Source of the DNA: Gemmatimonadota bacterium
GTDB lineage: Bacteria > Gemmatimonadota > Gemmatimonadetes > Longimicrobiales > Gaopeijiaceae
Direction of reading: 5' to 3'
Assembly (NCBI GenBank): GCA_022826565.1
Contig: JAJDUP010000033.1
Coordinates: 62,001-126,000 of the forward strand
DNA: 64,000 nucleotides
This document shows positions 1 through 64,000 of this stretch, in pieces (positions within the stretch are counted from its first letter, which is position 1; each line of letters begins with the position of its first letter). The notes below the pieces were generated by a model. The model was not told the origin of the DNA. It saw only the letters and a program-made list of their open reading frames with translations, and ran no database searches. The position numbers were made by a program, and so were the translations under genes.

Positions 1-1217
1 CACGCGATGACAAGGACGGCGACGGCCGTCACCATTGCGAAGTTGAACCGGGGCTCGGGTCCGGCAACGTACCAGATCACGAAGGTCAGCACGGCGACGA
101 GGATCACCGCCGGAACGAAAACGCCGGCAACGGCATCGACCGTCCTCTGGATCGCGGGCTTGCTGGCCTGAGCCCGCCGGACCATGTCCACGATGCGGGC
201 CAGCACCGTATCCTCGCCCACTTTCGTCGTTTCGACGGTGAGCGCGCCCGTCGCGTTGACGGTTCCGCCCACCACTTCGTCGCCGGGGAACTTCCTCACG
301 GGTACGCTCTCGCCGGTGAGCATGGACTCGTCGACCTCGCTCACGCCGCTGCGAACCCGTCCGTCCAGGGGCACGCGCGCGCCCGGCCGAATCATCAGGA
401 GGTCGCCGGGAACCACCTCGTCGAGGGAAACGGTTTCCGTCCCGCCGGCTCGGATTCTCTCCGCGGTCTCCGGTGCCAGATCCAGCAGCGCTCGCAGCGC
501 CCGCGAGGTTCGCCCCCTGGCCCGCGCCTCGATGGCCTGGCCCAGCACCACCAGTGTGATGATCACCGCCACGGCCTCGTAGAAGGGACGGCCGCTGCCC
601 GCCGGGAAGAGCTCGGGCGCCAACAACACGGTCGTCGAATACAGCCACGCCGCTCCCGTGCCCAGGGCGACCAGCGTATCCATGTTCGCCGTCCGCCGCC
701 TGCCAGCCGTCCACGCACCCACGAAGAAGCGCCGTCCGACGTACAGCAGGATCGGAAGGGCGAGCAGAGCCGAGAGCCACCAGGCGATCCGCATCGCCTC
801 ACCGGTCAGGGACGGCAGCCCCGGCACCATCTCCATGTGCCCGATCACCACCACCGGGAGCCCGAAGACCACCCCGGCACGGAAACGCCGCATCAGACGG
901 CGGTGCTCGATGTCCCGCTCATCGTCGCGAGCACGGGCCGCGTCCATCTCGGCACCGGCACCGGCAAGCACCTCCGCGCCGTACCCCGCGCCCTCGACCG
1001 CGCCGACCAGCACCTCCTCCCCGGCCGCCGCCGTCGCGCTTACCCGCGCCATCTCCTCCACGAGGTTGACCCGCGCGTCCTGCACTCCGTCGACCGCTGC
1101 CAGCGCCCGTTCGACTGCGGAAACACACGACGCGCAGTGCATGCCCCGGATCCGCAGTTGAATCTCGCTGCCCGCAGCATCACGCTTCGCCGGCACGGCC
1201 GCAGACTGCGGGTTCAT
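1..1217 (-). CDS. copA: Copper/heavy-metal P1B-type ATPase, N-terminal part (cut by window edge)
   Basis: Membrane ATPase that pumps monovalent copper (or silver) out of the cytoplasm. Only the first ~405 residues lie in the window. Residues 23-31 read IRGMHCASC, the CxxC metal-binding site of an HMA domain. Several membrane segments follow, and the actuator-domain motif TGES lies near residue 300. The visible part ends in LVIA plus the first two bases (TG) of the next codon, exactly where the family has its CPC transport motif, so the phosphorylation (DKTGT) and ATP-binding domains lie outside. The ATG at 1217 overlaps the stop of the upstream holA gene (ATGA), which suggests translational coupling. 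Copper specificity is inferred from the family layout (HMA domain plus expected CPC); silver or another soft metal is possible. Confidence 0.93.
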
Positions 1218-2218
1218 GACGGCATTCTCTGGTCGGCCCCGAGCAACTGGCACCCGATCAGCCACTCCTCCAGCAGCACATCGTCCGGAAGCGCGCTGGC
1301 CTTGAGGAGTTGATCCAGTCTGCGCAAGCGGCGTATCGCACCCTTCAGCTCGGCTCGCTTCCACCGCCGCGCCTGGCCGACAATGCCTCGAGCCGTAAAG
1401 CGCTGGTACGGCGGCAGCACGGCGTTAAGGGCCGCCGGTCCGCCCTCCGCCGCGATTCCCACTTTCAACAGGTGAATCGAAAGACCGACCACCAGCCCGA
1501 TCGCCGTCTCGCCCTGGTCCAGCAGTACCCGCAACCCGCGCATGGCCTCGTCGATTCGCCGGCTCCCCACAAGATCGAACCAGGCCCAGCGATCCTGCCG
1601 CGGCAGCCTTACTCCCCCTCGCCGAACATCCTCCACGCCAATCGAGTCCCCGGATTCCACCATCTCCGCCAGCTTCCGCAACTCCTGGGTCAGCACACCC
1701 AGATCGTTTCCGGCACTCTGGGCGAGCGCCCGCGCCGCACCCAGCTCGAGTGTCGTGCCCAGTTCCTCATCGGCCCAGGTCACCAGCCAGCCGGGGACCG
1801 CGTCGAGCTTGACCGACCTGAACTCCACACTCGTCGCGATCCGCGCCAGATCCTTGTAGACCCGGGCCTTCGACCGCGCCGGGATGGTGGCCTGCAGGAT
1901 CAGCACCAACCCCGGCGGGGGGTTCTTCGCAACCTCCAGAATGACCTTCCTGGCGTTGGGGCTCGACGCCAGAGCCTGCGTCTCCCTGAGATGCACGACG
2001 CGCCACTCGGCCATCATGGGCGGCGTTGCGACGATGGATGCCAGCCGTTCGACGGATACCTCCGATCCCTGGAGGCGATCGAGATTGAAATCGCGGGTGC
2101 CGGGATCGGCATAACGGTCCACGAGGAAGCGGGCCGAGGCCTGTTTCCTGAACTCGTCTTCCCCGTGGAGGAAGAAGACTCCGCCTGTGCGTGCGGCGCG
2201 AAGGGGCTTGGGGATCAA
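1214..2218 (-). CDS. holA: DNA polymerase III delta subunit
   Basis: Clamp-loader subunit that opens the beta sliding clamp during replication. The 334-residue length is normal for HolA. The N-terminus ([10 protein letters not shown]) matches the start of the AAA+-like domain, which lacks a functional Walker motif in this family. The middle carries the lid-type stretch [20 protein letters not shown], and the C-terminus has the helical collar domain. The start is TTG at 2218; no ATG or GTG lies near the conserved N-terminus and an in-frame stop sits just upstream, so TTG is the best choice although no strong ribosome site is visible. Its stop overlaps the copA start by 4 bases. Confidence 0.92.
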
Positions 2219-2268
2219 CCTTAGCGGTGCCAGTCAGTCTGCGAACACTGTGACGACGTGCAAGAACG

Positions 2269-2910
2269 CTAGTCTGGATCCACTCCCGCCGCGACCCCGG
2301 GCGTCAGGGGAACCCGCACCGGACCCGCCTGGAGCACAGGTGCCGGAGCAGACAACCTGGCCGCAGGACGCAAGGGAAGAAGCGCCGACGCGCGGTGGCT
2401 CCATGAGTAGGCGGGCATGGGCTCGACAGGCGGCGCGACCGCCGCAACCGGTGCAATCTCCACCTCCGGTGCCCCCGGATGGGCCAACGGGATCCACGCG
2501 AAACTCCCAAGAAGTAGCGCGATCAGCACCACACCTGTCGTCGCGATCCCCGATCCGGCCGGCCCGAGCGCCGTCGCCTCTCTTCTTTCCAGCTCCCAGG
2601 CGCGGTAGCGCACCGTCGTTACCGCCAGCGTGCTGTCAACGAACCCGGCCTCATCCGCACGCAGCACCGAAACGCCGGAACGGATCACCCGGTCGTAGCG
2701 CCGGCAGGATGAGCAGGCCGCCAGGTGCGCCTTCGCACGGTCGCGGCTGTCGGGATCGAGCAATCCGTCGCGGTAATCCGAATAGACATCGACGAACCAG
2801 CGGCAACTCGCGGGTGAGCCAGCAGGCGCGGGGTCGCTCCGCCGCCAACGAAGTCGAGTGCCAGTGTGCAAGGTCGCCGGTTCCTGAGGTGCAGATATTC
2901 GTGTGGTCAA
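2269..2910 (-). CDS. Putative anti-sigma factor (zinc-finger, single membrane segment)
   Basis: Probably a membrane-anchored inhibitor of the ECF sigma factor encoded just upstream on the same strand. It is 213 residues long. The cytoplasmic N-terminal part has the H-x3-C-x2-C zinc-binding pattern of ZAS anti-sigma factors (His62, Cys66, Cys69, in AHLAACSSC). One hydrophobic segment lies at about residues 121-143, followed by a Pro/Ala-rich tail of about 70 residues outside the membrane. The predicted start is TTG at 2910. A 215-base gap with a strong hairpin separates it from the sigma gene, so the two may not share all transcripts. The role is inferred from the zinc motif, topology and neighbour; no regulated target can be seen. 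Confidence 0.72.
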   Translation of the reverse strand: MTTRISAPQEPATLHTGTRLRWRRSDPAPAGSPASCRWFVDVYSDYRDGLLDPDSRDRAKAHLAACSSCRRYDRVIRSGVSVLRADEAGFVDSTLAVTTVRYRAWELERREATALGPAGSGIATTGVVLIALLLGSFAWIPLAHPGAPEVEIAPVAAVAPPVEPMPAYSWSHRASALLPLRPAARLSAPAPVLQAGPVRVPLTPGVAAGVDPD

Positions 2911-3048
2911 ATGACCGCTCCCAAGGTGGGGAGGGTCAACATGACGCGCGAGCGAGGCTGATCCGGAAGACCATCTCGTTGCATTGTATACCGCCGCGAA
3001 TGCCGAGAGTTCCCTCGGGTTCCACCCGGGTTCTCCCGAATCCGAAGA

Positions 3049-3093
3049 CGCCGGGGCCGTTCGGAGTCTCTCCGACCCCGGACGGCCCCGGCG
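3049..3093 (-). terminator. GC-rich hairpin downstream of the ECF sigma gene
   Basis: Inverted repeat with 16-base arms (3049-3064 and 3078-3093, 15 of 16 paired) around a 13-base loop, 33 bases past the sigma-factor stop. No T-run follows on the minus strand, so it may be a leaky terminator or an RNA-stability hairpin between the sigma and anti-sigma genes. Confidence 0.45.
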
Positions 3094-3125
3094 ATTCAGA
3101 GGGGTCCCGTGAGGCTCGGGTGCGG

Positions 3126-3767
3126 CTATTCGATCATCGGCGCGATGATCCGCGCGAACTTGTTCCGCGCGCGGTTCAACCGGCTCTTCACCGTGCCCAG
3201 GTTGCAGCCCGTGATCTCGGCGATCTCCTCGTACGTCTTGCCGTGCAGTTCACGCAACACGAAGACCACCCGGTGATGCTCGGGCAGCATGGCCACCGCC
3301 TCGTTGACCTTTTGCCGCAGGAACCGCTTGCGGTACAGGTCGTCCGGACGCGTGGTAGGGTCTTCCCACTCCAGGGGACGGAAGTCTGCTTCCCAGTTCT
3401 TCACCAGCGCCTGGAAGAGCACCAGCGGGTTCCGGGAGCGGTTGCGCAGCTCATTCTTGGCCAGGTTCCCGGCGATCGTGTAGATCCAGGTGGAGAACTT
3501 GCGGGATTGATCGAATCTGTGGAGGTGCCGGTAGACGCGAACGAAGGTCTCCTGGATCAGGTCCTCGGCCCGCTCCCGGTCTCCCACGGTTCGGTAGACA
3601 AAGTTCTGCAACCGCTTGTCGTAGCGGTGCACCAATTCGGCAAAAGCCTTCTCTTCGCCGGCGAGAAACCGTCGTACGACCTGGCTGTCGTCGAGTTCGG
3701 CCAGTCTCTTGTTCTGTTCCTGGCTGGTGGTTCTCTGTCCAGTGAGAATCGGGCTTGTCTGTCCCAT
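3126..3767 (-). CDS. ECF RNA polymerase sigma factor (RpoE-like)
   Basis: Alternative sigma factor that directs RNA polymerase to a stress or envelope regulon. Region 2 is clear: AEDLIQETFVRVYRHL (2.2), followed by KFSTWIYTIAGNLAKNEL (2.3/2.4). Region 4 is a helix-turn-helix with YEEIAEITGCNLGTVKSRL near the C-terminus. The chosen ATG (3767) gives 213 residues; GGAAAGG lies upstream of it, whereas longer reading adds an unconserved Arg/Gly-rich leader. The zinc-finger anti-sigma gene follows downstream. The 200-base region upstream (to 3976) contains no further gene. The regulon cannot be told from the sequence. Confidence 0.9.
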   Translation of the reverse strand: MGQTSPILTGQRTTSQEQNKRLAELDDSQVVRRFLAGEEKAFAELVHRYDKRLQNFVYRTVGDRERAEDLIQETFVRVYRHLHRFDQSRKFSTWIYTIAGNLAKNELRNRSRNPLVLFQALVKNWEADFRPLEWEDPTTRPDDLYRKRFLRQKVNEAVAMLPEHHRVVFVLRELHGKTYEEIAEITGCNLGTVKSRLNRARNKFARIIAPMIE

Positions 3768-3975
3768 GATTCCACCATCCTTTCCTGGCGACCGGCCGGG
3801 CCGGGGAAGCCCGGAGTCGCAATCGAGTCGACGGTTCAAGTCGAAAACCGCTTCGCGCATGAATCGTGCCAGCACTCAGGCGTACCGTTTCGGTGCAACG
3901 TGGGTGTTCGATGTCCTCGTCAGGTGACACCGGTTTCCACCGGGCAAGACAGTCACCGATCGGCAGCCGTTGGTG

Positions 3976-4539
3976 TCAGCCGCGCAGCTCCGGGAGAAAA
4001 CGCGCGGCGTAGAGCACCGATACGATCGATTTCGCGTCGGTCATCTCGCCGCGGCGGATCAGATCGAGCACCGCGGAGAGTCCAACCGGCACGACTTCGA
4101 GGAACTCGTCCCGGTCCGTCCGACTCACGCCTCGAGCGAGGTCGAAAGCGGCAAAGAGATGGATCTGCTCGTTGGTGAAGCCGGGTGTCGTGTGGATCGT
4201 CGTCAACCTCACGATTCGCCCGGCCCGCACCCCCGCTTCCTCCTCCAGCTCCCGCCGGGCGCAGTTCCGCCAGCTCTCCCCCGGCTCGACGATCCCCGCC
4301 GGAACCTCGTAGATCACGCCGCCGGCAGCGTAGCGGTACTGGCGCAGAAGCAGCACCTCGGGATCGGCTTCCGGGCCGGTGTCCAGCACGGGAAGGACGG
4401 CTGCGGCGCCCCGGTGGCGCACCATCTCCAGCTCCCCCTCCGACCCGTCCGGAAAGCGCACCCGATCGATACTGAGATGCACCACCCGGCCGTCGTGGAT
4501 CACGGTGGTATCGAGCAGGGCGTCACGGTCCTCGCCCAT
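3976..4539 (-). CDS. NUDIX hydrolase, ADP-ribose pyrophosphatase type
   Basis: Hydrolyses nucleoside diphosphates linked to another group, probably ADP-ribose to AMP plus ribose-5-phosphate. The full Nudix box G-x5-E-x7-REL-x-EE-x-G is present (from GIVEPGES to RRELEEEAGV), with the upstream Arg/Tyr-rich strand LLLRQYRYA typical of ADP-ribose pyrophosphatases. The protein is 187 residues from the ATG at 4539. One base separates this ATG from the stop of the upstream M16 peptidase gene, so the two are surely co-transcribed. Substrate assignment is by family; related members cleave other dinucleotides or GDP-mannose. Confidence 0.88.
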   Translation of the reverse strand: MGEDRDALLDTTVIHDGRVVHLSIDRVRFPDGSEGELEMVRHRGAAAVLPVLDTGPEADPEVLLLRQYRYAAGGVIYEVPAGIVEPGESWRNCARRELEEEAGVRAGRIVRLTTIHTTPGFTNEQIHLFAAFDLARGVSRTDRDEFLEVVPVGLSAVLDLIRRGEMTDAKSIVSVLYAARFLPELRG

Positions 4540-4540
4540 G

Positions 4541-5908
4541 TCAGCCCGGCCCGCCCTCGTCGGTGTGCACGGTAACCGGCCCGATTCCGAGGGCCTCCAC
4601 GTCGGGGGCCACCTCGCCGGCCTCGCCCACCACGACCGCACAGAGCTCGTCCGGCCGGATGTGCCGTCGTGCGGCTTCGGCCGCCTTGTCTCGCGTCACG
4701 GCCCGCACACGGTCTCTGTAGCCGCGGTAGTAGTCGGCCGGAAGGTCGAAGACCACCGTCGCCGCCACGCGCGACGCGATCTGGCCGGTGGTTTCCAAAC
4801 GCAGCGGGAAGACGCCGGCCAGGTAACTGGTCGCGGCCGCGATCTCCTCTTCGGTGGGGCCCTGCTCCACCAGAGTCCGGATTTCGCTGAAGATCTCCCG
4901 CACGGCCGCCCCCGTGACCGCTGATTCGACCGATGTCGATACCGCGAAGGGACCGGCCCCCCGGCGCGTCGCAAAAGAAGAGCGCACGCCATAGGTGAAG
5001 CCGTGGCGCTCGCGAAGGTTGAGGTTGAGCCGTGACCCGAAGGAGCCGCCGAGCACGAGATTGAGGGTGGTAAGGGGGAAGAAATCGTCGATGAAGCGCG
5101 ACACCCCGACGTGCCCGACGCGGATCTCCGACTGCACCGACCCGCCGCGGTGGACGACGTGGACGCGCCGGCCCCGGCCGCCGTCCCCGTCGACCGCTTC
5201 CGGTGGAACCTCCACCTCGCGATCCCAGTCGCCGAACGCCTGGTCCGCAAGCTCGAGGGCCTCCCTGCTCTCCACATCGCCCGCCACCACCAGCGCGGCC
5301 TGGCCGGGGCCGTAGCGCGAGTTCGCGAATTCGCGCGCGCAGGCTGGGTCCAGGGCGCCCAGCGACGCCGCGGTACCTCCCAGCGGCCGGCCGTACGTGC
5401 CCTCCTCGCCGAACACGAAACGGACGAAGGAGTCCGCGGCCAGGGACCCCGGGTCCATCCGCCGGTGCGTCGCCGTCGCGAGCCGCTGCGCCCTGTATCG
5501 CTGGAACTCCGATGGGTCGAAGGCCGGAGAGCGTACCATCCCGGCCAGCAGCGGCATGGCCCGGCCCAGGTGCTCCGCCAGGCATGAGACGGACACCGTC
5601 GTGTAGTCCCAGCCCGTCGTGGCGCCGAAGCTCGCGCCGATGTCCTCGAGCCGGCCCGCGAGTTGCCGGCTGGAGAGACGGGCCGTGCCCCCTTCCAGCG
5701 CGTCGCCGGTGAGCACGGCCAGTCCGCCCCGGCCGCGCGGCACGCCCGTTTCGCCGGCCCGCAGCACCACCATCGCCGTGACGAGCCGGCCCGGCAGGTT
5801 GTGGACGATCCGCAGCTTCATGCCGTTGTCGAGACTCTCGTCGAGAACGGGAGGGAATTCGTAGGGCCGAATGGGGCCGGCCTGCGGAGGCGAGTTGCGC
5901 TCCGTCAC
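4541..5908 (-). CDS. M16-family peptidase, non-catalytic partner subunit
   Basis: Second half of a two-subunit zinc peptidase of the pitrilysin/processing-peptidase family. The fold is recognisable (N-terminal LDNGMKLRIVHN, later SFGSRLNLNLRERHGFTYGV, the Arg/Tyr substrate-binding segment near the C-terminal half), but the HxxEH zinc motif is absent; the matching stretch reads RGRGGLAVLTGDALEGG. The start is taken as GTG at 5908, because it overlaps the stop of the catalytic subunit as GTGA and gives 455 residues; a longer ATG form (5974) would add an unconserved leader. As in known M16B heterodimers, this subunit probably supplies substrate binding while the upstream gene supplies zinc chemistry. 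No clear signal peptide is visible. Confidence 0.88.
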   Translation of the reverse strand: MTERNSPPQAGPIRPYEFPPVLDESLDNGMKLRIVHNLPGRLVTAMVVLRAGETGVPRGRGGLAVLTGDALEGGTARLSSRQLAGRLEDIGASFGATTGWDYTTVSVSCLAEHLGRAMPLLAGMVRSPAFDPSEFQRYRAQRLATATHRRMDPGSLAADSFVRFVFGEEGTYGRPLGGTAASLGALDPACAREFANSRYGPGQAALVVAGDVESREALELADQAFGDWDREVEVPPEAVDGDGGRGRRVHVVHRGGSVQSEIRVGHVGVSRFIDDFFPLTTLNLVLGGSFGSRLNLNLRERHGFTYGVRSSFATRRGAGPFAVSTSVESAVTGAAVREIFSEIRTLVEQGPTEEEIAAATSYLAGVFPLRLETTGQIASRVAATVVFDLPADYYRGYRDRVRAVTRDKAAEAARRHIRPDELCAVVVGEAGEVAPDVEALGIGPVTVHTDEGGPG

Positions 5909-7167
5909 GACGCGGCCGCCGGGATGTAGCGAACCACTGCCCGGTTTTCGGGATGGAGGTAGCGCCCGGCCCACTCCCTGACTTCCTGCGGAGTGACGCG
6001 CCGCATGCGCCGCAGATCCTCGTTCAGGCGGTGCGCCGAGCCGAAGTGGGTAGCGTACATCGACAGGAGGTCGGCGCGGGTCTCCACCTGCTGCAAGGCT
6101 CTCAGCATGCGGGTCTCCTCGCCGATCACCGCCCGCGACACCTCGTCCTCCGTGATGTCGGCGGCCTGGTCGAGTTCCCGTGTCACCGCAGCCTCGAGTT
6201 CGTCCACATCGCTGTCGGGATAGCCGGTGGCGACCGTCAGGAAGATGGTCGCGCCCGAGGTGAGGGGCAGGACATGGCAGGACGCCGACTTCGCCACACG
6301 CCGGCGCACGACCCGATCGTACAGCCGCGAGGACCGCCCCGTGCCAAGGCAGAAGGCGGCGACTTCGGCCGGATAATACAGGTCGGTCGTGAACGGAGGC
6401 ACTCGAGCCGCAACGTACACCCTCGGCAGCGGCACTGGACCGGGCGCATCGGAGCGCAGGGTTTCGCCGGTCTCGAAGGCAATGCGATCGTCGCCGGGCA
6501 GCGGCGGCGGAGCGTCGCCCCGCGCGATCTCGCCGAAGTAGCGATCGACCCGCCCGAGCGCCTGCACAGGGTCGAAGTCGCCGCAGATCGACAGCACCGC
6601 ATTGTTGGGGATGTAGTAGGTGGCGAAGAAGTCTCTGACGTCGTCGAGGGTGGCCGCCGCTATGTCCTCGAGGCTGCCGATCACCGTGTGGTGATAGGGG
6701 TGCGTCTCGGGGAACAGGAGGAACTGGAGGCGCTCGTCCCAGTCGCCGTAGGGCTGATTGTCATAGCGCTCGCGGCGCTCGTTCATCACGACCTGCCGCT
6801 GGTTCTCCAGCTTCTCGGGGGTCATCGCCGGGAGCATCCATCCCATGCGGTCGGACTCCAGCCACAGCGCCAGGTCCAGGTGATGCGGGGGGACCGTCTC
6901 GAAGTAGTTGGTCCGGTCGAACCATGTCGTCGCGTTCGCGGATCCGCCCACGCTTTCGATGTGCTTGAAGTGTCCGTTCTTGGGGACGTGCGCCGAACCC
7001 TGGAACATCATGTGCTCAAAGAGGTGTGCGAATCCGGTCCTGCCGGCCACCTCGTTCCGCGACCCCACCCCGTACCATAGGTTGACCCCCGTCACCGGAG
7101 CCCTGTTGTCCGCGGCCGTCACCACTCTCAAGCCGTTATCGAGAGTGTACTCCTCGACGTCTATCAT
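5905..7167 (-). CDS. M16-family zinc peptidase, catalytic subunit
   Basis: Zinc-dependent endopeptidase of the M16B group that degrades short peptides or processes precursors. The inverted zinc motif HLFEH is at residues 48-52, with the third ligand expected at Glu130 in VVMNE, 78 residues on; both are intact. The C-terminal half carries the second M16 domain, including the SRLYDRVVRRR strand. It is 420 residues long, starting at ATG 7167 with GGGGGAAG upstream. It overlaps the non-catalytic partner by 4 bases, so the two subunits are likely made in equal amounts. No signal peptide is evident, suggesting cytoplasmic action. The 158-base gap to the divergent aminotransferase gene must hold both promoters. 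Confidence 0.92.
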   Translation of the reverse strand: MIDVEEYTLDNGLRVVTAADNRAPVTGVNLWYGVGSRNEVAGRTGFAHLFEHMMFQGSAHVPKNGHFKHIESVGGSANATTWFDRTNYFETVPPHHLDLALWLESDRMGWMLPAMTPEKLENQRQVVMNERRERYDNQPYGDWDERLQFLLFPETHPYHHTVIGSLEDIAAATLDDVRDFFATYYIPNNAVLSICGDFDPVQALGRVDRYFGEIARGDAPPPLPGDDRIAFETGETLRSDAPGPVPLPRVYVAARVPPFTTDLYYPAEVAAFCLGTGRSSRLYDRVVRRRVAKSASCHVLPLTSGATIFLTVATGYPDSDVDELEAAVTRELDQAADITEDEVSRAVIGEETRMLRALQQVETRADLLSMYATHFGSAHRLNEDLRRMRRVTPQEVREWAGRYLHPENRAVVRYIPAAAS

Positions 7168-7325
7168 TCCGCGTCTTCCCCCCGCGCACCATTATTGTTC
7201 CTGCGGCAAGTCCAACACTCTCCCGGCCTTTCGGGCCGCACGAGCCGCGAGCGCAACCTTGAATGCCCGCGACTTGGAGGCTACCCGTTGGGGACGGCAT
7301 CCACAACCGAAGAGGAGTCAGCGTC

Positions 7326-8456
7326 GTGGCATTCACGCCCTTTGAGATGGAGCGATGGCAGTCCACCTTCGAGCACAGGGTCGATTACAACCTCTCCGAG
7401 AGCGGTGTTCACCCCCTCACGGTGGGTGCGCTGTTGTCATACGCCCGTCATGGGACCGACCTTTCGGGCGTGCGGCTGGGGTATAGCCAATCCAACGGCA
7501 CGGACGAACTGAGACAGCGCATCGCCTCGCTGTACCCGGGGGCCACGGACCGGTCGGTGGTCGTCACTATCGGGGGTGCCGAGGCCAATTTCGTGGGCTT
7601 CTGGGAGCTTGCGGGCCAGAGCGGCAAGGCCGCGGTGATGCTCCCCAACTACATGCAGGTTCCCGGGCTGCTCCGGAACTTCGACGGTGGAGCCATCCCT
7701 TTCCACCTGCGCGAAAAGACTGGCTGGCGTCCCGACCTTAACCAGCTCGAAGCGGCGCTGAAGGCCGGTGCCGGCTTCGTTCTGGTGACCAATCCGAACA
7801 ACCCCACCGGCGTGGCTCTGACCTTGGCGGAGATGGACGACATCGTCTCTCTCGCCGACAGGCACGGAGCCTGGATCCTCAGTGACGAGGTCTACCGCGG
7901 TGCGGAGGTCGCGGACGCCCCGGTGCCCAGCTTCTGGGGACGCTACGACAGGGTCCTGGTCACCAATTCGCTGTCGAAGGCCTATGCGCTGCCCGGAGTC
8001 CGGCTCGGGTGGGTCGTGGGACCGGATGACGTGGTGGAGCGTCTGTGGGCCCGCACCGACTACACCACCATCGCGCCGCCGTCGGTCTCCGACGCCCTAG
8101 CCAGGATCGCGCTGTCCCCCGATGTGCGGCCGCGGATTCTCGAGCGGACACGGGGGATCATCCGGCACAATCTGGGTATCCTGGCGGACTGGGTGGCATC
8201 CTCCGGCGGCCTCTTCAGCTACACGCCGCCCGACGCCGGCGCCATCGCCATGGTGCGCTACCGGGCGGACATCGGCTCCGGCGAACTCGCCGAGCGGCTG
8301 CGCGTGGAGCAGAGCGTCCTGATCGTACCGGGCATCCACTTCGGCATCGACCACACGATGCGTCTGGGATTCGGCCCTCCCGAAGCGGAGCTGGTGGCAG
8401 GACTCGAACGTCTGGGCGCCGCCTTCGAGGCGCTCGTCGGCGTGGCGACCGGCTAG
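7326..8456 (+). CDS. Class I/II PLP-dependent aminotransferase
   Basis: Aminotransferase of the aspartate-aminotransferase fold. The pyridoxal-phosphate lysine is about residue 218 in NSLSKAYALPGVRLGW; the NPNNPTG strand and the ILSDEVYRG motif (cofactor Asp and Tyr) are present. The start is GTG at 7326, with AGAGGAG about 10 bases upstream; a longer ATG frame from 7263 lacks a ribosome site. This gives 376 residues. The short N-terminal arm (FTPFEMERWQSTFEHRV) is typical of an uncharacterised subgroup near the tyrosine/aspartate transaminases, so the substrate is not predicted. Its end overlaps by 4 bases the end of the convergent SRAP gene. Confidence 0.9.
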   Translation: MAFTPFEMERWQSTFEHRVDYNLSESGVHPLTVGALLSYARHGTDLSGVRLGYSQSNGTDELRQRIASLYPGATDRSVVVTIGGAEANFVGFWELAGQSGKAAVMLPNYMQVPGLLRNFDGGAIPFHLREKTGWRPDLNQLEAALKAGAGFVLVTNPNNPTGVALTLAEMDDIVSLADRHGAWILSDEVYRGAEVADAPVPSFWGRYDRVLVTNSLSKAYALPGVRLGWVVGPDDVVERLWARTDYTTIAPPSVSDALARIALSPDVRPRILERTRGIIRHNLGILADWVASSGGLFSYTPPDAGAIAMVRYRADIGSGELAERLRVEQSVLIVPGIHFGIDHTMRLGFGPPEAELVAGLERLGAAFEALVGVATG

Positions 8457-9142
8457 CCTGCCTGGTCCGTCAGTTCCACGCGTTCCACACACCCCGGCTC
8501 GTCGTGCCCGGCGCGGTTGACCGCCCGGGACACCGGATAAAGCTGCAACCCGGGGGAGTCCCCCGCGGCCAGAATCTCGTTCAGCACGGAAGCCGGCGTG
8601 CAGCGTGCCAGCCAGTCGTCCCACGTGGGCACCGGCAGGATGACCGGGACCCGGTCGTGCAGCCATTGGATCGACGGGGGCGCGGAGCGCGTGAGGATCG
8701 AAAAAGTGGCGATGCGATCGCCTCCGGGCGGAGTCCAGAACGACCAGATCCCCGCCATGCCGAAGAGGGAGCGGCCCGGCTGGTGGATCCAGTAGGGCTG
8801 CTTGCCGGTTGACCGCGCCTCCCATTCATAGAAACCGTCGGCCGGCACCAGACAGCGCCGGACCAGGAAGGATTCGCGGTAGGCGCTGCGGGTAGCGACC
8901 GTTTCCGAACGGGCGTTGATCATCCGGGCGCCGACGCGCGCGTCCCGGGCCCAGTGCGGCAGCAGCCCCCAGCGCATCGGTCCGGCCCGCCTTCCGCCCG
9001 GCACGGCGATGACAACGGGAACCTCATCGGTGGGGGCCACGTTGTAGCGCGGCCGGTGAATGTCGCGGATGGGATCGATGTCGGCGGCAAAGGCCGCCGC
9101 TACCGCGTCCGCCTCTTCAGCGAGTGTGAAGCGGCCACACAC
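8453..9142 (-). CDS. SRAP-domain protein (YedK/HMCES type)
   Basis: Protein that crosslinks to abasic sites in single-stranded DNA and so protects the replication fork. It begins (GTG) with M-C-G-R-F, placing the catalytic Cys at position 2, where it becomes the N-terminal residue after Met removal. The other active-site residues are visible: Asn in INARSET, Glu in FYEWE, and His in LHDRVPVILP. The 229-residue length matches the family (about 220-230). It stands alone, convergent to the aminotransferase. The older label 'peptidase' for this family reflects self-processing of the initiator Met, not protein digestion. Confidence 0.93.
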   Translation of the reverse strand: MCGRFTLAEEADAVAAAFAADIDPIRDIHRPRYNVAPTDEVPVVIAVPGGRRAGPMRWGLLPHWARDARVGARMINARSETVATRSAYRESFLVRRCLVPADGFYEWEARSTGKQPYWIHQPGRSLFGMAGIWSFWTPPGGDRIATFSILTRSAPPSIQWLHDRVPVILPVPTWDDWLARCTPASVLNEILAAGDSPGLQLYPVSRAVNRAGHDEPGCVERVELTDQAG

Positions 9143-9157
9143 TTGCTTCGGGAGACA

Positions 9158-10183
9158 CTAGTGCCCGTCCGGATCGCCCAGGTCGCCGCGCTCGCGGACG
9201 ACGAAGAAGCCGTCCTCGCCGAGCTTCTGGTAGAGGGGCATGAGCAGCATGCCGCCGACGGGTGCCACGATTTCGCCGGTCCGGTCCTCTCCAACCACCG
9301 TCCCGGCGCGCACCGGTTGGAAATTGGTGAAGCCGGGCCGCGTACGGTAGCGGTCTTCGGGCTGCACCGGATGGCGGTGGACCATCTCGAAGGTCTGCGG
9401 CAGGTTCCGCCGCGCGGCGCGCATGATCCGGCGGCTGCTCTCAAGGTCGGGAATGGCAGCTTCGGAGAGCATACCCGCCGCTCTCAGCGCGAGCCAGACG
9501 GCGGCCTGGGCCCTGTTGACGGCGCGGGGTTCTTCGTGCTGCCCGCACTCGCAGACGGTTGTCGTATAGCCGAGGTCGTCGAGGTGCGTGAGGAGGGTGC
9601 CCTCGAGGTGCTCGTTCAGTCCCAGCACGAGCGGCACGGGAATCGCCATCGCGAAGCGGCGGTGAGCCGGGCGGTCGGCAGTCGAGGTGAAAGTGCCGCC
9701 CCATCCCGAAGTCGTGTGCAGGTCGAGCACGTGGACCGGCCCCCGGCGCCGCCTGGACACTGCGTCGAGCAGATGCAGCAGACGGACCATCTCCGCGTCC
9801 TCGGGACCCGGCGCGGGATTGCGCCGCCGGCGCGATGACGACCCGCCCGAGGGGTCGACGTACACAGATAGCCCGTGTCTGGAACCTTCCACGCGCGACG
9901 GCGTCCAGGCGCGGTTCAGATCGTAGGACATGAAGCGTCGCCCGGCGGCCAGTGCCAGGGAGTTCCCGATCACGGCCACGAAATCGCCGGAGAGCAGTTG
10001 CCGGCGTGCCTGAATCTGCCCGATCAGGGTCTTGAGCGCCTGAACGCCCGCGGGCTCGTTCCCGTGCAAGCCGCCGATGCAGAGCAGAAGAGGGCCTTCC
10101 GAATGCCCCTCGACCCAGCCGATCAGGCCGCCCCGGGAGGCGGGCACCGGTTCCGAGGCGAGACTCTCGGCGCTCGACCTCAT
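9158..10183 (-). CDS. Succinylglutamate desuccinylase/aspartoacylase-family deacylase
   Basis: Zinc-dependent amide hydrolase that removes an acyl group from an N-acyl amino acid. The zinc ligands are visible in GGLHGNEPAG (His40, Glu43), with a later HTT motif in LDLHTTSGWGG. The 341-residue protein starts at ATG 10183. Members include AstE, aspartoacylase and several deacylases of unknown substrate; nothing next to it (no arginine-succinyltransferase genes) supports AstE, so the exact substrate is left open. Fifteen bases separate it from the SRAP gene on the same strand. Confidence 0.85.
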   Translation of the reverse strand: MRSSAESLASEPVPASRGGLIGWVEGHSEGPLLLCIGGLHGNEPAGVQALKTLIGQIQARRQLLSGDFVAVIGNSLALAAGRRFMSYDLNRAWTPSRVEGSRHGLSVYVDPSGGSSSRRRRNPAPGPEDAEMVRLLHLLDAVSRRRRGPVHVLDLHTTSGWGGTFTSTADRPAHRRFAMAIPVPLVLGLNEHLEGTLLTHLDDLGYTTTVCECGQHEEPRAVNRAQAAVWLALRAAGMLSEAAIPDLESSRRIMRAARRNLPQTFEMVHRHPVQPEDRYRTRPGFTNFQPVRAGTVVGEDRTGEIVAPVGGMLLMPLYQKLGEDGFFVVRERGDLGDPDGH

Positions 10184-10266
10184 TCTGGCCCGTTGTGAAC
10201 AGTCTGGAACAAGCGGCCGGCGCGCGTGCATCGCAGCTCGAATGCCGGGAGGGGCCTTCCCACGCG

Positions 10267-12180
10267 CTAGTCTCCCAGCAGGCGTTCTTCAAGGAGATGG
10301 TACGCCATCGGCATGAAATCCGTCTCGCTCACGAGGCCGACGAGCTGGCCGTCCTTGATGACCGGCAGCGCGGACACCTTTTCCTCACGCATGGTGCGGA
10401 TCGCCTCGAGTGTGGTGGTTTCGGGTGCGATGGTTACCGGATCGCGGACCATCACGGCGCTCACCGGCATGTTGTCGGCCTCCTCGACTGTCATTCCCTC
10501 CGCCATCAGCCTCAGGATGGACCTGTAGGAGACAATCCCGACAAGTCGGTGATCCTTGTCCTCGACCAGTACATGACGAATCTGGCGAAGGTCCATCAGA
10601 TAGGCCACCAGTTCCACGAGCTCGTCCTGGTTTACCGTCGTCAGCGCAGTCGTCATGTACTGCTCGACGCGAACGTAGTGGTGCTTCCAGCCCCCGGCCT
10701 CCCGAATCTCGGCAGGCTCCCACCGGGATACGGGGATTCCCTTGGCCTGCTGGCGGACCGTTGCCGCAGTCAGAGCGGACAATCGCTCGGACCGGGTTCC
10801 GTGCTTCTTGAGCTTCCTCAGCGAGCGCAGCGTCCACGAAGCTCCCGTTACCCCCGCCCTGACCCGCTCCTCGACGATGCCCAGGTATCGCTTCACGTCG
10901 CCTGTGTCGAGCGGATACTCCGACAGTCCCTCCTCTGCCAACGGAAGCAGCGTCTCCAGGATCAGCCGGTCCGCCGGACCGCTCTGACCGTCCAGCCACG
11001 CAAGTCCGGATCGGAGCCCCAGGCGCGAAGCGGCCAGGAAGTTGCTCTTGGCGTCGTCGAACTCCATGCGCTCGGTCAAATCGGGGTACTTGCGGGCAAC
11101 CCCCAGGACGGCGCCGATCCAGAAGACGGTGTTGGCCATCTCGTCGAGGGTCGTGGGGCCGGCCGGCAGGGCCCGACACTCGATGCGCAGGTGTGGCTTC
11201 CCTTTCGAGATCCCGTAGCAGGGCCGGTTCCAGCGGTACACGGTCCCGTTGTAGAGCTGCAGCGCTTGCAGCCTGGGGACACCGCCCTCCCTGAGCACCT
11301 CGATTGGATCTTCGTCGACAGGGGTCGCCAGCAACACCCGGAAGGTACCGATGTCCTCCTGGAACAGCTCCACCACCGAACGCTCCAGCCAGCTTCCGCC
11401 GAACCGCACCCGCGGACTCATTTCACGCATGTGGAGATCGGCGCCGCGCGTGTCGAGGGACTGCTGGAAGAGGGCGATGCGCGTCTCGGCCCAGAGACGG
11501 CGCCCGAAGAGGAGGGGCGAATTGACGCACGCCGCCAGAGCGGGTCCCGTCACCGCCTGGGCCACGTTGTAGAAGTGGGCGAACTCGTCCGCGGAAACCT
11601 GGAGGTGGACCTGGAAGCTCGTGTTGCACGCCTCCAGCATCACGGAATCGTGCTGGATGATGAGTTCGTCGGTGCCGCGAATACGGAGCCGGAACGCCCC
11701 GCCACCGGCCATGTTCATCGCCTCGTTGAGGGCGTAATAGCGAGCCCGCGGCGTGATGTTGTCGAGGGACAGGTCGGACTTGGCCAGCGTCGGCAGAATG
11801 CCCGTCAGAACAACTTCCGAATCGTGCAGCCGGGCGGCCTGCCGAACCCGCTCCACGTAGCCGTCGAGCTCCTTCTGCATGTCGGTGAAACATGAGCCTT
11901 CAAGCACGCGGGGCGACAGGTTGGCTTCGAGGTTGAAGCGGGCCAGTTCGGTGGTGAACGGCTCGTCGTTCAGTTCCTCGAGTACCTCTACCGAGACGGG
12001 AGCGGGCTTCCAGGCCTCGTTGACGAGGAACATCTCCTGCTCGGCGCCGAATCGGCGGATACCGGACTCGATCAGTCCTTCCGACAGGATTCGCTCCATC
12101 GCCATCAGGTCCCTCAGCAACGCCCGCGTAAATCGGCGAATTGCCTCAGGTGAAGTCTGTGGTGCCAGGTCTACGCCCAT
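10267..12180 (-). CDS. Glutamate-cysteine-ligase-like (GCS2) enzyme fused to two CBS domains
   Basis: The first ~480 residues form a GCS2-type carboxylate-amine ligase domain: FGAEQEMFLV holds metal-binding glutamates, FNLEANLSP follows, and LEACNTSFQVHLQV is the substrate/ATP region. The family joins an amino acid to the gamma-carboxyl of glutamate or a related acid using ATP. The last ~140 residues are a pair of CBS domains (VRVEQYMTTALTTVNQDELV and AVMVRDPVTIAPETTTLEAI), which bind adenine nucleotides and could make the ligase respond to energy state. At 637 residues it is much longer than stand-alone YbdK or EgtA proteins (about 370-440). A role in glutathione-like or ergothioneine-like thiol synthesis is possible but not supported by neighbours. 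Confidence 0.83.
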   Translation of the reverse strand: MGVDLAPQTSPEAIRRFTRALLRDLMAMERILSEGLIESGIRRFGAEQEMFLVNEAWKPAPVSVEVLEELNDEPFTTELARFNLEANLSPRVLEGSCFTDMQKELDGYVERVRQAARLHDSEVVLTGILPTLAKSDLSLDNITPRARYYALNEAMNMAGGGAFRLRIRGTDELIIQHDSVMLEACNTSFQVHLQVSADEFAHFYNVAQAVTGPALAACVNSPLLFGRRLWAETRIALFQQSLDTRGADLHMREMSPRVRFGGSWLERSVVELFQEDIGTFRVLLATPVDEDPIEVLREGGVPRLQALQLYNGTVYRWNRPCYGISKGKPHLRIECRALPAGPTTLDEMANTVFWIGAVLGVARKYPDLTERMEFDDAKSNFLAASRLGLRSGLAWLDGQSGPADRLILETLLPLAEEGLSEYPLDTGDVKRYLGIVEERVRAGVTGASWTLRSLRKLKKHGTRSERLSALTAATVRQQAKGIPVSRWEPAEIREAGGWKHHYVRVEQYMTTALTTVNQDELVELVAYLMDLRQIRHVLVEDKDHRLVGIVSYRSILRLMAEGMTVEEADNMPVSAVMVRDPVTIAPETTTLEAIRTMREEKVSALPVIKDGQLVGLVSETDFMPMAYHLLEERLLGD

Positions 12181-12300
12181 TGAGTGACCTCAAACCGCGG
12201 AAATATCCGTGACAAGCGATGCGAAGGAGGAGCGACCGCGCCAGTGGCTTGTGTGCGCCGTCACTCCTCAACCCTTCATATTCGCGGGAACGACCAACGA

Positions 12301-12969
12301 TTACAAGAAGCTCGCGATCTTCTCCAGTGGCTTCTTGGTTATCCGCGGTACGCGGGCATCTTCAGCCGGATAGCCCACGACGAGGATCAGGAAGGGGCGC
12401 TCGTTCGCGGGCCGGCCCAGAATCTCGTTCAGGAATCCCATGGGGGAGGGAGTGTGCGTGAGCGTCGCGAGCCCCGCGTGGTGGAGGCCGGTGATGAGCA
12501 TGCCCGTCGCGATCCCGACGCTCTCCTGGACGTAGTAGTTCTTCACCCTTCGCCCGTCGCCGAACAGCTGATAGCGCTCGGCAAAGATCGCGATGAGGCA
12601 GGGCGCTGTCTCCAGAAACGGCTTGTGCTCGTCGGTACCCAATGCCGCGAGTGCGTCCAGCCACTCCTGGGGAGCGCCTCCGCGGTAGAATTCGCGCTCC
12701 TCGATCTCGGCGGCGACGCGAATCCGCGCCTTGATCTCCGGGTCGGAGACGACGGCGAAGTGCCACGGCTGATGGTTGGCCCCGTTGGGAGCGGTGCCAG
12801 CCGCGCGCAGACACTCCCGGATCACCTCGGGGGGGACCGGCCGGTCGCTGAAGTCGCGCACGGTGCGCCGTCCGGCGATTTCACGGCGAAAGCTGCGAGC
12901 CCGCCGCACCATCTCGTCACGCGGGTACTCGACGAAGGAGTCCAGAGGCTGATACCGGGGCCCGCTCAT
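12301..12969 (-). CDS. Nitroreductase-fold flavoprotein, iodotyrosine-deiodinase-like
   Basis: FMN enzyme of the nitroreductase superfamily, 222 residues from ATG 12969. The N-terminal [17 protein letters not shown] and the [11 protein letters not shown] strand bind FMN. The lid segment [24 protein letters not shown] matches the Glu-Tyr-Lys lid of iodotyrosine deiodinases, which reductively remove halogen from halotyrosines. The C-terminal [17 protein letters not shown] and LILVVGYP blocks also fit this subgroup. Bacterial members dehalogenate iodo- or bromotyrosine, or act as general flavin reductases; which applies here is unknown. The gene lies 22 bases after an exported protein of unknown role on the same strand. 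Confidence 0.85.
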
Positions 12970-12991
12970 GGGGAAAACCCCGGGAGAACCC

Positions 12992-13543
12992 TCAAGGCCC
13001 ACCGCCGCGAAGGCGCTGGAACACACCGACAATGCCTCCCGCGCCGCCCAATTCCTGTGCGACCCGCGCAGGCGGCACACCGAGAAACCGCGAGAGGAAC
13101 CGAACGTTGACGAGGCCCACAACCTCTTCGTCCGTAAGCGAGATGGTCCGCCACTCGGAGGCTGCACGGCTGCTGAAACGGTCGGACGCCTCACGGAGAA
13201 TGCCGGCAGGGCCATCGATCTGCACGTGGAAGTCGCCGGCATGGACCGAGTAGGCCGCCGCGATCTCCATCCAGCCCTGTCCCCGCCTTCGCTGCACCAC
13301 GACGACGTCGGGCGAGACGCCGGCCCGCTCGGCGAGGAACAGGACGACCGGAATCTCGGCTTCGGAGAGCTTCCACCTCGAGAGGACCGCAACTTCACGC
13401 GGGGCGATGCTGAAGTACTCGCCGACAGCGCTCAGGAAGGTCTTCTGAACGTAGCCCGCCTCTGTTCCCTGGCTCTGGAGAGCAGTCGGCGCCAACGCAA
13501 ACAGCACCGGCAGCGCGGAAAAGAGTCTGGGCAAGGTCCGCAT
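12992..13543 (-). CDS. Exported protein of unknown function
   Basis: 183 residues from ATG 13543, chosen because AGGAGG lies 9 bases upstream and the product then begins with a clean signal peptide ([19 protein letters not shown], cleavage near LQSQ). The mature part is about 160 residues and contains no motif I can name. It shows alternating hydrophobic/charged segments such as [20 protein letters not shown] and a Gly-rich end. The stretch '[21 protein letters not shown]' resembles a short domain found in secreted proteins of unknown role. It sits between the nitroreductase and the leucine-dehydrogenase-like gene, all on the minus strand. Confidence 0.7.
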
Positions 13544-13601
13544 CAAGGACGCCTCCTGTCCCTTGGCGATTGTGGTAAACAAATGTCGTCCGGCGGGGCG
13601 G

Positions 13602-13617
13602 GACCGGTCAACCGGTC
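13602..13617 (-). terminator. Small perfect inverted repeat at the end of the leucine-dehydrogenase-like gene
   Basis: GACCGGT and ACCGGTC (7-base arms, 2-base loop) overlap the stop codon at 13616-13618. No T-run follows, so a role in termination is only possible. Confidence 0.25.
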
Positions 13618-14668
13618 ACTCGCGCCCGAGAACTCGCCTCGCGATCCGGTCGGCCGCGACGACTGGAGAGGTATCGGCTGCATCCGCCTCTCGCAAGATA
13701 TCGCCGAGCGATGAGCGGATGCGCTGCACGCCGGTCTTCAGTTCCGTTTCGTCCGTTATCCCCTCTTCCATCAATCCGAAGGCCATCGCCCCGCCACCAT
13801 TAACGACGTAGTCAGGCGCATAAAGGATGCCTCGTTCATGGAGGCGTTCCGCATCTTCGGGTGTCTCGAGCTGGTTGTTGGCGGAGCCCGCGATGATCCT
13901 GCAGCGCAGGCCGGGGATCGTGGCCCCGTTCACCGTGGCGCCGACAGCGCAGGGTGCATACACATCGCATTCGGTGTCTTTGACCCGCTGCGGCTCGACC
14001 GCGGTCCCCCCGCACTCGCCGGCAACCAGGCGGGCACGGTCCTCGTCCACATCCGAGGTGATCACCGACGCGCCCGCGCGGGCCAGAAGCAACGCCAGGG
14101 GCCTCCCAACCCCTCCCACGCCCTCGACCAGAACCGTCCTGCCCGCCAGGCTGTCACTGCCGAACAAATGTTCGACGCATGCGACGATGCCCGCGTGCAC
14201 GCCGACGGCCGTGAACGGGCTGGGATCGGGCGGCTGTCGCCCGTCGGCCGCACCCGCCACGTAGGGCGTGACCGTCGCCAGGAACGACATGTCCGCACGG
14301 GTGGTCCCGAGGTCCTCTCCCACGCTGTAGGCACCGCCCAGGCCGTTAAGGAGGCGCCCGAAGTGCGTGAAGAGGCTCCGTCGCGCCTCCCCTTCGAGCG
14401 GTCCGGACACTGCCAGGACCGATTTGCCTCCACCGTATCCGTACCCCATTGCGGCCCACTTCCAGGTCATGCCTTGCGCCAGCCGCATCGCATCGCGCAG
14501 CGCGAGCGCCGGCGACCCGTAGCTCTTCAGCCTGCAGCCCCCCGTCGGCCGTCCCAGCGTCTCGTCGTGCAGCGCCACGAAGATCCAGGTGTCCGTCTCC
14601 GAATGGTGCGACATCACGACACCGAGTCCATCCCATCGCTTGATCAGCGACTCCACCGTGATCCCCAT
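13616..14668 (-). CDS. Glu/Leu/Phe/Val dehydrogenase family enzyme (leucine-dehydrogenase type)
   Basis: NAD-dependent oxidative deaminase of a branched-chain or aromatic amino acid. The substrate region GGCRLKSYGSPALALRDA and the catalytic lysines in LAQGMTWKWAAMGYGYGGGKSV match leucine/valine dehydrogenases. The Rossmann motif is LVEGVGGVGRPLALLLARAGA with the NAD-binding Asp in ITSDVDEDR. The C-terminal ANNQLETPEDAERLHERGILYAPDYVVNGGG block is diagnostic of the family. The ATG at 14668 has GGGAGAAG upstream and gives 350 residues, the usual length. Leucine is the most likely substrate by similarity to LeuDH, but phenylalanine or valine cannot be excluded. Confidence 0.9.
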   Translation of the reverse strand: MGITVESLIKRWDGLGVVMSHHSETDTWIFVALHDETLGRPTGGCRLKSYGSPALALRDAMRLAQGMTWKWAAMGYGYGGGKSVLAVSGPLEGEARRSLFTHFGRLLNGLGGAYSVGEDLGTTRADMSFLATVTPYVAGAADGRQPPDPSPFTAVGVHAGIVACVEHLFGSDSLAGRTVLVEGVGGVGRPLALLLARAGASVITSDVDEDRARLVAGECGGTAVEPQRVKDTECDVYAPCAVGATVNGATIPGLRCRIIAGSANNQLETPEDAERLHERGILYAPDYVVNGGGAMAFGLMEEGITDETELKTGVQRIRSSLGDILREADAADTSPVVAADRIARRVLGRE

Positions 14669-14842
14669 GTGTGCTTCTCCCAGTGACTTGCAGCCAGGAC
14701 ATCGATTCCGGAACACCGGCCCGCCGGATATCCCATGGACATCATGAATTTATATATCTTTGAGGGACCCAAGAGCGCGCGCCCCGGGAACGGCTGCCAG
14801 CCCGGGAGCAAGGCGAATAGCACCTGGAATCGGCGACACCGT

Positions 14843-15610
14843 ATGGAATGGATTTCGAGTCCCGAAGCGTGGGTCGCTCTTGCGACCCTGGCGATTCTGG
14901 AAATCGTCCTCGGGATCGACAACATCATCTTCATCTCCATTCTTGCCGACAAGCTGCCCCCCGAGCAGCAGCCGGCGGCCAGGAGAAACGGCCTGATCCT
15001 GGCGATGGTGACCCGGCTCGCCCTCCTCGGGATGATCTCGGTCATCATGAGGCTCACGGCCCCGCTGTTCAGCGTGCTGGGCCACGGGCTGTCGGGACGC
15101 GACCTCATCCTGATCGGAGGTGGGCTGTTCCTGCTCACCAAGGCCACCCGCGAAATCCACCACCGCCTTGAAGGCGACGAGGAAGGCGGAGGCAAGGCCA
15201 CGGCGGCGAGCTACGGTGCCGTGCTCGTGCAGATCGCCGTGATGGACATGGTGTTTTCGCTGGACTCGGTGATCACCGCGGTCGGACTCGCCGAGGATTT
15301 CGCGGTCATGGCGATTGCGATCGTGCTTGCCATTGTGGTGATGATGGCCTCGGCGACCCGCGTGTCGGAATTCGTCAACGACCACCCCACCGTGAAGATG
15401 CTCGCCCTGAGCTTCCTGCTCCTGCTCGGAATGACGCTGGTAGCCGAGGGCCTCGGCCAGCATATCCCGAAGGGTTACATTTACTTCGCCATGGGATTCT
15501 CGATCTTCGTCGAGTCGCTGAACCTGCGGGTTCGCGCCAGGAAGCCGATCCGGCTTCGCAGACCCCCGTCCCATCCGGATTCGCCGGGGAAGGCGGGGAC
15601 CTCCTCGTGA
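14843..15610 (+). CDS. TerC-family integral membrane protein
   Basis: Membrane protein of the TerC/Alx group, implicated in manganese export to secreted enzymes and in tellurite resistance. The 255-residue product has about seven hydrophobic segments. The two conserved acidic pockets are present: LEIVLGIDNIIFI near the N-terminus and MDMVFSLDSVITAVG in the second half, each with an Asp inside the membrane. The start is ATG 14843 (MEWISSPEAW), which aligns with the family N-terminus; an upstream ATG would add an unconserved leader. It is divergent from the dehydrogenase gene. Metal export is known for bacterial relatives and is inferred here. Confidence 0.9.
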   Translation: MEWISSPEAWVALATLAILEIVLGIDNIIFISILADKLPPEQQPAARRNGLILAMVTRLALLGMISVIMRLTAPLFSVLGHGLSGRDLILIGGGLFLLTKATREIHHRLEGDEEGGGKATAASYGAVLVQIAVMDMVFSLDSVITAVGLAEDFAVMAIAIVLAIVVMMASATRVSEFVNDHPTVKMLALSFLLLLGMTLVAEGLGQHIPKGYIYFAMGFSIFVESLNLRVRARKPIRLRRPPSHPDSPGKAGTSS

Positions 15611-15646
15611 CCGCCCCAGGGGTGAGGATCCTCCGGGGGCGCGGTC
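15609..15646. terminator. Hairpin between the TerC gene and tRNA-Arg
   Basis: GACCGCCCC (15609-15617) can pair with GGGGCGCGGTC (15636-15646) with one bulged base; a small AGGATCCT palindrome lies in the loop. It overlaps the TerC stop and lies just beyond the 3' end of the minus-strand tRNA, so it could terminate from both sides. No T-run is present. Confidence 0.4.
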
Positions 15647-15653
15647 AGCCGAA

Positions 15654-15727
<74 letters not shown>

Positions 15728-15842
15728 AAGGTGCAGTAATGATCCGCCGCAGGCGATTCCGGGTCAACCCCGCGTGCGCGGCCGCAGGCACCGGATCTGG
15801 AGTGGCCGGTCCGGCCGCGGCGACGCCCCATCCGGTGAAGCG

Positions 15843-16236
<394 letters not shown>

Positions 16237-16358
16237 ACGCGCACTAAAGTTGCAACCGTCCCTTCGTCCGGGGCCAGCCCCAACCGCCGCACCCTGCGGG
16301 ACCCGACCCATGAGTGCCGCGATGACATGGGGTCGGGATCCGGACACGGCGCGCGAAG

Positions 16359-16387
16359 TTACCACCACCGTAAACATTTGTTTATAT
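16359..16387 (+). promoter_or_regulatory. Candidate promoter for the secreted histidine phosphatase
   Basis: TTACCA (16359-16364) and TTATAT (16382-16387) are spaced 17 bases apart in an AT-rich island inside otherwise GC-rich sequence, about 118 bases before the GTG start. The rest of the 265-base gap between rnpB and this gene shows no gene. The -35 match is only partial. Confidence 0.4.
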
Positions 16388-16504
16388 ATTTTCTGTAAAT
16401 GACCGCTCCCCAACGGAACAAATGGATTTCGCCAAGAGAACCAGCGATGCCTGGTCGCATCCGCGATGCCGGGTGAATGGCCGCGAACAAGGAGTGACGG
16501 AATC

Positions 16505-17185
16505 GTGATTGCCCACCCCCGCCGAATCCGGAAGCATCTCTGCGCCAACCTGCTTGCTGTCCTGGCTGCGCTGGCCCTGGGCGCGCCATCGTCCCCCTCC
16601 GCGTCGGCGCTTCCAGTCCAGAACGGCACCGTGGCGACGCCCCAATCCCCTGAAGCCGTTGTCGTCTACCTTGTCCGGCATGCCGAGAAAGCCATCGACG
16701 ACACGGACGATCCACCCCTGGCGCTGGCCGGACAGATCCGTGTCCAGGTACTGCGGCAACTCCTGGCCGATTCCGACCTGACCCACGTTCATACCACGGA
16801 TTGGAAGCGCACCCGGGAGACCGCGCGCCCCATCGCCAAGGACGTGGGGGTCGAGCCGGCCTTCTACGATGCGGGCGACCTGGCGGGGTTCGCGGCGACA
16901 CTCAGGGCGACCCCCGGACACCACCTGGTCGTGGGACACAGCAACACCACCCCGATGCTCGTCGGGACCCTGGGCGGCGATCCGTCCACACCCATCCACG
17001 ACCTCGAATACGATCGTCTCTATATCATGGTGATCCCGCCTGGCCTGCCGCCCGTGACCACCATCCTGCGCTTCGGAGAACCCTACGTGGAGGGAGAGGA
17101 TTTCGGCCTGCGGGCGGAATGGACAAGTCGGCCGCGGGAGCCCTCACCGCCGCCTCCGCCCCACTGGCACCAGCCTCCGACGTGA
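16505..17185 (+). CDS. Exported histidine phosphatase superfamily protein
   Basis: Phosphatase of the phosphoglycerate-mutase/SixA fold. The phospho-accepting His is His59 in VYLVRHAEK; further active-site residues are Arg in HTTDWKRTRETA and His in LVVGHSNTTP. The GTG at 16505 has AAGGAG 10 bases upstream and yields 226 residues with a signal peptide (KHLCANLLAVLAALALGAPS), so the enzyme acts outside the cytoplasm. The C-terminus is a Pro/His-rich tail (SPPPPPHWHQPPT) of unknown use. The substrate is not predicted; SixA-like phosphohistidine phosphatases are cytosolic, so an extracytoplasmic sugar or organic phosphate is more likely. Confidence 0.87.
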   Translation: MIAHPRRIRKHLCANLLAVLAALALGAPSSPSASALPVQNGTVATPQSPEAVVVYLVRHAEKAIDDTDDPPLALAGQIRVQVLRQLLADSDLTHVHTTDWKRTRETARPIAKDVGVEPAFYDAGDLAGFAATLRATPGHHLVVGHSNTTPMLVGTLGGDPSTPIHDLEYDRLYIMVIPPGLPPVTTILRFGEPYVEGEDFGLRAEWTSRPREPSPPPPPHWHQPPT

Positions 17186-17249
17186 CGCCGCGCGGGCAAC
17201 CCCGGCCCTCGCCGCCCCTCGGTGCGACGCGGGGTTCATGCCCGGTCTG

Positions 17250-18167
17250 CTAGAAGCTCACCACCAGCGCGACCGTAAAGACGCGGTCGAACTCCTTGCG
17301 GGAGATCAGGACGCTGCCCGCCTCTTCGCCGCCCGGGGACATCAGGGGGACCCTTGCCAGGGCGGGCTCGTTGTCGAAGGTCGTGCGGAACGATGTCTTG
17401 AGTCCGAGGTGTTCGTTCATGGACACGCTCAGCGCGTTGGTCCAGTCGGCGCGCAGGTCCGAGGGATCGTCCCCGTTCCCGTCCATCACCAGGTTGCTCG
17501 TCCATTCGGCGTTTTCGGTCACCTTGCGCCAGTATTCCGATGACAGCCGCACGCCCAGAAAGCGGCCGTCCTTCTCGGGATCCGGCACCACATCCTGCTG
17601 AATCGTGTGCGTGAACCCGTAGGCGGTGCGAATGCGGTGGGTCTCGGTGGCGGACCAGCGGGTGGAGACACCCAGTACGTTGACCAGGCGGTGTCGGATG
17701 CCCGAGAAGGTGTTTCGCGTCCATCCCGACTGGACGAAGACCGACGTACGGTCGGAGAACCTGCGGTCCACCCGCATCCCCGCATTGTAGTGCTCCGCCG
17801 AGATATCGCTGTCCGAGGTTTCGTCGATGCGGAAGTCGTCCTCCGTACCCACGGCGATGCGGCTGTACCGCGTCGAGCGCGTTCGGATGCCGCCCGCCTC
17901 GATCTTGATCTCCGTACGCTCCCAGGCGCGGGTGACGGTGGTGGCGATGCCCAGGGTAGCCGACTCGGCGTTCCCCCCGGTCTGCACGAAGCTGAATTCG
18001 CTGGAGCTGTACCAGGGCTCCTGCGCCGCCTGACCGCTGGCCGCCGGGGCGCTCGCGAGCAGGATCGCAATCGGCGCCGCGCCCCGGAGGAGCCGTCCGG
18101 CGCAGTATCGAAGGCACCCGCAGTGTTCTATGGTAGCTGCGCTCAACCTCTCATCCTCCCCTACCAT
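17250..18167 (-). CDS. DUF481-type outer-membrane beta-barrel protein
   Basis: Likely outer-membrane protein of the YdiY/DUF481 family. The sequence is a series of alternating beta strands ending in aromatic/hydrophobic residues, and closes with RVFTVALVVSF, a typical C-terminal barrel strand ending in Phe. A signal-peptide-like segment (GAAPIAILLASAPAASGQA) precedes the mature start. The ATG at 18167 gives 305 residues but leaves a long n-region and overlaps the tight divergent gap to the aquaporin gene, so the true start may be a non-ATG codon closer to the signal peptide. Function in this family is unknown; members are often salt-induced or accompany stress genes. Confidence 0.78.
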   Translation of the reverse strand: MVGEDERLSAATIEHCGCLRYCAGRLLRGAAPIAILLASAPAASGQAAQEPWYSSSEFSFVQTGGNAESATLGIATTVTRAWERTEIKIEAGGIRTRSTRYSRIAVGTEDDFRIDETSDSDISAEHYNAGMRVDRRFSDRTSVFVQSGWTRNTFSGIRHRLVNVLGVSTRWSATETHRIRTAYGFTHTIQQDVVPDPEKDGRFLGVRLSSEYWRKVTENAEWTSNLVMDGNGDDPSDLRADWTNALSVSMNEHLGLKTSFRTTFDNEPALARVPLMSPGGEEAGSVLISRKEFDRVFTVALVVSF

Positions 18168-18189
18168 TCGCCTCCGGAGTTCACCCGTC

Positions 18190-18828
18190 ATGGGCCGATT
18201 CATCACGGAGTTCATCGGTACGTTCTTTCTTGTCCTGGTCGTGGGTCTGGTTGTCGTGCAGGAGATCGCCGCTGCGCCGGTCGCGATCGGCGCCGCGCTG
18301 ACGGCGCTGGTGTACATGGGCGGACACATTTCCGGTGCCCACTACAACCCGGCGATCAGCCTGGCGTTCCTGTTGCGGGGCGATCTGGACCGCGCGGACC
18401 TGCTCCCCTACATGGGGGTGCAGATCGCGGGAGCCACCGCGGCCGCTTTCGCCGTCCGCGCACTCACTGGCGAGTTCCTCGCCGTCGCTCCCGGCGCCGG
18501 GGTTTCGACCGCCACGGCGGTGGGTGCCGAAGCGCTCTTCGCCTTCGTCCTCGCGCTGGTGATCCTGAATGTAGCCACCTCTCCCCATGCCAGGGGCAAT
18601 GCGTACTTTGGCCTGGCAATCGGGTTCACCGTGATGGCGGGCGCGTTCGCGGTGGGAGGCATCTCGGGCGGCGCGTTCAACCCGGCCGTGGGTACCGGCC
18701 CGATTCTGGCCGCCCTGGCGGGGACCGGAGGGCTGGACGACCTGTGGATCTACTGGGTGGGACCGGTGGCGGGTGCGGCGCTGGCGGTGCCCGTGTACCG
18801 GATTCAACACCTGGCAGTCAGTGGATAG
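18190..18828 (+). CDS. Aquaporin/MIP-family channel
   Basis: Membrane channel for water or small neutral solutes. The 212-residue product has six hydrophobic segments and both half-helices with the signature NPA motifs: HYNPAIS at residues 53-55 and AFNPAVG at 164-166. Met/Gly-Arg-Phe start at 18190 fits the family N-terminus. The short second half-loop lacks the longer insert typical of glycerol facilitators, favouring a water channel, but the selectivity filter was not resolved. It is divergent from the DUF481 gene with only 22 bases between the assigned starts, so the promoter must lie within the other gene or one of the starts is further in. Confidence 0.9.
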   Translation: MGRFITEFIGTFFLVLVVGLVVVQEIAAAPVAIGAALTALVYMGGHISGAHYNPAISLAFLLRGDLDRADLLPYMGVQIAGATAAAFAVRALTGEFLAVAPGAGVSTATAVGAEALFAFVLALVILNVATSPHARGNAYFGLAIGFTVMAGAFAVGGISGGAFNPAVGTGPILAALAGTGGLDDLWIYWVGPVAGAALAVPVYRIQHLAVSG

Positions 18829-18905
18829 GCCAGCGTGCAGCCCGCTGAACATCGCGTTGGCATGGCGCGGCAAAGGGCAGCTCGGGGAGCCGGCCAGACA
18901 ACTCA

Positions 18906-18944
18906 CGTAAAGTAAACATGACATTCTGTAATGTTTAGATTACA
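18906..18944. repeat. AT-rich motif, copy 1 (imperfect inverted repeat between convergent genes)
   Basis: CGTAAAG, six bases, TGACA, TTC, TGTAATG. The centre CATGACA-TTC-TGTAATG is dyad-symmetric at 6 of 7 positions per arm, and symmetry extends partly outward (11 of 14). It lies between the ends of the aquaporin gene (+) and the rhodanese gene (-), in a 128-base gap. The sequence stands out as AT-rich. Related copies lie at 31189, 45194 and 59388. Confidence 0.6.
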
Positions 18945-18956
18945 AACAGTGCGACG

Positions 18957-19595
18957 CTACCACACCGTTTCGTAGCCGTCAGCGGCAAGATTCCAGCGGC
19001 GGCCGTAGACGTGCAGCCGTTTGGTGGGCATTCCCTCGTGAACCAGCGGCCCACCGGCGTGCGTCCACGCGAGCACGCTGCCCTCGAGGTTGAGCACGTC
19101 GACCCCGCGCCTGCCCATCTCGCGGGCGTAGGACGAACTGCGAGCCCCGATCGTGCAGTAGACCACCACGGTCCGGTTCGCCAGTTCGGCGAGGCGCCGC
19201 TCGAATTCGCTGGCCGGAATCGCCCCGGGCAGAGTCGAGACGCGCCGCTCCCGCTCGGTCCGCACGTCCACCAGAACGAAGTCGCCCCCGGGGAGCGCTT
19301 CGCGGAACTCCGCGGCAGAGATCGTCGCGACATCGGGGTGGTCTTCGCGAATCTCCTCGATCATGCGCTCCATGATCTGGCGCCGTCCCGCCTCCGTGTC
19401 ACGGGACTGGGCAGCGACCGGGCCGAGAGGGAACAGCAGGGCGAGGGCGAGGGCCACGGCGGGAGCCATCACGGCGCGGAGGGCGGACACGGCGGGGAGG
19501 GCGGCCACGCCGGGCGAGCCGGCAACACCGAACGGGGAGCGTCCCCGCGCGCGCGCCGTCAACCCTGCGAACACGCATACGCGCCGGTCAAACAT
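18957..19595 (-). CDS. Exported rhodanese-domain protein
   Basis: Single rhodanese domain that would carry a persulfide on its active Cys. The domain spans about residues 90-190: FVLVDVRTERERRV, then the active loop VVVYCTIGARSSSY with Cys147. It is preceded by a hydrophobic signal segment (MAPAVALALALLFPLGPVAAQ), so it likely works in the periplasm. The ATG at 19595 overlaps the stop of the upstream persulfide-dioxygenase gene by 8 bases, suggesting coupling; an internal ATG at 19469 would place the signal peptide right at the N-terminus and is a real alternative. Its job is probably to pass sulfur to or from the same pathway as its neighbour. Confidence 0.85.
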   Translation of the reverse strand: MFDRRVCVFAGLTARARGRSPFGVAGSPGVAALPAVSALRAVMAPAVALALALLFPLGPVAAQSRDTEAGRRQIMERMIEEIREDHPDVATISAAEFREALPGGDFVLVDVRTERERRVSTLPGAIPASEFERRLAELANRTVVVYCTIGARSSSYAREMGRRGVDVLNLEGSVLAWTHAGGPLVHEGMPTKRLHVYGRRWNLAADGYETVW

Positions 19596-21003
19596 GGGTG
19601 TACGCCCCGCGGAAGATGTCGTTGACGGCGGTGACCCGGAATCCCTCCCGCTCGAGCAGGGACGCGGCGGCCGAGGCGCGCGCGCCGCTCAGGCAGTGCA
19701 CCATCAGGTCGCGGCCCCTTGGAAGCTCGCCCAGGCGCGCGGCCAGGCGGGTGTGGGCGATGTTGCACGCACCCTCGACGCGCGCCTCCGCGAATTCCGT
19801 GGCGCGCCGGACGTCGAGCACCAGCGTATCCGGGTCGGCGCGCCGCGCGTCGACCTCGTCGAAGTCGACCACCTCGATCCCGGCTGTCTCGCCTCCCGCA
19901 TCGCGGAATGCTGCCAGCTCCGTGGCCGGCGCCCACCCCACCAACCGATCGAGCCCGATGCGCACAAGATCGCGCACCGCTTCCTCCACCTCCGACTCGC
20001 CGCACACGAGCACGATCTCGGAAGCCGGGTCGACGTAGCAGCCGGCGATGGTGGGAAAGGAATTGTTGAGGGGGGCGTAGATCGAGCCGCGGATGTGGTC
20101 GGCGTAGTAGCCCAGGCGGTCGGCCCTGGTGTCGATGACGACCGCCCGAGGATTGCGGGCGAACGCCGCCAGCTCGCCCCCCGGCATGCGCGGCGGCCGG
20201 GGCAGAGGCCCGAGCACCGCGGGACCGCGCCGATTCTCGGCCTTCATGCGCCCGAAGTAGAGCGGAGGCTCCGGCTGGCCCTCGAGGATGTATTCCACGA
20301 ACGCGTCCTCTCCAGCCTGCACCGCGGCCAGCGCCGGGCTGAAACGCTTCTCGTACCCGGCGGTCGTGTCGGGGACGGCCCCCAATGCCTTGCCGCAGGC
20401 ACTCCCGGCACCGTGTCCCGGCCAGATGCGCAGGTAGTCGGGCAGCTCGAAGACCTCGCGCGCGGAGCCGTACAGGCGCCGGGCCGAAGGCTCCATCGCC
20501 CCCGCGTGCCCCGCTGCCGACTCAAGGAGGTCCGGGCGCCCCAGGTCCCCCACGAAGATGAAGTCGCCCGAAACCATCCCCATCGGCTCGGTGGCACCCG
20601 CACCCCGGTCGGTGATCAGGAAGCTGATGTGCTCGGGGGTGTGGCCCGGGGTGTGGATCGCCTCGAAGTCGATCCCGCCCAGGGTGAAGTGGTCGCCGTG
20701 TCGCAGCAGCGTGACCGAATCCCGTCCGGCAGCCCATTCATACTGCCAATCCGGCCCGCCCTCGGCCGAGAGAAACGCGCGGCAACCGTACCGTTCGACC
20801 AGCTCCAGACAACCCGACACGAAGTCCGCATGGATGTGCGTCTCCGCCGCCGCGACGATGCGCAGCCCCTCCCGGCGCGCCATCGCCACATAGCGGTCGA
20901 CATCCCGCTCGGGGTCGATGATGATCGCCTGCCGCGTCCGCTGGCACCCCACCAGGTACGCATGCTGCGCCAGCTTCGGATCGACGATCTGCCTGAAGAA
21001 CAT
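19588..21003 (-). CDS. Persulfide dioxygenase-like protein with two rhodanese domains (CstB type)
   Basis: Metallo-beta-lactamase-fold enzyme of sulfide/persulfide detoxification. The N-terminal ~250 residues hold the iron-site motif ETHIHADFVSG, then HTPGHTPEHISF, and FVGDLGRPDLL, typical of ETHE1/CstB persulfide dioxygenases (the family more often has HxHADH; here HIHADF). Two rhodanese domains follow: the first has the active-site-like CGESEVEEA, the second VHCLSGARASAAASLL. It is 471 residues long with GGAG just before the ATG. Known relatives oxidise low-molecular-weight persulfides to sulfite or thiosulfate. A periplasmic rhodanese gene overlaps its end. Confidence 0.9.
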   Translation of the reverse strand: MFFRQIVDPKLAQHAYLVGCQRTRQAIIIDPERDVDRYVAMARREGLRIVAAAETHIHADFVSGCLELVERYGCRAFLSAEGGPDWQYEWAAGRDSVTLLRHGDHFTLGGIDFEAIHTPGHTPEHISFLITDRGAGATEPMGMVSGDFIFVGDLGRPDLLESAAGHAGAMEPSARRLYGSAREVFELPDYLRIWPGHGAGSACGKALGAVPDTTAGYEKRFSPALAAVQAGEDAFVEYILEGQPEPPLYFGRMKAENRRGPAVLGPLPRPPRMPGGELAAFARNPRAVVIDTRADRLGYYADHIRGSIYAPLNNSFPTIAGCYVDPASEIVLVCGESEVEEAVRDLVRIGLDRLVGWAPATELAAFRDAGGETAGIEVVDFDEVDARRADPDTLVLDVRRATEFAEARVEGACNIAHTRLAARLGELPRGRDLMVHCLSGARASAAASLLEREGFRVTAVNDIFRGAYTHV

Positions 21004-21118
21004 ATGGACTCCCTAACGCAACGGGTCCGCCGTCTGTCAACGAATTCGAACGGGCAAAGCTAATCGACGCTCCCGATCAATGCACTCAATTCACACAAAA
21101 GCCAACGGAGAAAAACCG

Positions 21119-21664
21119 ATGAATACCGTATCCGGAAAGTACACCCTTGCAACCTCCGGGCTGACACTGGCCCTGGCCATGGTCGCGAGCACGACAGGTC
21201 TTCAGGCACAGCGCCAGGGCGCCGGGGGACGACCCGCGGTAGCCGGCGCGGCGGTGGAGAGGACCATCCGCCTCGCCGATGAACTCGAACTGACCGCCGA
21301 GCAGAGGACGCGGTTGGAAGCGATCCGGCTGGAACTCCTCGAACAGCGCATCGAACAGACCACGGCGATGCTGGCACTCCGCTCGGAGGTAGCAGCCGGG
21401 ATTCGCGAGCCGGAGGCCGTGCGCGGGGTGATGGCCGAGCGTTTGCGGGCGGCGCGGGCCGCTGGCGAGTCCGTGCGCGACCGCGTGGGCGAGATCCTCA
21501 CCGACGAGCAACAGCAGGAACTCCGCAGCATGAGCCGCCGGGCGATGTGGCGCCAGCGCGGCATGCGCGGACGGTCGAGGGTCGAGGGGCAGCGGGGCTG
21601 GCGGGGTGGCCGGGGGTTCGACCGCGATCGCGGCCGGGGCGGACAGCGCGGACGCGGCCGGTAA
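21119..21664 (+). CDS. Spy/CpxP-like periplasmic LTxxQ protein
   Basis: Small helical periplasmic protein. After a signal peptide (TSGLTLALAMVASTTGLQAQ) come long charged helices with the LTxxQ-type signatures LTAEQRTRLEAIR and LTDEQQQELRSM found in Spy/CpxP chaperones and metal-binding CnrX relatives. The last ~35 residues are an Arg/Gly-rich tail (GRGGQRGRGR at the end). The ATG at 21119 is preceded by GGAG. The length is 181 residues. Chaperone or metal-sensing activity is inferred from the family; the RG-rich tail is unusual for Spy and would make the tail strongly basic. Confidence 0.8.
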   Translation: MNTVSGKYTLATSGLTLALAMVASTTGLQAQRQGAGGRPAVAGAAVERTIRLADELELTAEQRTRLEAIRLELLEQRIEQTTAMLALRSEVAAGIREPEAVRGVMAERLRAARAAGESVRDRVGEILTDEQQQELRSMSRRAMWRQRGMRGRSRVEGQRGWRGGRGFDRDRGRGGQRGRGR

Positions 21665-21776
21665 TCCGCTGGTCGGAGGCCGGGCGCGGGTGTAGCTTGC
21701 TGCCTCACACCCGCGCCCGGCCGGGCCCGGTACAGGACGCCGAGTTCAGCCGCAGGCAGCACAGCGAGGCAGCCCC

Positions 21777-22505
21777 ATGAGAAGCAGCACTTTCGAATCG
21801 ACAGTCTCGGCCCTGATCGCGCTGGCCGTGTTTGCGGTCGCCGCCTGCGGTGGTCAGCCTGACACCGGTGCGGCCGACGGAGCGGAGGCGGGCGCGGAGC
21901 AGGAATCCCCCGCGCAGGCCATGGCCGCCGAAGGCGAACAAGGCGCCGAACCGAGCGCGATGGAGGGCGGCGAGCACGGTGGTGAAGTTGAGGGAGGGGA
22001 GGGCGGCGAGACCGATGAAGGCGGCGATGGCCATGAGGCCGGCGAGCATGACGAAGGCGGGGAGCACGGCGAGGAGGGGGAGCATGGTGAGCGCGGCGAG
22101 GGTGCGGAGCATGGCGAGGGTGGCGAGCGCGGCGAGCACGACGAGGGCGGCGAGCACGGCGCGCGCGGTGAGCACGGCGAGGGTGAGCACGGCGAAGAGG
22201 GCGAGGAGTCGGGCGAATACCTGAGCCGCGCGGAGAGCTGGGATGCGACGCGGCGCGGGATCCGGCTGCGACTCATCTTCGATGCCGAACGCGACGCCTT
22301 CGTGGGAACGGCCGAGAACACCACCGACGGGGCGGTGTGCGCGGTGCGGGTGGAGGTCCACCTCCGGCCCGGCCCCGAACTCGGCCCGACGGAACGCCGG
22401 GATCTCGCCCCGGGTGAGTCCACTGCCGTGGAGTTGGCGGCCGGCGGCCAGAGCTTCGAGGAATGGACTGCCCACCCGGAGACCTCGGCCTGCGAGGCCA
22501 CCTGA
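21777..22505 (+). CDS. Lipoprotein with a Gly/Glu/His-rich repeat region
   Basis: 242-residue lipoprotein: the signal peptide ends in the lipobox VAAC (FAVAACGGQP), so the Cys near residue 24 is lipid-modified. Residues ~60-150 are low-complexity repeats built from G-G-E-H, E-H-G-E and similar units, with a dozen or more His and many Glu. The C-terminal ~90 residues form a compact domain (LRLIFDAERDAFVGTAENT, then VRVEVHLRPG and LAPGEST) resembling FxLYD-type beta-sandwich domains that bind or scaffold at the cell surface. The His/Glu spacing suggests metal binding (Zn, Ni or Cu), but this is inference. It is downstream of the Spy-like gene on the same strand, 112 bases away. Confidence 0.82.
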   Translation: MRSSTFESTVSALIALAVFAVAACGGQPDTGAADGAEAGAEQESPAQAMAAEGEQGAEPSAMEGGEHGGEVEGGEGGETDEGGDGHEAGEHDEGGEHGEEGEHGERGEGAEHGEGGERGEHDEGGEHGARGEHGEGEHGEEGEESGEYLSRAESWDATRRGIRLRLIFDAERDAFVGTAENTTDGAVCAVRVEVHLRPGPELGPTERRDLAPGESTAVELAAGGQSFEEWTAHPETSACEAT

Positions 22506-22566
22506 GCGACAATCGACATCCCCGAGGGGGTCGCGACGGGCCGAGGGGGTCGCGGGGCCACCGCAT

Positions 22567-22586
22567 CGACCCTCCGGAGGGTGTCG
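22567..22586. terminator. Hairpin after the His-rich lipoprotein gene
   Basis: ACCCTCCGGAGGGT is a perfect palindrome (5-base arms with a CCGG loop). It lies 60 bases after the lipoprotein stop, in sequence that also holds two copies of CCGAGGGGGTCGCG (within 22518-22555). No T-run follows directly. Confidence 0.4.
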
Positions 22587-22604
22587 CTCCAGGCCCGGCA
22601 ACAA

Positions 22605-22610
22605 TATACT
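22605..22610 (+). promoter_or_regulatory. Candidate -10 element of tRNA-Lys(CTT)
   Basis: TATACT ends 14 bases before the first base of the tRNA, with a T-run just before the gene. No convincing -35 hexamer is seen at the usual distance. Confidence 0.4.
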
Positions 22611-22624
22611 TCAGTCCGTTTTTC

Positions 22625-22697
22625 GCCCTGCTAGCTCAACTGGTAGAGCATCCGACTCTTAATCGGCAGGTTCGGGGTTCGAGTCCCTGGCGGGGCA
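22625..22697 (+). tRNA. tRNA-Lys (anticodon CTT)
   Basis: A 73-base cloverleaf: acceptor GCCCTGC/GCGGGGC, D arm GCTC/GAGC, anticodon loop CTCTTAA (anticodon CTT, codon AAG), T arm CGGGG-TTCGAGT-CCCTG. Pair 27-43 is a mismatch, which is tolerated. CCA is not encoded. The gene ends 5 bases before the end of the convergent manA-type gene. Confidence 0.95.
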
Positions 22698-22701
22698 CTC
22701 T

Positions 22702-23715
22702 TTACGGCAGGTAGGTGCGCAACGCGACCAGATCCGTCGTGGCCTGAAGTTCGAAGGCGCCCATCGTTGCGGGAAGCAGGACGAATTGCACCGCTTCGAG
22801 TGTCAGCTCCGACTCGGTGGATTCGATCCTGCCCGTCCCCGACAGCAGTCCCCATATCTCGAAGGTGTCGCCGGTCAGGTCCGCCTCGAAGCCTGCTCCC
22901 GCTTCGATCATGATGCGCTCCACATTGAAGTGCTCGCATTCGGTGAGGACTCCCCTGCGCACTCCTCGCCCCCCGGCGGCGACGCGTCGCGCGTCGGAGC
23001 CGGTTCTCGCGCGCCCGAAGTGGATGGCGTCCATCGCCTGATCGACGTGCAGTTCGCGCGGCTGGCCGTCCGGCCCCACCCGTCCCCAATCGTGAATCCG
23101 GAAGGTCGTGTCGGAGCACTGCTGGATCTCGACCAGGACGATCCCGGACAGGATCCCGTGCACCGTCCCCGCAGGCACCAGGATCGCGTCGCCGGGACGA
23201 ACGCGGTCGCGGTTGAGGATGTCCTGCACCCGGTCTTCAGCCACGGCGCGGCGGAGCACCGCCTGATCGGTTCCGCGCTTCAGCCCGTGAATGATCCGCG
23301 CACCCGGCTCGACGTGCAGGATGTACCACATCTCTGTCTTGCCGGGATCGTCCAGCCCGTGCGCGGCGGCGTAGGCATCGTCGGGGTGCACCTGGACGGA
23401 GAGGGCGTGGCTCGCGTCGAGCAGCTTGACCAGCAGGGGGAATTCACCGCGGGCGACGGCCTGGCTGCCGCGCCGTCCCACGAGATCGATCCCGAATTCA
23501 GCGACGAGGCCGGGCAGATCCTTGCCGGCCAGCTGTCCTGAGTCCACCACCGACACGCCGGCAGGGTGGCCGGAGATCTCCCAGCTCTCGGCGGTCACGC
23601 CCTCCGGGAGGTCGCGGCCGAAGAGCCGCTCCAGCTCACGGCCTCCCCAGAGGTAGTCCTTGAGACGAGGCTTGAAGGTCAGGGGCGCTCCGAGCGCCTT
23701 CGCGGAAGCGGTCAT
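22702..23715 (-). CDS. manA: Type I phosphomannose isomerase
   Basis: Zinc enzyme that interconverts mannose-6-phosphate and fructose-6-phosphate, feeding mannosylated glycans. The two cupin-domain signature blocks are present: LSVQVHPDDAYAA, with GKTEMWYIL (zinc His and Glu), and DAILVPAGTVHGIL (second zinc His). The 337-residue length matches the short bacterial form. The ATG at 23715 begins MTASAKALGAPLTFKP, and the family core begins at LKDYLWGGRELERLF. No other sugar genes adjoin it. It converges on tRNA-Lys. The short form also occurs in Bacteroidota and Firmicutes, so the symbol is by function, not by close orthology to E. coli ManA. Confidence 0.9.
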   Translation of the reverse strand: MTASAKALGAPLTFKPRLKDYLWGGRELERLFGRDLPEGVTAESWEISGHPAGVSVVDSGQLAGKDLPGLVAEFGIDLVGRRGSQAVARGEFPLLVKLLDASHALSVQVHPDDAYAAAHGLDDPGKTEMWYILHVEPGARIIHGLKRGTDQAVLRRAVAEDRVQDILNRDRVRPGDAILVPAGTVHGILSGIVLVEIQQCSDTTFRIHDWGRVGPDGQPRELHVDQAMDAIHFGRARTGSDARRVAAGGRGVRRGVLTECEHFNVERIMIEAGAGFEADLTGDTFEIWGLLSGTGRIESTESELTLEAVQFVLLPATMGAFELQATTDLVALRTYLP

Positions 23716-23771
23716 GCCGAAAAATGGTCATGCACCCGCAATCCGGGAATGGGCGCCCGGAGCTCCCTGCC

Positions 23772-25514
23772 CTACCTCGTCGTGAACGTGATCGGGAGCT
23801 GCACCCAGACCGGCACCGGGTTGCCCCGGTTCTCGGCCGGTGTGAATTCGAAGACCGGGGCTACCCGGAGCGCGGCTTCGTCCAGCGCTTCGCTGCCGGA
23901 ACTCTTCTGAATCGCCTGGTTCCTTACCACGCCGGCCTCGTCGATAAAGAACCAGACGATCGTTGTCCCGCCGATTCCGGCATCACGGAGCAGCGGTGGG
24001 TATTCCCGTTCCATAGCCCTGCGAACAGCGTCGGCGTTCGTGTAGTCGGGCTTCGTGGTGTAGGGGGTGAAGACAGGAGCGGCGGAGATCTCGCTCTCGG
24101 CTACGCCGGCTTCATCGGTACGACTTCGGATCGCGTCCGCAGCCCTCCTCAACGCCTCCTCCCGAGCCGCTTGCCGTTGCGCCAGCTCCTCTTCAGTGAG
24201 CTGAGTCTCGGTTGCCGCAGCCCCTCTATCCCCAGTCGTGAACGTGATCGGCAGCTGCACCCAGACCGGCACTGCCCGGTCCCGATTCAGCGCGGGGGTG
24301 AACCTGAAGACGGGCGCCACGCGCAATGCGGCATCGTCCAGGGCCTGGTGACCCGAGCTGCGGAATACCTCCTGGTTCCTCACCACCCCCTCCTCGTCGA
24401 TGAAGAACCACACGATCACGGTCCCGCCGATTCCCGCATCACGGAGCAGCGGCGGGTACTCGCGCGCGAGCGCCGCGCGGACCTCATCCGCGTTGATGTA
24501 GTCGGGCTTCACGGTGTACGGGGTGAAGACCGGTGCTGATGACAGCGGGGGCACGACTTCCTGCGGTATTGGGTCGAAGACCTGCGGGGCACCCGCCTCC
24601 CCCGGCGACCCGTCCACGTTCGCCGGCCCCTCTCCAGTAATCCCGGGAATCGACACGGCCACACCGATCACCATGATCGCGCCGAACACCAGAAACGCCG
24701 CCTGCGCCATGCGGATTTCGGGCGCCTTGCTCAGCAGCTGGCGGATTCGCCGCTCCAGGAGCGACTTCTGCTCGGCCAGCGCCGTCACCGCAACGCCCGG
24801 CAAAGCCCCGGCACCCGATCCGACCCGGAGGAGCAGGTCGCCGTAGAGGCGGCGGTGGTCCGGCAGCCGGTCCATGACGCGCTGGTCGCAGTCGAGCTCG
24901 ATCGCCAGGTTCAGCCGCCGATACTGCAGCCAGATCGCCGGGTTCCAGGCGAAGGCGAGGAGCAGCGCGCCGAAGAGGAAGCGTAGGTGGACATCGCGGG
25001 CCCGCAGGTGTTCCTCCTCGTGGGCCAGGATCAGCTCCTGGCGTGCGGCACCGGCAGCCTGTACCCAGGTCGGAAGGACGACGCACGAGCCGAAGAGCCC
25101 GACCACGGCCGGTCCCGTATCCCGCGACCACAGTACGTCGCGCCCGAGCAGGCTGCCCGCCTCCCAGGCAGCGCGGCGACGGAGGAACCGCACGCCCCCC
25201 ATCAGCGCCGCGACCAGCAGGATCGCCGAGAGCAGCACCCACGCCAGCAGCAGGACATCGTCGAGTGAGTGGAGGGTGGAGTCCGACGCCACCGTCATCG
25301 TGACCGGATCGAGCAGGATCGGGGCCACGGGCAGGACGGCCTCGGCGCCGCCGCCGCCGGACAGCATGCGGATCGCAGGGAGCGCGACCGTGCCCGCTCC
25401 GGCCGCAAGCCACACCCACCGGCGCCCGCGCTTGAGGAGCCTCTCGGCGGCAAGCCCCGCCAGAACGAACAACAGACCCGCTCCGACCGACCAGAGCATC
25501 CATGCAGCAATCAT
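23772..25514 (-). CDS. BlaR1/MecR1-like M56 membrane peptidase with two TonB C-terminal domains
   Basis: Membrane sensor-peptidase. About four hydrophobic segments span residues 1-120 and ~265-300. The zinc motif HEEEH is at residues 165-169 with ARDVHLRF after it, as in M56 peptidases that cleave a partner repressor. Two TonB C-terminal domains follow, nearly identical to each other (both contain EYPPLLRDAGIGG, VVRNQ, and FTPA..R..PVPVWVQLPITFTT or similar), which points to a recent internal duplication. Between the last membrane segment and the domains is a Pro/Ser/Ala linker. Its start overlaps the stop of the BlaI-type repressor by 4 bases (ATGA). The TonB-type domains suggest sensing or pulling on an outer-membrane partner; antibiotic resistance is not implied. 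Confidence 0.87.
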   Translation of the reverse strand: MIAAWMLWSVGAGLLFVLAGLAAERLLKRGRRWVWLAAGAGTVALPAIRMLSGGGGAEAVLPVAPILLDPVTMTVASDSTLHSLDDVLLLAWVLLSAILLVAALMGGVRFLRRRAAWEAGSLLGRDVLWSRDTGPAVVGLFGSCVVLPTWVQAAGAARQELILAHEEEHLRARDVHLRFLFGALLLAFAWNPAIWLQYRRLNLAIELDCDQRVMDRLPDHRRLYGDLLLRVGSGAGALPGVAVTALAEQKSLLERRIRQLLSKAPEIRMAQAAFLVFGAIMVIGVAVSIPGITGEGPANVDGSPGEAGAPQVFDPIPQEVVPPLSSAPVFTPYTVKPDYINADEVRAALAREYPPLLRDAGIGGTVIVWFFIDEEGVVRNQEVFRSSGHQALDDAALRVAPVFRFTPALNRDRAVPVWVQLPITFTTGDRGAAATETQLTEEELAQRQAAREEALRRAADAIRSRTDEAGVAESEISAAPVFTPYTTKPDYTNADAVRRAMEREYPPLLRDAGIGGTTIVWFFIDEAGVVRNQAIQKSSGSEALDEAALRVAPVFEFTPAENRGNPVPVWVQLPITFTTR

Positions 25515-25888
25515 TTTTCTTTCTCCCCTTCGAGGCGCTGGTCCAGCAGCTTGCGGAGCCTTCTCACCGCGGCCGGCGACAGCTGTTCATCGGATACGAG
25601 TTGGGTGACCAGGAGCTCGGCCGAGCCGGAGAACACCTTGTCCCTCAGGCGGCCGAGCACCGACCGGCCTGCTTCCTCCCGCGCCAGGAGAGGGTGGTAG
25701 TGGTGGGCCCGGCCCTCCTTGGTGTGGCCCGCCAGACCCTTCGACTCCAGGATCCGGAGGATGGTCAGGACGGTGTTGTAGGCGAGGTCGTCCTCCAGCC
25801 GCTCGTTCACCTCGGTGACCGTGGCCGAGCCAAGGTCCCAAAGTACGGACATGACGTCCATCTCCCGTGCCGTCAGTGATTTCTCCAT
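25511..25888 (-). CDS. BlaI/MecI-family transcriptional repressor
   Basis: Winged-helix DNA-binding repressor, 125 residues. The MARTDREMDVMSVLWDLG-like start reads LTAREMDVMSVLWDLGSATV, followed by VNERLEDDLAYNTVLTIL (recognition helix) and a C-terminal dimer helix. The ATG has GGGGAG upstream. In the family, the M56 partner cleaves this repressor when a signal arrives. It forms a two-gene operon with that partner. The 268-base region upstream to 26156 contains no other gene; it holds TTGACA on the minus strand (26018-26023) and an AT-rich stretch, but I could not place a convincing operator. Confidence 0.9.
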   Translation of the reverse strand: MEKSLTAREMDVMSVLWDLGSATVTEVNERLEDDLAYNTVLTILRILESKGLAGHTKEGRAHHYHPLLAREEAGRSVLGRLRDKVFSGSAELLVTQLVSDEQLSPAAVRRLRKLLDQRLEGEKEK

Positions 25889-26017
25889 TTCCGTATCTCC
25901 CCGCGGGCCAGTCGCCCGCTGTCGGTGTCAAAGGGGCGTCTCCCCGGCGGTCCCGCAGAGGCGCCGGCGCCCCGTGCTCCTATATTGTTAGTAGAGAGTG
26001 GGACGATTTGTTCCCGA

Positions 26018-26023
26018 TGTCAA
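26018..26023 (-). promoter_or_regulatory. TTGACA, possible -35 element of the BlaI/M56 operon
   Basis: Perfect TTGACA consensus about 130 bases before the repressor start. The hexamer 17 bases downstream (CACTCT) is a poor -10, and the AT-rich CTACTAACAATATAG sits further on. It could be a repressor-controlled promoter, but the fit is weak. Confidence 0.3.
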
Positions 26024-26155
26024 CTAATTTCTTAGGATAGCCCCTGCGCACGGTGCCCACGGGAGGGTCGAGCACCCCCCGCCGTGCGCGGGCCGACCCC
26101 CGCGAGCACCGAGAGCGGCGCGGCGCGGGGTGGATCCCCGGAAGCCCTCCGAGGC

Positions 26156-28540
26156 TTACCCCGTGGGCCGCGTGATCTCGTATTCCACGGGCGGCTCGGC
26201 CCCCAGCAGGTGCTCCACGAAGTAGTCCCACCGCCGACGGATGAAGTACGGCTCGTTCAGCCCGTGCGCCCGGTCCGGCGCCCACACCAGGTCGTAGTCC
26301 TTGTTCGCCTTGGTCAGTTCGTCGATCAACTGGACCGTCATCGCGGGGTGCACGTTGTCGTCCATATCGCCGTGCATCAGCAGCAGCTTGCCCTTCAGGT
26401 TGGCGACGTGGGTCTTGTTGGCCTCATCGGTGAAGTTCGTCGTGCCGGCCGCCGAATCCGCCACCAGCAGCCCCTGGTACTTCTCGGCCCAGTAGATGTT
26501 GTAGCTGGCGTTGTCGTGGTTCCCCGCCCCCGAGACGGCCACCTTGAAGAAGTCCGGAAAGCGGACCATGGCGTCGGTGGACGCGAAGCCGCCTCCGGAG
26601 TGGCCGTAGATACCCACCCGGTCGAGATCCATGAACGGGTAGCGCGCCGCCAGCTGCTTGATCGCGGTGACGTGATCCGGAAGGCCGTTGTCGTTGAAGT
26701 CGCCGTAGTAGATGTCGTGAAACGCCTTGGAGCGGTGGGGCGTGCCCATGTGGTCGAGCTGAATCACCACGAACCCCAGCTTCGCCAGCGCGAAGTCCTC
26801 GCCACCGGACTTGAAGGTCCACGAGCCCACGCTCCCCACCTGCGGACCCGGGTAGATGTGGTCGATGACCGGATAGCTGCCCGACTCGTCGAGGTCGTCC
26901 GGGAAGTAGATGATGCCGTAGATGTCGGTCACACCGTCGCGCGCCTTCACCGAGAAGACCTCCGGGGCGCGCCACCCGACCTCCTCCAGCCGCGAGATGT
27001 CGGCTTCCTCGAGGGTGCGGATCACGTTGCCGGTGGCAAGGTTGCGCAGCGCCGTCACCGGCGGGTCGCCGATCGTTGACCAGGTGTCGACCACAAAGCG
27101 GCCGGAGGGCGAGACCGAGACCGCGTGGTTGCCCACCTCGCCCGCGATCGTCGTCAGCCCGCTGCCGTCGTACCCGACCCGGTAGAGGCGGCCATAGTAG
27201 GGGACCCCCTCCTCGCGCCCGTACGCGGTGAAGTATATCCGTCGGTTCGCTTCGTCGACGTGCCAGATCGCGCCCACCGCCCAGGGCCCGGACGTCACCT
27301 GGTTCTTCACCGTCCCGTCCTTCGAGAAGCGCCAGATGTGGGCCCAGCCGTCCCGTTCCGACCACCAGAAGGCATCGTCGGTGGACTCGGAGACGAACCA
27401 TGACGTGGGATTGCGCTGCGCGGTCTCGACCCATGTGCGCGACTCGTCGCCGGCAATGATGCGGAAGTCGCCCGTAGCCGCATCCACTTCGGCAAGGTGG
27501 ACGCTCTTCGACGCGCGCGTCTCCCAGTGCATGTATGCGAAGCGCGAGTCCGCCGACCAAAGCGAGTCGACCTGCGAGCCACCCAGAGTCAGCCGATTCG
27601 GACGCGGCTCCAGGACGACGCGGATGTTGCCGACCTCCGGGAGCGTGCTCGGGCCGGCATCGCCGCCGCCGTCAGATCCAGTGTCCCCGTCATTGCCGGA
27701 TCCGCCCGCCACGGCCGCGCTCAGCGTCTCGCCCACGTCGAGGATGTGGAGGGCCGGCAGCGGCACGATCGAGTCCCCCGGCAGCGCGTACGGCTGGGAG
27801 TAGTGCACCGTCCGCTGCGGCGTGTACGAGACGTAGTGGTGATGCTCGACGTCCCGCTGGTCCATCCGCTGCACGAGAATCCTGCGCGAATCGGGCGACC
27901 AGTACACGTCGGGACGCCGCACCCGGCTGTTCCTGATGTCGTTGGGGCGCGGGTATGCGAGGCCGTAGCCGTTGAACTCCTCGCCGTCGGTGGTCAGCTG
28001 GATCGTGTCGCCGCCGGCGGCCGGCCGGATGTACAGGTTGTGTTCCATGACGAACGCCTCCCAGCGCTCGTCCGGAGACTCGACGAAGGGGGTGTCGTCG
28101 GGCAGCGTGTCGCCCACCTGGCACATGTAAGCGCCCAGGTCGCATTCGAACCGCTTCGCGCCGGTTTCGAACGCAATCCGCCCCATGTCGCCGCCGACGA
28201 ACTCGAAGTCGTCGAAGGGCAGCTTCTCGGGCACGTAGCTCGTGTCCGCGGCCACCGAGAGCGCCGCCGCCAGGCGCGCGTGATCGAAGAGCGGGCGCCT
28301 CAAGTTGCTCGCCGGGTCGACGAAGGTGAACTCGTGGCCCGAGCCGGTGTTGTTGCGGTACCAGAACCGGTCCGTATCGTTGATCCAGTTCGGCGTGACG
28401 GGCCCGCCCGCGATCAGAGGCGAGGTGTGCCAGTTGAGCAGGAGTTCCGCGCGGTGGTAGTCGACATCCTGTGCGGTTGCGGGAGCGACCGCCGCCATCA
28501 CCAAAAGGCCTGAAATGCAAGTGATCCAGCGTCTGTTCAT
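26156..28540 (-). CDS. Exported S9 (dipeptidyl-peptidase IV-like) prolyl peptidase
   Basis: Serine peptidase that cleaves after proline or alanine near peptide ends. The first 25 residues are a signal peptide (CISGLLVMAAVAPATA). Residues ~40-530 form a beta-propeller (DPP IV N-terminal domain) with YWSPDSRRILVQRMD and similar blades. The hydrolase domain has the nucleophile Ser in GIYGHSGGGFAS, the Asp in LLMHGDMDDNVHP, and the His in RAHGLNEP. It is 794 residues long. The start is ATG 28540, with CGGAG upstream. The start codons of this gene and the divergent PHP lipoprotein gene overlap in one CATG. The likely role is digestion of proline-rich peptides outside the cell. Confidence 0.92.
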   Translation of the reverse strand: MNRRWITCISGLLVMAAVAPATAQDVDYHRAELLLNWHTSPLIAGGPVTPNWINDTDRFWYRNNTGSGHEFTFVDPASNLRRPLFDHARLAAALSVAADTSYVPEKLPFDDFEFVGGDMGRIAFETGAKRFECDLGAYMCQVGDTLPDDTPFVESPDERWEAFVMEHNLYIRPAAGGDTIQLTTDGEEFNGYGLAYPRPNDIRNSRVRRPDVYWSPDSRRILVQRMDQRDVEHHHYVSYTPQRTVHYSQPYALPGDSIVPLPALHILDVGETLSAAVAGGSGNDGDTGSDGGGDAGPSTLPEVGNIRVVLEPRPNRLTLGGSQVDSLWSADSRFAYMHWETRASKSVHLAEVDAATGDFRIIAGDESRTWVETAQRNPTSWFVSESTDDAFWWSERDGWAHIWRFSKDGTVKNQVTSGPWAVGAIWHVDEANRRIYFTAYGREEGVPYYGRLYRVGYDGSGLTTIAGEVGNHAVSVSPSGRFVVDTWSTIGDPPVTALRNLATGNVIRTLEEADISRLEEVGWRAPEVFSVKARDGVTDIYGIIYFPDDLDESGSYPVIDHIYPGPQVGSVGSWTFKSGGEDFALAKLGFVVIQLDHMGTPHRSKAFHDIYYGDFNDNGLPDHVTAIKQLAARYPFMDLDRVGIYGHSGGGFASTDAMVRFPDFFKVAVSGAGNHDNASYNIYWAEKYQGLLVADSAAGTTNFTDEANKTHVANLKGKLLLMHGDMDDNVHPAMTVQLIDELTKANKDYDLVWAPDRAHGLNEPYFIRRRWDYFVEHLLGAEPPVEYEITRPTG

Positions 28541-31193
28541 GGCTCCGTTCTCTCCGTTGAAGAAAGCTCCCCGGCTTTCGTCCATCTTGGGCCCGGCCGG
28601 GCCGGCGGGCAAACGACAGCCACCGGCCGGTCGCCTGTGGGTCTGGCCGCTGCCGTGCGCGCCGCTGCTGCTCTGCGTGCCGCTGGCCGCCTGCGGCGAG
28701 CCGGCGTCCACGGCCGGCGACGCGGCGGGCCCCGATATCCGGGAGACTGCAGGCGTCGACGCCCGGCCGGCGGGCCGCGCCGAGGTGCTGCGCTACGCCA
28801 GCCTGCGGGGCAACATCCGCGGCGAGCTGCACATGCTCCCCCCGGTCAGCACCGGGCCGATGAGCCCCGCGTGGTCCCCCGACGGCAACTGGATCGCCTT
28901 TGCGATGGCGGGCGACATCTGGCGGATTCCTGCGGGCGGCGGCGCGGCCGAGCAGCTGACGCGCGGCCCGTGGTACCACTTCGAGCCGAGCTGGAGCCCG
29001 GACGGAGGGCGCATCGTGATGACGGTGGAAACGGGAGACGGGCTGGACATCGCGCTGCTGGACGTGGAGGGGGGCGAGGTCACCTCGCTCGTGGAGGGCG
29101 GCGGGGTGGACGTGCAGCCGTCGTGGAGCCCCGACGGAAGCTACGTGTACTTCGCCACGGCCGGCCGCGGCATGGACATTCACCGCATCGAGGTGGCCAC
29201 CGGCACTCGCGAGGTGGTGATCGACGGGCCGGGCAGCGAGTACCAGCCGCGCATCTCACGCCAGGGCGTGCTGGTCTACATGGCCCCGTCGCCGGGCATG
29301 GTCGGCAGCGGAGCGATCTGGACGCTGGCGCTGGACGGCGGCCCGGGGGCGGGGGTGGAGCCGGGGCTCGCACGGGCGGAAGAGACCGCCTACAGGGCCC
29401 GCCCCGACTGGCTGCCCGACGGCAGCGGCCTGGTCTACGTGTCCGATGACGCGGGCTCCAACGACCTGGTGTTGATCGCCGCGGACGGAGGCAACCCGCT
29501 CCGCCTGACCGGCGGGCTCAGCCACGAACTCACGCCGCGCGTCAGTCCGGACGGCGCGGAGATCGCCTTCGTGTCCAACGAAGACGGGCCCACGGAACTG
29601 CATGTCATGGCGGTCTCCGGAGGCGCGCGGGGGTCATGGCGGACGCTCGATGTGAGCGACCGCGCGCACGCCGCACCCGTTGGGACGCTACGCGGTACGG
29701 TGCTCGACGAGACCGGGCGCCCGACGTCCGCCCGCGTCACGGTAGCCGCGGCGGATGGCCGTGGCTACGCACCGCGCGGGGGCTTTCACCGTGTGCTGTC
29801 GCCGACCGAGACGCACTACTTCCGGACCAACGGCGCCTTCGAGGTCGAGGTGCCCGCGGGCGAGGCCACGGTGACCGTGCGGCGGGGCCTGGAGTACCGG
29901 CCGATCGAGATGACGGTGAGGGTGCCCGCGGGGGGATTCGCCGAGACACGCTTCGGACTGGCTCGCCTCGTCGACGCGGCCGCCATGGGCTGGCATTCGG
30001 GGGACACGCACGTTCACGACCTTCACCAGGGACGCTACGGCCTCACACACGCCGATTTCTTCAACGACCTCGTCAGCGAGGACCTGAGGGTGTCGATCGC
30101 ACTCATCCACATGGACGGGACGCGGCTCATGGGGCGTTGGGACGACCTCACAGGACACCCGCATCCCCTTTCCACAGATGACCACATCCTGCAGTACGCT
30201 CAGGAATTCCGGGGATCGTTCGGCCACGTGGGCCTGGCAGGCATCCGGGAGTTCATCACACCGCTGGTGGGTGGTGCCGGCGGCACCGCGTTTTCCGCAG
30301 ACGTACTCAACGCCGACTACCTCCTGGCCGCCCGCGAACAGGGCGGCACGGGCGGCTTCATGCACCCGTTCACCGGCTCCGTGGCCACGCCCGAGGCCGT
30401 GAGCGCCTCGGAGATCCCGGTGGACGTCGCGCTCGGCGCGGGCGACTTCTACGACGTGATCTGTTTCTGGTACGACGAACTCGCCAACGCAGAGATCTAC
30501 TACCGCCTGCTGAACGCGGGCTTCCGCATCGCCGCGACCGGGGGCACGGACAACTTCTCGGACGTGTGGCGGGATCCGGGGCCGGGCGCGAGCCGCACCT
30601 ACGCCCGTGTCCATGGTGAGCTTTCGGTGGATTCGTGGCTGGAGGCAGTGCGGGAACGGCGCACCTTTGCCACGAACGGACCGCTGCTGTTCCTGGCGGT
30701 CGACGGCGTGGAGCCCGGCGGCGAGATACGCGTGCCGGACGGGGATGGCGGCGAGCGCGCGGTGGAGGTGGAGGTCGCGTCCAACAGCCCGCTGGATGCG
30801 GTCGAGATCGTGGTCAACGGCGCCGTCGTCGCGACCCACGACGTGGACGGGATGGGCGAGCGCTTCCGTGTAGAGAGCGCGGTCGCGCTGGACGGAAGCG
30901 GCTGGATCGCGGCGCGTGCGCTGGGGCCGGCATCGCCCCTGGTCGCCGACAGCTACGCCTTCGCTCAGACCAGCCCGGTGTGGGTGGTCGCCGGTGAGCG
31001 AGAGTACCGGTCCGCCGAGGACATCCGCTTCCTGCTTGCGGCCGTGGAGGCGTTCCGCGTGCGGGTCGTGGTGCGCGACCGCTGGGTCACCGCCGGGGAT
31101 CGCGAACAGTTGCTGGCGCGGGTGGACGAAGCGGCGGAAGTTTACCGCGAACTGCTTCGCGAGGGGGAGACGGCTGGCAGTCCCGAAATGTAA
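28539..31193 (+). CDS. CehA/McbA-type PHP metallohydrolase lipoprotein with TolB-like propeller
   Basis: Large secreted or lipid-anchored enzyme. The signal segment PLPCAPLLLCVPLAAC ends in a lipobox Cys. Residues ~90-380 form a TolB/PD40 beta-propeller (repeated WSPDG..IAF and WLPDGSGLVYVSDDAGSND). A carboxypeptidase-regulatory-type beta domain follows (LRGTVLDETGRPTSARV). The last ~400 residues are a CehA/McbA-family PHP domain beginning at WHSGDTHVHDLHQG (metal His/Asp) and ending with RTFATNGPLLFL. Family members hydrolyse ester or amide bonds of carbamates or peptides. The start is uncertain: ATG 28539 shares CATG with the divergent S9 gene and leaves a long n-region before the lipobox; a later TTG (about residue 18) is possible. 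Confidence 0.8.
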   Translation: MAPFSPLKKAPRLSSILGPAGPAGKRQPPAGRLWVWPLPCAPLLLCVPLAACGEPASTAGDAAGPDIRETAGVDARPAGRAEVLRYASLRGNIRGELHMLPPVSTGPMSPAWSPDGNWIAFAMAGDIWRIPAGGGAAEQLTRGPWYHFEPSWSPDGGRIVMTVETGDGLDIALLDVEGGEVTSLVEGGGVDVQPSWSPDGSYVYFATAGRGMDIHRIEVATGTREVVIDGPGSEYQPRISRQGVLVYMAPSPGMVGSGAIWTLALDGGPGAGVEPGLARAEETAYRARPDWLPDGSGLVYVSDDAGSNDLVLIAADGGNPLRLTGGLSHELTPRVSPDGAEIAFVSNEDGPTELHVMAVSGGARGSWRTLDVSDRAHAAPVGTLRGTVLDETGRPTSARVTVAAADGRGYAPRGGFHRVLSPTETHYFRTNGAFEVEVPAGEATVTVRRGLEYRPIEMTVRVPAGGFAETRFGLARLVDAAAMGWHSGDTHVHDLHQGRYGLTHADFFNDLVSEDLRVSIALIHMDGTRLMGRWDDLTGHPHPLSTDDHILQYAQEFRGSFGHVGLAGIREFITPLVGGAGGTAFSADVLNADYLLAAREQGGTGGFMHPFTGSVATPEAVSASEIPVDVALGAGDFYDVICFWYDELANAEIYYRLLNAGFRIAATGGTDNFSDVWRDPGPGASRTYARVHGELSVDSWLEAVRERRTFATNGPLLFLAVDGVEPGGEIRVPDGDGGERAVEVEVASNSPLDAVEIVVNGAVVATHDVDGMGERFRVESAVALDGSGWIAARALGPASPLVADSYAFAQTSPVWVVAGEREYRSAEDIRFLLAAVEAFRVRVVVRDRWVTAGDREQLLARVDEAAEVYRELLREGETAGSPEM

Positions 31194-31223
31194 AGTAGAC
31201 TTTACAAACTGTAATGTCTACTT
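31189..31223. repeat. AT-rich motif, copy 2: near-perfect inverted repeat between two convergent stop codons
   Basis: TGTAAAG, six bases, TTACA, AAC, TGTAATG. The arms 31193-31206 and 31210-31223 pair at 13 of 14 positions around the 3-base centre AAC. The stop TAA of the PHP lipoprotein gene (31191-31193) and the stop of the convergent permease gene (TAA on the minus strand, 31222-31224) lie inside or at the edges of the repeat, so it fills the whole intergenic gap. It may be a bidirectional terminator or a protein-binding site. Confidence 0.7.
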
Positions 31224-33498
31224 ACCGTCCTGCCTTCGCCAGAATGGACGACTCGGGTAGCATCGACGCCGCGCGGCGGTGGCTGATCATCAGCAGCGGG
31301 CAATCGGTCGACCGGGCGATCGTCAGCATGCGGGTGCTGAATACGGCGCGGCGGCGGCCGGTGCGGTGGAACCCAAGGATGAGCAGATCGGTGTCCGGGG
31401 TGCGGCGCGATACTTCGCTCACGAGATCATCGCCGATCGCCAGTTCGGCATGGGCATCCCCGCCGACCTCGTCCCAGGCCAGCCTCTCCAGGTCACGCTG
31501 CGCCCGGCGGTGCATCGCCTGGCCCGCCTTCTCCGAGAGCACGCCCAGGAAGGTGATGTCGCGTGTCGCTTCGCGGGCGAGGCTGCCCAGGAGCCGGGCC
31601 CGCACCGGACTCTGATCACGGCCGCCCCGCGACGGCACCAGGATTCGTCGTGCCTGGGCGGGTGTCCATTCGGCGGGCGCCCTTAGGATCACCACATCGG
31701 CGTCGACGGCCCCGATCAGTCCGGCCAGCGGCCCGGTCATGAGGGTATCGTCCAGCTGGCCCACCCCAAGCAGCAGGCTCTCGCAGCGGGTCGACTCGGC
31801 CACCCGCGCGATCTCGCCCCAGGGGTCGGCGTGCAGAGTGATCAGCGCCTCGGGACGCAGATCGACCTTCAACGCCGTCCCCAGCGCGCCCCCCAGGACC
31901 GCCTGGGCATCGCGGACGCCCTGCGGCAGCCCCTCGTCGGGACTGCGGCGCGGCGGCCCCACCACCGACAGCAGCTGCACGCGCGACACCTCGGGCGGCG
32001 CGAGCGCCCTGGCCATGGTGACCATCGTCTCGGCGCTCGCCGGATTGGCGATGGGCACAAGCACCACCGGACGGCGGCCCCTCAGCTTCATCATCTGGGG
32101 ATCGCGCGCCTCGGACGACGCATCGACCGCCCGGGCCCTGGGCGCCAGATACAGCGAATACAACACCGCGCCCACGCCGAGCCACAGGGCCCCCAGGACG
32201 CCGGCCGGAGGCACAGCGACGGCCTGGTAGAGTCCGATGGCGACGCAGGCCGACCCGCCGACCACCGGAATCAGCGGGAACAACGGCGTGCGGAACCCCG
32301 GAGGTTCCCCTGCCCGCCTGCGCGCCAGATAGCCGATCAGGTGGGTCAGCGCGAAGGAGGCCAGGAAGATCAGGCTGGCCACCGCGCCGGCGGACGCGAC
32401 ATCCGGCACCGCGATCACGAGGAAGGCGATCACGATGGCGCTGAAACGCACCGCTGCGGTGGGCGTTCCGGTACCGGGAGCCAGCGCGGCGAACCGTGTG
32501 GGGAGTGTGCGGTCCGCCCCCATCGTCTTCGCGAAGCGCGACGCGGCAAGCAGATTGGCCTGGAGCGCCGATAGCATCGACAGCAACCCCGCCGCGACCA
32601 CGAGCCAGTAGCCGGCAGAACCCATGAAGTTGCGAACGGCCACGGCCACCAGAATCTCCGGATTCTCGGCGGCTGCCTCTACCACCGGCCGGTCCGGGAA
32701 TCCCACCGCGACGATCAGGAAGAGCAAAGGCATGTAGATGACAAGCGCCGTCCCCAGCGACAGGAACATCGCCCGCGGCACGTTGCGTTTCGGATCGCGC
32801 ACCTCGCCGCCGACCGCGGCGATCAGGTCGAAACCCTGCAGCGCGATGAAGGTGTACCCCATTGCCTGCGCCAGTCCGGGCAGGCCGTCGGAGAAGAACG
32901 GCCGGAAGCGGGCACCCAGCGCCCCCGGGGCCGGCGCCTCTGAAGCAAGCGCCAGAAAACCCGCGACGATCAGGACTGCAAAGACGACGACCTTGCCGAC
33001 GGTCTCCCACTGCCCGGGGCCGCCGGCCGCACGCGTCAGGCGCCACTTGTAGAACCCGACGGCCGCGAGCGCGTATGCGACCAGCGCCAGCCGCGACCCG
33101 ATCCACTCCGGAACCTCGCCATTCGCCAGCAGCGCGATCTGCTCCGCGAACGGCACCAGGAACACCGCGAAGCCCATCGCGTAGAGGACGGCCGCAACGA
33201 CCGAGGCGAACCACACCACCCACCCCACCCCGAAGGCCGCCTCCACCGTGAGGACGTTGCGCGCGTAGGTGTACGTCCCGCCGGACTGCGGGAACCGCGC
33301 CGCGAGTTCGGCGAACGAGTACACCGTGATCATCGCGATGCACCCGTTGAGCGCGAACGCCAGGATCGCACTGGGGCCCGTCGTCTCGAACGCGACGCCC
33401 GCAAGCGCGAGGATCCCGCCCCCGACGATCGCGCCCACTCCGACGCCGGTGGCGCCGAGGAGGCCGAGGGAGCGCTCCGGCTGAGTGGAAGCCGTCAC
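31222..33498 (-). CDS. APC-family amino acid permease fused to two universal-stress (Usp) domains
   Basis: Secondary transporter of amino acids or amines. The N-terminal ~460 residues have about 12 hydrophobic segments beginning with GATGVGVGAIVGGGILALAG, the APC-superfamily entry motif; ARFPQSGGTYTYAR and the helix GLAQAMGYTFIALQGFD are also typical. The C-terminal ~270 residues contain two UspA-like domains (RPVVLVPIANPASAETMVTM and RRILVPSRGGRDQSPV, the second closing with TDLLILGFHRTGR), which probably bind ATP or another nucleotide. The start is GTG with GAGGGGAG upstream. Fusion of APC transporters with Usp domains occurs in several phyla. Given the surrounding peptidases, uptake of amino acids from digested peptides is plausible. 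Confidence 0.88.
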   Translation of the reverse strand: MTASTQPERSLGLLGATGVGVGAIVGGGILALAGVAFETTGPSAILAFALNGCIAMITVYSFAELAARFPQSGGTYTYARNVLTVEAAFGVGWVVWFASVVAAVLYAMGFAVFLVPFAEQIALLANGEVPEWIGSRLALVAYALAAVGFYKWRLTRAAGGPGQWETVGKVVVFAVLIVAGFLALASEAPAPGALGARFRPFFSDGLPGLAQAMGYTFIALQGFDLIAAVGGEVRDPKRNVPRAMFLSLGTALVIYMPLLFLIVAVGFPDRPVVEAAAENPEILVAVAVRNFMGSAGYWLVVAAGLLSMLSALQANLLAASRFAKTMGADRTLPTRFAALAPGTGTPTAAVRFSAIVIAFLVIAVPDVASAGAVASLIFLASFALTHLIGYLARRRAGEPPGFRTPLFPLIPVVGGSACVAIGLYQAVAVPPAGVLGALWLGVGAVLYSLYLAPRARAVDASSEARDPQMMKLRGRRPVVLVPIANPASAETMVTMARALAPPEVSRVQLLSVVGPPRRSPDEGLPQGVRDAQAVLGGALGTALKVDLRPEALITLHADPWGEIARVAESTRCESLLLGVGQLDDTLMTGPLAGLIGAVDADVVILRAPAEWTPAQARRILVPSRGGRDQSPVRARLLGSLAREATRDITFLGVLSEKAGQAMHRRAQRDLERLAWDEVGGDAHAELAIGDDLVSEVSRRTPDTDLLILGFHRTGRRRAVFSTRMLTIARSTDCPLLMISHRRAASMLPESSILAKAGR

Positions 33499-33577
33499 GG
33501 CTCCCCTCGGCCGGACAGCGTCATGCCGGGAGCCCGGGCCGGGCCGACCTGCGCGCCGCCGTCCCTCCTCGCTGGCA

Positions 33578-36244
33578 TCAAGTCACGGGCCGCTCCTCGA
33601 CGGCCAGATGCACTTCCAGCCACGCCGCCCAGCGCGCCCAGAGGTCCAGCAGCGTCTCGCGGGTCGCCGGGCCGTGATCCTCGAACGGGTACAGGTACAT
33701 CGCCGCGTCCTTGCCCAGCCCGTTCAGGGCGTGGAAGAGGCGCGGTGAGTGGTCGGGGGCGGTGCCGACGTTCTGGTCGTGCATGCCGTGGTACAGGAGG
33801 ACCGCGCCGGTCAGGTTGTTCGCGTACACGAAGGGCGACATCCCCAGGTAGACCTCGCGCGCATCCCAGAAATGGCGCCGCTCCCGCTGGAAGCCGAGCG
33901 GGGTGAAGGTGCGGTTGTAGTTCCCGTCGCCGGCGATGCCCGCCTTGAAGAACGGGGTGTGCACCATGGCGTTCAGGGTGCCGAAGGCGCCGTACGAATG
34001 GCCCCCCAGGCCGAGCCGGCGCCGGTCGATGATCCCCCGCGCGTCGAGCTCGTCGATCACCGCAGCGAGGTTGTTGCGCAGGTCGTGCTGGTAGTTGTTG
34101 TTGATCCGTCCCGCCTCGCCCACGATCGGTGCGTCGGGCTCGACCACCACGTAACCGAGCCGGATCAGGTACTCGATCGAGCGGGTGCCGAAGTTGGGGA
34201 AGGCGTTCTTGTCGAAGGTGCGGGCGCCCTCGTCATACGACTCCTGGTCCTCGTATTCGCGCGGGTAGAACCAGAACATGGCGGGCCGGCGCTCGCCTTC
34301 CTGGTAGTCCGGCGGCAGCGTGACATTCACCAGGAACTGGAAGCCGTCGGGCCGCTCCACGGTGAAGCGCTGCCGGGGCGCGTTGGTCAGGTCGGGGGTG
34401 TAGTCGATGTTGTCGGTGAGCCGGGTGCGCGAATCGCCGTCGACGAGGTAGGACTGGGCGATTTCGGTGGGCGACTGGCGCTGTACGATGAAGCGCCCCG
34501 CCGCCGCGTCCAGCACCGTCGAAAGGCGCTCGGACTGGCCGTCGTTGGAGCTCTCGTAGACGCGCTCGGTGTCGCCGGTGCGGAGGTCGACGCGGTCCAT
34601 GAACGAGATGGGCGACTCGGCCAGCGGATCCTCGCTGTAGGTCGTACCCGTCAGGTATACGGATTCGGCGCCCTCGCCGCCGGTCACCTCGACGAAGTGT
34701 CCCCCGCCGCCACCGCCGAAGCCGCCGCCGAAGCGGAACGTGCCTCCTCCGGCGGCCCGCCCGCTGGTCATGAGCAGCGATCCGGGGTTGTCGTAGAAGT
34801 CGTCCGTGTCCCTCTCGGTGATCTCGTAGCGCGTCTCCGCATCGTCGAGACGGACGGCGTAGTTGCTGACCGTCCCACGGCGGCCGCCTCCTCCGAACGC
34901 CGCCGGGCCTCCACCGCCACCGCCCTGCGTCACGAAGAGCCATCCGTAGTCCTCCGAATAGCGGTGATTGGACATCCTCTGCCGGCTCTCGTAGAGAACG
35001 GTCTCGTCCTCCTCCCCGAAGGGCGGCGCCCAGAGCATCACCCGGTCCATGCGCCGCGCGTCCTCCTCGTCCTCCTCCGCCTCTTCCTCCTCGGCCCCCT
35101 CTTCCTCCTCCGGCGCCGGCTCCATGCGCAGATACGTCAGCCCCGCTCCGTCCTCGCGCCACGCGATCTGACGCCGCTCGGACTCCTCCTCGTCGCCGGC
35201 CACCCCGGGAGCGGACGGCGCGCCGCGGATCCCCGTGTTCAGCTCGGTCTCCTCGATCTCGGCGAGGACGTTGCCGTCGCGGTCCCAGATCTCCTCGACG
35301 CGCCCGAAGCTCGTGACGGGCACGATGTAGCTGAACGGGTGCTGCATGGTCGTCACGCGGGCGTGCAGCCCGTCGGGGGAGAAGTCGAAGCTGCGGATCA
35401 TCGCCGGGGCGCCGATGTTCGTGACGCGGCGGTTGTCCACCGCGATCGTCGCCAGCTGGCCGGTGACGTGCCACTCGAGGAGCGATTCGTCGTAAGGCGT
35501 CGCCATCAGGCTCGCGTAGGTGCGCAGGACGTTGTTGCCGTCCTCCGTGCGCTTCACCTGAGGGCCTGCCGGGATCGCCGGCGGCATCGGGCGCGAGGGA
35601 CGGTCGTCGGGGATCAGCACGGTGGCGATCTCGTCGCCGCCCGCCGTCCACTCGAAGCTCATGACCATCGTCGCGAGAACCGCATCGCGGGTGACCTGAC
35701 GCGAATCGCCGCTCGCGGGGTCGGCCACATGGATGTGCGTGGCGTCGTCGGTGTGCACATAGAAGGCGAGCTGCGAACCGTCCGGCGACCACTGCGCCGC
35801 AGAGACGCGCGCGCCCCGCGGGACCTCGATGTCGGTGACGGAACCGTCCGCCGCCGAGATCACCTGCAGGCCGGCCATGCTGCGGATCGACAGGCTGCGG
35901 TGCCGGTTGGCCTGCGGCTCCAGGAACTGCCCGCCGAGCTCGTCGAAGGGACGCGAGAAGCGGTCCATCGTGACCGGCCCGTCGCTCACGTTGTGGAGGA
36001 ACCACATGCCGTTCGGGCTGGGATTGTTCAGGCTGACGTTCAGGTAGCGCGGCGCCAGGACCGCTTCCGCGATCTCGGTCGGGGGCTCCACCCATCCGGT
36101 GGCGTCCAGGGTGGCCTGGGCCCCCGACGACGCGGCCTGGGCGTTTGCGTCCTGGGCGTGCAGGGTGCCCCCCGTGAGGACAAGGGCGAAAAGGGAGGCA
36201 GAAGCGAGAAGGAAAGCTGTCGGGCGAGTGCGATTGCGGTTCAT
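33578..36244 (-). CDS. Exported S9-family prolyl oligopeptidase-like peptidase with acidic insert
   Basis: Serine peptidase, 888 residues, starting at ATG 36244 (GGAG 9 bases upstream). A signal peptide (TAFLLASASLFALVLTGGTLHAQ) precedes the propeller domain (e.g. AAQWSPDGSQLAFYVHTDD). The hydrolase triad is in GLGGHSYGAFGTLNA (Ser), LLYHGMHDQNVGTAP (Asp), and PFEDHGPATRETLL (His). Two odd features lie in the propeller: an insert of almost only Glu/Asp near residues 390-420 (EEEEGAEEEEAEEDEEDARR) and a Gly-rich stretch nearby (GGGGGGPAAFGGGG and similar). Relatives of this Gly-rich, acidic type are common in Gemmatimonadota-like genomes, and substrates are unknown. Confidence 0.9.
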   Translation of the reverse strand: MNRNRTRPTAFLLASASLFALVLTGGTLHAQDANAQAASSGAQATLDATGWVEPPTEIAEAVLAPRYLNVSLNNPSPNGMWFLHNVSDGPVTMDRFSRPFDELGGQFLEPQANRHRSLSIRSMAGLQVISAADGSVTDIEVPRGARVSAAQWSPDGSQLAFYVHTDDATHIHVADPASGDSRQVTRDAVLATMVMSFEWTAGGDEIATVLIPDDRPSRPMPPAIPAGPQVKRTEDGNNVLRTYASLMATPYDESLLEWHVTGQLATIAVDNRRVTNIGAPAMIRSFDFSPDGLHARVTTMQHPFSYIVPVTSFGRVEEIWDRDGNVLAEIEETELNTGIRGAPSAPGVAGDEEESERRQIAWREDGAGLTYLRMEPAPEEEEGAEEEEAEEDEEDARRMDRVMLWAPPFGEEDETVLYESRQRMSNHRYSEDYGWLFVTQGGGGGGPAAFGGGGRRGTVSNYAVRLDDAETRYEITERDTDDFYDNPGSLLMTSGRAAGGGTFRFGGGFGGGGGGHFVEVTGGEGAESVYLTGTTYSEDPLAESPISFMDRVDLRTGDTERVYESSNDGQSERLSTVLDAAAGRFIVQRQSPTEIAQSYLVDGDSRTRLTDNIDYTPDLTNAPRQRFTVERPDGFQFLVNVTLPPDYQEGERRPAMFWFYPREYEDQESYDEGARTFDKNAFPNFGTRSIEYLIRLGYVVVEPDAPIVGEAGRINNNYQHDLRNNLAAVIDELDARGIIDRRRLGLGGHSYGAFGTLNAMVHTPFFKAGIAGDGNYNRTFTPLGFQRERRHFWDAREVYLGMSPFVYANNLTGAVLLYHGMHDQNVGTAPDHSPRLFHALNGLGKDAAMYLYPFEDHGPATRETLLDLWARWAAWLEVHLAVEERPVT

Positions 36245-36343
36245 GCGTGCTGACTCCATCCGGGTTGCGACGGTCGCTTGCGAGGGTAGTGTAAGGTGGG
36301 ACGGCAAGCCCGAACCCGCCACACCCGAGCCCGGAGGCGTCTC

Positions 36344-39300
36344 GTGTCTCGAAGGACGATCCACACCGCCCTCTCCCTCCCCCTCTTTCCCGCGCTCCTG
36401 GCGTCCGCAAGCGCCGCGCCGGACCGGGCTGCCGCCCAGGAGTGGGACATCACCGAGCCACGCGGCGAGACCCGCGAGATCTCGTTCACCACCACCGAAG
36501 GCACCTGGATGTCGGTGGACATCTCGCCCGACGAGCGCTGGGTCCTCTTCGACCTTCTCGGCCACATCTACCGGATGCCCGCGGGCGGCGGCGAGGCGGA
36601 GAATCTGACGGCAGGGAGCGGGCTCGCCCTCAACATCCACCCGGTCTTCTCGCCCGACGGCTCCGAGGTCGCCTTCATCTCCGATCGTCAGGGCCAGAAC
36701 AACCTCTGGATCATGGCTGCCGACGGCTCCGATCCGCGCCCGGTGTTCACCGACATGGACATCCGCGCCATGGAGCCCGTGTGGACCCCCGACGGCGAGT
36801 ACATCGTCGTCCGGCAGACCAGCATGAGCGGCGGCGGGCTCTTCGAATACGGGCTCTTCATGTACCACCGCGACGGCGGTACCGGCGTCGAACTCGTCCC
36901 CTACACCATCGAGATGCCGGGTTGGCCGTCCATTTCGCCCGACGGGCGCTACCTCTATTTCCAGCAGTTCGTGGGCACGCCGCTGCCGTACGGAGGTCAG
37001 GACTCCTCGAAGGGCGACTTTCAGCTGCGGCGACTCGCACTCGCCAGCGGAACGATCACGCCAATCACGCAGGGGCGGTCGCAGCAGCAGGGGAGGCTCA
37101 CCAGCGGCGGCGCCTTCGCCCCGGAGGTGTCACCGGATGGCCGTTTCCTCGCCTTCGGACGCCGGATCCCCGACGGACTGCTCGAGTACCGCGGCCACGT
37201 CTTCGGACCACGCACCGGCCTCTGGCTGCGCGACCTGGAGAGCGGCGCCGAGCGGCTCATCATGGACCCGGTCGAGTGGGACATGACGCAGGAAATCACC
37301 CGCGCCGCGCCGGTTCTGCCCCGCTTCACCTGGTCCCCGGACGGCACCCGGATCTACCTGTCGCAGGGTGGCGGTATCCGCGTGCTCGATGTGGGGGGTG
37401 GAGGAGTGTCTACCATCCCCTTCCGGGTCGATGTGCGCCGTACCATCTCCCAGATGGCCTACGGTGAGCGTGCGATACCCGACGAATCCTTCGAGGCGCG
37501 TTTTCCGCGCTGGCCCACCGCCTCGCCCGACGGCGACCGGATCGCCTTTGAGGCGGTTGGCAGGATCTGGGTGCAGGACGCCTCGGGGGGCGAGCCTCGG
37601 CGGCTGACGCCTGACGGTGTCGCGCCCGGCTTCGAGTACGCCCCGGCGTGGTCGCCCGACGGATCGGCCATCGCATTCGTGACCTTCGACTGGGCCGAAG
37701 GCGGGCATATCTGGCGCATCTCCGCGGACGGCTCGGAAAGCGCGCAACAGATTTCGTTGCGCGCCGGCGAGTACAATAACCCGGTTTGGCGGGCTGACGG
37801 GCAGGAGCTCGTTGCGAGCGCCGGTTCCGGGGCCACGGAACGCGGGCGCGCGCTGGTCCACAACGCCTGGCACGACCTGGTGCGCTTCCCGGCCGCCGGT
37901 GGCGAGGGGACGACGGTGGTTCGGAGCGCCGGCTCTTCCCCCCCGCTGGCCAGCTACGGCCCGGGCGGGCGCATCTACTACATGGCGCAGGGCACCCTTG
38001 TGTCGGTGTCCCCGGAAGGGACCGACCGGCGCGAGCACGCGGTTCTGCCGCCCGCTTGGGAGGCGGCGGTGTCTGCCGACGGCGCCCGGGTCGCCTTCGT
38101 TGCGGTGGGCGACGTTTTCGTGGCACCGCTCCCGCCCGCCCGCTCGCAGGGCGACGTGCCGGTCATTTCACGCCAGGGCGGCAGCCTCCCCGTCACCCGC
38201 ATCACGACCGACGGCGGCCTCTTCCCCCGCTGGCGCAGCGCTTCCGTCCTCGACTTCGGCGGCGGCGCCCGCCACGGCACCCACGACCTGAGCAGCGGCG
38301 AGACCACCCTCACCCCGCTGCGCCTCACCCTGTCGCGCAATCTGCCCGAGGGCTCGGTGGCGATCACCGGCGCGCGCATCGTAACCCTGGACGACGCCGG
38401 CGTGATCGAGCGCGGCACCGTCCTCACCCGCGGCGGCCGCATCGCCTGCGTCGGCGATTGCGACACCTCCGGTGCCGACCGCGTGATCGACGCCGCCGGC
38501 AAGACCGTCATCCCGGGGTGGATCGACGCGCACGGCCACCACAACCGCGAATCGGCCGGCATGGTCCCCGAACGCGGCTTCGAGCACGCCGCCTATCTCG
38601 CGTACGGAGTCACCACCACCCGCGACCCCGCCGCTTCGTCGGTCAACACCTGGGCCGCCAAGGACCTCGTGCAGGCAGGACGCATGCTCGGCCCCCGCAT
38701 CTACGCGACCGGCGAGACCCTCACCGCCGGCGACTCCCCCTTCAAGGCCGACGTGGCTACCCGCGAGGAAGCCGACAACCAGGCCGCGCGGCTGCAGCGC
38801 TGGGGCGCCGAGACCCTCAAGCAATACCTGCAGCCGAACCGGCGCAGGGCTCAGTGGCTGGTCGACGCGGCTCGCGAACGTGGCATGGTGGTGACCTCCG
38901 AGGGCGGGAACTTCGACATCTCCCACAACATCGGGCTCGTCATGGACGGCCACGCGGGCTTCGAGCACGCCCTCGTCCAGTTCCCGATCTACTCCGACGT
39001 CTCCCGCTTCCTCGGCCAGGCCGGATTCTACTACTCACCTACTGTAATTGTCGGGGGCTCGGCGCCCTGGAGCGAGGAGTACTTCTTCCAGCGCGAGGAC
39101 ACCTGGCTCGACGAGAAGGTCCGCCAGTGGCTCCCCTGGCGCCAGTTGCTCCCGCACGCCCGGAGGCGGGTGATGCGCCCCGAGACCGACTACGGCTTCG
39201 CCATCGTCGCCGAGGGGATGGCCGATGTGATCGCCGCGGGCGGATACGGCGCGATCGGCTCGCACGGCCAGCAGCACGGGCCCGCGTCCCACTGGGAGAC

Positions 39301-39628
39301 GTGGATGTACGCGGCGGCGCTCGGTCCCCTCGGCGCGCTGGAGGTCGCCAGCATGCACGGCGCCCGTTTCCTCGGCCTGCAGGACGAACTGGGCAGCATC
39401 ACGCCCGGCAAGTGGGCCGACCTGATGGTGCTCGGCTCCAATCCACTGGACGACATCGAGAACACTCTCGACATCGACCTCGTCATGAAGGACAGCGTCC
39501 TCTACGATGCCACGACCCTCGACCAGCTGTGGCCCGAAGAGCGCCCCTTCGGCGACTACTACTGGGTGAACCCCGACATCATGAAAACGGACACCGTGTC
39601 GGTCGGACACTGGCGTCCCGGGAACTGA
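36344..39628 (+). CDS. Exported amidohydrolase fused to a TolB-like propeller
   Basis: 1094-residue exported protein. The GTG at 36344 has GGAGG 6 bases upstream, followed by a signal peptide (LSLPLFPALLASASAAP). Residues ~40-650 are TolB/PD40 propeller blades (HPVFSPDGSEVAFISDRQGQNN, PAWSPDGSAIAFVTFD). The last ~430 residues form an amidohydrolase-superfamily domain beginning ITGARIVTLDDAG and KTVIPGWIDAHGHHN (zinc ligands) and closing with LGSITPGKWADLMVLGSNPL. The family hydrolyses amide bonds in rings, dipeptides and similar compounds. It is divergent from the S9 gene across a 99-base gap and is followed 26 bases later by an alpha/beta hydrolase, so it may share its transcript. Confidence 0.92.
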   Translation: MSRRTIHTALSLPLFPALLASASAAPDRAAAQEWDITEPRGETREISFTTTEGTWMSVDISPDERWVLFDLLGHIYRMPAGGGEAENLTAGSGLALNIHPVFSPDGSEVAFISDRQGQNNLWIMAADGSDPRPVFTDMDIRAMEPVWTPDGEYIVVRQTSMSGGGLFEYGLFMYHRDGGTGVELVPYTIEMPGWPSISPDGRYLYFQQFVGTPLPYGGQDSSKGDFQLRRLALASGTITPITQGRSQQQGRLTSGGAFAPEVSPDGRFLAFGRRIPDGLLEYRGHVFGPRTGLWLRDLESGAERLIMDPVEWDMTQEITRAAPVLPRFTWSPDGTRIYLSQGGGIRVLDVGGGGVSTIPFRVDVRRTISQMAYGERAIPDESFEARFPRWPTASPDGDRIAFEAVGRIWVQDASGGEPRRLTPDGVAPGFEYAPAWSPDGSAIAFVTFDWAEGGHIWRISADGSESAQQISLRAGEYNNPVWRADGQELVASAGSGATERGRALVHNAWHDLVRFPAAGGEGTTVVRSAGSSPPLASYGPGGRIYYMAQGTLVSVSPEGTDRREHAVLPPAWEAAVSADGARVAFVAVGDVFVAPLPPARSQGDVPVISRQGGSLPVTRITTDGGLFPRWRSASVLDFGGGARHGTHDLSSGETTLTPLRLTLSRNLPEGSVAITGARIVTLDDAGVIERGTVLTRGGRIACVGDCDTSGADRVIDAAGKTVIPGWIDAHGHHNRESAGMVPERGFEHAAYLAYGVTTTRDPAASSVNTWAAKDLVQAGRMLGPRIYATGETLTAGDSPFKADVATREEADNQAARLQRWGAETLKQYLQPNRRRAQWLVDAARERGMVVTSEGGNFDISHNIGLVMDGHAGFEHALVQFPIYSDVSRFLGQAGFYYSPTVIVGGSAPWSEEYFFQREDTWLDEKVRQWLPWRQLLPHARRRVMRPETDYGFAIVAEGMADVIAAGGYGAIGSHGQQHGPASHWETWMYAAALGPLGALEVASMHGARFLGLQDELGSITPGKWADLMVLGSNPLDDIENTLDIDLVMKDSVLYDATTLDQLWPEERPFGDYYWVNPDIMKTDTVSVGHWRPGN

Positions 39629-39654
39629 ACCTGCAACCCCTGCTGGAGAGCCCC

Positions 39655-40776
39655 ATGCAGCTCCGCCTACCCCACCCTGTTCGCACCACCGCCCGCTCCC
39701 GCGCCGCGGAGTTCGCCCCGGTCCGCGCCTTCGCGAGCAACACACGCACGCACGCCGTCGCAAGCGCCGCGCCCGTCCTCGCCCTGGCCCTCGCCGCCAC
39801 GAGCGCCGCGGCCACCCTCGCCCAGCAGGAGCCCCCCTCCGAACCGCCCGCCGACTGGGAGGCCACCGCGATCGACTACTCGAACGTGCCCTACCCGTAT
39901 CCCGTCGAGTACCTGACCGTGCGGCTCATGGGCCAGGATCACCGCATGGCCTACATGGACGTGGCGCCCCAGGGCGAGCCGAACGGCCGCACGGCGGTCA
40001 TCTTCCACGGAATGAACTTCTTCGCGGGCGCCTACGGCCCGACGATCGACGCCCTGCGCGAGGCCGGCTTCCGCGTCATCGCGGTGGACCGCCTCGGCTT
40101 CGGCCGCTCGTCAAAGCCGCTCATCCACTACAACCTCCACATGCCCGCGCGCCACACGAAGGCGCTCCTCGATGAGCTGGGCCTCGACCGCGTCGCCATC
40201 GTCGGCCACTCGATGGGCGGCATGGTGGCGACCCGCTTCGCCTCGACCTACCCGGACGCGACCTCGCACGTCGTCATGGTCAACCAGATCGGCCTGAGCG
40301 ACACGCGGCCCGGCCGCGCCTGGGGCGATCCCGAAGACGCCTATCAAAGAGTCCTGAACGGCACCACCTACCGGTCCGTGCTGGCCGGCCACCGCCGCTA
40401 CTACCCGAACGGCTGGCGCGACGAATACCTCCCATGGGTGAAGGTCCAGTACGGCTGGACGCTGAGCGGCCACTGGCCCCGCATGGCCCGCGTCCGCTCC
40501 GCCCAGCAGCGCATCCTCTTCGAGGACCCGGTCGTGCACGAGTGGCAGTACATCGCGACCAAGGCCCTGGTTATCGGCGGCTCCGACGACCGCCTGGTGC
40601 GCGACTACCCGGCCGCCGCCCGCAACGTCGCCGAACGGCTCCGGAACGCCGAACTGGTCCTCTTCCCCGGCGTCGGCCATTCCCCCCATTTCGAGATCCC
40701 GGTCGAGTTTCACGCCGAGCTTGTCCGCTTCCTCGTCTCGGACCCGGACGAGCCGGCGGATCAGAGCTGGCGGTAG
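39655..40776 (+). CDS. Exported alpha/beta hydrolase
   Basis: 373-residue alpha/beta-fold hydrolase, probably an esterase or epoxide/haloalkane-type hydrolase. The oxyanion strand VIFHGMNFFAG, the nucleophile Ser in IVGHSMGGMVATRF, the Asp in LVIGGSDDRLV and the His in LFPGVGHSPHFEIP are all visible. The N-terminal ~55 residues include an Ala-rich signal segment (SAAPVLALALAATSAAATLAQ) after a long Arg-rich n-region; an internal start closer to it cannot be ruled out, but GGAGAG sits before the ATG at 39655. It follows the TolB-amidohydrolase gene by 26 bases and likely shares its mRNA. Confidence 0.87.
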   Translation: MQLRLPHPVRTTARSRAAEFAPVRAFASNTRTHAVASAAPVLALALAATSAAATLAQQEPPSEPPADWEATAIDYSNVPYPYPVEYLTVRLMGQDHRMAYMDVAPQGEPNGRTAVIFHGMNFFAGAYGPTIDALREAGFRVIAVDRLGFGRSSKPLIHYNLHMPARHTKALLDELGLDRVAIVGHSMGGMVATRFASTYPDATSHVVMVNQIGLSDTRPGRAWGDPEDAYQRVLNGTTYRSVLAGHRRYYPNGWRDEYLPWVKVQYGWTLSGHWPRMARVRSAQQRILFEDPVVHEWQYIATKALVIGGSDDRLVRDYPAAARNVAERLRNAELVLFPGVGHSPHFEIPVEFHAELVRFLVSDPDEPADQSWR

Positions 40777-40793
40777 GGGATCCCCCCAGCCGG

Positions 40794-41921
40794 TCAGTTG
40801 CCGAAGAGCGACCCCAGTCCCTCCGGGGACGTCCACATCGACCGGTTCGAGTGCCCCACCCCTGACACGATCGTCTCGACGTGGCGGTGCCCGCCATACA
40901 GTGCGTCCATGAACCGCACCAGCGTCTGGCCGCGTACGTAGCGGTTGACCCCCTGCAGGTTTGCCCCGCAACTCTGGTCCAGCGACGCGCTCAGCGTGTC
41001 CGCGTCGCCGACCAGGATCCGCACGTCCCTGCGCGCGAGGAGTGAGCGGATGGTATCGGCCTCCAGCGCCTCCGCGTAGCTGTTGCGATCTTCGAGCCCG
41101 TAGTGCCATTCGTTGTAATCGTCGCAGCCGACTCCCCCGGGGACGGTGAAGTTCCCGTCCAGGTTCTCGCGTTCCGGCCCCAGGTACAGATACGTGGACG
41201 GGTTGGCGACGACATACCTGAACGACACCCCGTCCCGCGCACTTTCCTCCACACGGCTCGTCGCGGCGTAGCGGTGCAGCACCTGCCCACCCGCCGAGTG
41301 GCCGGTCACGACGATCCCGCGCATCGCCGGGAATCGGCTCGGGTCGAGGAAGATCTGCACGATGCTGTCGAGCGCTGTGTACGAACTGACCCGCGGCGAA
41401 GGCCCCTCGGGGCGTGAGAGATTCCCCCGCTTCCACCCCGGACTCGACCAGTAGGGCTCGTCGGAACCTGGGCCGTCGTCAACGGTCTGGAAGTGGGGCG
41501 CGACCACGGCCGTCGTCGCGGCGACGCCCCCCTGGGTAACCGCCGAAATCCCGCTGAGGAAGTAGGTGTCCGGGTTCCGGTTGTTGCCGTGCACGACGAT
41601 CAGTCCCCGCGATGCGCTCTCATCACCGGTCGCCAGCTCGTGCGTGCTGAAGACGGGCAGGTAGACGCCGGATCCGATCAAAACCCGCTCGGCGCAGATC
41701 GCTCCGGCAAGGTTGCAGGGCACGGGCCGGGTGGGGGGGTCGGGCGGCGGGGGCTCCACCGTTTCGGTTACGGTCGTGCCGCCGCCGCAGGCGTAGAGCA
41801 CCGCAAGGCACAGCAGGGTGAGGGGGATGAGAGGGCGCAGGCTCCGGTGCGGCGAGCCTGTCCACCAGGACCGGTGCGCGTGTGGCCCCGTGGCGCCTGC
41901 CCGAGGCTCTGCCGCAGTCAT
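40794..41921 (-). CDS. Lipoprotein alpha/beta hydrolase
   Basis: 375-residue lipoprotein with a hydrolase fold. A long Pro/Arg leader precedes the lipobox (LLCLAVLYACGGG), after which a Pro/Thr-rich linker joins the catalytic domain. The domain carries LIVVHGNNRNPDTYF (oxyanion strand), the nucleophile Ser in IVVTGHSAGGQVLHRY, and a C-terminal His in VSGVGHSNRSMWTS. The ATG at 41921 overlaps the stop of the upstream serine-hydrolase gene by one base (TGATG), a tight coupling. The fold and anchored location suggest surface hydrolysis of ester or amide substrates; the acyl specificity is unknown. Confidence 0.85.
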   Translation of the reverse strand: MTAAEPRAGATGPHAHRSWWTGSPHRSLRPLIPLTLLCLAVLYACGGGTTVTETVEPPPPDPPTRPVPCNLAGAICAERVLIGSGVYLPVFSTHELATGDESASRGLIVVHGNNRNPDTYFLSGISAVTQGGVAATTAVVAPHFQTVDDGPGSDEPYWSSPGWKRGNLSRPEGPSPRVSSYTALDSIVQIFLDPSRFPAMRGIVVTGHSAGGQVLHRYAATSRVEESARDGVSFRYVVANPSTYLYLGPERENLDGNFTVPGGVGCDDYNEWHYGLEDRNSYAEALEADTIRSLLARRDVRILVGDADTLSASLDQSCGANLQGVNRYVRGQTLVRFMDALYGGHRHVETIVSGVGHSNRSMWTSPEGLGSLFGN

Positions 41922-43582
41922 CACGGCTTCCGGTATCTTCCCATGAACCCCATGTCCATCCATGAGACCCTGCCCTGTGGCCCCAGCGTGAACGTCACGA
42001 ACGAACTGCCGTACGCCTGGCCGTCGCCGCCATCGAAGTACAGCCGGAACACATCGTGGTGCCAGTGCTCCATCACGCCCGAGAAGCTGCCGGGCTGCCC
42101 GAAGTGCACCCTCAGGGCGCCGTCGCCGGCCGCTTCCACGTGCGCCGCGCCGCCGTATTCGTACTCGTAGGTGCCGGTGTAGTCTTCCAGTGACAGCGAT
42201 GGTGTCGTGCCCGGGATTCTGGCGGCGTCCTGGGCGGCCAGCGCGGCCTCGACCTGCGCCTCGATCTCGCGCGTGCGGGCCATGACCTCGCCGTGCCAGT
42301 CGCGATCGGGCGCCCCGATCAGGCGGGCGAAGACCCACGCGGCGATCTCCTGGTGCGGGTAGTACGGCGTCCACATGCTGCCGTTGGCGAGCACGGTCAC
42401 GCCCGCTTCCGCTTCCGGGAGCATTCCCACATAGGCTGGAAAGCCGAAGATGCCGCCGCTGTGCGACACGTACCGATGCCCCTCGAACGAGGTCAGGCTC
42501 CATCCCAGGCCGTAGGCGCCTCCCTCCTGGTCGTAGAAAGCGATCGATTCGTCCGTGCGGATCTGGGGCGCGTGCATCTCGGCCACCGTCGACTCCTTCA
42601 TCACGACTTCGCCGTCCAGACGGCCGCCGCCAAGGTGCATGCGGATCCAGTTCACGAGGTCCGCCACGCTCGACACCACGCTGCCCGCGGCCTGCATGCT
42701 GTCGTACGACTGCCACGACAGCACGCGGCGCGACCCGTCGCGCTCCACGCCGTGGGGCATGGCAACATTCAGGCCCGGGGCGTCGGCGATGCCCACGATC
42801 CCGGCCGGCGCGGTTCCCAGGAAGGCCGTGGCCACGAAGCGCTCGTCCCACACCTCCACGGGGCTCGCGGCGCTGCGGTGCATTCCCAGCGGGGCGAAGA
42901 TCCGCTCCCGCACCCATTCGCTCCAGGTCATCCCGGTAACGGCCTCGACCACGAGCCCCGCGACGCCGTACCCCTGGTTGCTGTACCGGTAACTCTGCCT
43001 GAGCGGGGCCTGGTTGTCGGGCAGGCGCAACCGCTCCGCGGCCTCACGCGCATCCATCACCGCGAGCACCGGGTAGGCGTCCCCCGGCATGCCCGATCGG
43101 TGGGACAGGAGGTCACGGATGGTCATGCTGTTCGTGATCCACGGATCCTTCACCCGGAACCACGGGAGGTGTTTGACGACCGGGTCATCCCATTGCAGCA
43201 GGCCGTCGTCGACCAGGACGCCGATCGCCCCGGCGGCGAATGACTTGGACACGGACCCGATCTGGAACAGCGTCTCGGTGTCGACGGGATCATCGCGGCC
43301 GACCTCCTTCACCCCGAAGCCGCGGGCGAAGATCACCTCGTCCCGGTACACCACCGCCACGGCCAGTCCGGGCAGATTCCAGTCCGGCATCGATTGCTCG
43401 ATGTACTCGGCGAGACCGGCGATCCGGTCCCGGCCCTCGGCGGCGTCCGTCGCGGCCTGAGCGGCAACCGCAACCTCCTGGCCGGACAGCGCGGTGACTC
43501 CGGCCCCTGCTCCCGGGATCGGTCCGACCGCGGCCGGAAGCGCGGCGATCGCGACTGCCCGGAGTGCCTCGCCGCCCCTCAT
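41921..43582 (-). CDS. Exported serine hydrolase (beta-lactamase/esterase family, DUF3471-like C-terminus)
   Basis: 553 residues, starting at ATG 43582. The penicillin-binding/esterase motifs are GSVSKSFAAG (SxxK nucleophile), YSNQGYG (YxN) and YVSHSGGIFG (the third motif, HSGG). The N-terminal ~40 residues include an Ala-rich signal-like segment. The C-terminal ~100 residues are a DUF3471-type beta domain (LEDYTGTYEYEYGGAAHVE). Such class C-like proteins are esterases, D-aminopeptidases or peptidoglycan-type enzymes rather than true beta-lactamases. The gene starts 4 bases after a related serine hydrolase, and is coupled to the next by the TGATG overlap; the three form one set. Confidence 0.9.
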   Translation of the reverse strand: MRGGEALRAVAIAALPAAVGPIPGAGAGVTALSGQEVAVAAQAATDAAEGRDRIAGLAEYIEQSMPDWNLPGLAVAVVYRDEVIFARGFGVKEVGRDDPVDTETLFQIGSVSKSFAAGAIGVLVDDGLLQWDDPVVKHLPWFRVKDPWITNSMTIRDLLSHRSGMPGDAYPVLAVMDAREAAERLRLPDNQAPLRQSYRYSNQGYGVAGLVVEAVTGMTWSEWVRERIFAPLGMHRSAASPVEVWDERFVATAFLGTAPAGIVGIADAPGLNVAMPHGVERDGSRRVLSWQSYDSMQAAGSVVSSVADLVNWIRMHLGGGRLDGEVVMKESTVAEMHAPQIRTDESIAFYDQEGGAYGLGWSLTSFEGHRYVSHSGGIFGFPAYVGMLPEAEAGVTVLANGSMWTPYYPHQEIAAWVFARLIGAPDRDWHGEVMARTREIEAQVEAALAAQDAARIPGTTPSLSLEDYTGTYEYEYGGAAHVEAAGDGALRVHFGQPGSFSGVMEHWHHDVFRLYFDGGDGQAYGSSFVTFTLGPQGRVSWMDMGFMGRYRKP

Positions 43583-43586
43583 CCGG

Positions 43587-45209
43587 CTACCGCCTCGCAA
43601 AGGTCCCCAGCCCGCCGAAATCAAGCGTGCCCACGACGCCGTCCGCTCCCAGCGTGAAGGTCGCGAACATCTCCCCGTTGGCCGGGTTGTCCGGGACCAT
43701 CCGGAACACGTCGTAGTGCCAGTGTTCGAGGCGGCCCGTCGTTTTGCCGCCGAGGCTGAGTCGAAGGCCATCGTCTCCATGCAGGATGTCTACTGCCCCG
43801 TGATACTGCTCTTCGTAGGTGCCCGCATACTCGGGCAGCGGCCGTGACGGCGAGGTGCCGCTCGCCCGGTTTGCCGCCAGCTCGCGACGGGCCTCGGCCT
43901 GCCGGGCCTCGCCCTCTCTCATCTCGGCGAGCATCAGGGTGCTCCAATCGGCCGCATCGGCGCCCGCGCCACCGTCCAGGAAATGGTCGAACACCCGGTA
44001 CATCAGCGCCACGATCAGGTTGTTTGGGCGCGCGTTGGAGAGCGCGACCATGCCGATCCCCTCTTCCGGCATGAAGGCAACGTGTGCGCGCATCCCGTCA
44101 ATGCCGCCGCCGTGGTCGACCACCTTTCGCCCGCGGTAGTCGAGCACCCACCACGCAAGCGCGTAGGCGTTGAAGTTCATGACCGCATCGCGCGAGTGGA
44201 GGCGGTTCTCCGGCGCATCGGCCTGGATCGCCATCTGCGGGTAGTGCATCTCGGCCATCGTGCCGTCGCTGACGAGGCGCTGTCCCTCGTGGACGCCGCT
44301 CTCCAGGTGCAGGGCCACCCAGCGCGCCATCTGCGAGGCGCTGGAATAGATCGAGCCCGCTGGCCCGACGTTGTCGATGTTCTTGTGCGGCACGGGCGTC
44401 GGAACACCGTCCACCGGGACGTGCGGCGACGCGACGTTGTCGAGGCGGGGCAGCTCGGTCACCGAGGTGACGCTCCGAGTCATGCCCAGCGGCGCGAAGA
44501 TGCGCTCGGCGACGAAGTCGTCCCAGCTCTTTCCCGAGGCGGCGCGCACCACTTCACCAGCGGTCAGGAACATCAGGTTCTGGTACTGCCAGGCACCCCG
44601 GAAACTGCGCGTGGGCTTCAGGTAGCGGACGCGGCGGATGATCTCGCGGCGATCGTGCGGCCACCGGGACCAGACCGCGTCACCGCGCGCGAGGCCGCTC
44701 CGGTGGGTGAGCAGGTCGCGGACCGTCAGTTCCCGGGTCGCGTATGCGTCGTACATCTCGAACCACGGCATGTGATCGATGACGCGGTCGTCCCAGCGAA
44801 CGCGCCCCTCGTCGACGAGTATCCCGAGCGCGGCCGAGGTGAAGGCCTTCGAGGTGGACCCGACCGCGAAGAGGGTGTGTTGGTCGACCGGCTCGCCGGT
44901 CGTCACGTCGCGTACACCGTAGCCGCGCTCGTAGGCGGTGCGCCCATCGTGGACGATCGCGATGGCCAGACCCGGAACCTGCCACGCCTCCATCGCCGCT
45001 GTGATGTAGTCGTCGAGGCCGGTGAGGGGAGCGGGCTGGGCGGCCACCGTGGCCGGGCCGGGAGCGGACAGGAAAGCCATCGCGGCCAGAACCACGGACC
45101 CGGCCGCGCGCGCCGTAAAGCGCAGCACCTCGGCCACGCGGGTGGCCAGCGCGTTTCTCACGCGCGACCCACTCACCGAGAAAGTAATATGCGCATTACA
45201 TTTTGTCAT
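43587..45209 (-). CDS. Exported serine hydrolase, paralogue of the downstream gene
   Basis: 540 residues from ATG 45209. Motifs match the neighbour: GSTSKAFTSAALG (SxxK), YQNLMFLTAGEVV (YxN) and DHGGGIDGMRAHVAF (HGGG third motif), and a DUF3471-type C-terminus (LPEYAGTYEEQYHGAVDIL). A signal-like segment (AAGSVVLAAMAFLSAPGPATVAA) occurs some way in. The ATG lies inside an AT-rich motif (copy 3 at 45194-45221), so a later start is likely: a GTG at 45176 or 45161 would shorten the n-region and leave the AT-rich motif upstream as a promoter or operator. Substrate unknown; esterase or aminopeptidase of a D- or acylated substrate is typical. Confidence 0.86.
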   Translation of the reverse strand: MTKCNAHITFSVSGSRVRNALATRVAEVLRFTARAAGSVVLAAMAFLSAPGPATVAAQPAPLTGLDDYITAAMEAWQVPGLAIAIVHDGRTAYERGYGVRDVTTGEPVDQHTLFAVGSTSKAFTSAALGILVDEGRVRWDDRVIDHMPWFEMYDAYATRELTVRDLLTHRSGLARGDAVWSRWPHDRREIIRRVRYLKPTRSFRGAWQYQNLMFLTAGEVVRAASGKSWDDFVAERIFAPLGMTRSVTSVTELPRLDNVASPHVPVDGVPTPVPHKNIDNVGPAGSIYSSASQMARWVALHLESGVHEGQRLVSDGTMAEMHYPQMAIQADAPENRLHSRDAVMNFNAYALAWWVLDYRGRKVVDHGGGIDGMRAHVAFMPEEGIGMVALSNARPNNLIVALMYRVFDHFLDGGAGADAADWSTLMLAEMREGEARQAEARRELAANRASGTSPSRPLPEYAGTYEEQYHGAVDILHGDDGLRLSLGGKTTGRLEHWHYDVFRMVPDNPANGEMFATFTLGADGVVGTLDFGGLGTFARR

Positions 45210-45221
45210 GTTTTGTTTACA
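45194..45221 (-). repeat. AT-rich motif, copy 3 (before the serine hydrolase gene)
   Basis: On the minus strand: TGTAAAC, six bases, TGACA, AAA, TGTAATG. The core CATGACA-N3-TGTAATG is identical to copy 1 apart from the 3-base spacer. It also contains ATGACA and, 17 bases on, TACTTT (45181-45186), so it could act as a promoter for the serine-hydrolase pair. Confidence 0.6.
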
Positions 45222-45284
45222 TTTCTGTTTCGTCCAGTGGCCGTTGCGACACCGGCGCCGCCCCAGTGAGGCGCCGGACGCCCC

Positions 45285-46340
45285 CTACCCCCGATTGAAC
45301 ACGAAATAGTCGTGAATCGCCCGCGCGATCTGCGCGATCACCGCTTCGCGCTCGGGGATCTCGACTTCCGATTCCTTCACGTAGACCACCGCCACCACAT
45401 GCCCCGCCCCGTTCGGCAGGTCGATGATCCCCACGTCGTTGGTCGTCTGGCCGATGGTGCCGGTCTTGTGGGCGACCTCGGTTCCCGCCGGCAGCACGCC
45501 CTTCAACCGCGCCTCGCCGGTCTGGCACCGGTACATGATGTCGACCAGCAGCGCGGAGCTCTCCTCCGAGAGGATCTCCCGATTCCAGATCTTCTGCAGC
45601 AGCATCGACATCGCCGCCGGCGTCGAGGTGTCCCGCGGGTCAGTGTTGAAGTTGGCGTTGTTGGCGGCGAGGCTGGCGTCGGTCCTCGGCGCCCGCAGAA
45701 CCCCCTCGTAGTCCTCCGGGCTGATCTTGTTGTCCTCGCTGACATCCGGCGCACCGAGCCAGTTGGCGATGAGCGCCCAGGTGGGACGGTCGACGCGGAT
45801 CCCCTCGGCGCCCACCTCGTGCACCCGGTCGGTCACCGCCTGCGAACCGCCCGCCGCCGCCATCAGCACGTCGGTCGCGATGTTGTCGCTGATCTGCAGC
45901 ATGAGCTCCAGCAGATTGTGCACCGAGATCTGCAGCCCCGGATCGTCCAGCAGATCGCTGATGGCGCTCGATGTCACGTACACGTCGCTCTGGTCGATCT
46001 CGATGAGGTCGTAGAGCCCGAGCTCCCCCCGGTCGACCATCGAGAGGATCTGCACCGCGATCGGCACCTTGTAGGTGCTCGCCATCGGGAAGAGTTCGTC
46101 GCCGTTCAGCGTGATTCCGCGCCCCGTTTCGAGGTGATAGGCGGCCACGCCGACCCGCCCCTGCGCCTGTTCGGCCAGCCGGGCGACTTCGGTGGCGAGC
46201 AACTCCAGCCCGGGGTCTTCACCCTGAACCTTAATGTCCTGCGCGGCCGCGTCCGATACGGGCAGGCGGCAGCCGAGAACGGCCAGGACGGCGAGCGTCC
46301 CGAGGTGCGGCAAAACGGGACGAAGCTGGGCACGACGCAT
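45285..46340 (-). CDS. Class A beta-lactamase-like exported protein lacking the usual Glu166
   Basis: 351 residues with a signal peptide (HLGTLAVLAVLGCRLPVSDAAAQ) and GGAGG upstream of ATG 46340. The class A motifs are FPMASTYKVPIA (Ser70-x-x-Lys73), QISDNIATDVLM (Ser130-Asp-Asn) and AHKTGTIGQ (Lys234-Thr-Gly). However the Omega-loop position that aligns with Glu166 (after IRVDR) reads P-T-W, and about 45 extra residues separate it from the conserved DPRDTSTPAAM segment. The general base of deacylation is therefore not evident. It may be a beta-lactamase of altered mechanism, a DD-peptidase, or a binding protein. It is upstream on the same strand as the two serine hydrolases, 75 bases from them. 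Confidence 0.83.
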   Translation of the reverse strand: MRRAQLRPVLPHLGTLAVLAVLGCRLPVSDAAAQDIKVQGEDPGLELLATEVARLAEQAQGRVGVAAYHLETGRGITLNGDELFPMASTYKVPIAVQILSMVDRGELGLYDLIEIDQSDVYVTSSAISDLLDDPGLQISVHNLLELMLQISDNIATDVLMAAAGGSQAVTDRVHEVGAEGIRVDRPTWALIANWLGAPDVSEDNKISPEDYEGVLRAPRTDASLAANNANFNTDPRDTSTPAAMSMLLQKIWNREILSEESSALLVDIMYRCQTGEARLKGVLPAGTEVAHKTGTIGQTTNDVGIIDLPNGAGHVVAVVYVKESEVEIPEREAVIAQIARAIHDYFVFNRG

Positions 46341-46446
46341 GGGAACCTCCGGGGTGTGGCGTTGGATCGCGATCTCGCGAGCAACTGTACTCGCGGCCGG
46401 TTCGGGACGCCACCCGAACGCGCATCACCGGCCACCCGCACCCGAA

Positions 46447-46519
<73 letters not shown>

Positions 46520-46595
46520 GCCCGAAAGATAACCTTCCCCGCAAACGCGGTTCATGGGATTGGAGGGCGGCGCCCCCACGCCTTCCCGCATCGCT

Positions 46596-47246
46596 TCACG
46601 CTTCTTCGCGGTTCTGCTCGAAGGGGAGTTCGAGCTGGAGCAGGCCGAAGCTGGTCCGGTGATGGGGCGTCAGCCCGCACCTGCGGACGGCCTCGCGGTG
46701 CTCGCGCGTCGCGTAGCCCATGTTTCGCTCCCACCCGTATTCCGGGTGCCTGGCCGCCAGGCGGGTCATGAGGCGGTCGCGGCAGACCTTTGCCACGATC
46801 GAGGCGCATGCGATGGAGTGCACGATGGCGTCGCCGCCCACCACCGCCTCGTGTTCCCACTCCAGATCGCGCACCGGCAGCCCGTCCACCACCACGTGGT
46901 CCGGCGCGACCGTGAGCCGGCCCAGCGCCCGGTTCATCGCGCGGGCGGTGGCGCGCAGGATGTTGATGCGGTCGATCTCCCGCGCCGAAGCCGCCCCGAT
47001 CGCCACCGCCGCGGCGCGCCCGTGAATCTCGCGGGCAAGCTCGGTTCGGTCCTGCGCTGTGAGCGCCTTGGAGTCGTCCGCGCCCTCGATCTCCACATCG
47101 TCCCCCAGAATGACCGCGGCAGCGACAACCGGACCCGCGAGCGGTCCCCGCCCGACTTCGTCCACCCCGGCTACCCGGGTCAAGCCCCGCTTCCTGCAAC
47201 CGAGTTCATACGCGAGCGGATCGCGGGGTTGTTCGGGGGCGGACAC
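46596..47246 (-). CDS. rnhB: Ribonuclease HII
   Basis: Cleaves RNA in RNA-DNA hybrids and starts removal of single ribonucleotides from DNA. All four catalytic acids are visible: AGVDEVGRGPLAGPV (Asp, Glu), VVVDGLP (Asp) and SIACASIVAKVCRDRLM (SIxAKV/RD block with the fourth acid). The ~216-residue length and the C-terminal YGWERNMGYATREHREA are typical. The start is GTG at 47246, 27 bases after the rplS stop, which matches the common rplS-rnhB order. No unusual features were seen. Confidence 0.95.
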   Translation of the reverse strand: MSAPEQPRDPLAYELGCRKRGLTRVAGVDEVGRGPLAGPVVAAAVILGDDVEIEGADDSKALTAQDRTELAREIHGRAAAVAIGAASAREIDRINILRATARAMNRALGRLTVAPDHVVVDGLPVRDLEWEHEAVVGGDAIVHSIACASIVAKVCRDRLMTRLAARHPEYGWERNMGYATREHREAVRRCGLTPHHRTSFGLLQLELPFEQNREEA

Positions 47247-47273
47247 AGGCCCCGGAAGTGCGCCGTATGGACG

Positions 47274-47633
47274 CTAGTTCGGCCGGTGGGTCCGCTTTTC
47301 CTTGATCCGGGCCGCTTTGCCGCGCAGGCCCCTGAGGTAGTACAGCTTGGCCCTGCGAACCCGCCCGCGGCGCACGATCTCGACCCCGCCGACCGTCGGT
47401 GCGTTCACCGGAAACACGCGCTCCACGCCGATCCCGCCGGAAATCTTGCGGACGGTGAACGTCTCGCCCATGCCGGAGCCGCGGCGCCCGAGACAGACGC
47501 CCTGGAAGACCTGGATCCGCTCCTTCTGACCCTCGCGGACCCGGTAGAGAACCTTGATCGTATCGCCCGGCGCGAAATCCGGAAGGTTGTTGCGGGCGTG
47601 TTCCATATCGAGTTGGTGGAGGATATCCGTCAT
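47274..47633 (-). CDS. rplS: 50S ribosomal protein L19
   Basis: Large-subunit ribosomal protein at the interface with 16S RNA. The 119-residue product from ATG 47633 contains [48 protein letters not shown] and [23 protein letters not shown], which are the conserved blocks in order. GGGGAG lies upstream. The longer open frame from 47696 would add an unconserved leader and is rejected. Its order with trmD, rimM and rpsP upstream is the classic one. Confidence 0.97.
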
Positions 47634-47723
47634 GGTCCTGGCTCCCCGTTCTGCTGTTTCCGCCGTGCCGTCGTTCGATTGGCAGCCTGAAAACATAGGC
47701 CGAGTGGCGGTCCAGTGGAAGTG

Positions 47724-48386
47724 TCAACCCCCGCGCCGCGCCCGAGTCAGCCGCTCCGCCTGCGCCCGCCGCCACTCCTCGATGCGTCGGTGGTCACCGC
47801 TGCGCAGCACTTCGGGAACGACGAGGCCGCGGTATTCGGCGGGCCGTGTATAGGACGGGGCCGAGATCGCGTCGCCTTCGTAGAACGAGTCCGACGAGGC
47901 CGACTCGTGATCGCCCAGGGCGCCGGGCAGGAGCCGCACCAGCGCGTCGGTGACCGTGAGCGCGCCGATCTCGCCTCCCGACACGACGAAATCGCCGATC
48001 GAGAGCTCCTCGGTCGCCAGGTGGTCGGCGACGCGCTGGTCCACGTCCTTGTAGTGGCCGCAGAGGAGGGTGACTTCGGGTTCCAGGGAGAGCCGGACAG
48101 CGTCGTCGTGCCGGAAACGCCGCCCGCGCGCGGACAGAAGGATGATGGGCCCCGCAGGCCGCAGGTCGTCGACGGCTTCGAAGAAGGGCTCGGGCTTCAT
48201 GACCATCCCGGCGCCGCCGCCGTAGGGCTCGTCGTCGACGGTGCGGTGCCGGTCGCGTGTGTAGTCGCGCAGATCCGTCACTCGGTACTCGACCAGGCCG
48301 GCCCGGGCCGCGCGTCCCGGGATGCTCGCCGCGAGCGGGGCCGCGAAGAACTCCGGGAAGATCGTGACGATGTTGACCCGGATCAC
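47724..48386 (-). CDS. trmD: tRNA (guanine-N1)-methyltransferase TrmD
   Basis: Methylates G37 next to the anticodon, preventing frameshifts. Diagnostic blocks: VNIVTIFPEFF at the N-terminus, RTVDDEPYGGGAGMVMKPEPF, LLSARGRRF, LCGHYKDVDQRV (SAM trefoil knot) and EELSIGDFVVSGGE. The start is GTG at 48386 rather than a longer upstream frame, because VIRVNIVTIFPEF is the family N-terminus. This gives 220 residues, slightly short of E. coli (255). It lies 16 bases after the rimM stop. Confidence 0.96.
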   Translation of the reverse strand: MIRVNIVTIFPEFFAAPLAASIPGRAARAGLVEYRVTDLRDYTRDRHRTVDDEPYGGGAGMVMKPEPFFEAVDDLRPAGPIILLSARGRRFRHDDAVRLSLEPEVTLLCGHYKDVDQRVADHLATEELSIGDFVVSGGEIGALTVTDALVRLLPGALGDHESASSDSFYEGDAISAPSYTRPAEYRGLVVPEVLRSGDHRRIEEWRRAQAERLTRARRGG

Positions 48387-48402
48387 CGTGCGCCGCCCTG
48401 GA

Positions 48403-48942
48403 TCATTCGAGGAAGCCGTCGGGGAGGTCGACCACGATGCACCGATGCTCGCGATCGAAGTCGACGACGAATTCATCCGAAAACGGGACCAGCACCTCGC
48501 CCCTGGGACCCATCACCTGCAGCAGGTCGGCCGGCCGCACCGGGAAGACCTCCGTCACCTTGCCCAGAGCGGCGCCGTCCCGAGTCGTCACCGCCGTGCC
48601 GAGCAGCTCGTGGTAGAAGATCTCTCCCTCCTCGAGTTCGTCGATCGTGTCGAACGGGCGCAGAAGGTAGAGGCCGCGGAGCCCGTCGGCGGCCGTACGG
48701 TCGTCCACACCCGCGAACTTGACCAGGAATCCCCGCCGATAGGGACGAACGGTCTCGATGGTCAGGGGAGGAATGGACTCGGAGGGTTTTTCGGCATCAC
48801 CGTCGCCGGGGAGATGGGCCTGCCCGGCCGCAAAATGGCTCTCGGGATGGTCCGTCAGGGGCCAGACGAACAACTCGCCCTTCTTCCCATGGGCCTTGTT
48901 GAGGTGTCCGACGACCAGAAAAGGGGGGTGCGGTTGTGACAT
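48403..48942 (-). CDS. rimM: Ribosome maturation factor RimM
   Basis: Helps assemble the head of the 30S subunit by binding protein S19. The N-terminal beta-barrel begins FLVVGHLNKAHGKKGELFVWPLTDHPESHF, where the G-x-x-x-x-A-H-G-x-x-G-E motif is clear; the PRC-type C-terminal domain carries FYHELLGTAVTTRDGAALGKVTEVF and EVLVPFSDEFV. The 179-residue length is normal. The gene KhpA (KH domain) often found between rpsP and rimM is absent; the 96-base gap to rpsP encodes nothing. Confidence 0.95.
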   Translation of the reverse strand: MSQPHPPFLVVGHLNKAHGKKGELFVWPLTDHPESHFAAGQAHLPGDGDAEKPSESIPPLTIETVRPYRRGFLVKFAGVDDRTAADGLRGLYLLRPFDTIDELEEGEIFYHELLGTAVTTRDGAALGKVTEVFPVRPADLLQVMGPRGEVLVPFSDEFVVDFDREHRCIVVDLPDGFLE

Positions 48943-49038
48943 GGCTAGTGGCCCGTCGTGAAACGCGGCATCCCCGATGGGAGCGGCGGTGCGCCAGACC
49001 GATCACGCGCGACGCCCGCCACGGGATTCGTGTTGGTC

Positions 49039-49506
49039 CTAGGCGGACTCGTCGGCGGCGGCAGCGTCCACGTCGCCGGCCTCCGCGTCAGCGGCGGCTT
49101 TGGCCTCGGCGGCGCCTTCCGCGTCAGCGCCCGCAACCGACGCTCCTTCGCTTGCGCCGGCAGCGGTCCCGGCAGCGGCCTCCCCACCGGCACTCGAATC
49201 GGACGCCTCTTCCGCAACAGCCGTCGCCGCGGACCCGGCTCCGACCAGCGCGACCTTGTCGTCACCACCATTTCGGGCCTTCGACACCAGGCTGCCCACC
49301 GTCGGAGAGACGATCGCGCCCTCGCCCAACCAGTAGTCCACCCGGTCCAGGTCGACCTTCAGCTGTGCCGGGTGCGAAAGCGGGTTGTAGTAACCCACGT
49401 TCTCGACGAACCGGCCGTCACGGGGCGAACGGCTGTCGGCGACCACGATGCGGTAGTGGGGCTGCTTCTTCTTTCCCATCCGCCGGAGGCGAATCTTTAC
49501 GGACAT
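49039..49506 (-). CDS. rpsP: 30S ribosomal protein S16 with a long Ala/Glu/Asp-rich tail
   Basis: Small-subunit ribosomal protein. The first ~80 residues are ordinary S16 ([59 protein letters not shown]). The remaining ~75 residues, from [12 protein letters not shown] to the end, are built almost only of Ala, Gly, Glu, Asp and Ser. Such tails occur on ribosomal proteins of several GC-rich phyla. The tail is acidic, unlike the basic core, so it probably hangs in solution. Its role is unknown. The gene is 46 bases downstream of ffh. Confidence 0.96.
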
Positions 49507-49552
49507 GGGCTTCTCTCGTTTGCGCTCGTTTTTCGGGCTCTCTGTCCCGGTT

Positions 49553-50866
49553 TCATGGTTTGAATGAGGGCATCAGCCCCTTCATCCTGTTCATCATCTT
49601 TTCCATTTCGGCGAACCGCTTCATGAGGCGGTTCACCTCGGCCACGGGCCTCCCGCTGCCGCGGGCGATCCGCTTCCTGCGCGACCCGTTCAGGATCTCC
49701 GGACGGCGGCGCTCGTCGGGCGTCATCGACAGGATGATCGCCTCGATGTGCTTCATCTTCCTGGGGTCGACATCCGTCGCGGACAGCCCCCGCGGCATCC
49801 CGGGGACCAGCTTCATCAGCTGATCCAGCGGTCCCATCCGCTGCACCTGCCGCATCGCCACGAGGAAGTCCTCCAGGGTGAAGCGGCCCCTGCCGAGCAC
49901 CTTCTGCTCCAGCTTCCGGGCCTCGCCGGCGTCGACCACCGCCTGCGCCCGCTCGACCAGCCCGACCACGTCGCCCTTCTGGAGGATCCTGCCGGCGATC
50001 CTCTGCGGATCCACCGCTTCGAGGGCATCGATCCCTTCGCCGGTGCCGACGAACTTCATCGGCTTGCCGGTCACGCCGCGGATCGAAAGCGCCGCCCCGC
50101 CCCGCGCGTCGCCGTCCATCTTGGCCAGCACAAAGCCCGTGACGTCCAGCACCCGGTCGAATCCCTCGGCGATCCTGACCGCCTCCTGACCGGTCATGGC
50201 GTCGGCCACGAGGAGAATCTCGCGCGGGTCGAGCGCTTCCTTGATCCGGGCCAGCTCGTCCATCATCGGCTCGTCGATCTGGAGGCGTCCGGCCGTGTCG
50301 ACGATGAGGGCGGCGGCCTTCATCTGCCGCGCGCGCCCATGGCTCGCCTTCGCCACTGCGACCGGATCGGTGGCGCCCTCCTCGTGGTGGACCGGGATGC
50401 CGGCCCGCTTGCCCAGTACGCGCAACTGATCCACCGCGGCCGGCCGGTACAGGTCGCACGCGGCCAGGAGCGCCGGCCGTCCCTGCCGCTTCAGCCGTTT
50501 GGCCAGCTTGGCGGCCGTCGACGTCTTCCCCGACCCCTGCAGCCCCACCAGCATGATGACGGTGGGCGGGGCCGGCGACCACGTCAGTGCAGTCTCGCCG
50601 TCGCCGCCGATCAGCGCGGCCAGCTCGTCGTGCACGATCTTGACGATCTGCTCACCAGGCGAGACGGCCCTCATGACGCGCTCGCCCATCGCCTTTTCCT
50701 GAACCCGCTTCAGGAACGATCGGGTGACCTTGAAGTTGACGTCGGCCTCGAGAAGTGCACGCCGCACCTCGCGGAGGCCGTCCTTGATCATGGGTTCGGT
50801 CAGGAGCCCGCGTTGGCGGAACCGTCCCAGAACCCCGTCCAGTTTCCTGCTCAGGTCTTCAAACAT
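49553..50866 (-). CDS. ffh: Signal recognition particle protein Ffh
   Basis: GTPase that delivers membrane and secreted proteins co-translationally to the Sec machinery. N domain: [21 protein letters not shown] domain: [16 protein letters not shown] (G1), [13 protein letters not shown] (G3), [18 protein letters not shown] (G4 and IBD end). M domain with the 4.5S RNA-binding helix-turn [19 protein letters not shown] and [14 protein letters not shown] (S-x-x-R-x-x-R-I-A-x-G-S-G). The C-terminus is Met-rich ([18 protein letters not shown]). It is 437 residues. It lies 59 bases after purA. Confidence 0.97.
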
Positions 50867-50925
50867 CTACAGTCCGCGTTTGAAAGCGGCACAGCTATTA
50901 ATCGTCGCCATTCTCGAAGCCGGAT

Positions 50926-52230
50926 TCAAGGCTCGCGAATGATCTGGCTGCGCCGCGTCCCCACCGACACCATCGCGATCGGTGTGTCCACCAGCTCCTC
51001 GATGCGGTGCAGGTAGGCGCGCGCGTTGCGGGGGAGGCCGCGCAGCGAGCGCACCTCGGTGGTGGGGGACTGCCAGCCGGGGAGCGTCTCGTACACGGGC
51101 TCGACGCGGGCCAGTTCCCAGGACGCGGCCGGGAACGGGAGGTCGCCCCGGTCCCTCAGGCGGTACCCGGTCGCGATCCGGATCTCCGGCAGCGTGTCGA
51201 GGACGTCCAGCTTGGTCACGGCGATGCCGGTGAGGCCGTTGACGCGGGCGGCGTAGGCGACCACGGCCGCGTCGAACCAGCCGCAGCGGCGGGGGCGGCC
51301 CGTTGTCGCGCCGAACTCGGCGCCGAGTTCGCGGATGCGCTCGTCCATGGCCTCATCGAAGGCGGTGGGGAGCGGGCCGTTGCCGACCCGGGTGGTGTAG
51401 GCCTTCACCACGCCGATCACTGAGTCGATCATGGTCGGACCGATGCCGGCGCCAACCGCCGCGGCGCCAGCCGTCGTGTTGGACGAGGTCACGAAGGGGT
51501 AGGTGCCGTGGTCCACATCCAGCGCCGTGCCCTGGGCGCCTTCGAGGAGCACCCGCTTGTCTGCCGCCAGGGCTCGGGCGATCTCGTCCCCCACATCCGT
51601 CGCGACTTCGGGAACGCGGGCGGCGACCGTCATGGCTTCCGCCACCGTGCCGGCGAGGTCGGGATCAGCGCCAAGGCGGCCCAGCTGCCCGCGGGCCCAC
51701 TCGATGCCCTGGGCGATCCTCTCTTCGCCGCGGGCCCGTTCGAGCAGGTCGGCGACCCGCACCCCCCGCCGCCCCGTCTTCGCCTCGTACGCGGGACCGA
51801 TGCCCCGCCCCGTCGTCCCGATCTTGCGGTCCGCCGCCGCCTCCGCGGCGAGATCCAGCGCCATGTGGTACGGGAAGACGACGTGCGCCCGCGTGCTCAG
51901 CCCGATCCGCCCGTTGTGATCGACCCCGCGCCGCACCAGCCCGTCCAGCTCGCCGAAGAACTGCGCCAGGTCCACCACCACGCCATTGCCCAGCAGGCAC
52001 CGCTTGTCCGCGTGCAGCACGCCGGACGGGACCTGGTGGAGCACCACGTGATGGTCGCCCACGTGCACCGTGTGGCCGGCGTTCGCCCCGCCCTGGTAGC
52101 GCGCGATGATATCGACATCGCTCGCCAGGACGTCGACGATCTTGCCCTTCCCCTCGTCGCCCCACTGGCACCCGACGACGACCGTGCACGAGCCGTCGAG
52201 GGCCTTCAGGTTCAGCCCGCGGTTCTTCAC
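50926..52230 (-). CDS. purA: Adenylosuccinate synthetase
   Basis: Joins IMP and aspartate using GTP on the path to AMP. The phosphate-binding loop VVVGCQWGDEGKGKIVDVLA at the N-terminus is diagnostic, with RYQGGANAGHTV, KIGTTGRGIGPAYEAK, LEGAQGTALDVDHGTYPFVTSSN and the closing GTRRSQII. The start is GTG at 52230, which overlaps the dapA stop as GTGA, giving 434 residues (family about 430); the long open frame further upstream is not part of the gene. It sits between dapA and ffh on the minus strand. Confidence 0.96.
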   Translation of the reverse strand: MKNRGLNLKALDGSCTVVVGCQWGDEGKGKIVDVLASDVDIIARYQGGANAGHTVHVGDHHVVLHQVPSGVLHADKRCLLGNGVVVDLAQFFGELDGLVRRGVDHNGRIGLSTRAHVVFPYHMALDLAAEAAADRKIGTTGRGIGPAYEAKTGRRGVRVADLLERARGEERIAQGIEWARGQLGRLGADPDLAGTVAEAMTVAARVPEVATDVGDEIARALAADKRVLLEGAQGTALDVDHGTYPFVTSSNTTAGAAAVGAGIGPTMIDSVIGVVKAYTTRVGNGPLPTAFDEAMDERIRELGAEFGATTGRPRRCGWFDAAVVAYAARVNGLTGIAVTKLDVLDTLPEIRIATGYRLRDRGDLPFPAASWELARVEPVYETLPGWQSPTTEVRSLRGLPRNARAYLHRIEELVDTPIAMVSVGTRRSQIIREP

Positions 52231-53156
52231 GCGTGCGCCAGCGCCCCCTGGGCCCGCAGCCCGGCCTTGGCCAGGCACTCGGCCAACTCGTCGTACCGCG
52301 CTTCCGGGAGCGGCCTCAGCGGCGGCCGCGGCACCCCGCCGTGATAGCCGAGCAGGTCGAGCGAACGCTTGACGCCAGCCACGCCCATTCCCCCCACCAC
52401 CGAATTGTGCAGCGCCCCGATCCGCTTCTGCAGCGCTCCCGCCGCGGCCATGTCGCCTGCCGCGAAACGCTCGCAAACCTGCGCGCACTCCCGCGGCGCC
52501 AGATTCGCCACCCCGAGGATGCCGCCCACCGCACCGATCTCGAGCGACGCGTACAGGAGCGCCCCGCTGCCCACCAGCACCTGGAAGCCCCGCTGCGTGT
52601 GTGTGACCAGCTCCGCAACCGTCTCCAGCTTCCCCCGCGAGTCCTTGATCCCGACGATGTTCTCGTGCGTCGAGAGCTCGGCGATCAGCCCGGTCGGGAA
52701 GTCCAGCGTGCTGAACCGGGTCGGCACCTGGTACAGAATGACCGGAACCTCCGAGGCATCGGCCACGGCCCGGTAGTGATCCCGCACCACCGCCGGCGTC
52801 ATCGCGCTCTTGTAGAATGCGGGCGGCTGGACGAGCACGGCGTCGGCTCCCCGCGCGGTCGCCAGGCGGGTCAGGCGCAGGGTGGTGCGCAGCGACTCGG
52901 CGCCCGTGCCCGCCACCATCAGCTGCCCCTCCGGCAGCACGTCCCGGACGACCTCCCAGGAGCGCTCGCGCTCGCCTTCGTCCAGAAAGACGGCCTCGCC
53001 GGTCGAGCCGCCGATCACCATCCCGGTCACGCCGGTGGCGGCCCACTTGCCCACGTTGCCGCGCAGCGCGACCAAGTCGACCTCGCCCGTGACGGGGTCG
53101 AAGGGGGTGGTGGTGGGGATCATCACGCCGCCGATGTCGATGCGTCTCTCGCTCAT
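52227..53156 (-). CDS. dapA: 4-hydroxy-tetrahydrodipicolinate synthase family protein
   Basis: Class I aldolase of the DHDPS/N-acetylneuraminate-lyase family. The core motifs are GVTGMVIGGSTGEAVFLDEGER (GTTGE site), VILYQVPTRF (catalytic Tyr), and ENIVGIKDSRGKLET (Schiff-base Lys). The start is ATG 53156 with GAGGAC just before it, giving 309 residues. It overlaps purA by 4 bases. The family also includes 2-keto-3-deoxygluconate and other aldolases; lysine/diaminopimelate biosynthesis is the likely role because a housekeeping operon surrounds it, but this is inference. Confidence 0.87.
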   Translation of the reverse strand: MSERRIDIGGVMIPTTTPFDPVTGEVDLVALRGNVGKWAATGVTGMVIGGSTGEAVFLDEGERERSWEVVRDVLPEGQLMVAGTGAESLRTTLRLTRLATARGADAVLVQPPAFYKSAMTPAVVRDHYRAVADASEVPVILYQVPTRFSTLDFPTGLIAELSTHENIVGIKDSRGKLETVAELVTHTQRGFQVLVGSGALLYASLEIGAVGGILGVANLAPRECAQVCERFAAGDMAAAGALQKRIGALHNSVVGGMGVAGVKRSLDLLGYHGGVPRPPLRPLPEARYDELAECLAKAGLRAQGALAHA

Positions 53157-53161
53157 GTCCT

Positions 53162-53243
53162 CAGTCTCGTTCCTGTTCGGTCTCGTTCCTGTCCTCGGTC
53201 CGGTTCCTGCCCGCAATCCGATCCTGTCCGCAGTCCGGCGTCC
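53162..53243. repeat. Imperfect tandem repeats upstream of dapA
   Basis: Five successive units of 13-18 bases (starting 53162, 53178, 53196, 53214, 53231), each with a variant of C-A/G-G/A-T-C-T/C-C/G-G followed by TTCCTGTC. They fill most of the 118-base gap between trpS and dapA and lie directly before the dapA ribosome site. Copies differ by a few bases. Read on the minus strand, each unit contains CAGGAA or a close variant, so the leader repeats ribosome-site-like sequence. Confidence 0.55.
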
Positions 53244-53274
53244 ATTTCAGGGGTTTGTGCTCGGGATCCCGGGC

Positions 53275-54318
53275 CTACGTCGCCACCGCGCGCGGAGCCC
53301 CGGGCGGAAACAGCCCCATCTTCTCCCTCGCGCGGGCCAGCGTCTCGCCCGCCATTCCCCTCGCCCGCTCCGCCATCTCCATGATGCGTGCGTCGAGGTC
53401 GGTCTCGCGGCGTAGCACATCGGCCCGGCGTTCGCGCATCTCGCCGGTCAGCGCGACCAGCGCGTCCGCCGTCTGGCCCTTCAGGTCCACGTATCGAAGA
53501 GTACCGGCAAAGTAGTCCGCGCGCATCTGGTCGGCATCGTCCGGATGACCGCAGGCGGTCAGCAGCGTCAGAAGGTTCTCGATCCCCGGGCTCACCTCCC
53601 CGCTGGGCGTGGCGCCCGAATCCGTCACCGCCGAGCGGATCTTCTTCCGCACCGACGCCTCCTCCTCGAAGAGCCCGATGTAGTGCTTCGGGCCGAGGCT
53701 CTTGCTCATCTTGCGGGTCGGGTCGGCAGTCGACATGACCTTGGGCACGTGCGTGAGCAGCGTCTCGGGCTCGGGAAAGAGGAACCCGAAACGGCTGTTG
53801 AAGCGCCGCGCGATCCCGCGGCTCAACTCGAGGTGCTGCGACTGGTCCTGGCCCACTGGCACGCAGCCCGCCCGGTACGCCAGGATGTCGGCCGCCTGGA
53901 GCACGGGGTAGAAGAGCAGCCCCGCCGAAATGAACGAGCCCTCGTCGTCCACCGAACCGTCCTTCAGCAGCGCCGACTTCTCCTTGAACTGCGTCATCCG
54001 GCTCAGATCGCCGAGCGACGTGATCGTGGCGAAGAGCCAGCAGAGTTCGCTCTGCTCCGGAACCGTTGACTGGATATACACGGTCGTCCGGTCGGGATCG
54101 ATTCCGGCCGCGAGCAGACTGACGAACATCTCCCGCGCCGAGTTCCGCAGATCCCCGGCTTCGTAGGGAGCCGTCAGCGCATGCAGGTCGACCACGCAGT
54201 AGATGCACTCCCGCTCGTCCTGCAGCCTGACCCAGTTCTTCACGGCGCCGAAGTAGTTGCCGATGGTCATCACGGCGGTGGGCTGGATGCCGGAGTAGAC
54301 GCGTGAGGGGGTGGCCAT
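53275..54318 (-). CDS. trpS: Tryptophanyl-tRNA synthetase
   Basis: Charges tRNA-Trp. The HIGH-type motif is in MTIGNYFGAVKNW, and the KMSKS loop reads RKMSKSLGP, with QDQSQHLEL (substrate pocket) in between. The ATG at 54318 (MATPSRVYSG) gives 347 residues, near the usual 330-350; the longer frame from 54399 has no supporting homology. It starts a minus-strand run of housekeeping genes. Nothing unusual was noted apart from the repeats downstream (53162-53243). Confidence 0.96.
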   Translation of the reverse strand: MATPSRVYSGIQPTAVMTIGNYFGAVKNWVRLQDERECIYCVVDLHALTAPYEAGDLRNSAREMFVSLLAAGIDPDRTTVYIQSTVPEQSELCWLFATITSLGDLSRMTQFKEKSALLKDGSVDDEGSFISAGLLFYPVLQAADILAYRAGCVPVGQDQSQHLELSRGIARRFNSRFGFLFPEPETLLTHVPKVMSTADPTRKMSKSLGPKHYIGLFEEEASVRKKIRSAVTDSGATPSGEVSPGIENLLTLLTACGHPDDADQMRADYFAGTLRYVDLKGQTADALVALTGEMRERRADVLRRETDLDARIMEMAERARGMAGETLARAREKMGLFPPGAPRAVAT

Positions 54319-54531
54319 GGTGATCGGGCGGGGTTCCTGATGCGGGAGTGACGTGCGAAGGTTCGGGCCGGAGCCGCCGGCCCGGGTCCCGGCCGACAAG
54401 CTTCGGGCAGGGCCAAGCTAACTTAGCGCAGCCCGCACGTCAGTTCGACCCTCTTATCAGTTTTGACTCCTTTTGGATGGATGAGGGCGGCGATGGCGCC
54501 GCAGGTACTCCCCACAACGGATTTCCCGGTG

Positions 54532-55413
54532 ATGACTGATCGTGACGAAGGAAGAGTTCCCACCCTCGGCGGCACGGCGCGCCCCCACCCCGAATGCGAC
54601 GACCCCGACGCCGTTGGACACCTCCTCGCGACGGCCACCGAAGCCGCGGGCGCGGCCGCCGCGATCCACGCGGAGGCCATGGGGCGCGGCGGCCAGCGCT
54701 GGGTCGACGCGAAGACCGCGCACAGCGACTTCGTGACCGACGTGGACATGGCCGCCCAGCACGCCGCGCTCGACGTGATTCGCGCACGGCACCCCGACCA
54801 CGCCATCATGGCCGAGGAGGAGGGCGGCGAGCACTCCGGCGCCCCCGACACGGGTCACATCTGGCTGGTCGACCCCCTCGACGGCACGACGAACTACATG
54901 CACGGCCACCCCTACCACGCGGCCTCGGTGGCGGTCTGGGATGCGGAAGGCCCCCTCGTCGCCGCCGTCGACGCTCAGGCGCTGGGCAGGGTGTGGACGG
55001 CCGCGCGCGGCGGGGGAGCATTCGAGAACGGCGAGCCGATCCGAGTGAGCCGCACCACCGACATCCGCGCGTACCTGCTGGGGACCGGCTTCCCCTTCAA
55101 GGCCCACGACGTCATGGACACCTACCTGCGGCAACTGGACCAGGCACTGCGGCGGACTTCGGGCGTGCGGCGAACCGGCGCGGCCGCGATCGATCTGGCC
55201 TACGTCGCCAACGGCATCCTCGACGGCTTCTGGGAGGCGCGGCTGGCGCCGTGGGACTTCGCTGCAGGGATCCTGCTCGTCACCGAGGCGGGGGGAGTGG
55301 TGGAGCGTGTCGAAGGCGGGACGGTGGACGCAGTGACAGGCTCGGTGATGGCGGCGAACTCGGTGGAGGGGATGGCAGAGCTGCGGGGTGTGCTAGATCT
55401 CCGACGCCCTTGA
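54532..55413 (+). CDS. Inositol monophosphatase family protein
   Basis: Mg-dependent phosphatase with the IMPase fold. The motifs are MAEEEGGEHSG (metal Glu), WLVDPLDGTTNYMHGHPYHA (DPxDGT, metal Asps), and LAPWDFAAGILLVTEAGG (WDxAAG). The ATG at 54532 gives 293 residues; ATGs at 54463 and 54481 would lengthen the unconserved N-terminus. Substrates in the family include myo-inositol-1-phosphate, histidinol phosphate and PAP (bisphosphates); no pathway neighbour decides which. It is divergent from trpS. Confidence 0.9.
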   Translation: MTDRDEGRVPTLGGTARPHPECDDPDAVGHLLATATEAAGAAAAIHAEAMGRGGQRWVDAKTAHSDFVTDVDMAAQHAALDVIRARHPDHAIMAEEEGGEHSGAPDTGHIWLVDPLDGTTNYMHGHPYHAASVAVWDAEGPLVAAVDAQALGRVWTAARGGGAFENGEPIRVSRTTDIRAYLLGTGFPFKAHDVMDTYLRQLDQALRRTSGVRRTGAAAIDLAYVANGILDGFWEARLAPWDFAAGILLVTEAGGVVERVEGGTVDAVTGSVMAANSVEGMAELRGVLDLRRP

Positions 55414-55440
55414 TCTCTTCAGGGCGTGCTCACGCCTGCC

Positions 55441-55503
55441 TTGACCCGGCCAGCGTGTGACATCATCATATGACTTCAGATGAAAGCATTAGAGTGATGT
55501 CAC
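55441..55503 (+). promoter_or_regulatory. Region upstream of the VapBC pair with small dyads
   Basis: TTGACC lies at 55441-55446. The dyads TCATATGA (55466-55473) and GTGA-TG-TCAC (55494-55503) precede the antitoxin start. Ribbon-helix-helix antitoxins usually bind such short inverted repeats in their own promoter, so this is a plausible operator, but no site is proven. Confidence 0.3.
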
Positions 55504-55520
55504 CGGGAACCGGAGCCACC

Positions 55521-55766
55521 ATGAAAGCCATCACACTCCGCAACGTGCCGCCCGATCTCGCCGAGGCCCTCGAGCGGGAAAAGCGGCGCCGTGGCCAGTC
55601 CTTGAACCGCACCGCGATCGAGCTGCTGAAACAGGGCCTGGGCGTGGGTTCCCCCCGCTCCAATGGCCTGGGTCGTATGGCGGGCGGATGGAGCGAGGAA
55701 GACGCCCGGGAGTTGGAACGCGTGCTGGCCCCGTTCGGAGAGATCGACCCCGAGATGTGGAAGTGA
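55521..55766 (+). CDS. VapB/FitA-like antitoxin (ribbon-helix-helix)
   Basis: 81-residue DNA-binding antitoxin. The N-terminal MKAITLRNVPPDLAEALER..QSLNRTAIELLKQGL is a FitA-type ribbon-helix-helix: a short strand and two helices that dimerise and bind the operator. The C-terminal ~35 residues (LGRMAGGWSEEDARELERVL) would wrap the toxin. The ATG has GGAG 6 bases upstream. The toxin starts inside its stop (GTGA overlap). The pair would regulate its own promoter. Confidence 0.9.
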   Translation: MKAITLRNVPPDLAEALEREKRRRGQSLNRTAIELLKQGLGVGSPRSNGLGRMAGGWSEEDARELERVLAPFGEIDPEMWK

Positions 55767-56200
55767 GCCGCTACTGCCTCGACACCTCGGCATACATCGA
55801 GTTTCTCCGCGACGAGCCGCGCGCGGTCGCGGCGATCGACGGCGCGAGCTGGATCGGTTTTCCGACGATCGCATTGGGAGAGTTGTACACCGGATTCTCG
55901 CTGCGCCGAAAGAACCACGAGCAGGAAGCGGCACGCCTCCGGGATTTCCTCGCGCACCCGGTCGTCGAGGCGATCCCGGTCGACGATCAGGTCGCCCACG
56001 AATACGGACAACTGGTCGCGGAACTGAGACGGGCCGGCACACCGCTGCCCGCCAACGACATCTGGATCGCGGCGTGCGCCGCCCGCACCTCGAGCGTCGT
56101 GCTGACCCGCGATGCCCGCTTCACGCGAATCGCGCGGGTCGGGTGCGTGGTGCTACGCCCGGGGCCGCTCACCTCCCCGCGCTACAAGAGCGTTGAATAG
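55763..56200 (+). CDS. VapC-family PIN-domain toxin
   Basis: Metal-dependent ribonuclease that, when free of antitoxin, cuts tRNA or rRNA and stops growth. The PIN acids are visible: LDTSAYIEFL (first Asp), LGELYTGFSLRRK (Glu), PANDIWIAACA (third Asp) and LTRDARF (fourth Asp). The start is GTG at 55763, in a GTGA overlap with the antitoxin stop, giving 145 residues. The last 48 bases overlap the 3' end of the convergent M14 peptidase gene. Confidence 0.92.
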   Translation: MSRYCLDTSAYIEFLRDEPRAVAAIDGASWIGFPTIALGELYTGFSLRRKNHEQEAARLRDFLAHPVVEAIPVDDQVAHEYGQLVAELRRAGTPLPANDIWIAACAARTSSVVLTRDARFTRIARVGCVVLRPGPLTSPRYKSVE

Positions 56201-58771
56201 GAGCTTGAAGGTCCCGTGCGTCTGCGCGCGGTGCTGGGCGCGGAAGCCGATCATGACGATCGTGCCGTCGCCGTGGTCGACCGAGACCATCGCCGCCTTG
56301 TTGGCGATCGCTTCCTCGCCGAGGAGCCAGCCGCTCTGCAGGATGTCGCGGTCGATGTAGGTGACGACGCGCCGCACGTCGCTGCTGCGCGCGCCGGGAA
56401 GCGTCTCGTAGACCTGGCCGCCCGCGAGGTAGGCCGCGAGGGCGCGGTCGGGCATGCCGTAGCCGAAGGGGCTCGAGGTGTCGACATCGACCTTCAGCGT
56501 CGAGCCGGGGGCCCAGAACTCGTTGCCCCACATGCCGGCCACGGCGTTGCGCACGGGTACGTCGAACTCGTCGAGGACCAGTTCGCCCGCCTGGGCGAAG
56601 GTGACCAGGGTGCCGCCGTTCTTCACGAAGGCGTCCAGCGCGGCGACGCCCTCCTCGCCGAACCCGCTCCGGTACTCGGGCGGCGTGCCCGCCGGATCCG
56701 GGCCGCGCGGGCCTCCGGCGCCCTGGATCGGGCCGAGCATCATCTGCTTCGCGTCGTTGGGGAGGATGATCACGTCCCAGCGCTCGTGCAGGTCGCCCGC
56801 CAGGATTTCCGGGTCGAAGAGGCTGGTGTACTCGAAGCCGAAGTCTTCCAGCAGCCAGCGCGTCCACCCTTCGTCCATGTTGCCGTTGTAGTAGCGCTGG
56901 TACATACCGATGCGCTGCCGCGTGACGGGGTGGCTGATGGCGGAGGCGTCGCCGTCGAGCGCGGCGAAGTCGACTCCGGTGGCCGCGGCGATTTCGGCGA
57001 GCGCGTCGGCGCCCGCGCCGGATTCGACCACGAAATCGCCGCGCTTCGCCCCCGCGCCGTCCTGCGTGACGCGCCGTACCGGGGCGTCGGCCGTGAAGAG
57101 GTGGTTGACCGCCTTGAATGCGTCGTTGAGGGTGCCGTCGATCCGGTAGCCATGCGGCGCTGAGGCGGCGACGACTCCCGCAGGCTCGATCGGGCCGGAT
57201 ACCGCCGTCAGGTCCGCCTCCACCGCTGTGCCGACGGGGTCGACCCTCACCCCCATGAACTCCGCGATCACATCGGCCGACATGTCGTAGGGGCGGATCG
57301 GGTCGCCGGACGCGGTGCGGGTGTAGCTGTTGTCCGGGTAGTACGTCTGGCCCAGGAGCCAGCGGATGACCCCGCGCTTGGGCTGCGCGAGCGACACCAC
57401 GTAGCTGCCTTCGGCGTAGACGCGGCCCTCGTGGGTGAAGGCGGTGGGCGCGCGCTCGACCGTGATGCCCTGCAGGAGCAGCTTGTCGACCATCTTGGTC
57501 ATGGTTAGGGGGTCGTGCTGCGTGGCGGGGATCACGTAGGCCTTGACGTCGCCCTCGAGCCCGCGCTGGATCTGGCGGCTCGACTTGTTGTACGCGTTGC
57601 GCAGCACGGTCTCGCGGTTCCTGGCGGCGATCTCGAGCGGCGAGAAGGTCGCCACGATCTGCCGCTCGACGATGTCGCGCACGCGCCACCAGCCGCCGGG
57701 CCACGGGTTCGGGAAGGTCGTCTGGGCCTCGTATTCGGGAAGCTGGCGCGAGCCCTGCAGCTGGTCCGGGTGCACGTAGAGCGGCGTCGCGAGGCGGGCG
57801 CTGGCCGATTCGGTGAGCATGCCGGCGATGTTGTGGAACGGGGTGATCCAGTGGAAGCCGAAGTGCCCCCAGCCCGAGTAGATCGCCGCGTTGACGGTGC
57901 CCTGGAAGCCGGCTTCCTCCATGCGGTAGGCCATGTGCGCGCCGTACCACGACATCTCGCGCCAGACGAGCGGGTCGCCCCCGGGACGGATCGGCTCGGC
58001 GTAGGGCGGCAGGTAGATGCGTGCAGTGAACGGTCCCATCTGGTGGTGGTCGATGAACGCCTGCGGGATCCACTCGCGGAACAGGATCTCGCCGCCGTAG
58101 CGCGACTCGACCGTGTTCTGCATGAAGGCGTCGCGGTTGTTGTCGTGCCCGATGTAGTGGTGGTATAGCTCGGGCGGGCTCGCGCCCTCGTACTCGGTGC
58201 CGACCCAGCGGTCGTACCACTCGTTGACGATGCCCACGCCGTCCGGATTGAAGGCCGGGATAAAGATCGAGATGGTGTTGTCGAGGATCTCGTGGATCTC
58301 GTCGTCATCGCGGGTGGCGAAGAGGTACATGACCTCGGCGGGCGTCTGGCTGCAGGCGACCTCGGTGGAGTGCAGCGCGTAGGATTGGACGAAGACGACC
58401 TTGCTGTTCGCGATCGCGTCGTCGATCTCGGCCTGGGTGTGCCCGCGGGGGTCCTGCAGGACGGCGTTCATGCGCTTGAAGTCGTCGAGGCGCGCGAGGT
58501 TGGCGGGCGACGAGACGAAGATCGAGAGGAAGGGCTCGCCGAGGGTGGATGGGCCCATGTTGACGACCTGGACGCGGTCGCTGGCGGCGTCGATGAGCTC
58601 GTAGTACTCGACCAGCTGGTCCCAGTGGGCAAGCTTGCGGTCGGCGCCCATCTGGTGGCCGAAGAAGTCTTCGGGGGAGGGGATCTGGGGGGCAGCGGGG
58701 GCCGGGGCCGCGAGGGCGAGGGTGAGGACGAATGCGATGCCGGTGAGGGTGTGACGGTTCGGTCGAGTCAT
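56153..58771 (-). CDS. Exported M14-family zinc carboxypeptidase
   Basis: Large zinc peptidase of the M14 family. A signal peptide (GIAFVLTLALAAPAPAAP) precedes the catalytic domain, which has the zinc motif HSTE in QSYALHSTEVACSQ, then NTISIFIPAFNPDGVGIVNEW (NxDG substrate region). The C-terminal half (residues ~500-870) is an additional region containing Asp/Glu/Gly-rich stretches (PNDAKQMMLGPIQG, FGEEGVAALDAFVKNGGTLV) that resembles a glutamine-amidotransferase-like or ThuA fold. The ATG at 58771 gives 872 residues. It likely trims peptides outside the cell. Overlaps the VapC tail by 48 bases. Confidence 0.9.
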   Translation of the reverse strand: MTRPNRHTLTGIAFVLTLALAAPAPAAPQIPSPEDFFGHQMGADRKLAHWDQLVEYYELIDAASDRVQVVNMGPSTLGEPFLSIFVSSPANLARLDDFKRMNAVLQDPRGHTQAEIDDAIANSKVVFVQSYALHSTEVACSQTPAEVMYLFATRDDDEIHEILDNTISIFIPAFNPDGVGIVNEWYDRWVGTEYEGASPPELYHHYIGHDNNRDAFMQNTVESRYGGEILFREWIPQAFIDHHQMGPFTARIYLPPYAEPIRPGGDPLVWREMSWYGAHMAYRMEEAGFQGTVNAAIYSGWGHFGFHWITPFHNIAGMLTESASARLATPLYVHPDQLQGSRQLPEYEAQTTFPNPWPGGWWRVRDIVERQIVATFSPLEIAARNRETVLRNAYNKSSRQIQRGLEGDVKAYVIPATQHDPLTMTKMVDKLLLQGITVERAPTAFTHEGRVYAEGSYVVSLAQPKRGVIRWLLGQTYYPDNSYTRTASGDPIRPYDMSADVIAEFMGVRVDPVGTAVEADLTAVSGPIEPAGVVAASAPHGYRIDGTLNDAFKAVNHLFTADAPVRRVTQDGAGAKRGDFVVESGAGADALAEIAAATGVDFAALDGDASAISHPVTRQRIGMYQRYYNGNMDEGWTRWLLEDFGFEYTSLFDPEILAGDLHERWDVIILPNDAKQMMLGPIQGAGGPRGPDPAGTPPEYRSGFGEEGVAALDAFVKNGGTLVTFAQAGELVLDEFDVPVRNAVAGMWGNEFWAPGSTLKVDVDTSSPFGYGMPDRALAAYLAGGQVYETLPGARSSDVRRVVTYIDRDILQSGWLLGEEAIANKAAMVSVDHGDGTIVMIGFRAQHRAQTHGTFKLLFNALVARGGERPRA

Positions 58772-58857
58772 GGGATGCTGTCCGTGCATGGCGTTTGGGA
58801 ATCGGGACCGATGGAATCTGGGGGGAAACGGGCGATTGTGCGCAAGCTTGTTCTCCG

Positions 58858-59712
58858 TTACCGCCCCGCCGCCGCCCTCCCCGCCGTCGCGGCGGCCGCA
58901 TCGCTGACGATGAACATCCGGAAGCCCTGCTCGATGCGCTCGGCGATGTCGTCCACGCCGGCGGTGATGCCGCACGGCACCTCGTGGGCCTGGCAGGAGG
59001 CGAGGATGGTCTGGATTGCGGCCTCCACCGCATCCATGTCGCCCTCGTAGGATCGGCGCAGGTCGCCCGGGCCCGCGAAGACCACGCTGACGCCCTCCGT
59101 GCCCATGATCTCGTCGACCGCTTCGACGCCGCTCCGGTCCTCGACGATGAGGATGCTGAAGAGCGAGCCCGACGGATCGCCGGGCCAGTGGTCGTCGCCC
59201 ATCGCGGCAACGGCGGCGGCCGCGTCTTCGGCCGACTCCACATGCGGGAAGACGATCGCGCGCACGCCCGCGCCCAGCGCTTCGGCGACATTCGCCTGCG
59301 CCGCTTCGACGCCGTTGCGGATCGGCGGGATGCGCAGGACCAGGGGATGAGGCGGCTCGGTTCCGGAGCCCTCCACGATCCCCTCCATGTAAACTTTAGT
59401 TGTCATTATGTCAAATGGACCTGACTCCAGGGAGTAGAACACGAAGTCGAGTTCGCGGTTCTGGCCCATGAGCGCGCCCTGCTCGCGGGTGGTCGGTCCC
59501 GGGAAGATGCCGAAGGCGGGCTCGCCGGCGGCGATCAGGTTGACCACGGCGGACGGGCTGGGCTGGGCGGATACGGTTGCGGCTGCATCCGCGGCGGCAC
59601 CCGGATCGGGCTCCTCGCTCTGTTCGGGGGTGGAGCATGCGGCGGCCGTCAGGGCCGCGGCGACGGTTGTCATCAGAGCGAAGAGCGAAGTGCGTGACTG
59701 CGTGCGGGGCAT
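58858..59712 (-). CDS. HpcH/HpaI aldolase-fold protein with a lipoprotein signal
   Basis: 284 residues from ATG 59712. The N-terminus is a lipoprotein signal peptide (LFALMTTVAAALTAAACSTPEQ) with the lipobox TAAAC, followed by an Asp/Ala-rich linker. The rest matches the HpcH/HpaI aldolase/citrate-lyase fold: LVLRIPPIRNG (catalytic-type Arg), IVFPHVESAEDA, ILIVEDRSGVEAVDEI (metal Glu), and FAGPGDLRRSYEGD (metal Asp). Known members are cytoplasmic class II aldolases that cleave 2-keto-3-deoxy acids; an exported, lipid-anchored version is unusual. It contains the in-gene AT-rich motif copy 4. It lies 86 bases upstream of the M14 gene. Confidence 0.82.
   Translation of the reverse strand: MPRTQSRTSLFALMTTVAAALTAAACSTPEQSEEPDPGAAADAAATVSAQPSPSAVVNLIAAGEPAFGIFPGPTTREQGALMGQNRELDFVFYSLESGPFDIMTTKVYMEGIVEGSGTEPPHPLVLRIPPIRNGVEAAQANVAEALGAGVRAIVFPHVESAEDAAAAVAAMGDDHWPGDPSGSLFSILIVEDRSGVEAVDEIMGTEGVSVVFAGPGDLRRSYEGDMDAVEAAIQTILASCQAHEVPCGITAGVDDIAERIEQGFRMFIVSDAAAATAGRAAAGR
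59388..59413. repeat. AT-rich motif, copy 4, inside the aldolase-fold gene
   Basis: TGTAAAC, six bases, TGTCA, TTA, TGTCA: same spacing as copies 1-3 but with a diverged right half. It lies in the coding sequence (minus strand reads DIMTTKVYM) and stands out because it uses several AT-rich codons (ATA, ATG, ACA, ACT, AAA, GTT) in a gene that otherwise uses GC-ending codons. Confidence 0.4.
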
Positions 59713-59975
59713 GAGGTCCTGGCCTTGGCTGCTTGTGAAATGGATCACGAGGGACTTGCCGGTTCGGGGCGCGGAGGGTCCTGGGCATGGGTCGACCGGC
59801 TGGTCGGGCGGAAAGAGTAGCCCTCGCGCGCGGGGCGCGACAGAAGCCGGGGCGGTGCGCCCGCGGCACCGACGGACCGTCCCATCTGGTTCCACCGCGC
59901 AAAGGAGCATACCTTTTCGCTCCGACAACGACCAGACGACGAAACGTCAATCTCTTGCCCCAAGGAGCAAAGACA

Positions 59976-60623
59976 ATGGCCAACGCGAAGTTCGTGATCA
60001 CCGCGGCCCTTGCAACCGCCGCGCTGGCGGCTGCCGCACCCATCTCGGCGCAGAGCGCTGCCCACCGCCACATCGGGCACGTCGGCGACATGTTCAACGG
60101 AACCCCGGACAACGTGGGGCTGCTCGCCGCGGCCCAGGCCGAGGCCGAAGTCGCGGCCGCGCATGCTGGATACGCCGCCGGATCCGAGGATCTCGGCGGA
60201 ATCCAGCGCCACATCGTTCATGTGCTGCACGCGGTCGATCCGTCCACTTCCGAGCGGGGGCCCGGCCGGGGCTACGGGCTCGCGAGGGCGGCCAGCGGCT
60301 GTGCGGGCCACATCGGAATGGCCGGCGAGTCGGACGATGCGTCCGATGCCGTCAAGGCCCACTCGACCCACGTGGGCACGAGTTGCTCGAACGTGGCGGC
60401 GTGGGCGGAGAGCATCGCCGAGAAAGCGGCTGAAGTGGCGGCGGCCACCGACATGGCAGCGGCGAAGGCGCTCGCGGACGAGATCGTGGCGATGCTGGAT
60501 GCGATCGTGAATGGCACCGACGCCGATGGCAACGGCCGGGTGTCCTGGGGCGAGGGCGAAGGCGGTCTCGCGCAGGCGGCCACGCATCTGCGGCTGATGA
60601 AGGAGGCCGAGGGGCTGGGTTAA
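59976..60623 (+). CDS. Exported protein with repeated His motifs, unknown function
   Basis: 215 residues from ATG 59976 (AAGGAG 8 bases upstream) with a signal peptide (ITAALATAALAAAAPISAQ). The mature part has Ala-rich helices with recurring His-containing motifs (HRHIGHVGDMF, HIVHVLHAV, CAGHIGMA, HSTHVGTSCSN) and two Cys. The pattern may bind haem or metal, but no CxxCH haem site is present, and I recognise no family. A monohaem cytochrome gene starts 16 bases after its stop, so the two are probably translated together and may work as an electron or metal pair. Confidence 0.72.
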   Translation: MANAKFVITAALATAALAAAAPISAQSAAHRHIGHVGDMFNGTPDNVGLLAAAQAEAEVAAAHAGYAAGSEDLGGIQRHIVHVLHAVDPSTSERGPGRGYGLARAASGCAGHIGMAGESDDASDAVKAHSTHVGTSCSNVAAWAESIAEKAAEVAAATDMAAAKALADEIVAMLDAIVNGTDADGNGRVSWGEGEGGLAQAATHLRLMKEAEGLG

Positions 60624-60639
60624 CCACCTCGAGACTTCC

Positions 60640-61095
60640 ATGACAGATCAATCACCCTCCCGCATCGCCCGTGTTGCGTCCGTGGCCGCCGTTACGGGCG
60701 CCCTCGTTGTCAGCCTGGCGGCGTTTGCAGACCGTGTGGACCCTCAACCCGGCCTCCAGAGGAGTTCCGTCGCGAGCGTGGCGCTGTCCGCACAGGACAC
60801 CGTCAGCTTCGCGAACGACGTGCTGCCGATCTTCCAGCAGCGCTGCGCGGAGTGCCACGGGGCCACCGACGAGAACGGCGAGGTCCGCACCGAAGTCAGC
60901 CTCAACCTGATCGAGTACGAGAGGGTCATGGCCGGATCCGAGTTCGGCACGGTCATCGAGGCCGGCGACCCCGCCAACAGCTTTCTGCTGGACATGATCG
61001 TGGACGGCACCATGCCCGAGCAGGGGGATCCGGTGCCCGAGGAGGAGATCGCGATCATCCGGGCCTGGATCGAGGCGGGCGCGCCGAACAACTGA
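60640..61095 (+). CDS. Exported c-type cytochrome (planctomycete-type monohaem domain)
   Basis: 151 residues. After a signal-like segment (AAVTGALVVSLAAFA), the FANDVLPIFQQRCAECHGA stretch has the CAECH haem-binding site (CxxCH) in the arrangement of PSCyt1-type domains, ending IIRAWIEAGAPNN, where a downstream GTMP (Met) could be the sixth haem ligand. The protein therefore carries one covalent haem. It follows the His-rich exported protein by 16 bases and likely accepts or donates electrons in the periplasm; the partner is not known. Confidence 0.9.
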   Translation: MTDQSPSRIARVASVAAVTGALVVSLAAFADRVDPQPGLQRSSVASVALSAQDTVSFANDVLPIFQQRCAECHGATDENGEVRTEVSLNLIEYERVMAGSEFGTVIEAGDPANSFLLDMIVDGTMPEQGDPVPEEEIAIIRAWIEAGAPNN

Positions 61096-61200
61096 TCGCG
61101 GCTTCGGACGGGCTCGCCTGATGTGGGGTGGGCCCGTCCGGCGTACGCGGGGAGTGCGGGGGTTCCCCGGACGGCCGCGCCCCAGCGCCGGCAGTTGCCG

Positions 61201-62031
61201 CTATTGCTGGCCGCCTCCCCGCCGCCGCAGCCACTCCACCGTCAACAGCAGCAGAGCGGCAAACACGATCAGAAAGGTGGCCACTGCCAGGATCGCCGGA
61301 CTGATCTGCTCGCGGATCCCCGACCACATCTGGCGCGGGATCGTGCGCTGCTCCACCCCACCCATGAAAAGCACCACGACGACCTCGTCGAAGGACACGG
61401 CGAAGGCGAAGAGCGCGCCCGAAATCACGCCGGGTGCGATGAGCGGCAGCTGCACGCGGCGGAAAGCGGTCCACGGGCCCGCCCCCAGGCTGGCTGCGGC
61501 GCGGGTGAGATTGCGGTCGAAGGCGGCGAGGGTGGCCGTGACCGTGACCACCACGAACGGCACCCCCAGCGTCGCGTGCGCCAGGATGATGCCCAGGTGG
61601 GTCTGGCCGAGGCCGAGGTCGGAGTAGAAGAAGAACATTCCGGCGGCAGCGATGATCACGGGCGTCACCATGGGTGAAATCAGGATCCCCATGATGGCGC
61701 GCCGGGCGGGCACGCCGGGGCTGGCGAGTCCGAGGGCGGCGAGTGTGCCCAGCACGGTGGCCAGGACCGTTGCGCTGACGCCGATCACGAGGCTGTTCAC
61801 CATGCTTCCGCGCCATGCCTCGTTCTCGACGATCTCACGGTACCACCTCAGCGAGTACGCCTCCGAGTCGAGGCGCAACATCCCCTCGGTGAAGGTGAAG
61901 TAGGGCTCGGCGTTGAAGCTGAGCGGGATGATCACCAGGATCGGAGCCACCAGGAACAGGAAGACCGCCGCGCAGAACACGAGGTAGGCGATTCGGCCCA
62001 TGCCGGGGCCCGTCCCTGTGGCGGCCGCCAT
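61201..62031 (-). CDS. ABC transporter permease, spermidine/putrescine (PotC) type
   Basis: Inner-membrane subunit of a polyamine-type importer. The 276-residue product has six hydrophobic segments and the EAA loop (RAAASLGAGPWTAFRRVQLPLIAPG), which docks on the ATPase. The N-terminal VAPILVIIPLSFN and FTEGMLRLDSEAYSLRWYREI are typical of PotC-like permeases. The start at 62031 is 2 bases after the stop of the other permease (TGACG-ATG), so the two are translated together. No ATPase gene is in this window. Confidence 0.93.
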   Translation of the reverse strand: MAAATGTGPGMGRIAYLVFCAAVFLFLVAPILVIIPLSFNAEPYFTFTEGMLRLDSEAYSLRWYREIVENEAWRGSMVNSLVIGVSATVLATVLGTLAALGLASPGVPARRAIMGILISPMVTPVIIAAAGMFFFYSDLGLGQTHLGIILAHATLGVPFVVVTVTATLAAFDRNLTRAAASLGAGPWTAFRRVQLPLIAPGVISGALFAFAVSFDEVVVVLFMGGVEQRTIPRQMWSGIREQISPAILAVATFLIVFAALLLLTVEWLRRRGGGQQ

Positions 62032-62033
62032 CG

Positions 62034-63260
62034 TCAGCTCAGCCCCATCCGCTCGACGCCCACGAGCCTGTCGTACAGCACATACAGCACCAGCACGCCG
62101 AGCAGCAGCACTCCGCCCAGCGCCCCCGCGAGTCCCCAGTTCAGCGAGGTCTGCATGTGGTAGGCGATCATGCCGGAGATGAGTTGGCCGTCGCTGCCGC
62201 CGACGAGCGCGGGCGTGATGTAGAAGCCGATCGCCAGGATGAAGACGAGCAGCGATCCCGCACCCACGCCGGGTAGCGACTGCGGCCAGTACACGCGCAG
62301 GAAGGCCTGCCGGGGTGTGGCGCCCAGCGAGGCCGCCGCGTTCATGTGGTCGCGGGGTATGGTGCGCATGACCGAGTAGAGGGGCAGGACCATGAACGGA
62401 AGCAGGACATGGGTCATGGCGACGATCGTGCCGGTCATGTTGTAGATCATGGCCAGGCGGCCATCGTCGCCGATGAGTCCCAGCGTGACGAGAAGGTCGT
62501 TGATCACACCCTGGGTCTGCAGCAGCACGATCCAGGCGGTGGTCCTCACCAGCAGCGAGGTCCAGAACGGTACCAGGACCAGGACCAGGAGCAGGTTCGC
62601 CCGGCGGGGCGGCGCCTGGGCGATGAGGTGCGCGATCGGGTAGCCGAGGAGGAGGCACAGGAAGGTGATGGCGCTGCTGACCAGCAAGGTGCGCCAGAAG
62701 AGGCGCAGGTAGATGCGCCGTTCTTCCGGCTGGCGCGTGACCGACCCGTCGGGCAGGCGCTGCATGTCCACCGCGTTGAGGTAGTGGCGTGCCGTGAAAC
62801 GCTGGCCGGTGGACTTGATCGCGTGCCAGGTCGCGGGGTCGTTCCAGGCTTCGTTGATGCCGCTGAAGACATCGCGCCACGGGCCGGCTTCGATGTCTTC
62901 CAGTGCGCGGGCGGTGCGGGTGAAGACGCTGCGCATGCCACTCTGCACCCGGTTGACCCGTCCCGCGACCTGGCCCAGGGTCCGGTCCTCGCGCGCTTGA
63001 TTCAGTTCACGGGCCGCCGCCGCGTAGACGGGCTCGGGAGGCAGCCCCTCGCCGTTCCAGTCGTGCAGGAGCGACACGGTCTCCGGGAGCGCGTCCGCGA
63101 CGACGGGATCGTGGACGCTGCGCACCAGCATGGTCACCAGCGGCGCGATGAAGGTCACCCCGACGAAGAGCAGAAGCGGCGTGACCAGCCCGAACGCCCG
63201 GAGACGAGCTCCCGACCCCGGGCCTGCGGAGTAGCGCCTGGGTTGGCGTGCCCCGGTCAT
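62034..63260 (-). CDS. ABC transporter permease, spermidine/putrescine (PotB) type
   Basis: Second membrane subunit, 408 residues, longer than PotB of E. coli (~275) because of an extra ~120-residue region between the first and second membrane segments (from SVHDPVVADALPETV to LPDGSVTRQPEERR), which faces the periplasm. The EAA loop AAASLGATPRQAFLRVYWPQSLPG is clear. It ends 2 bases before the PotC-type gene and starts 4 bases after the stop of the binding-protein gene, so all three are one operon. Confidence 0.92.
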   Translation of the reverse strand: MTGARQPRRYSAGPGSGARLRAFGLVTPLLLFVGVTFIAPLVTMLVRSVHDPVVADALPETVSLLHDWNGEGLPPEPVYAAAARELNQAREDRTLGQVAGRVNRVQSGMRSVFTRTARALEDIEAGPWRDVFSGINEAWNDPATWHAIKSTGQRFTARHYLNAVDMQRLPDGSVTRQPEERRIYLRLFWRTLLVSSAITFLCLLLGYPIAHLIAQAPPRRANLLLVLVLVPFWTSLLVRTTAWIVLLQTQGVINDLLVTLGLIGDDGRLAMIYNMTGTIVAMTHVLLPFMVLPLYSVMRTIPRDHMNAAASLGATPRQAFLRVYWPQSLPGVGAGSLLVFILAIGFYITPALVGGSDGQLISGMIAYHMQTSLNWGLAGALGGVLLLGVLVLYVLYDRLVGVERMGLS

Positions 63261-63264
63261 GCCC

Positions 63265-64000
63265 TCAGCGTGCCAGCCACGCGCCGAAGCGCTCGTTCAG
63301 TTCGTCCTGGTGGTCGACCCACCAGGCCCAGTCGTAGCGCAGCGCGCGCGCCGCGTTGGCGGGGCTGGCCGGCATGTGCGGCGCCATGTCCACGCCCGCC
63401 GCCAGATGGGTGGTCACGAGCGGCATGCCCGACTTGCGCGTGGGCGAGTACGAGATCCGGCGGGCGATCCCGGCCAACACGTCGGCGCTGGTGGCGAAGG
63501 CCACATACTCCAGGGCTTCGTCGAGCCTGCGCGTCCCCGCGACGATCCCAAGCTGCCCAAAAGCGAGCAACTGCGCGTCCCAGACGATCACGAAGGGCTG
63601 GTCCTCCAGCACCTGCGCGTGGGTGACGCGTCCGTTGTACGCCGTGCTCATGACCACTTCACCATCCGCCAGCATCTGTTGCGGCTGGGCTCCGGCCTCC
63701 CACCAGATGACCTCGTCCCTGATCGTCTCGAGTTTGCGGAAGGCCCGGTCGATCCCCTCCGGCCTGTCCAGCGTGGCGTAGACCTCATCGAGCGGCACGC
63801 CGTCGGCGACCAGCGCAAATTCCAGGTTCCCCTGGGCGATGCGCCGCATGCCGCGGCGGCCGGGGAATCTCTCCAGGTCGAAGAAGTCCGCCATGGTAGT
63901 GGGCATTTCACCCGGGATGTGGTCGCTGTTGTATGCGTAGACGGTGGACCCGTAAATGAAAGGCGCTCCGCACCCGACCTGGGTCTCATCAACGAAGTCA
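63265..64000 (-). CDS. Periplasmic solute-binding protein of the polyamine ABC transporter (cut by window edge)
   Basis: C-terminal ~245 residues of an extracellular solute-binding protein of the PotD/PotF type. The visible blocks are GAPFIYGSTVYAYNSDHIPGE near the cut edge, then TMADFFDLERFPGRRGMRR, ALVADGVPLDEVY, and VMSTAYNGRVTHAQ (ligand-binding region), ending DELNERFGAWLAR. The signal peptide and first domain lie beyond 64000. Four bases separate its stop from the PotB-type gene. Polyamine specificity is by family; it may instead bind another small organic cation. Confidence 0.87.
   Translation of the reverse strand, partial: DFVDETQVGCGAPFIYGSTVYAYNSDHIPGEMPTTMADFFDLERFPGRRGMRRIAQGNLEFALVADGVPLDEVYATLDRPEGIDRAFRKLETIRDEVIWWEAGAQPQQMLADGEVVMSTAYNGRVTHAQVLEDQPFVIVWDAQLLAFGQLGIVAGTRRLDEALEYVAFATSADVLAGIARRISYSPTRKSGMPLVTTHLAAGVDMAPHMPASPANAARALRYDWAWWVDHQDELNERFGAWLAR

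What the first reader, a model, noticed from the sequence alone, without database searches (positions are those of the whole stretch)
18906..59413. A short AT-rich motif recurs at four places with fixed internal spacing
Four copies (18906, 31189, 45194 minus strand, 59388) share the layout GTAAA-C/G, six bases, TGACA-like, three bases, TGTAA-like. Copies 1 and 3 have an identical core (CATGACA, 3 bases, TGTAATG). All are AT-rich islands in this GC-rich DNA, at different kinds of place: two between convergent genes, one at a gene start, one inside a gene. I did not recognise them as a known operator or repeat family. They could be binding sites of an unnamed regulator, promoters (copies 1, 3 and 4 have a TGACA-type -35 with an AT-rich hexamer 17 bases on), weak terminators, or traces of a small repeat.
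Basis: seen in the sequence. Interest (0 to 1): 0.72.

Follow-up and report, generated by a model that had tools for sequence, protein, structure and literature searches.

The report
Genus-specific dispersed protein-binding palindrome
A 43-base DNA palindrome with fixed internal spacing is scattered, mostly just past the ends of genes, through the chromosomes of one bacterial genus, where it is likely the landing site of a still unidentified DNA-binding protein predicted to help organise the chromosome.

Summary
Confirmed, and larger than reported. The four copies belong to one 43-bp palindrome with four TGTAATG-type half-sites at 11-10-11 bp spacing. The home genome has 96 places at <=3 mismatches, reversed control 0. 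The core occurs 16-223 times in 22 of 23 congeneric genomes (reversed control 0-2); the full pattern occurs 0-1 times in 36 genomes of other genera. In 1.24 Mb of the home genome, 38 of 44 sites are intergenic; convergent gaps are enriched (15 vs 5.9 expected), divergent gaps depleted (5 vs 11.6). Arms do not covary, so it is not a hairpin. Solo sites are not recognisable copies of one another. In seven orthologous pairs specified bases changed about five times less than spacer bases. This fits a two-dimer protein site outside promoters; promoter and terminator readings are disfavoured. 4 of 44 home sites and 36 of 137 others carry at least one arm of a ~240-bp MITE-like repeat, a plausible, unproven source of sites. 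Phyletic tests argue against ArgR, TyrR-type HTH, an extra ParB (Noc) and RAYT. The partner protein and the function are unknown.

The parts
18904..18946 (.). site 1, near-perfect palindrome, between a + strand MIP (aquaporin-type) gene and a - strand rhodanese-domain gene
   Evidence: 63.1 bits; convergent; neighbours
31187..31229 (.). site 2, right outer half-site 1 bp closer than standard; between a + strand PD40/WD40-like propeller gene and a - strand amino-acid permease/Usp gene
   Evidence: only hit in the home genome of the 1-bp-shorter pattern; 42.3 bits; neighbours
45181..45223 (.). site 3, between two - strand beta-lactamase-fold genes: centre 40 bp upstream of one start and 83 bp past the other's stop
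   Evidence: (53.2 bits); neighbours
59386..59428 (.). site 4, degenerate (right outer half-site TGAC, left inner half-site poor), inside a - strand HpcH/HpaI aldolase-like gene (58858-59673)
   Evidence: (31.2 bits)
10195..10271 (+). right-arm remnant of the MITE-like element that carries the palindrome elsewhere; no core detectable here
   Evidence: nhmmer 31.6 bits, E 5.2e-8; best core score nearby -39.1

Best explanation
The four copies are members of a 43-bp site, AATGTAAWGNNNACATTACATNATGTAATGTNNNCWTTACATT, that is likely bound cooperatively by two dimers of one sequence-specific protein and predicted to serve as a chromosome-organising anchor rather than a promoter operator. Shown: the site, its fixed four-half-site geometry, its restriction to one genus in the collections searched, its 3'-end and convergent bias, and fewer changes at its specified bases than at its spacers between close species. 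Inferred: a single protein, dimer-of-dimers occupancy on one face of the helix, and an architectural role. Untested: the identity of the protein and any binding. New sites may be seeded by a MITE-like element carrying the same palindrome, whose arms would then decay while the palindrome is kept; this is inferred only from arm-bearing and solo sites coexisting.
For: 96 places at <=3 mismatches in the home genome, control 0. Core in 22 of 23 congeners, 16-223 matches against reversed control 0-2; the 23rd, G009, has 1. Full pattern 0-1 in 36 genomes of other genera. One exact pattern over the GTDB species collection: 104 of 106 stretches in Gemmatimonadota-labelled records. Outer half-sites 35 of 48 exact at the standard offset, 1 at -1, 0 at the other seven offsets. 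57.8 bits over 49 columns, nearly all in the central 43 (38 sites). Arms pair no better than shuffled, 76.0% vs 76.8%. 34 solo sites hardly more alike at spacer positions than shuffled columns, 7.47 vs 7.36 of 15. Seven orthologous pairs: 5 of 154 specified bases changed vs 17 of 105 spacer bases. 38 of 44 sites intergenic (gaps are 11% of sequence; P 1.6e-30), convergent 15 vs 5.9 (P 3e-4), divergent 5 vs 11.6 (P 0.011). In other genomes 127 3' ends and 55 5' ends lie within 150 bp of 137 unique sites. Neighbouring genes diverse, no regulon seen by eye.
Against: No binding protein identified. Spacing along the complete chromosome G059 is random (mean 46.3 kb, sd 45.2 kb over 97 of 98 listed places), with no macrodomain; 23 of 97 lie within 0.75 Mb of parS against 32.5 expected (my count), the opposite of sites that avoid the terminus. 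Positions turn over fast: 4 of 4 shared where both flanking genes are >=86% identical, 0 of 8 (7 loci) at lower identity, odd for essential architecture. Constraint is clear against spacers but not against flanks: over all 16 gap-free pairs, repeat-element copies included, specified bases differ 23 of 352 (6.5%), spacers 58 of 240, flanks 488 of 6797 (7.2%). Mean spacer similarity of solo sites is slightly above shuffles (P 0.025). PWM and gene calls are mine; location statistics use 28% of the home genome.
Confidence: 0.5

Rival explanations
1. A purely mobile repeat (REP- or MITE-like) with no host role; the palindrome is conserved because a transposition enzyme needs it.
For: 4 of 44 home sites and 36 of 137 unique sites elsewhere (19 of the 36 with both arms) carry arms of a ~240-bp element with inverted ends; about 203 copies of that element's end in G059, reversed control 7; copy number varies 1 to 223 per species; three tandem 249-bp copies in G059; over all pairs specified bases change at about the flank rate.
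Against: 40 of 44 home sites have no arm trace; solo sites are hardly more alike than column shuffles; in seven orthologous pairs specified bases changed 5 of 154 against 17 of 105 spacers; arms also exist without a detectable palindrome; no Y1/RAYT transposase in 23 of 23 congeners; the exact pattern has no hit in the viral collection.
Confidence: 0.2
2. Classical operators of a global transcription regulator acting at promoters.
For: Two 18-bp boxes 3 bp apart resemble cooperative repressor operators (ArgR, TyrR; recalled); site 3 and others lie 5' of genes.
Against: Divergent gaps depleted, convergent gaps enriched, 12 of the 16 measurable tandem-gap sites (of 18) nearer the upstream gene's stop, P 0.038; neighbours share no function seen by eye; sites not shared at the more diverged loci.
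Confidence: 0.15
3. Two-way roadblock or insulator that stops RNA polymerase between converging genes.
For: Convergent enrichment; intrinsic-terminator signals are at shuffle level in this genome, 11 of 978 ends vs 13 of 978 shuffled, so other ways of ending transcripts would be needed; a bound LacI can block RNA polymerase in E. coli (PMC4132739, abstract start seen in a listing).
Against: Only 45 of 978 gene ends have a site; copies also sit between genes that look co-transcribed (pstA/pstC-like, MoxR/DUF58-like; named by eye).
Confidence: 0.13
4. Promoters or intrinsic terminators, or chance.
For: TGACA-like and AT-rich hexamers occur within the palindrome.
Against: Convergent location, no covariation, no significant terminator association, zero in shuffles for the full pattern and PWM.
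Confidence: 0.02

Closest known systems
Chromosome-dispersed sites of nucleoid-occlusion proteins (Noc NBS, SlmA SBS)
   Same: Sequence-specific sites scattered round the chromosome (PMC4331003, PMC7468209: abstract starts seen in a listing); palindromic and not tied to a regulon (recalled).
   Different: Site is ~43 bp with four half-sites; 21 of 23 congeners have a single ParB-family match; no terminus depletion seen on G059; one genus only.
REP/BIME repeats with RAYT transposases
   Same: Usually over 100 extragenic palindromes per genome, species-specific (PMC2817692, abstract read).
   Different: Arms do not covary, solo copies not alike, no Y1 transposase in 23 congeners.
MITEs carrying protein-binding sites (Correia-type name recalled)
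   Same: A ~240-bp inverted-ended repeat carries the palindrome; small mobile repeats with an IHF site are described (PMC2229807, abstract start seen in a listing).
   Different: Most sampled home sites (40 of 44) are without repeat arms.
ArgR and TyrR operators
   Same: Two 18-bp palindromic boxes 3 bp apart (ArgR layout) of TGTAAWN6WTTACA type (TyrR sequence); both recalled.
   Different: ArgR has no match in G010, which has 178 sites, and is present in genera with none; HTH_50 does not follow the sites.

Membership tests
REP/BIME (RAYT-mobilised) | high copy number, extragenic palindrome | tested here: met
   (copy number below 100 in many congeners)
REP/BIME (RAYT-mobilised) | stem-forming palindrome (arms co-vary) | tested here: not met
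   76.0% paired vs 76.8% shuffled, 50 sites
REP/BIME (RAYT-mobilised) | cognate RAYT (Y1_Tnp) gene in genome | tested here: not met
   0 of 23 congeners; 7 of 14 order-level genomes have one
MITE | inverted terminal repeats and conserved interior | tested here: inconclusive
   arms at 4 of 44 home sites and 36 of 137 elsewhere, none at the rest; target duplication not tested
ArgR operator | two 18-bp boxes 3 bp apart (recalled) | tested here: met
   layout
ArgR operator | ArgR presence follows site presence | tested here: not met
   ArgR in 39 of 40 genomes, no match in G010 (96% complete; 178 sites), present in G009 (0 sites)
TyrR box | TyrR-type HTH (PF18024) follows site presence | tested here: not met
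   no match at E 0.001 in G021 or G003 although both have sites (G009 has none either); matches in genera without sites; model is short and most hits are below its cut-off
Noc (ParB-like) binding sites | extra ParB-family paralog | tested here: not met
   one match in 21 of 23 congeners (G009 included), two in G014 and G016; the single ParB itself is not excluded as binder
Noc/SlmA binding sites | depletion around replication terminus (recalled) | tested here: inconclusive
   one chromosome; 5 sites in the 248-kb bin opposite parS against a mean of 5.4, 2 in the bin holding parS; terminus only inferred as the opposite point
SlmA (TetR family) binding sites | dedicated TetR-family protein | not tested
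   no search spent on TetR
promoter operator regulon | sites concentrated upstream of genes | tested here: not met

The most novel reading that the evidence does not exclude
A genus-private chromosome-organising system: an undescribed DNA-binding protein clamps the chromosome at tens to hundreds of four-half-site palindromes that are born inside MITEs and outlive them, with the protein's specificity drifting between species of the same genus.
Probability: 0.3. Interest if true: 0.8.

Novelty: new variant of a known kind. Interest (0 to 1): 0.6.

Why it matters
Dispersed architectural sites are known for few proteins, mostly in model bacteria (recalled). Here a long site with strict geometry appears in a single genus at up to about 80 core matches per Mb (G010), with one congener that has essentially none. 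That is a natural presence/absence experiment for finding the protein, and a possible case of a mobile repeat supplying its binding sites. A full-text search of the held open-access papers for Gemmatimonadota with palindromic, binding sites and intergenic returned no paper, and a term search of one paper on the Palauibacterales, an order of the same phylum, found none of six terms for repeats or binding sites in its main text.

Tried and rejected
ArgR (from the 18-3-18 layout): argued against by phyletic pattern. TyrR-type HTH_50: not tracking sites. Extra ParB (Noc): one ParB match in 21 of 23 congeners. RAYT/Y1 transposase: none in 23 congeners. Regular spacing and macrodomain ideas: spacing random on a complete chromosome. 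RNA or ssDNA hairpin: no covariation. Substitute for intrinsic terminators: no significant association. Autoregulated partner gene: the first 70 residues of 112 5'-neighbour proteins read by eye; a Fur-like and an XRE-like gene lie near home sites (the Fur-like one also in the closest species), but no regulator recurs more widely in this sample. The MITE end search in G059 led to inserted DNA inside one copy's palindrome; it looks like an ordinary insertion in AT-rich DNA and was dropped. A mistyped pattern (spacer 1 bp short) found only window site 2 and serves as a spacing control.

Full report
What was checked. They continue with a further outer half-site, TTAC in copies 1 and 3, TTAC one base closer in copy 2 and TGAC in copy 4, so the unit is a palindrome GTAAN6CATKACAN3TGTMATGN6TTAC. 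At <=3 mismatches this finds copies 1, 2 and 3 in the window and none in 100 shuffles; copy 4 (6 mismatches, my count) is a degenerate member by PWM (31.2 bits), and its inner word alone is not beyond chance.

Genome scale. The home genome (4.39 Mb, 61 contigs) has 96 places at <=3 mismatches, the reversed pattern 0. A PWM from the 50 sites listed there was run on 1.24 Mb of the same genome: 44 separate sites score 18 or more, while order-2 Markov sequence never reached 4. The PWM was trained partly on the same sequence; the independent support is the reversed-pattern control, 0 in each of 59 genomes. Information totals 57.8 bits over 49 columns for 38 sites scoring 28 or more, nearly all in the central 43; flanks outside carry at most 0.33 bits a column in 15 sites.

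Geometry. The site is two 18-bp boxes TGTAATGN4CATTACA in a 21-bp repeat, i.e. four half-sites 11, 10 and 11 bp apart with alternating direction. Of 48 outer half-sites around 24 inner cores, 35 are exact GTAA/TTAC at the standard offset, 1 at -1 (window site 2) and 0 at the other seven offsets from -4 to +4; 22 of the 24 cores have both outer halves and 2 have one, allowing one mismatch. This is what two cooperating dimers on one face of the helix would need (inference).

Protein site, not hairpin. On 50 sites the two arms pair in 76.0% of cells against 76.8% when the 3' letters are dealt anew. So the symmetry is per half-site. These 50 are the best matches listed, out of 96.

Not recognisable copies of each other. 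For 34 home sites scoring 28 or more and without repeat arms, pairwise identity at the 15 spacer positions averages 7.47 against 7.36 for column shuffles (P 0.025 for the mean; excess of very similar pairs not significant; 200 shuffles).

Constraint. In seven orthologous pairs with close species (local identity 91.8-96.3%) 5 of 154 specified bases changed against 17 of 105 spacer bases. The seven were picked by me as syntenic. Over all 16 gap-free pairs of that call, nine of them copies of the repeat element at different places, the figures are 23 of 352 specified, 58 of 240 spacer and 488 of 6797 flank positions; 14 further lines with a gap in the site were dropped by the script. So the specified bases are well below the spacers but, over all pairs, close to the flank rate (flanks include coding sequence).

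Where the sites lie. With my own gene calls, 38 of 44 are intergenic although gaps of 45 bp or more are 11% of the sequence; convergent gaps have 15 (5.9 expected), tandem 18 (20.5), divergent 5 (11.6); of 16 measurable sites in tandem gaps 12 are nearer the upstream gene's stop (P 0.038). In other genomes, 127 gene 3' ends and 55 5' ends lie within 150 bp of 137 unique sites scoring 25 or more (117 of them in stretches fetched by an exact pattern, 20 in G059 loci). Neighbours are functionally diverse by eye. On the complete chromosome G059 (OX639991.1; by length and count apparently the same as G021) spacing is random, with 23 of 97 sites within 0.75 Mb of parS where 32.5 would be expected (my count).

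Who has it. The inner core occurs 16-223 times in 22 of 23 congeneric genomes and once in G009; the reversed control gives 0-2. The full pattern gives 0-1 in 36 genomes of other genera of the family and order. A scan of the GTDB species collection with one exact pattern gave 106 stretches, 104 in records labelled Gemmatimonadetes, Gemmatimonadota or Longimicrobiales; the other two are one Pseudomonadota and one Zixiibacteriota bin. An exact pattern cannot see drifted versions. That many of these bins come from sponges is recalled from their names. The viral collection has no exact match.

Mobile repeat. Some sites share ~240 bp: inverted ends CTAGCAGYCCGTGGA and conserved arms with the palindrome inside. 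At least one arm is found at 4 of 44 home sites and 36 of 137 others, 19 of these with both arms. Control flanks 700 bp away gave 0. In one search three sets of shifted home flanks gave one hit below E 0.01, about 5.3 kb from a site and next to the arm-bearing site C39:229224. Arms without a detectable palindrome exist too, one in the window. About 203 copies of the end sequence occur in G059, reversed control 7. I infer that this repeat can deliver the palindrome, and that solo sites are either old deliveries or independent.

Turnover. Among 12 syntenic pairs between other genomes and the home sample (both flanking genes >=60% identical), 4 of 4 sites are shared where both genes are >=86% identical and 0 of 8 below; two of the 8 are the same home locus (which listed 17 pairs; 5 had lower identity and look paralogous).

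Partner protein. Tested by phyletic pattern: ArgR, TyrR-type HTH, ParB family and Y1 transposase. None follows the sites. G010, with the most core matches, has no ArgR match. Each genome's single ParB is not excluded as a binder; only an extra, Noc-like paralog is unsupported. TetR and other families were not profiled. The partner is unknown and I claim only its existence, as likely.

Verdict. A real, genus-restricted, four-half-site protein-binding palindrome, likely for a chromosome-organising protein (about 0.5 for that role; the protein-site part is nearer 0.85). Shown: sequence, geometry, distribution, location, and fewer changes at specified than at spacer bases. Inferred: two-dimer binding, architecture, MITE seeding. 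Not tested: any binding.

Noticed in passing
window 15844-16231 (-), 15654-15727 (-), 22625-22697 (+), 46447-46519 (-): RNase P RNA (class A) and three tRNA genes.
   Followed up: no
G059 1-4472315 (loci L299-L328): About 203 copies of the MITE end AGCAGYCCGTGGAYARA (<=2 mismatches, reversed control 7; about 100 listed), among them inverted pairs 29-65, 157, ~232, 328 and 405 bp apart: a family of composite small repeats; no Y1 transposase in the genus.
   Followed up: partly
L313 1490-3017 and L314 1-1560: One MITE copy's palindrome is split by inserted DNA flanked by the 5-bp direct repeat TTAAC, with ends like CCCCCCTTATTCACGAATG; read by eye.
   Followed up: partly
L215 1488-2023: Three tandem 249-bp repeat units, each with a palindrome, between two genes that look like pstA and pstC by eye; pairs of sites 249 bp apart also in G012 and L204.
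   Followed up: no
home genome sample, 978 gene ends: Intrinsic-terminator-like signals are no more common than in shuffled flanks (11 vs 13 of 978), so this lineage may rely little on them.
   Followed up: partly
L157 2111-2147 and L128 746-782: Single high-scoring sites in a Zixiibacteriota bin (47% GC, 60.4 bits) and a Pseudomonadota-labelled bin (65% GC, 51.2 bits): mis-binning, chance or transfer not resolved.
   Followed up: no
window 59386-59428: Site 4 lies just upstream of the part of an HpcH/HpaI-like gene that matches Pfam from profile position 62 on; the N-terminal third does not match, so the site may mark a disturbed gene start.
   Followed up: no
G009: A genome placed in the same genus with 1 core match, no full-pattern site and a weaker ArgR match: the natural negative control.
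   Followed up: no
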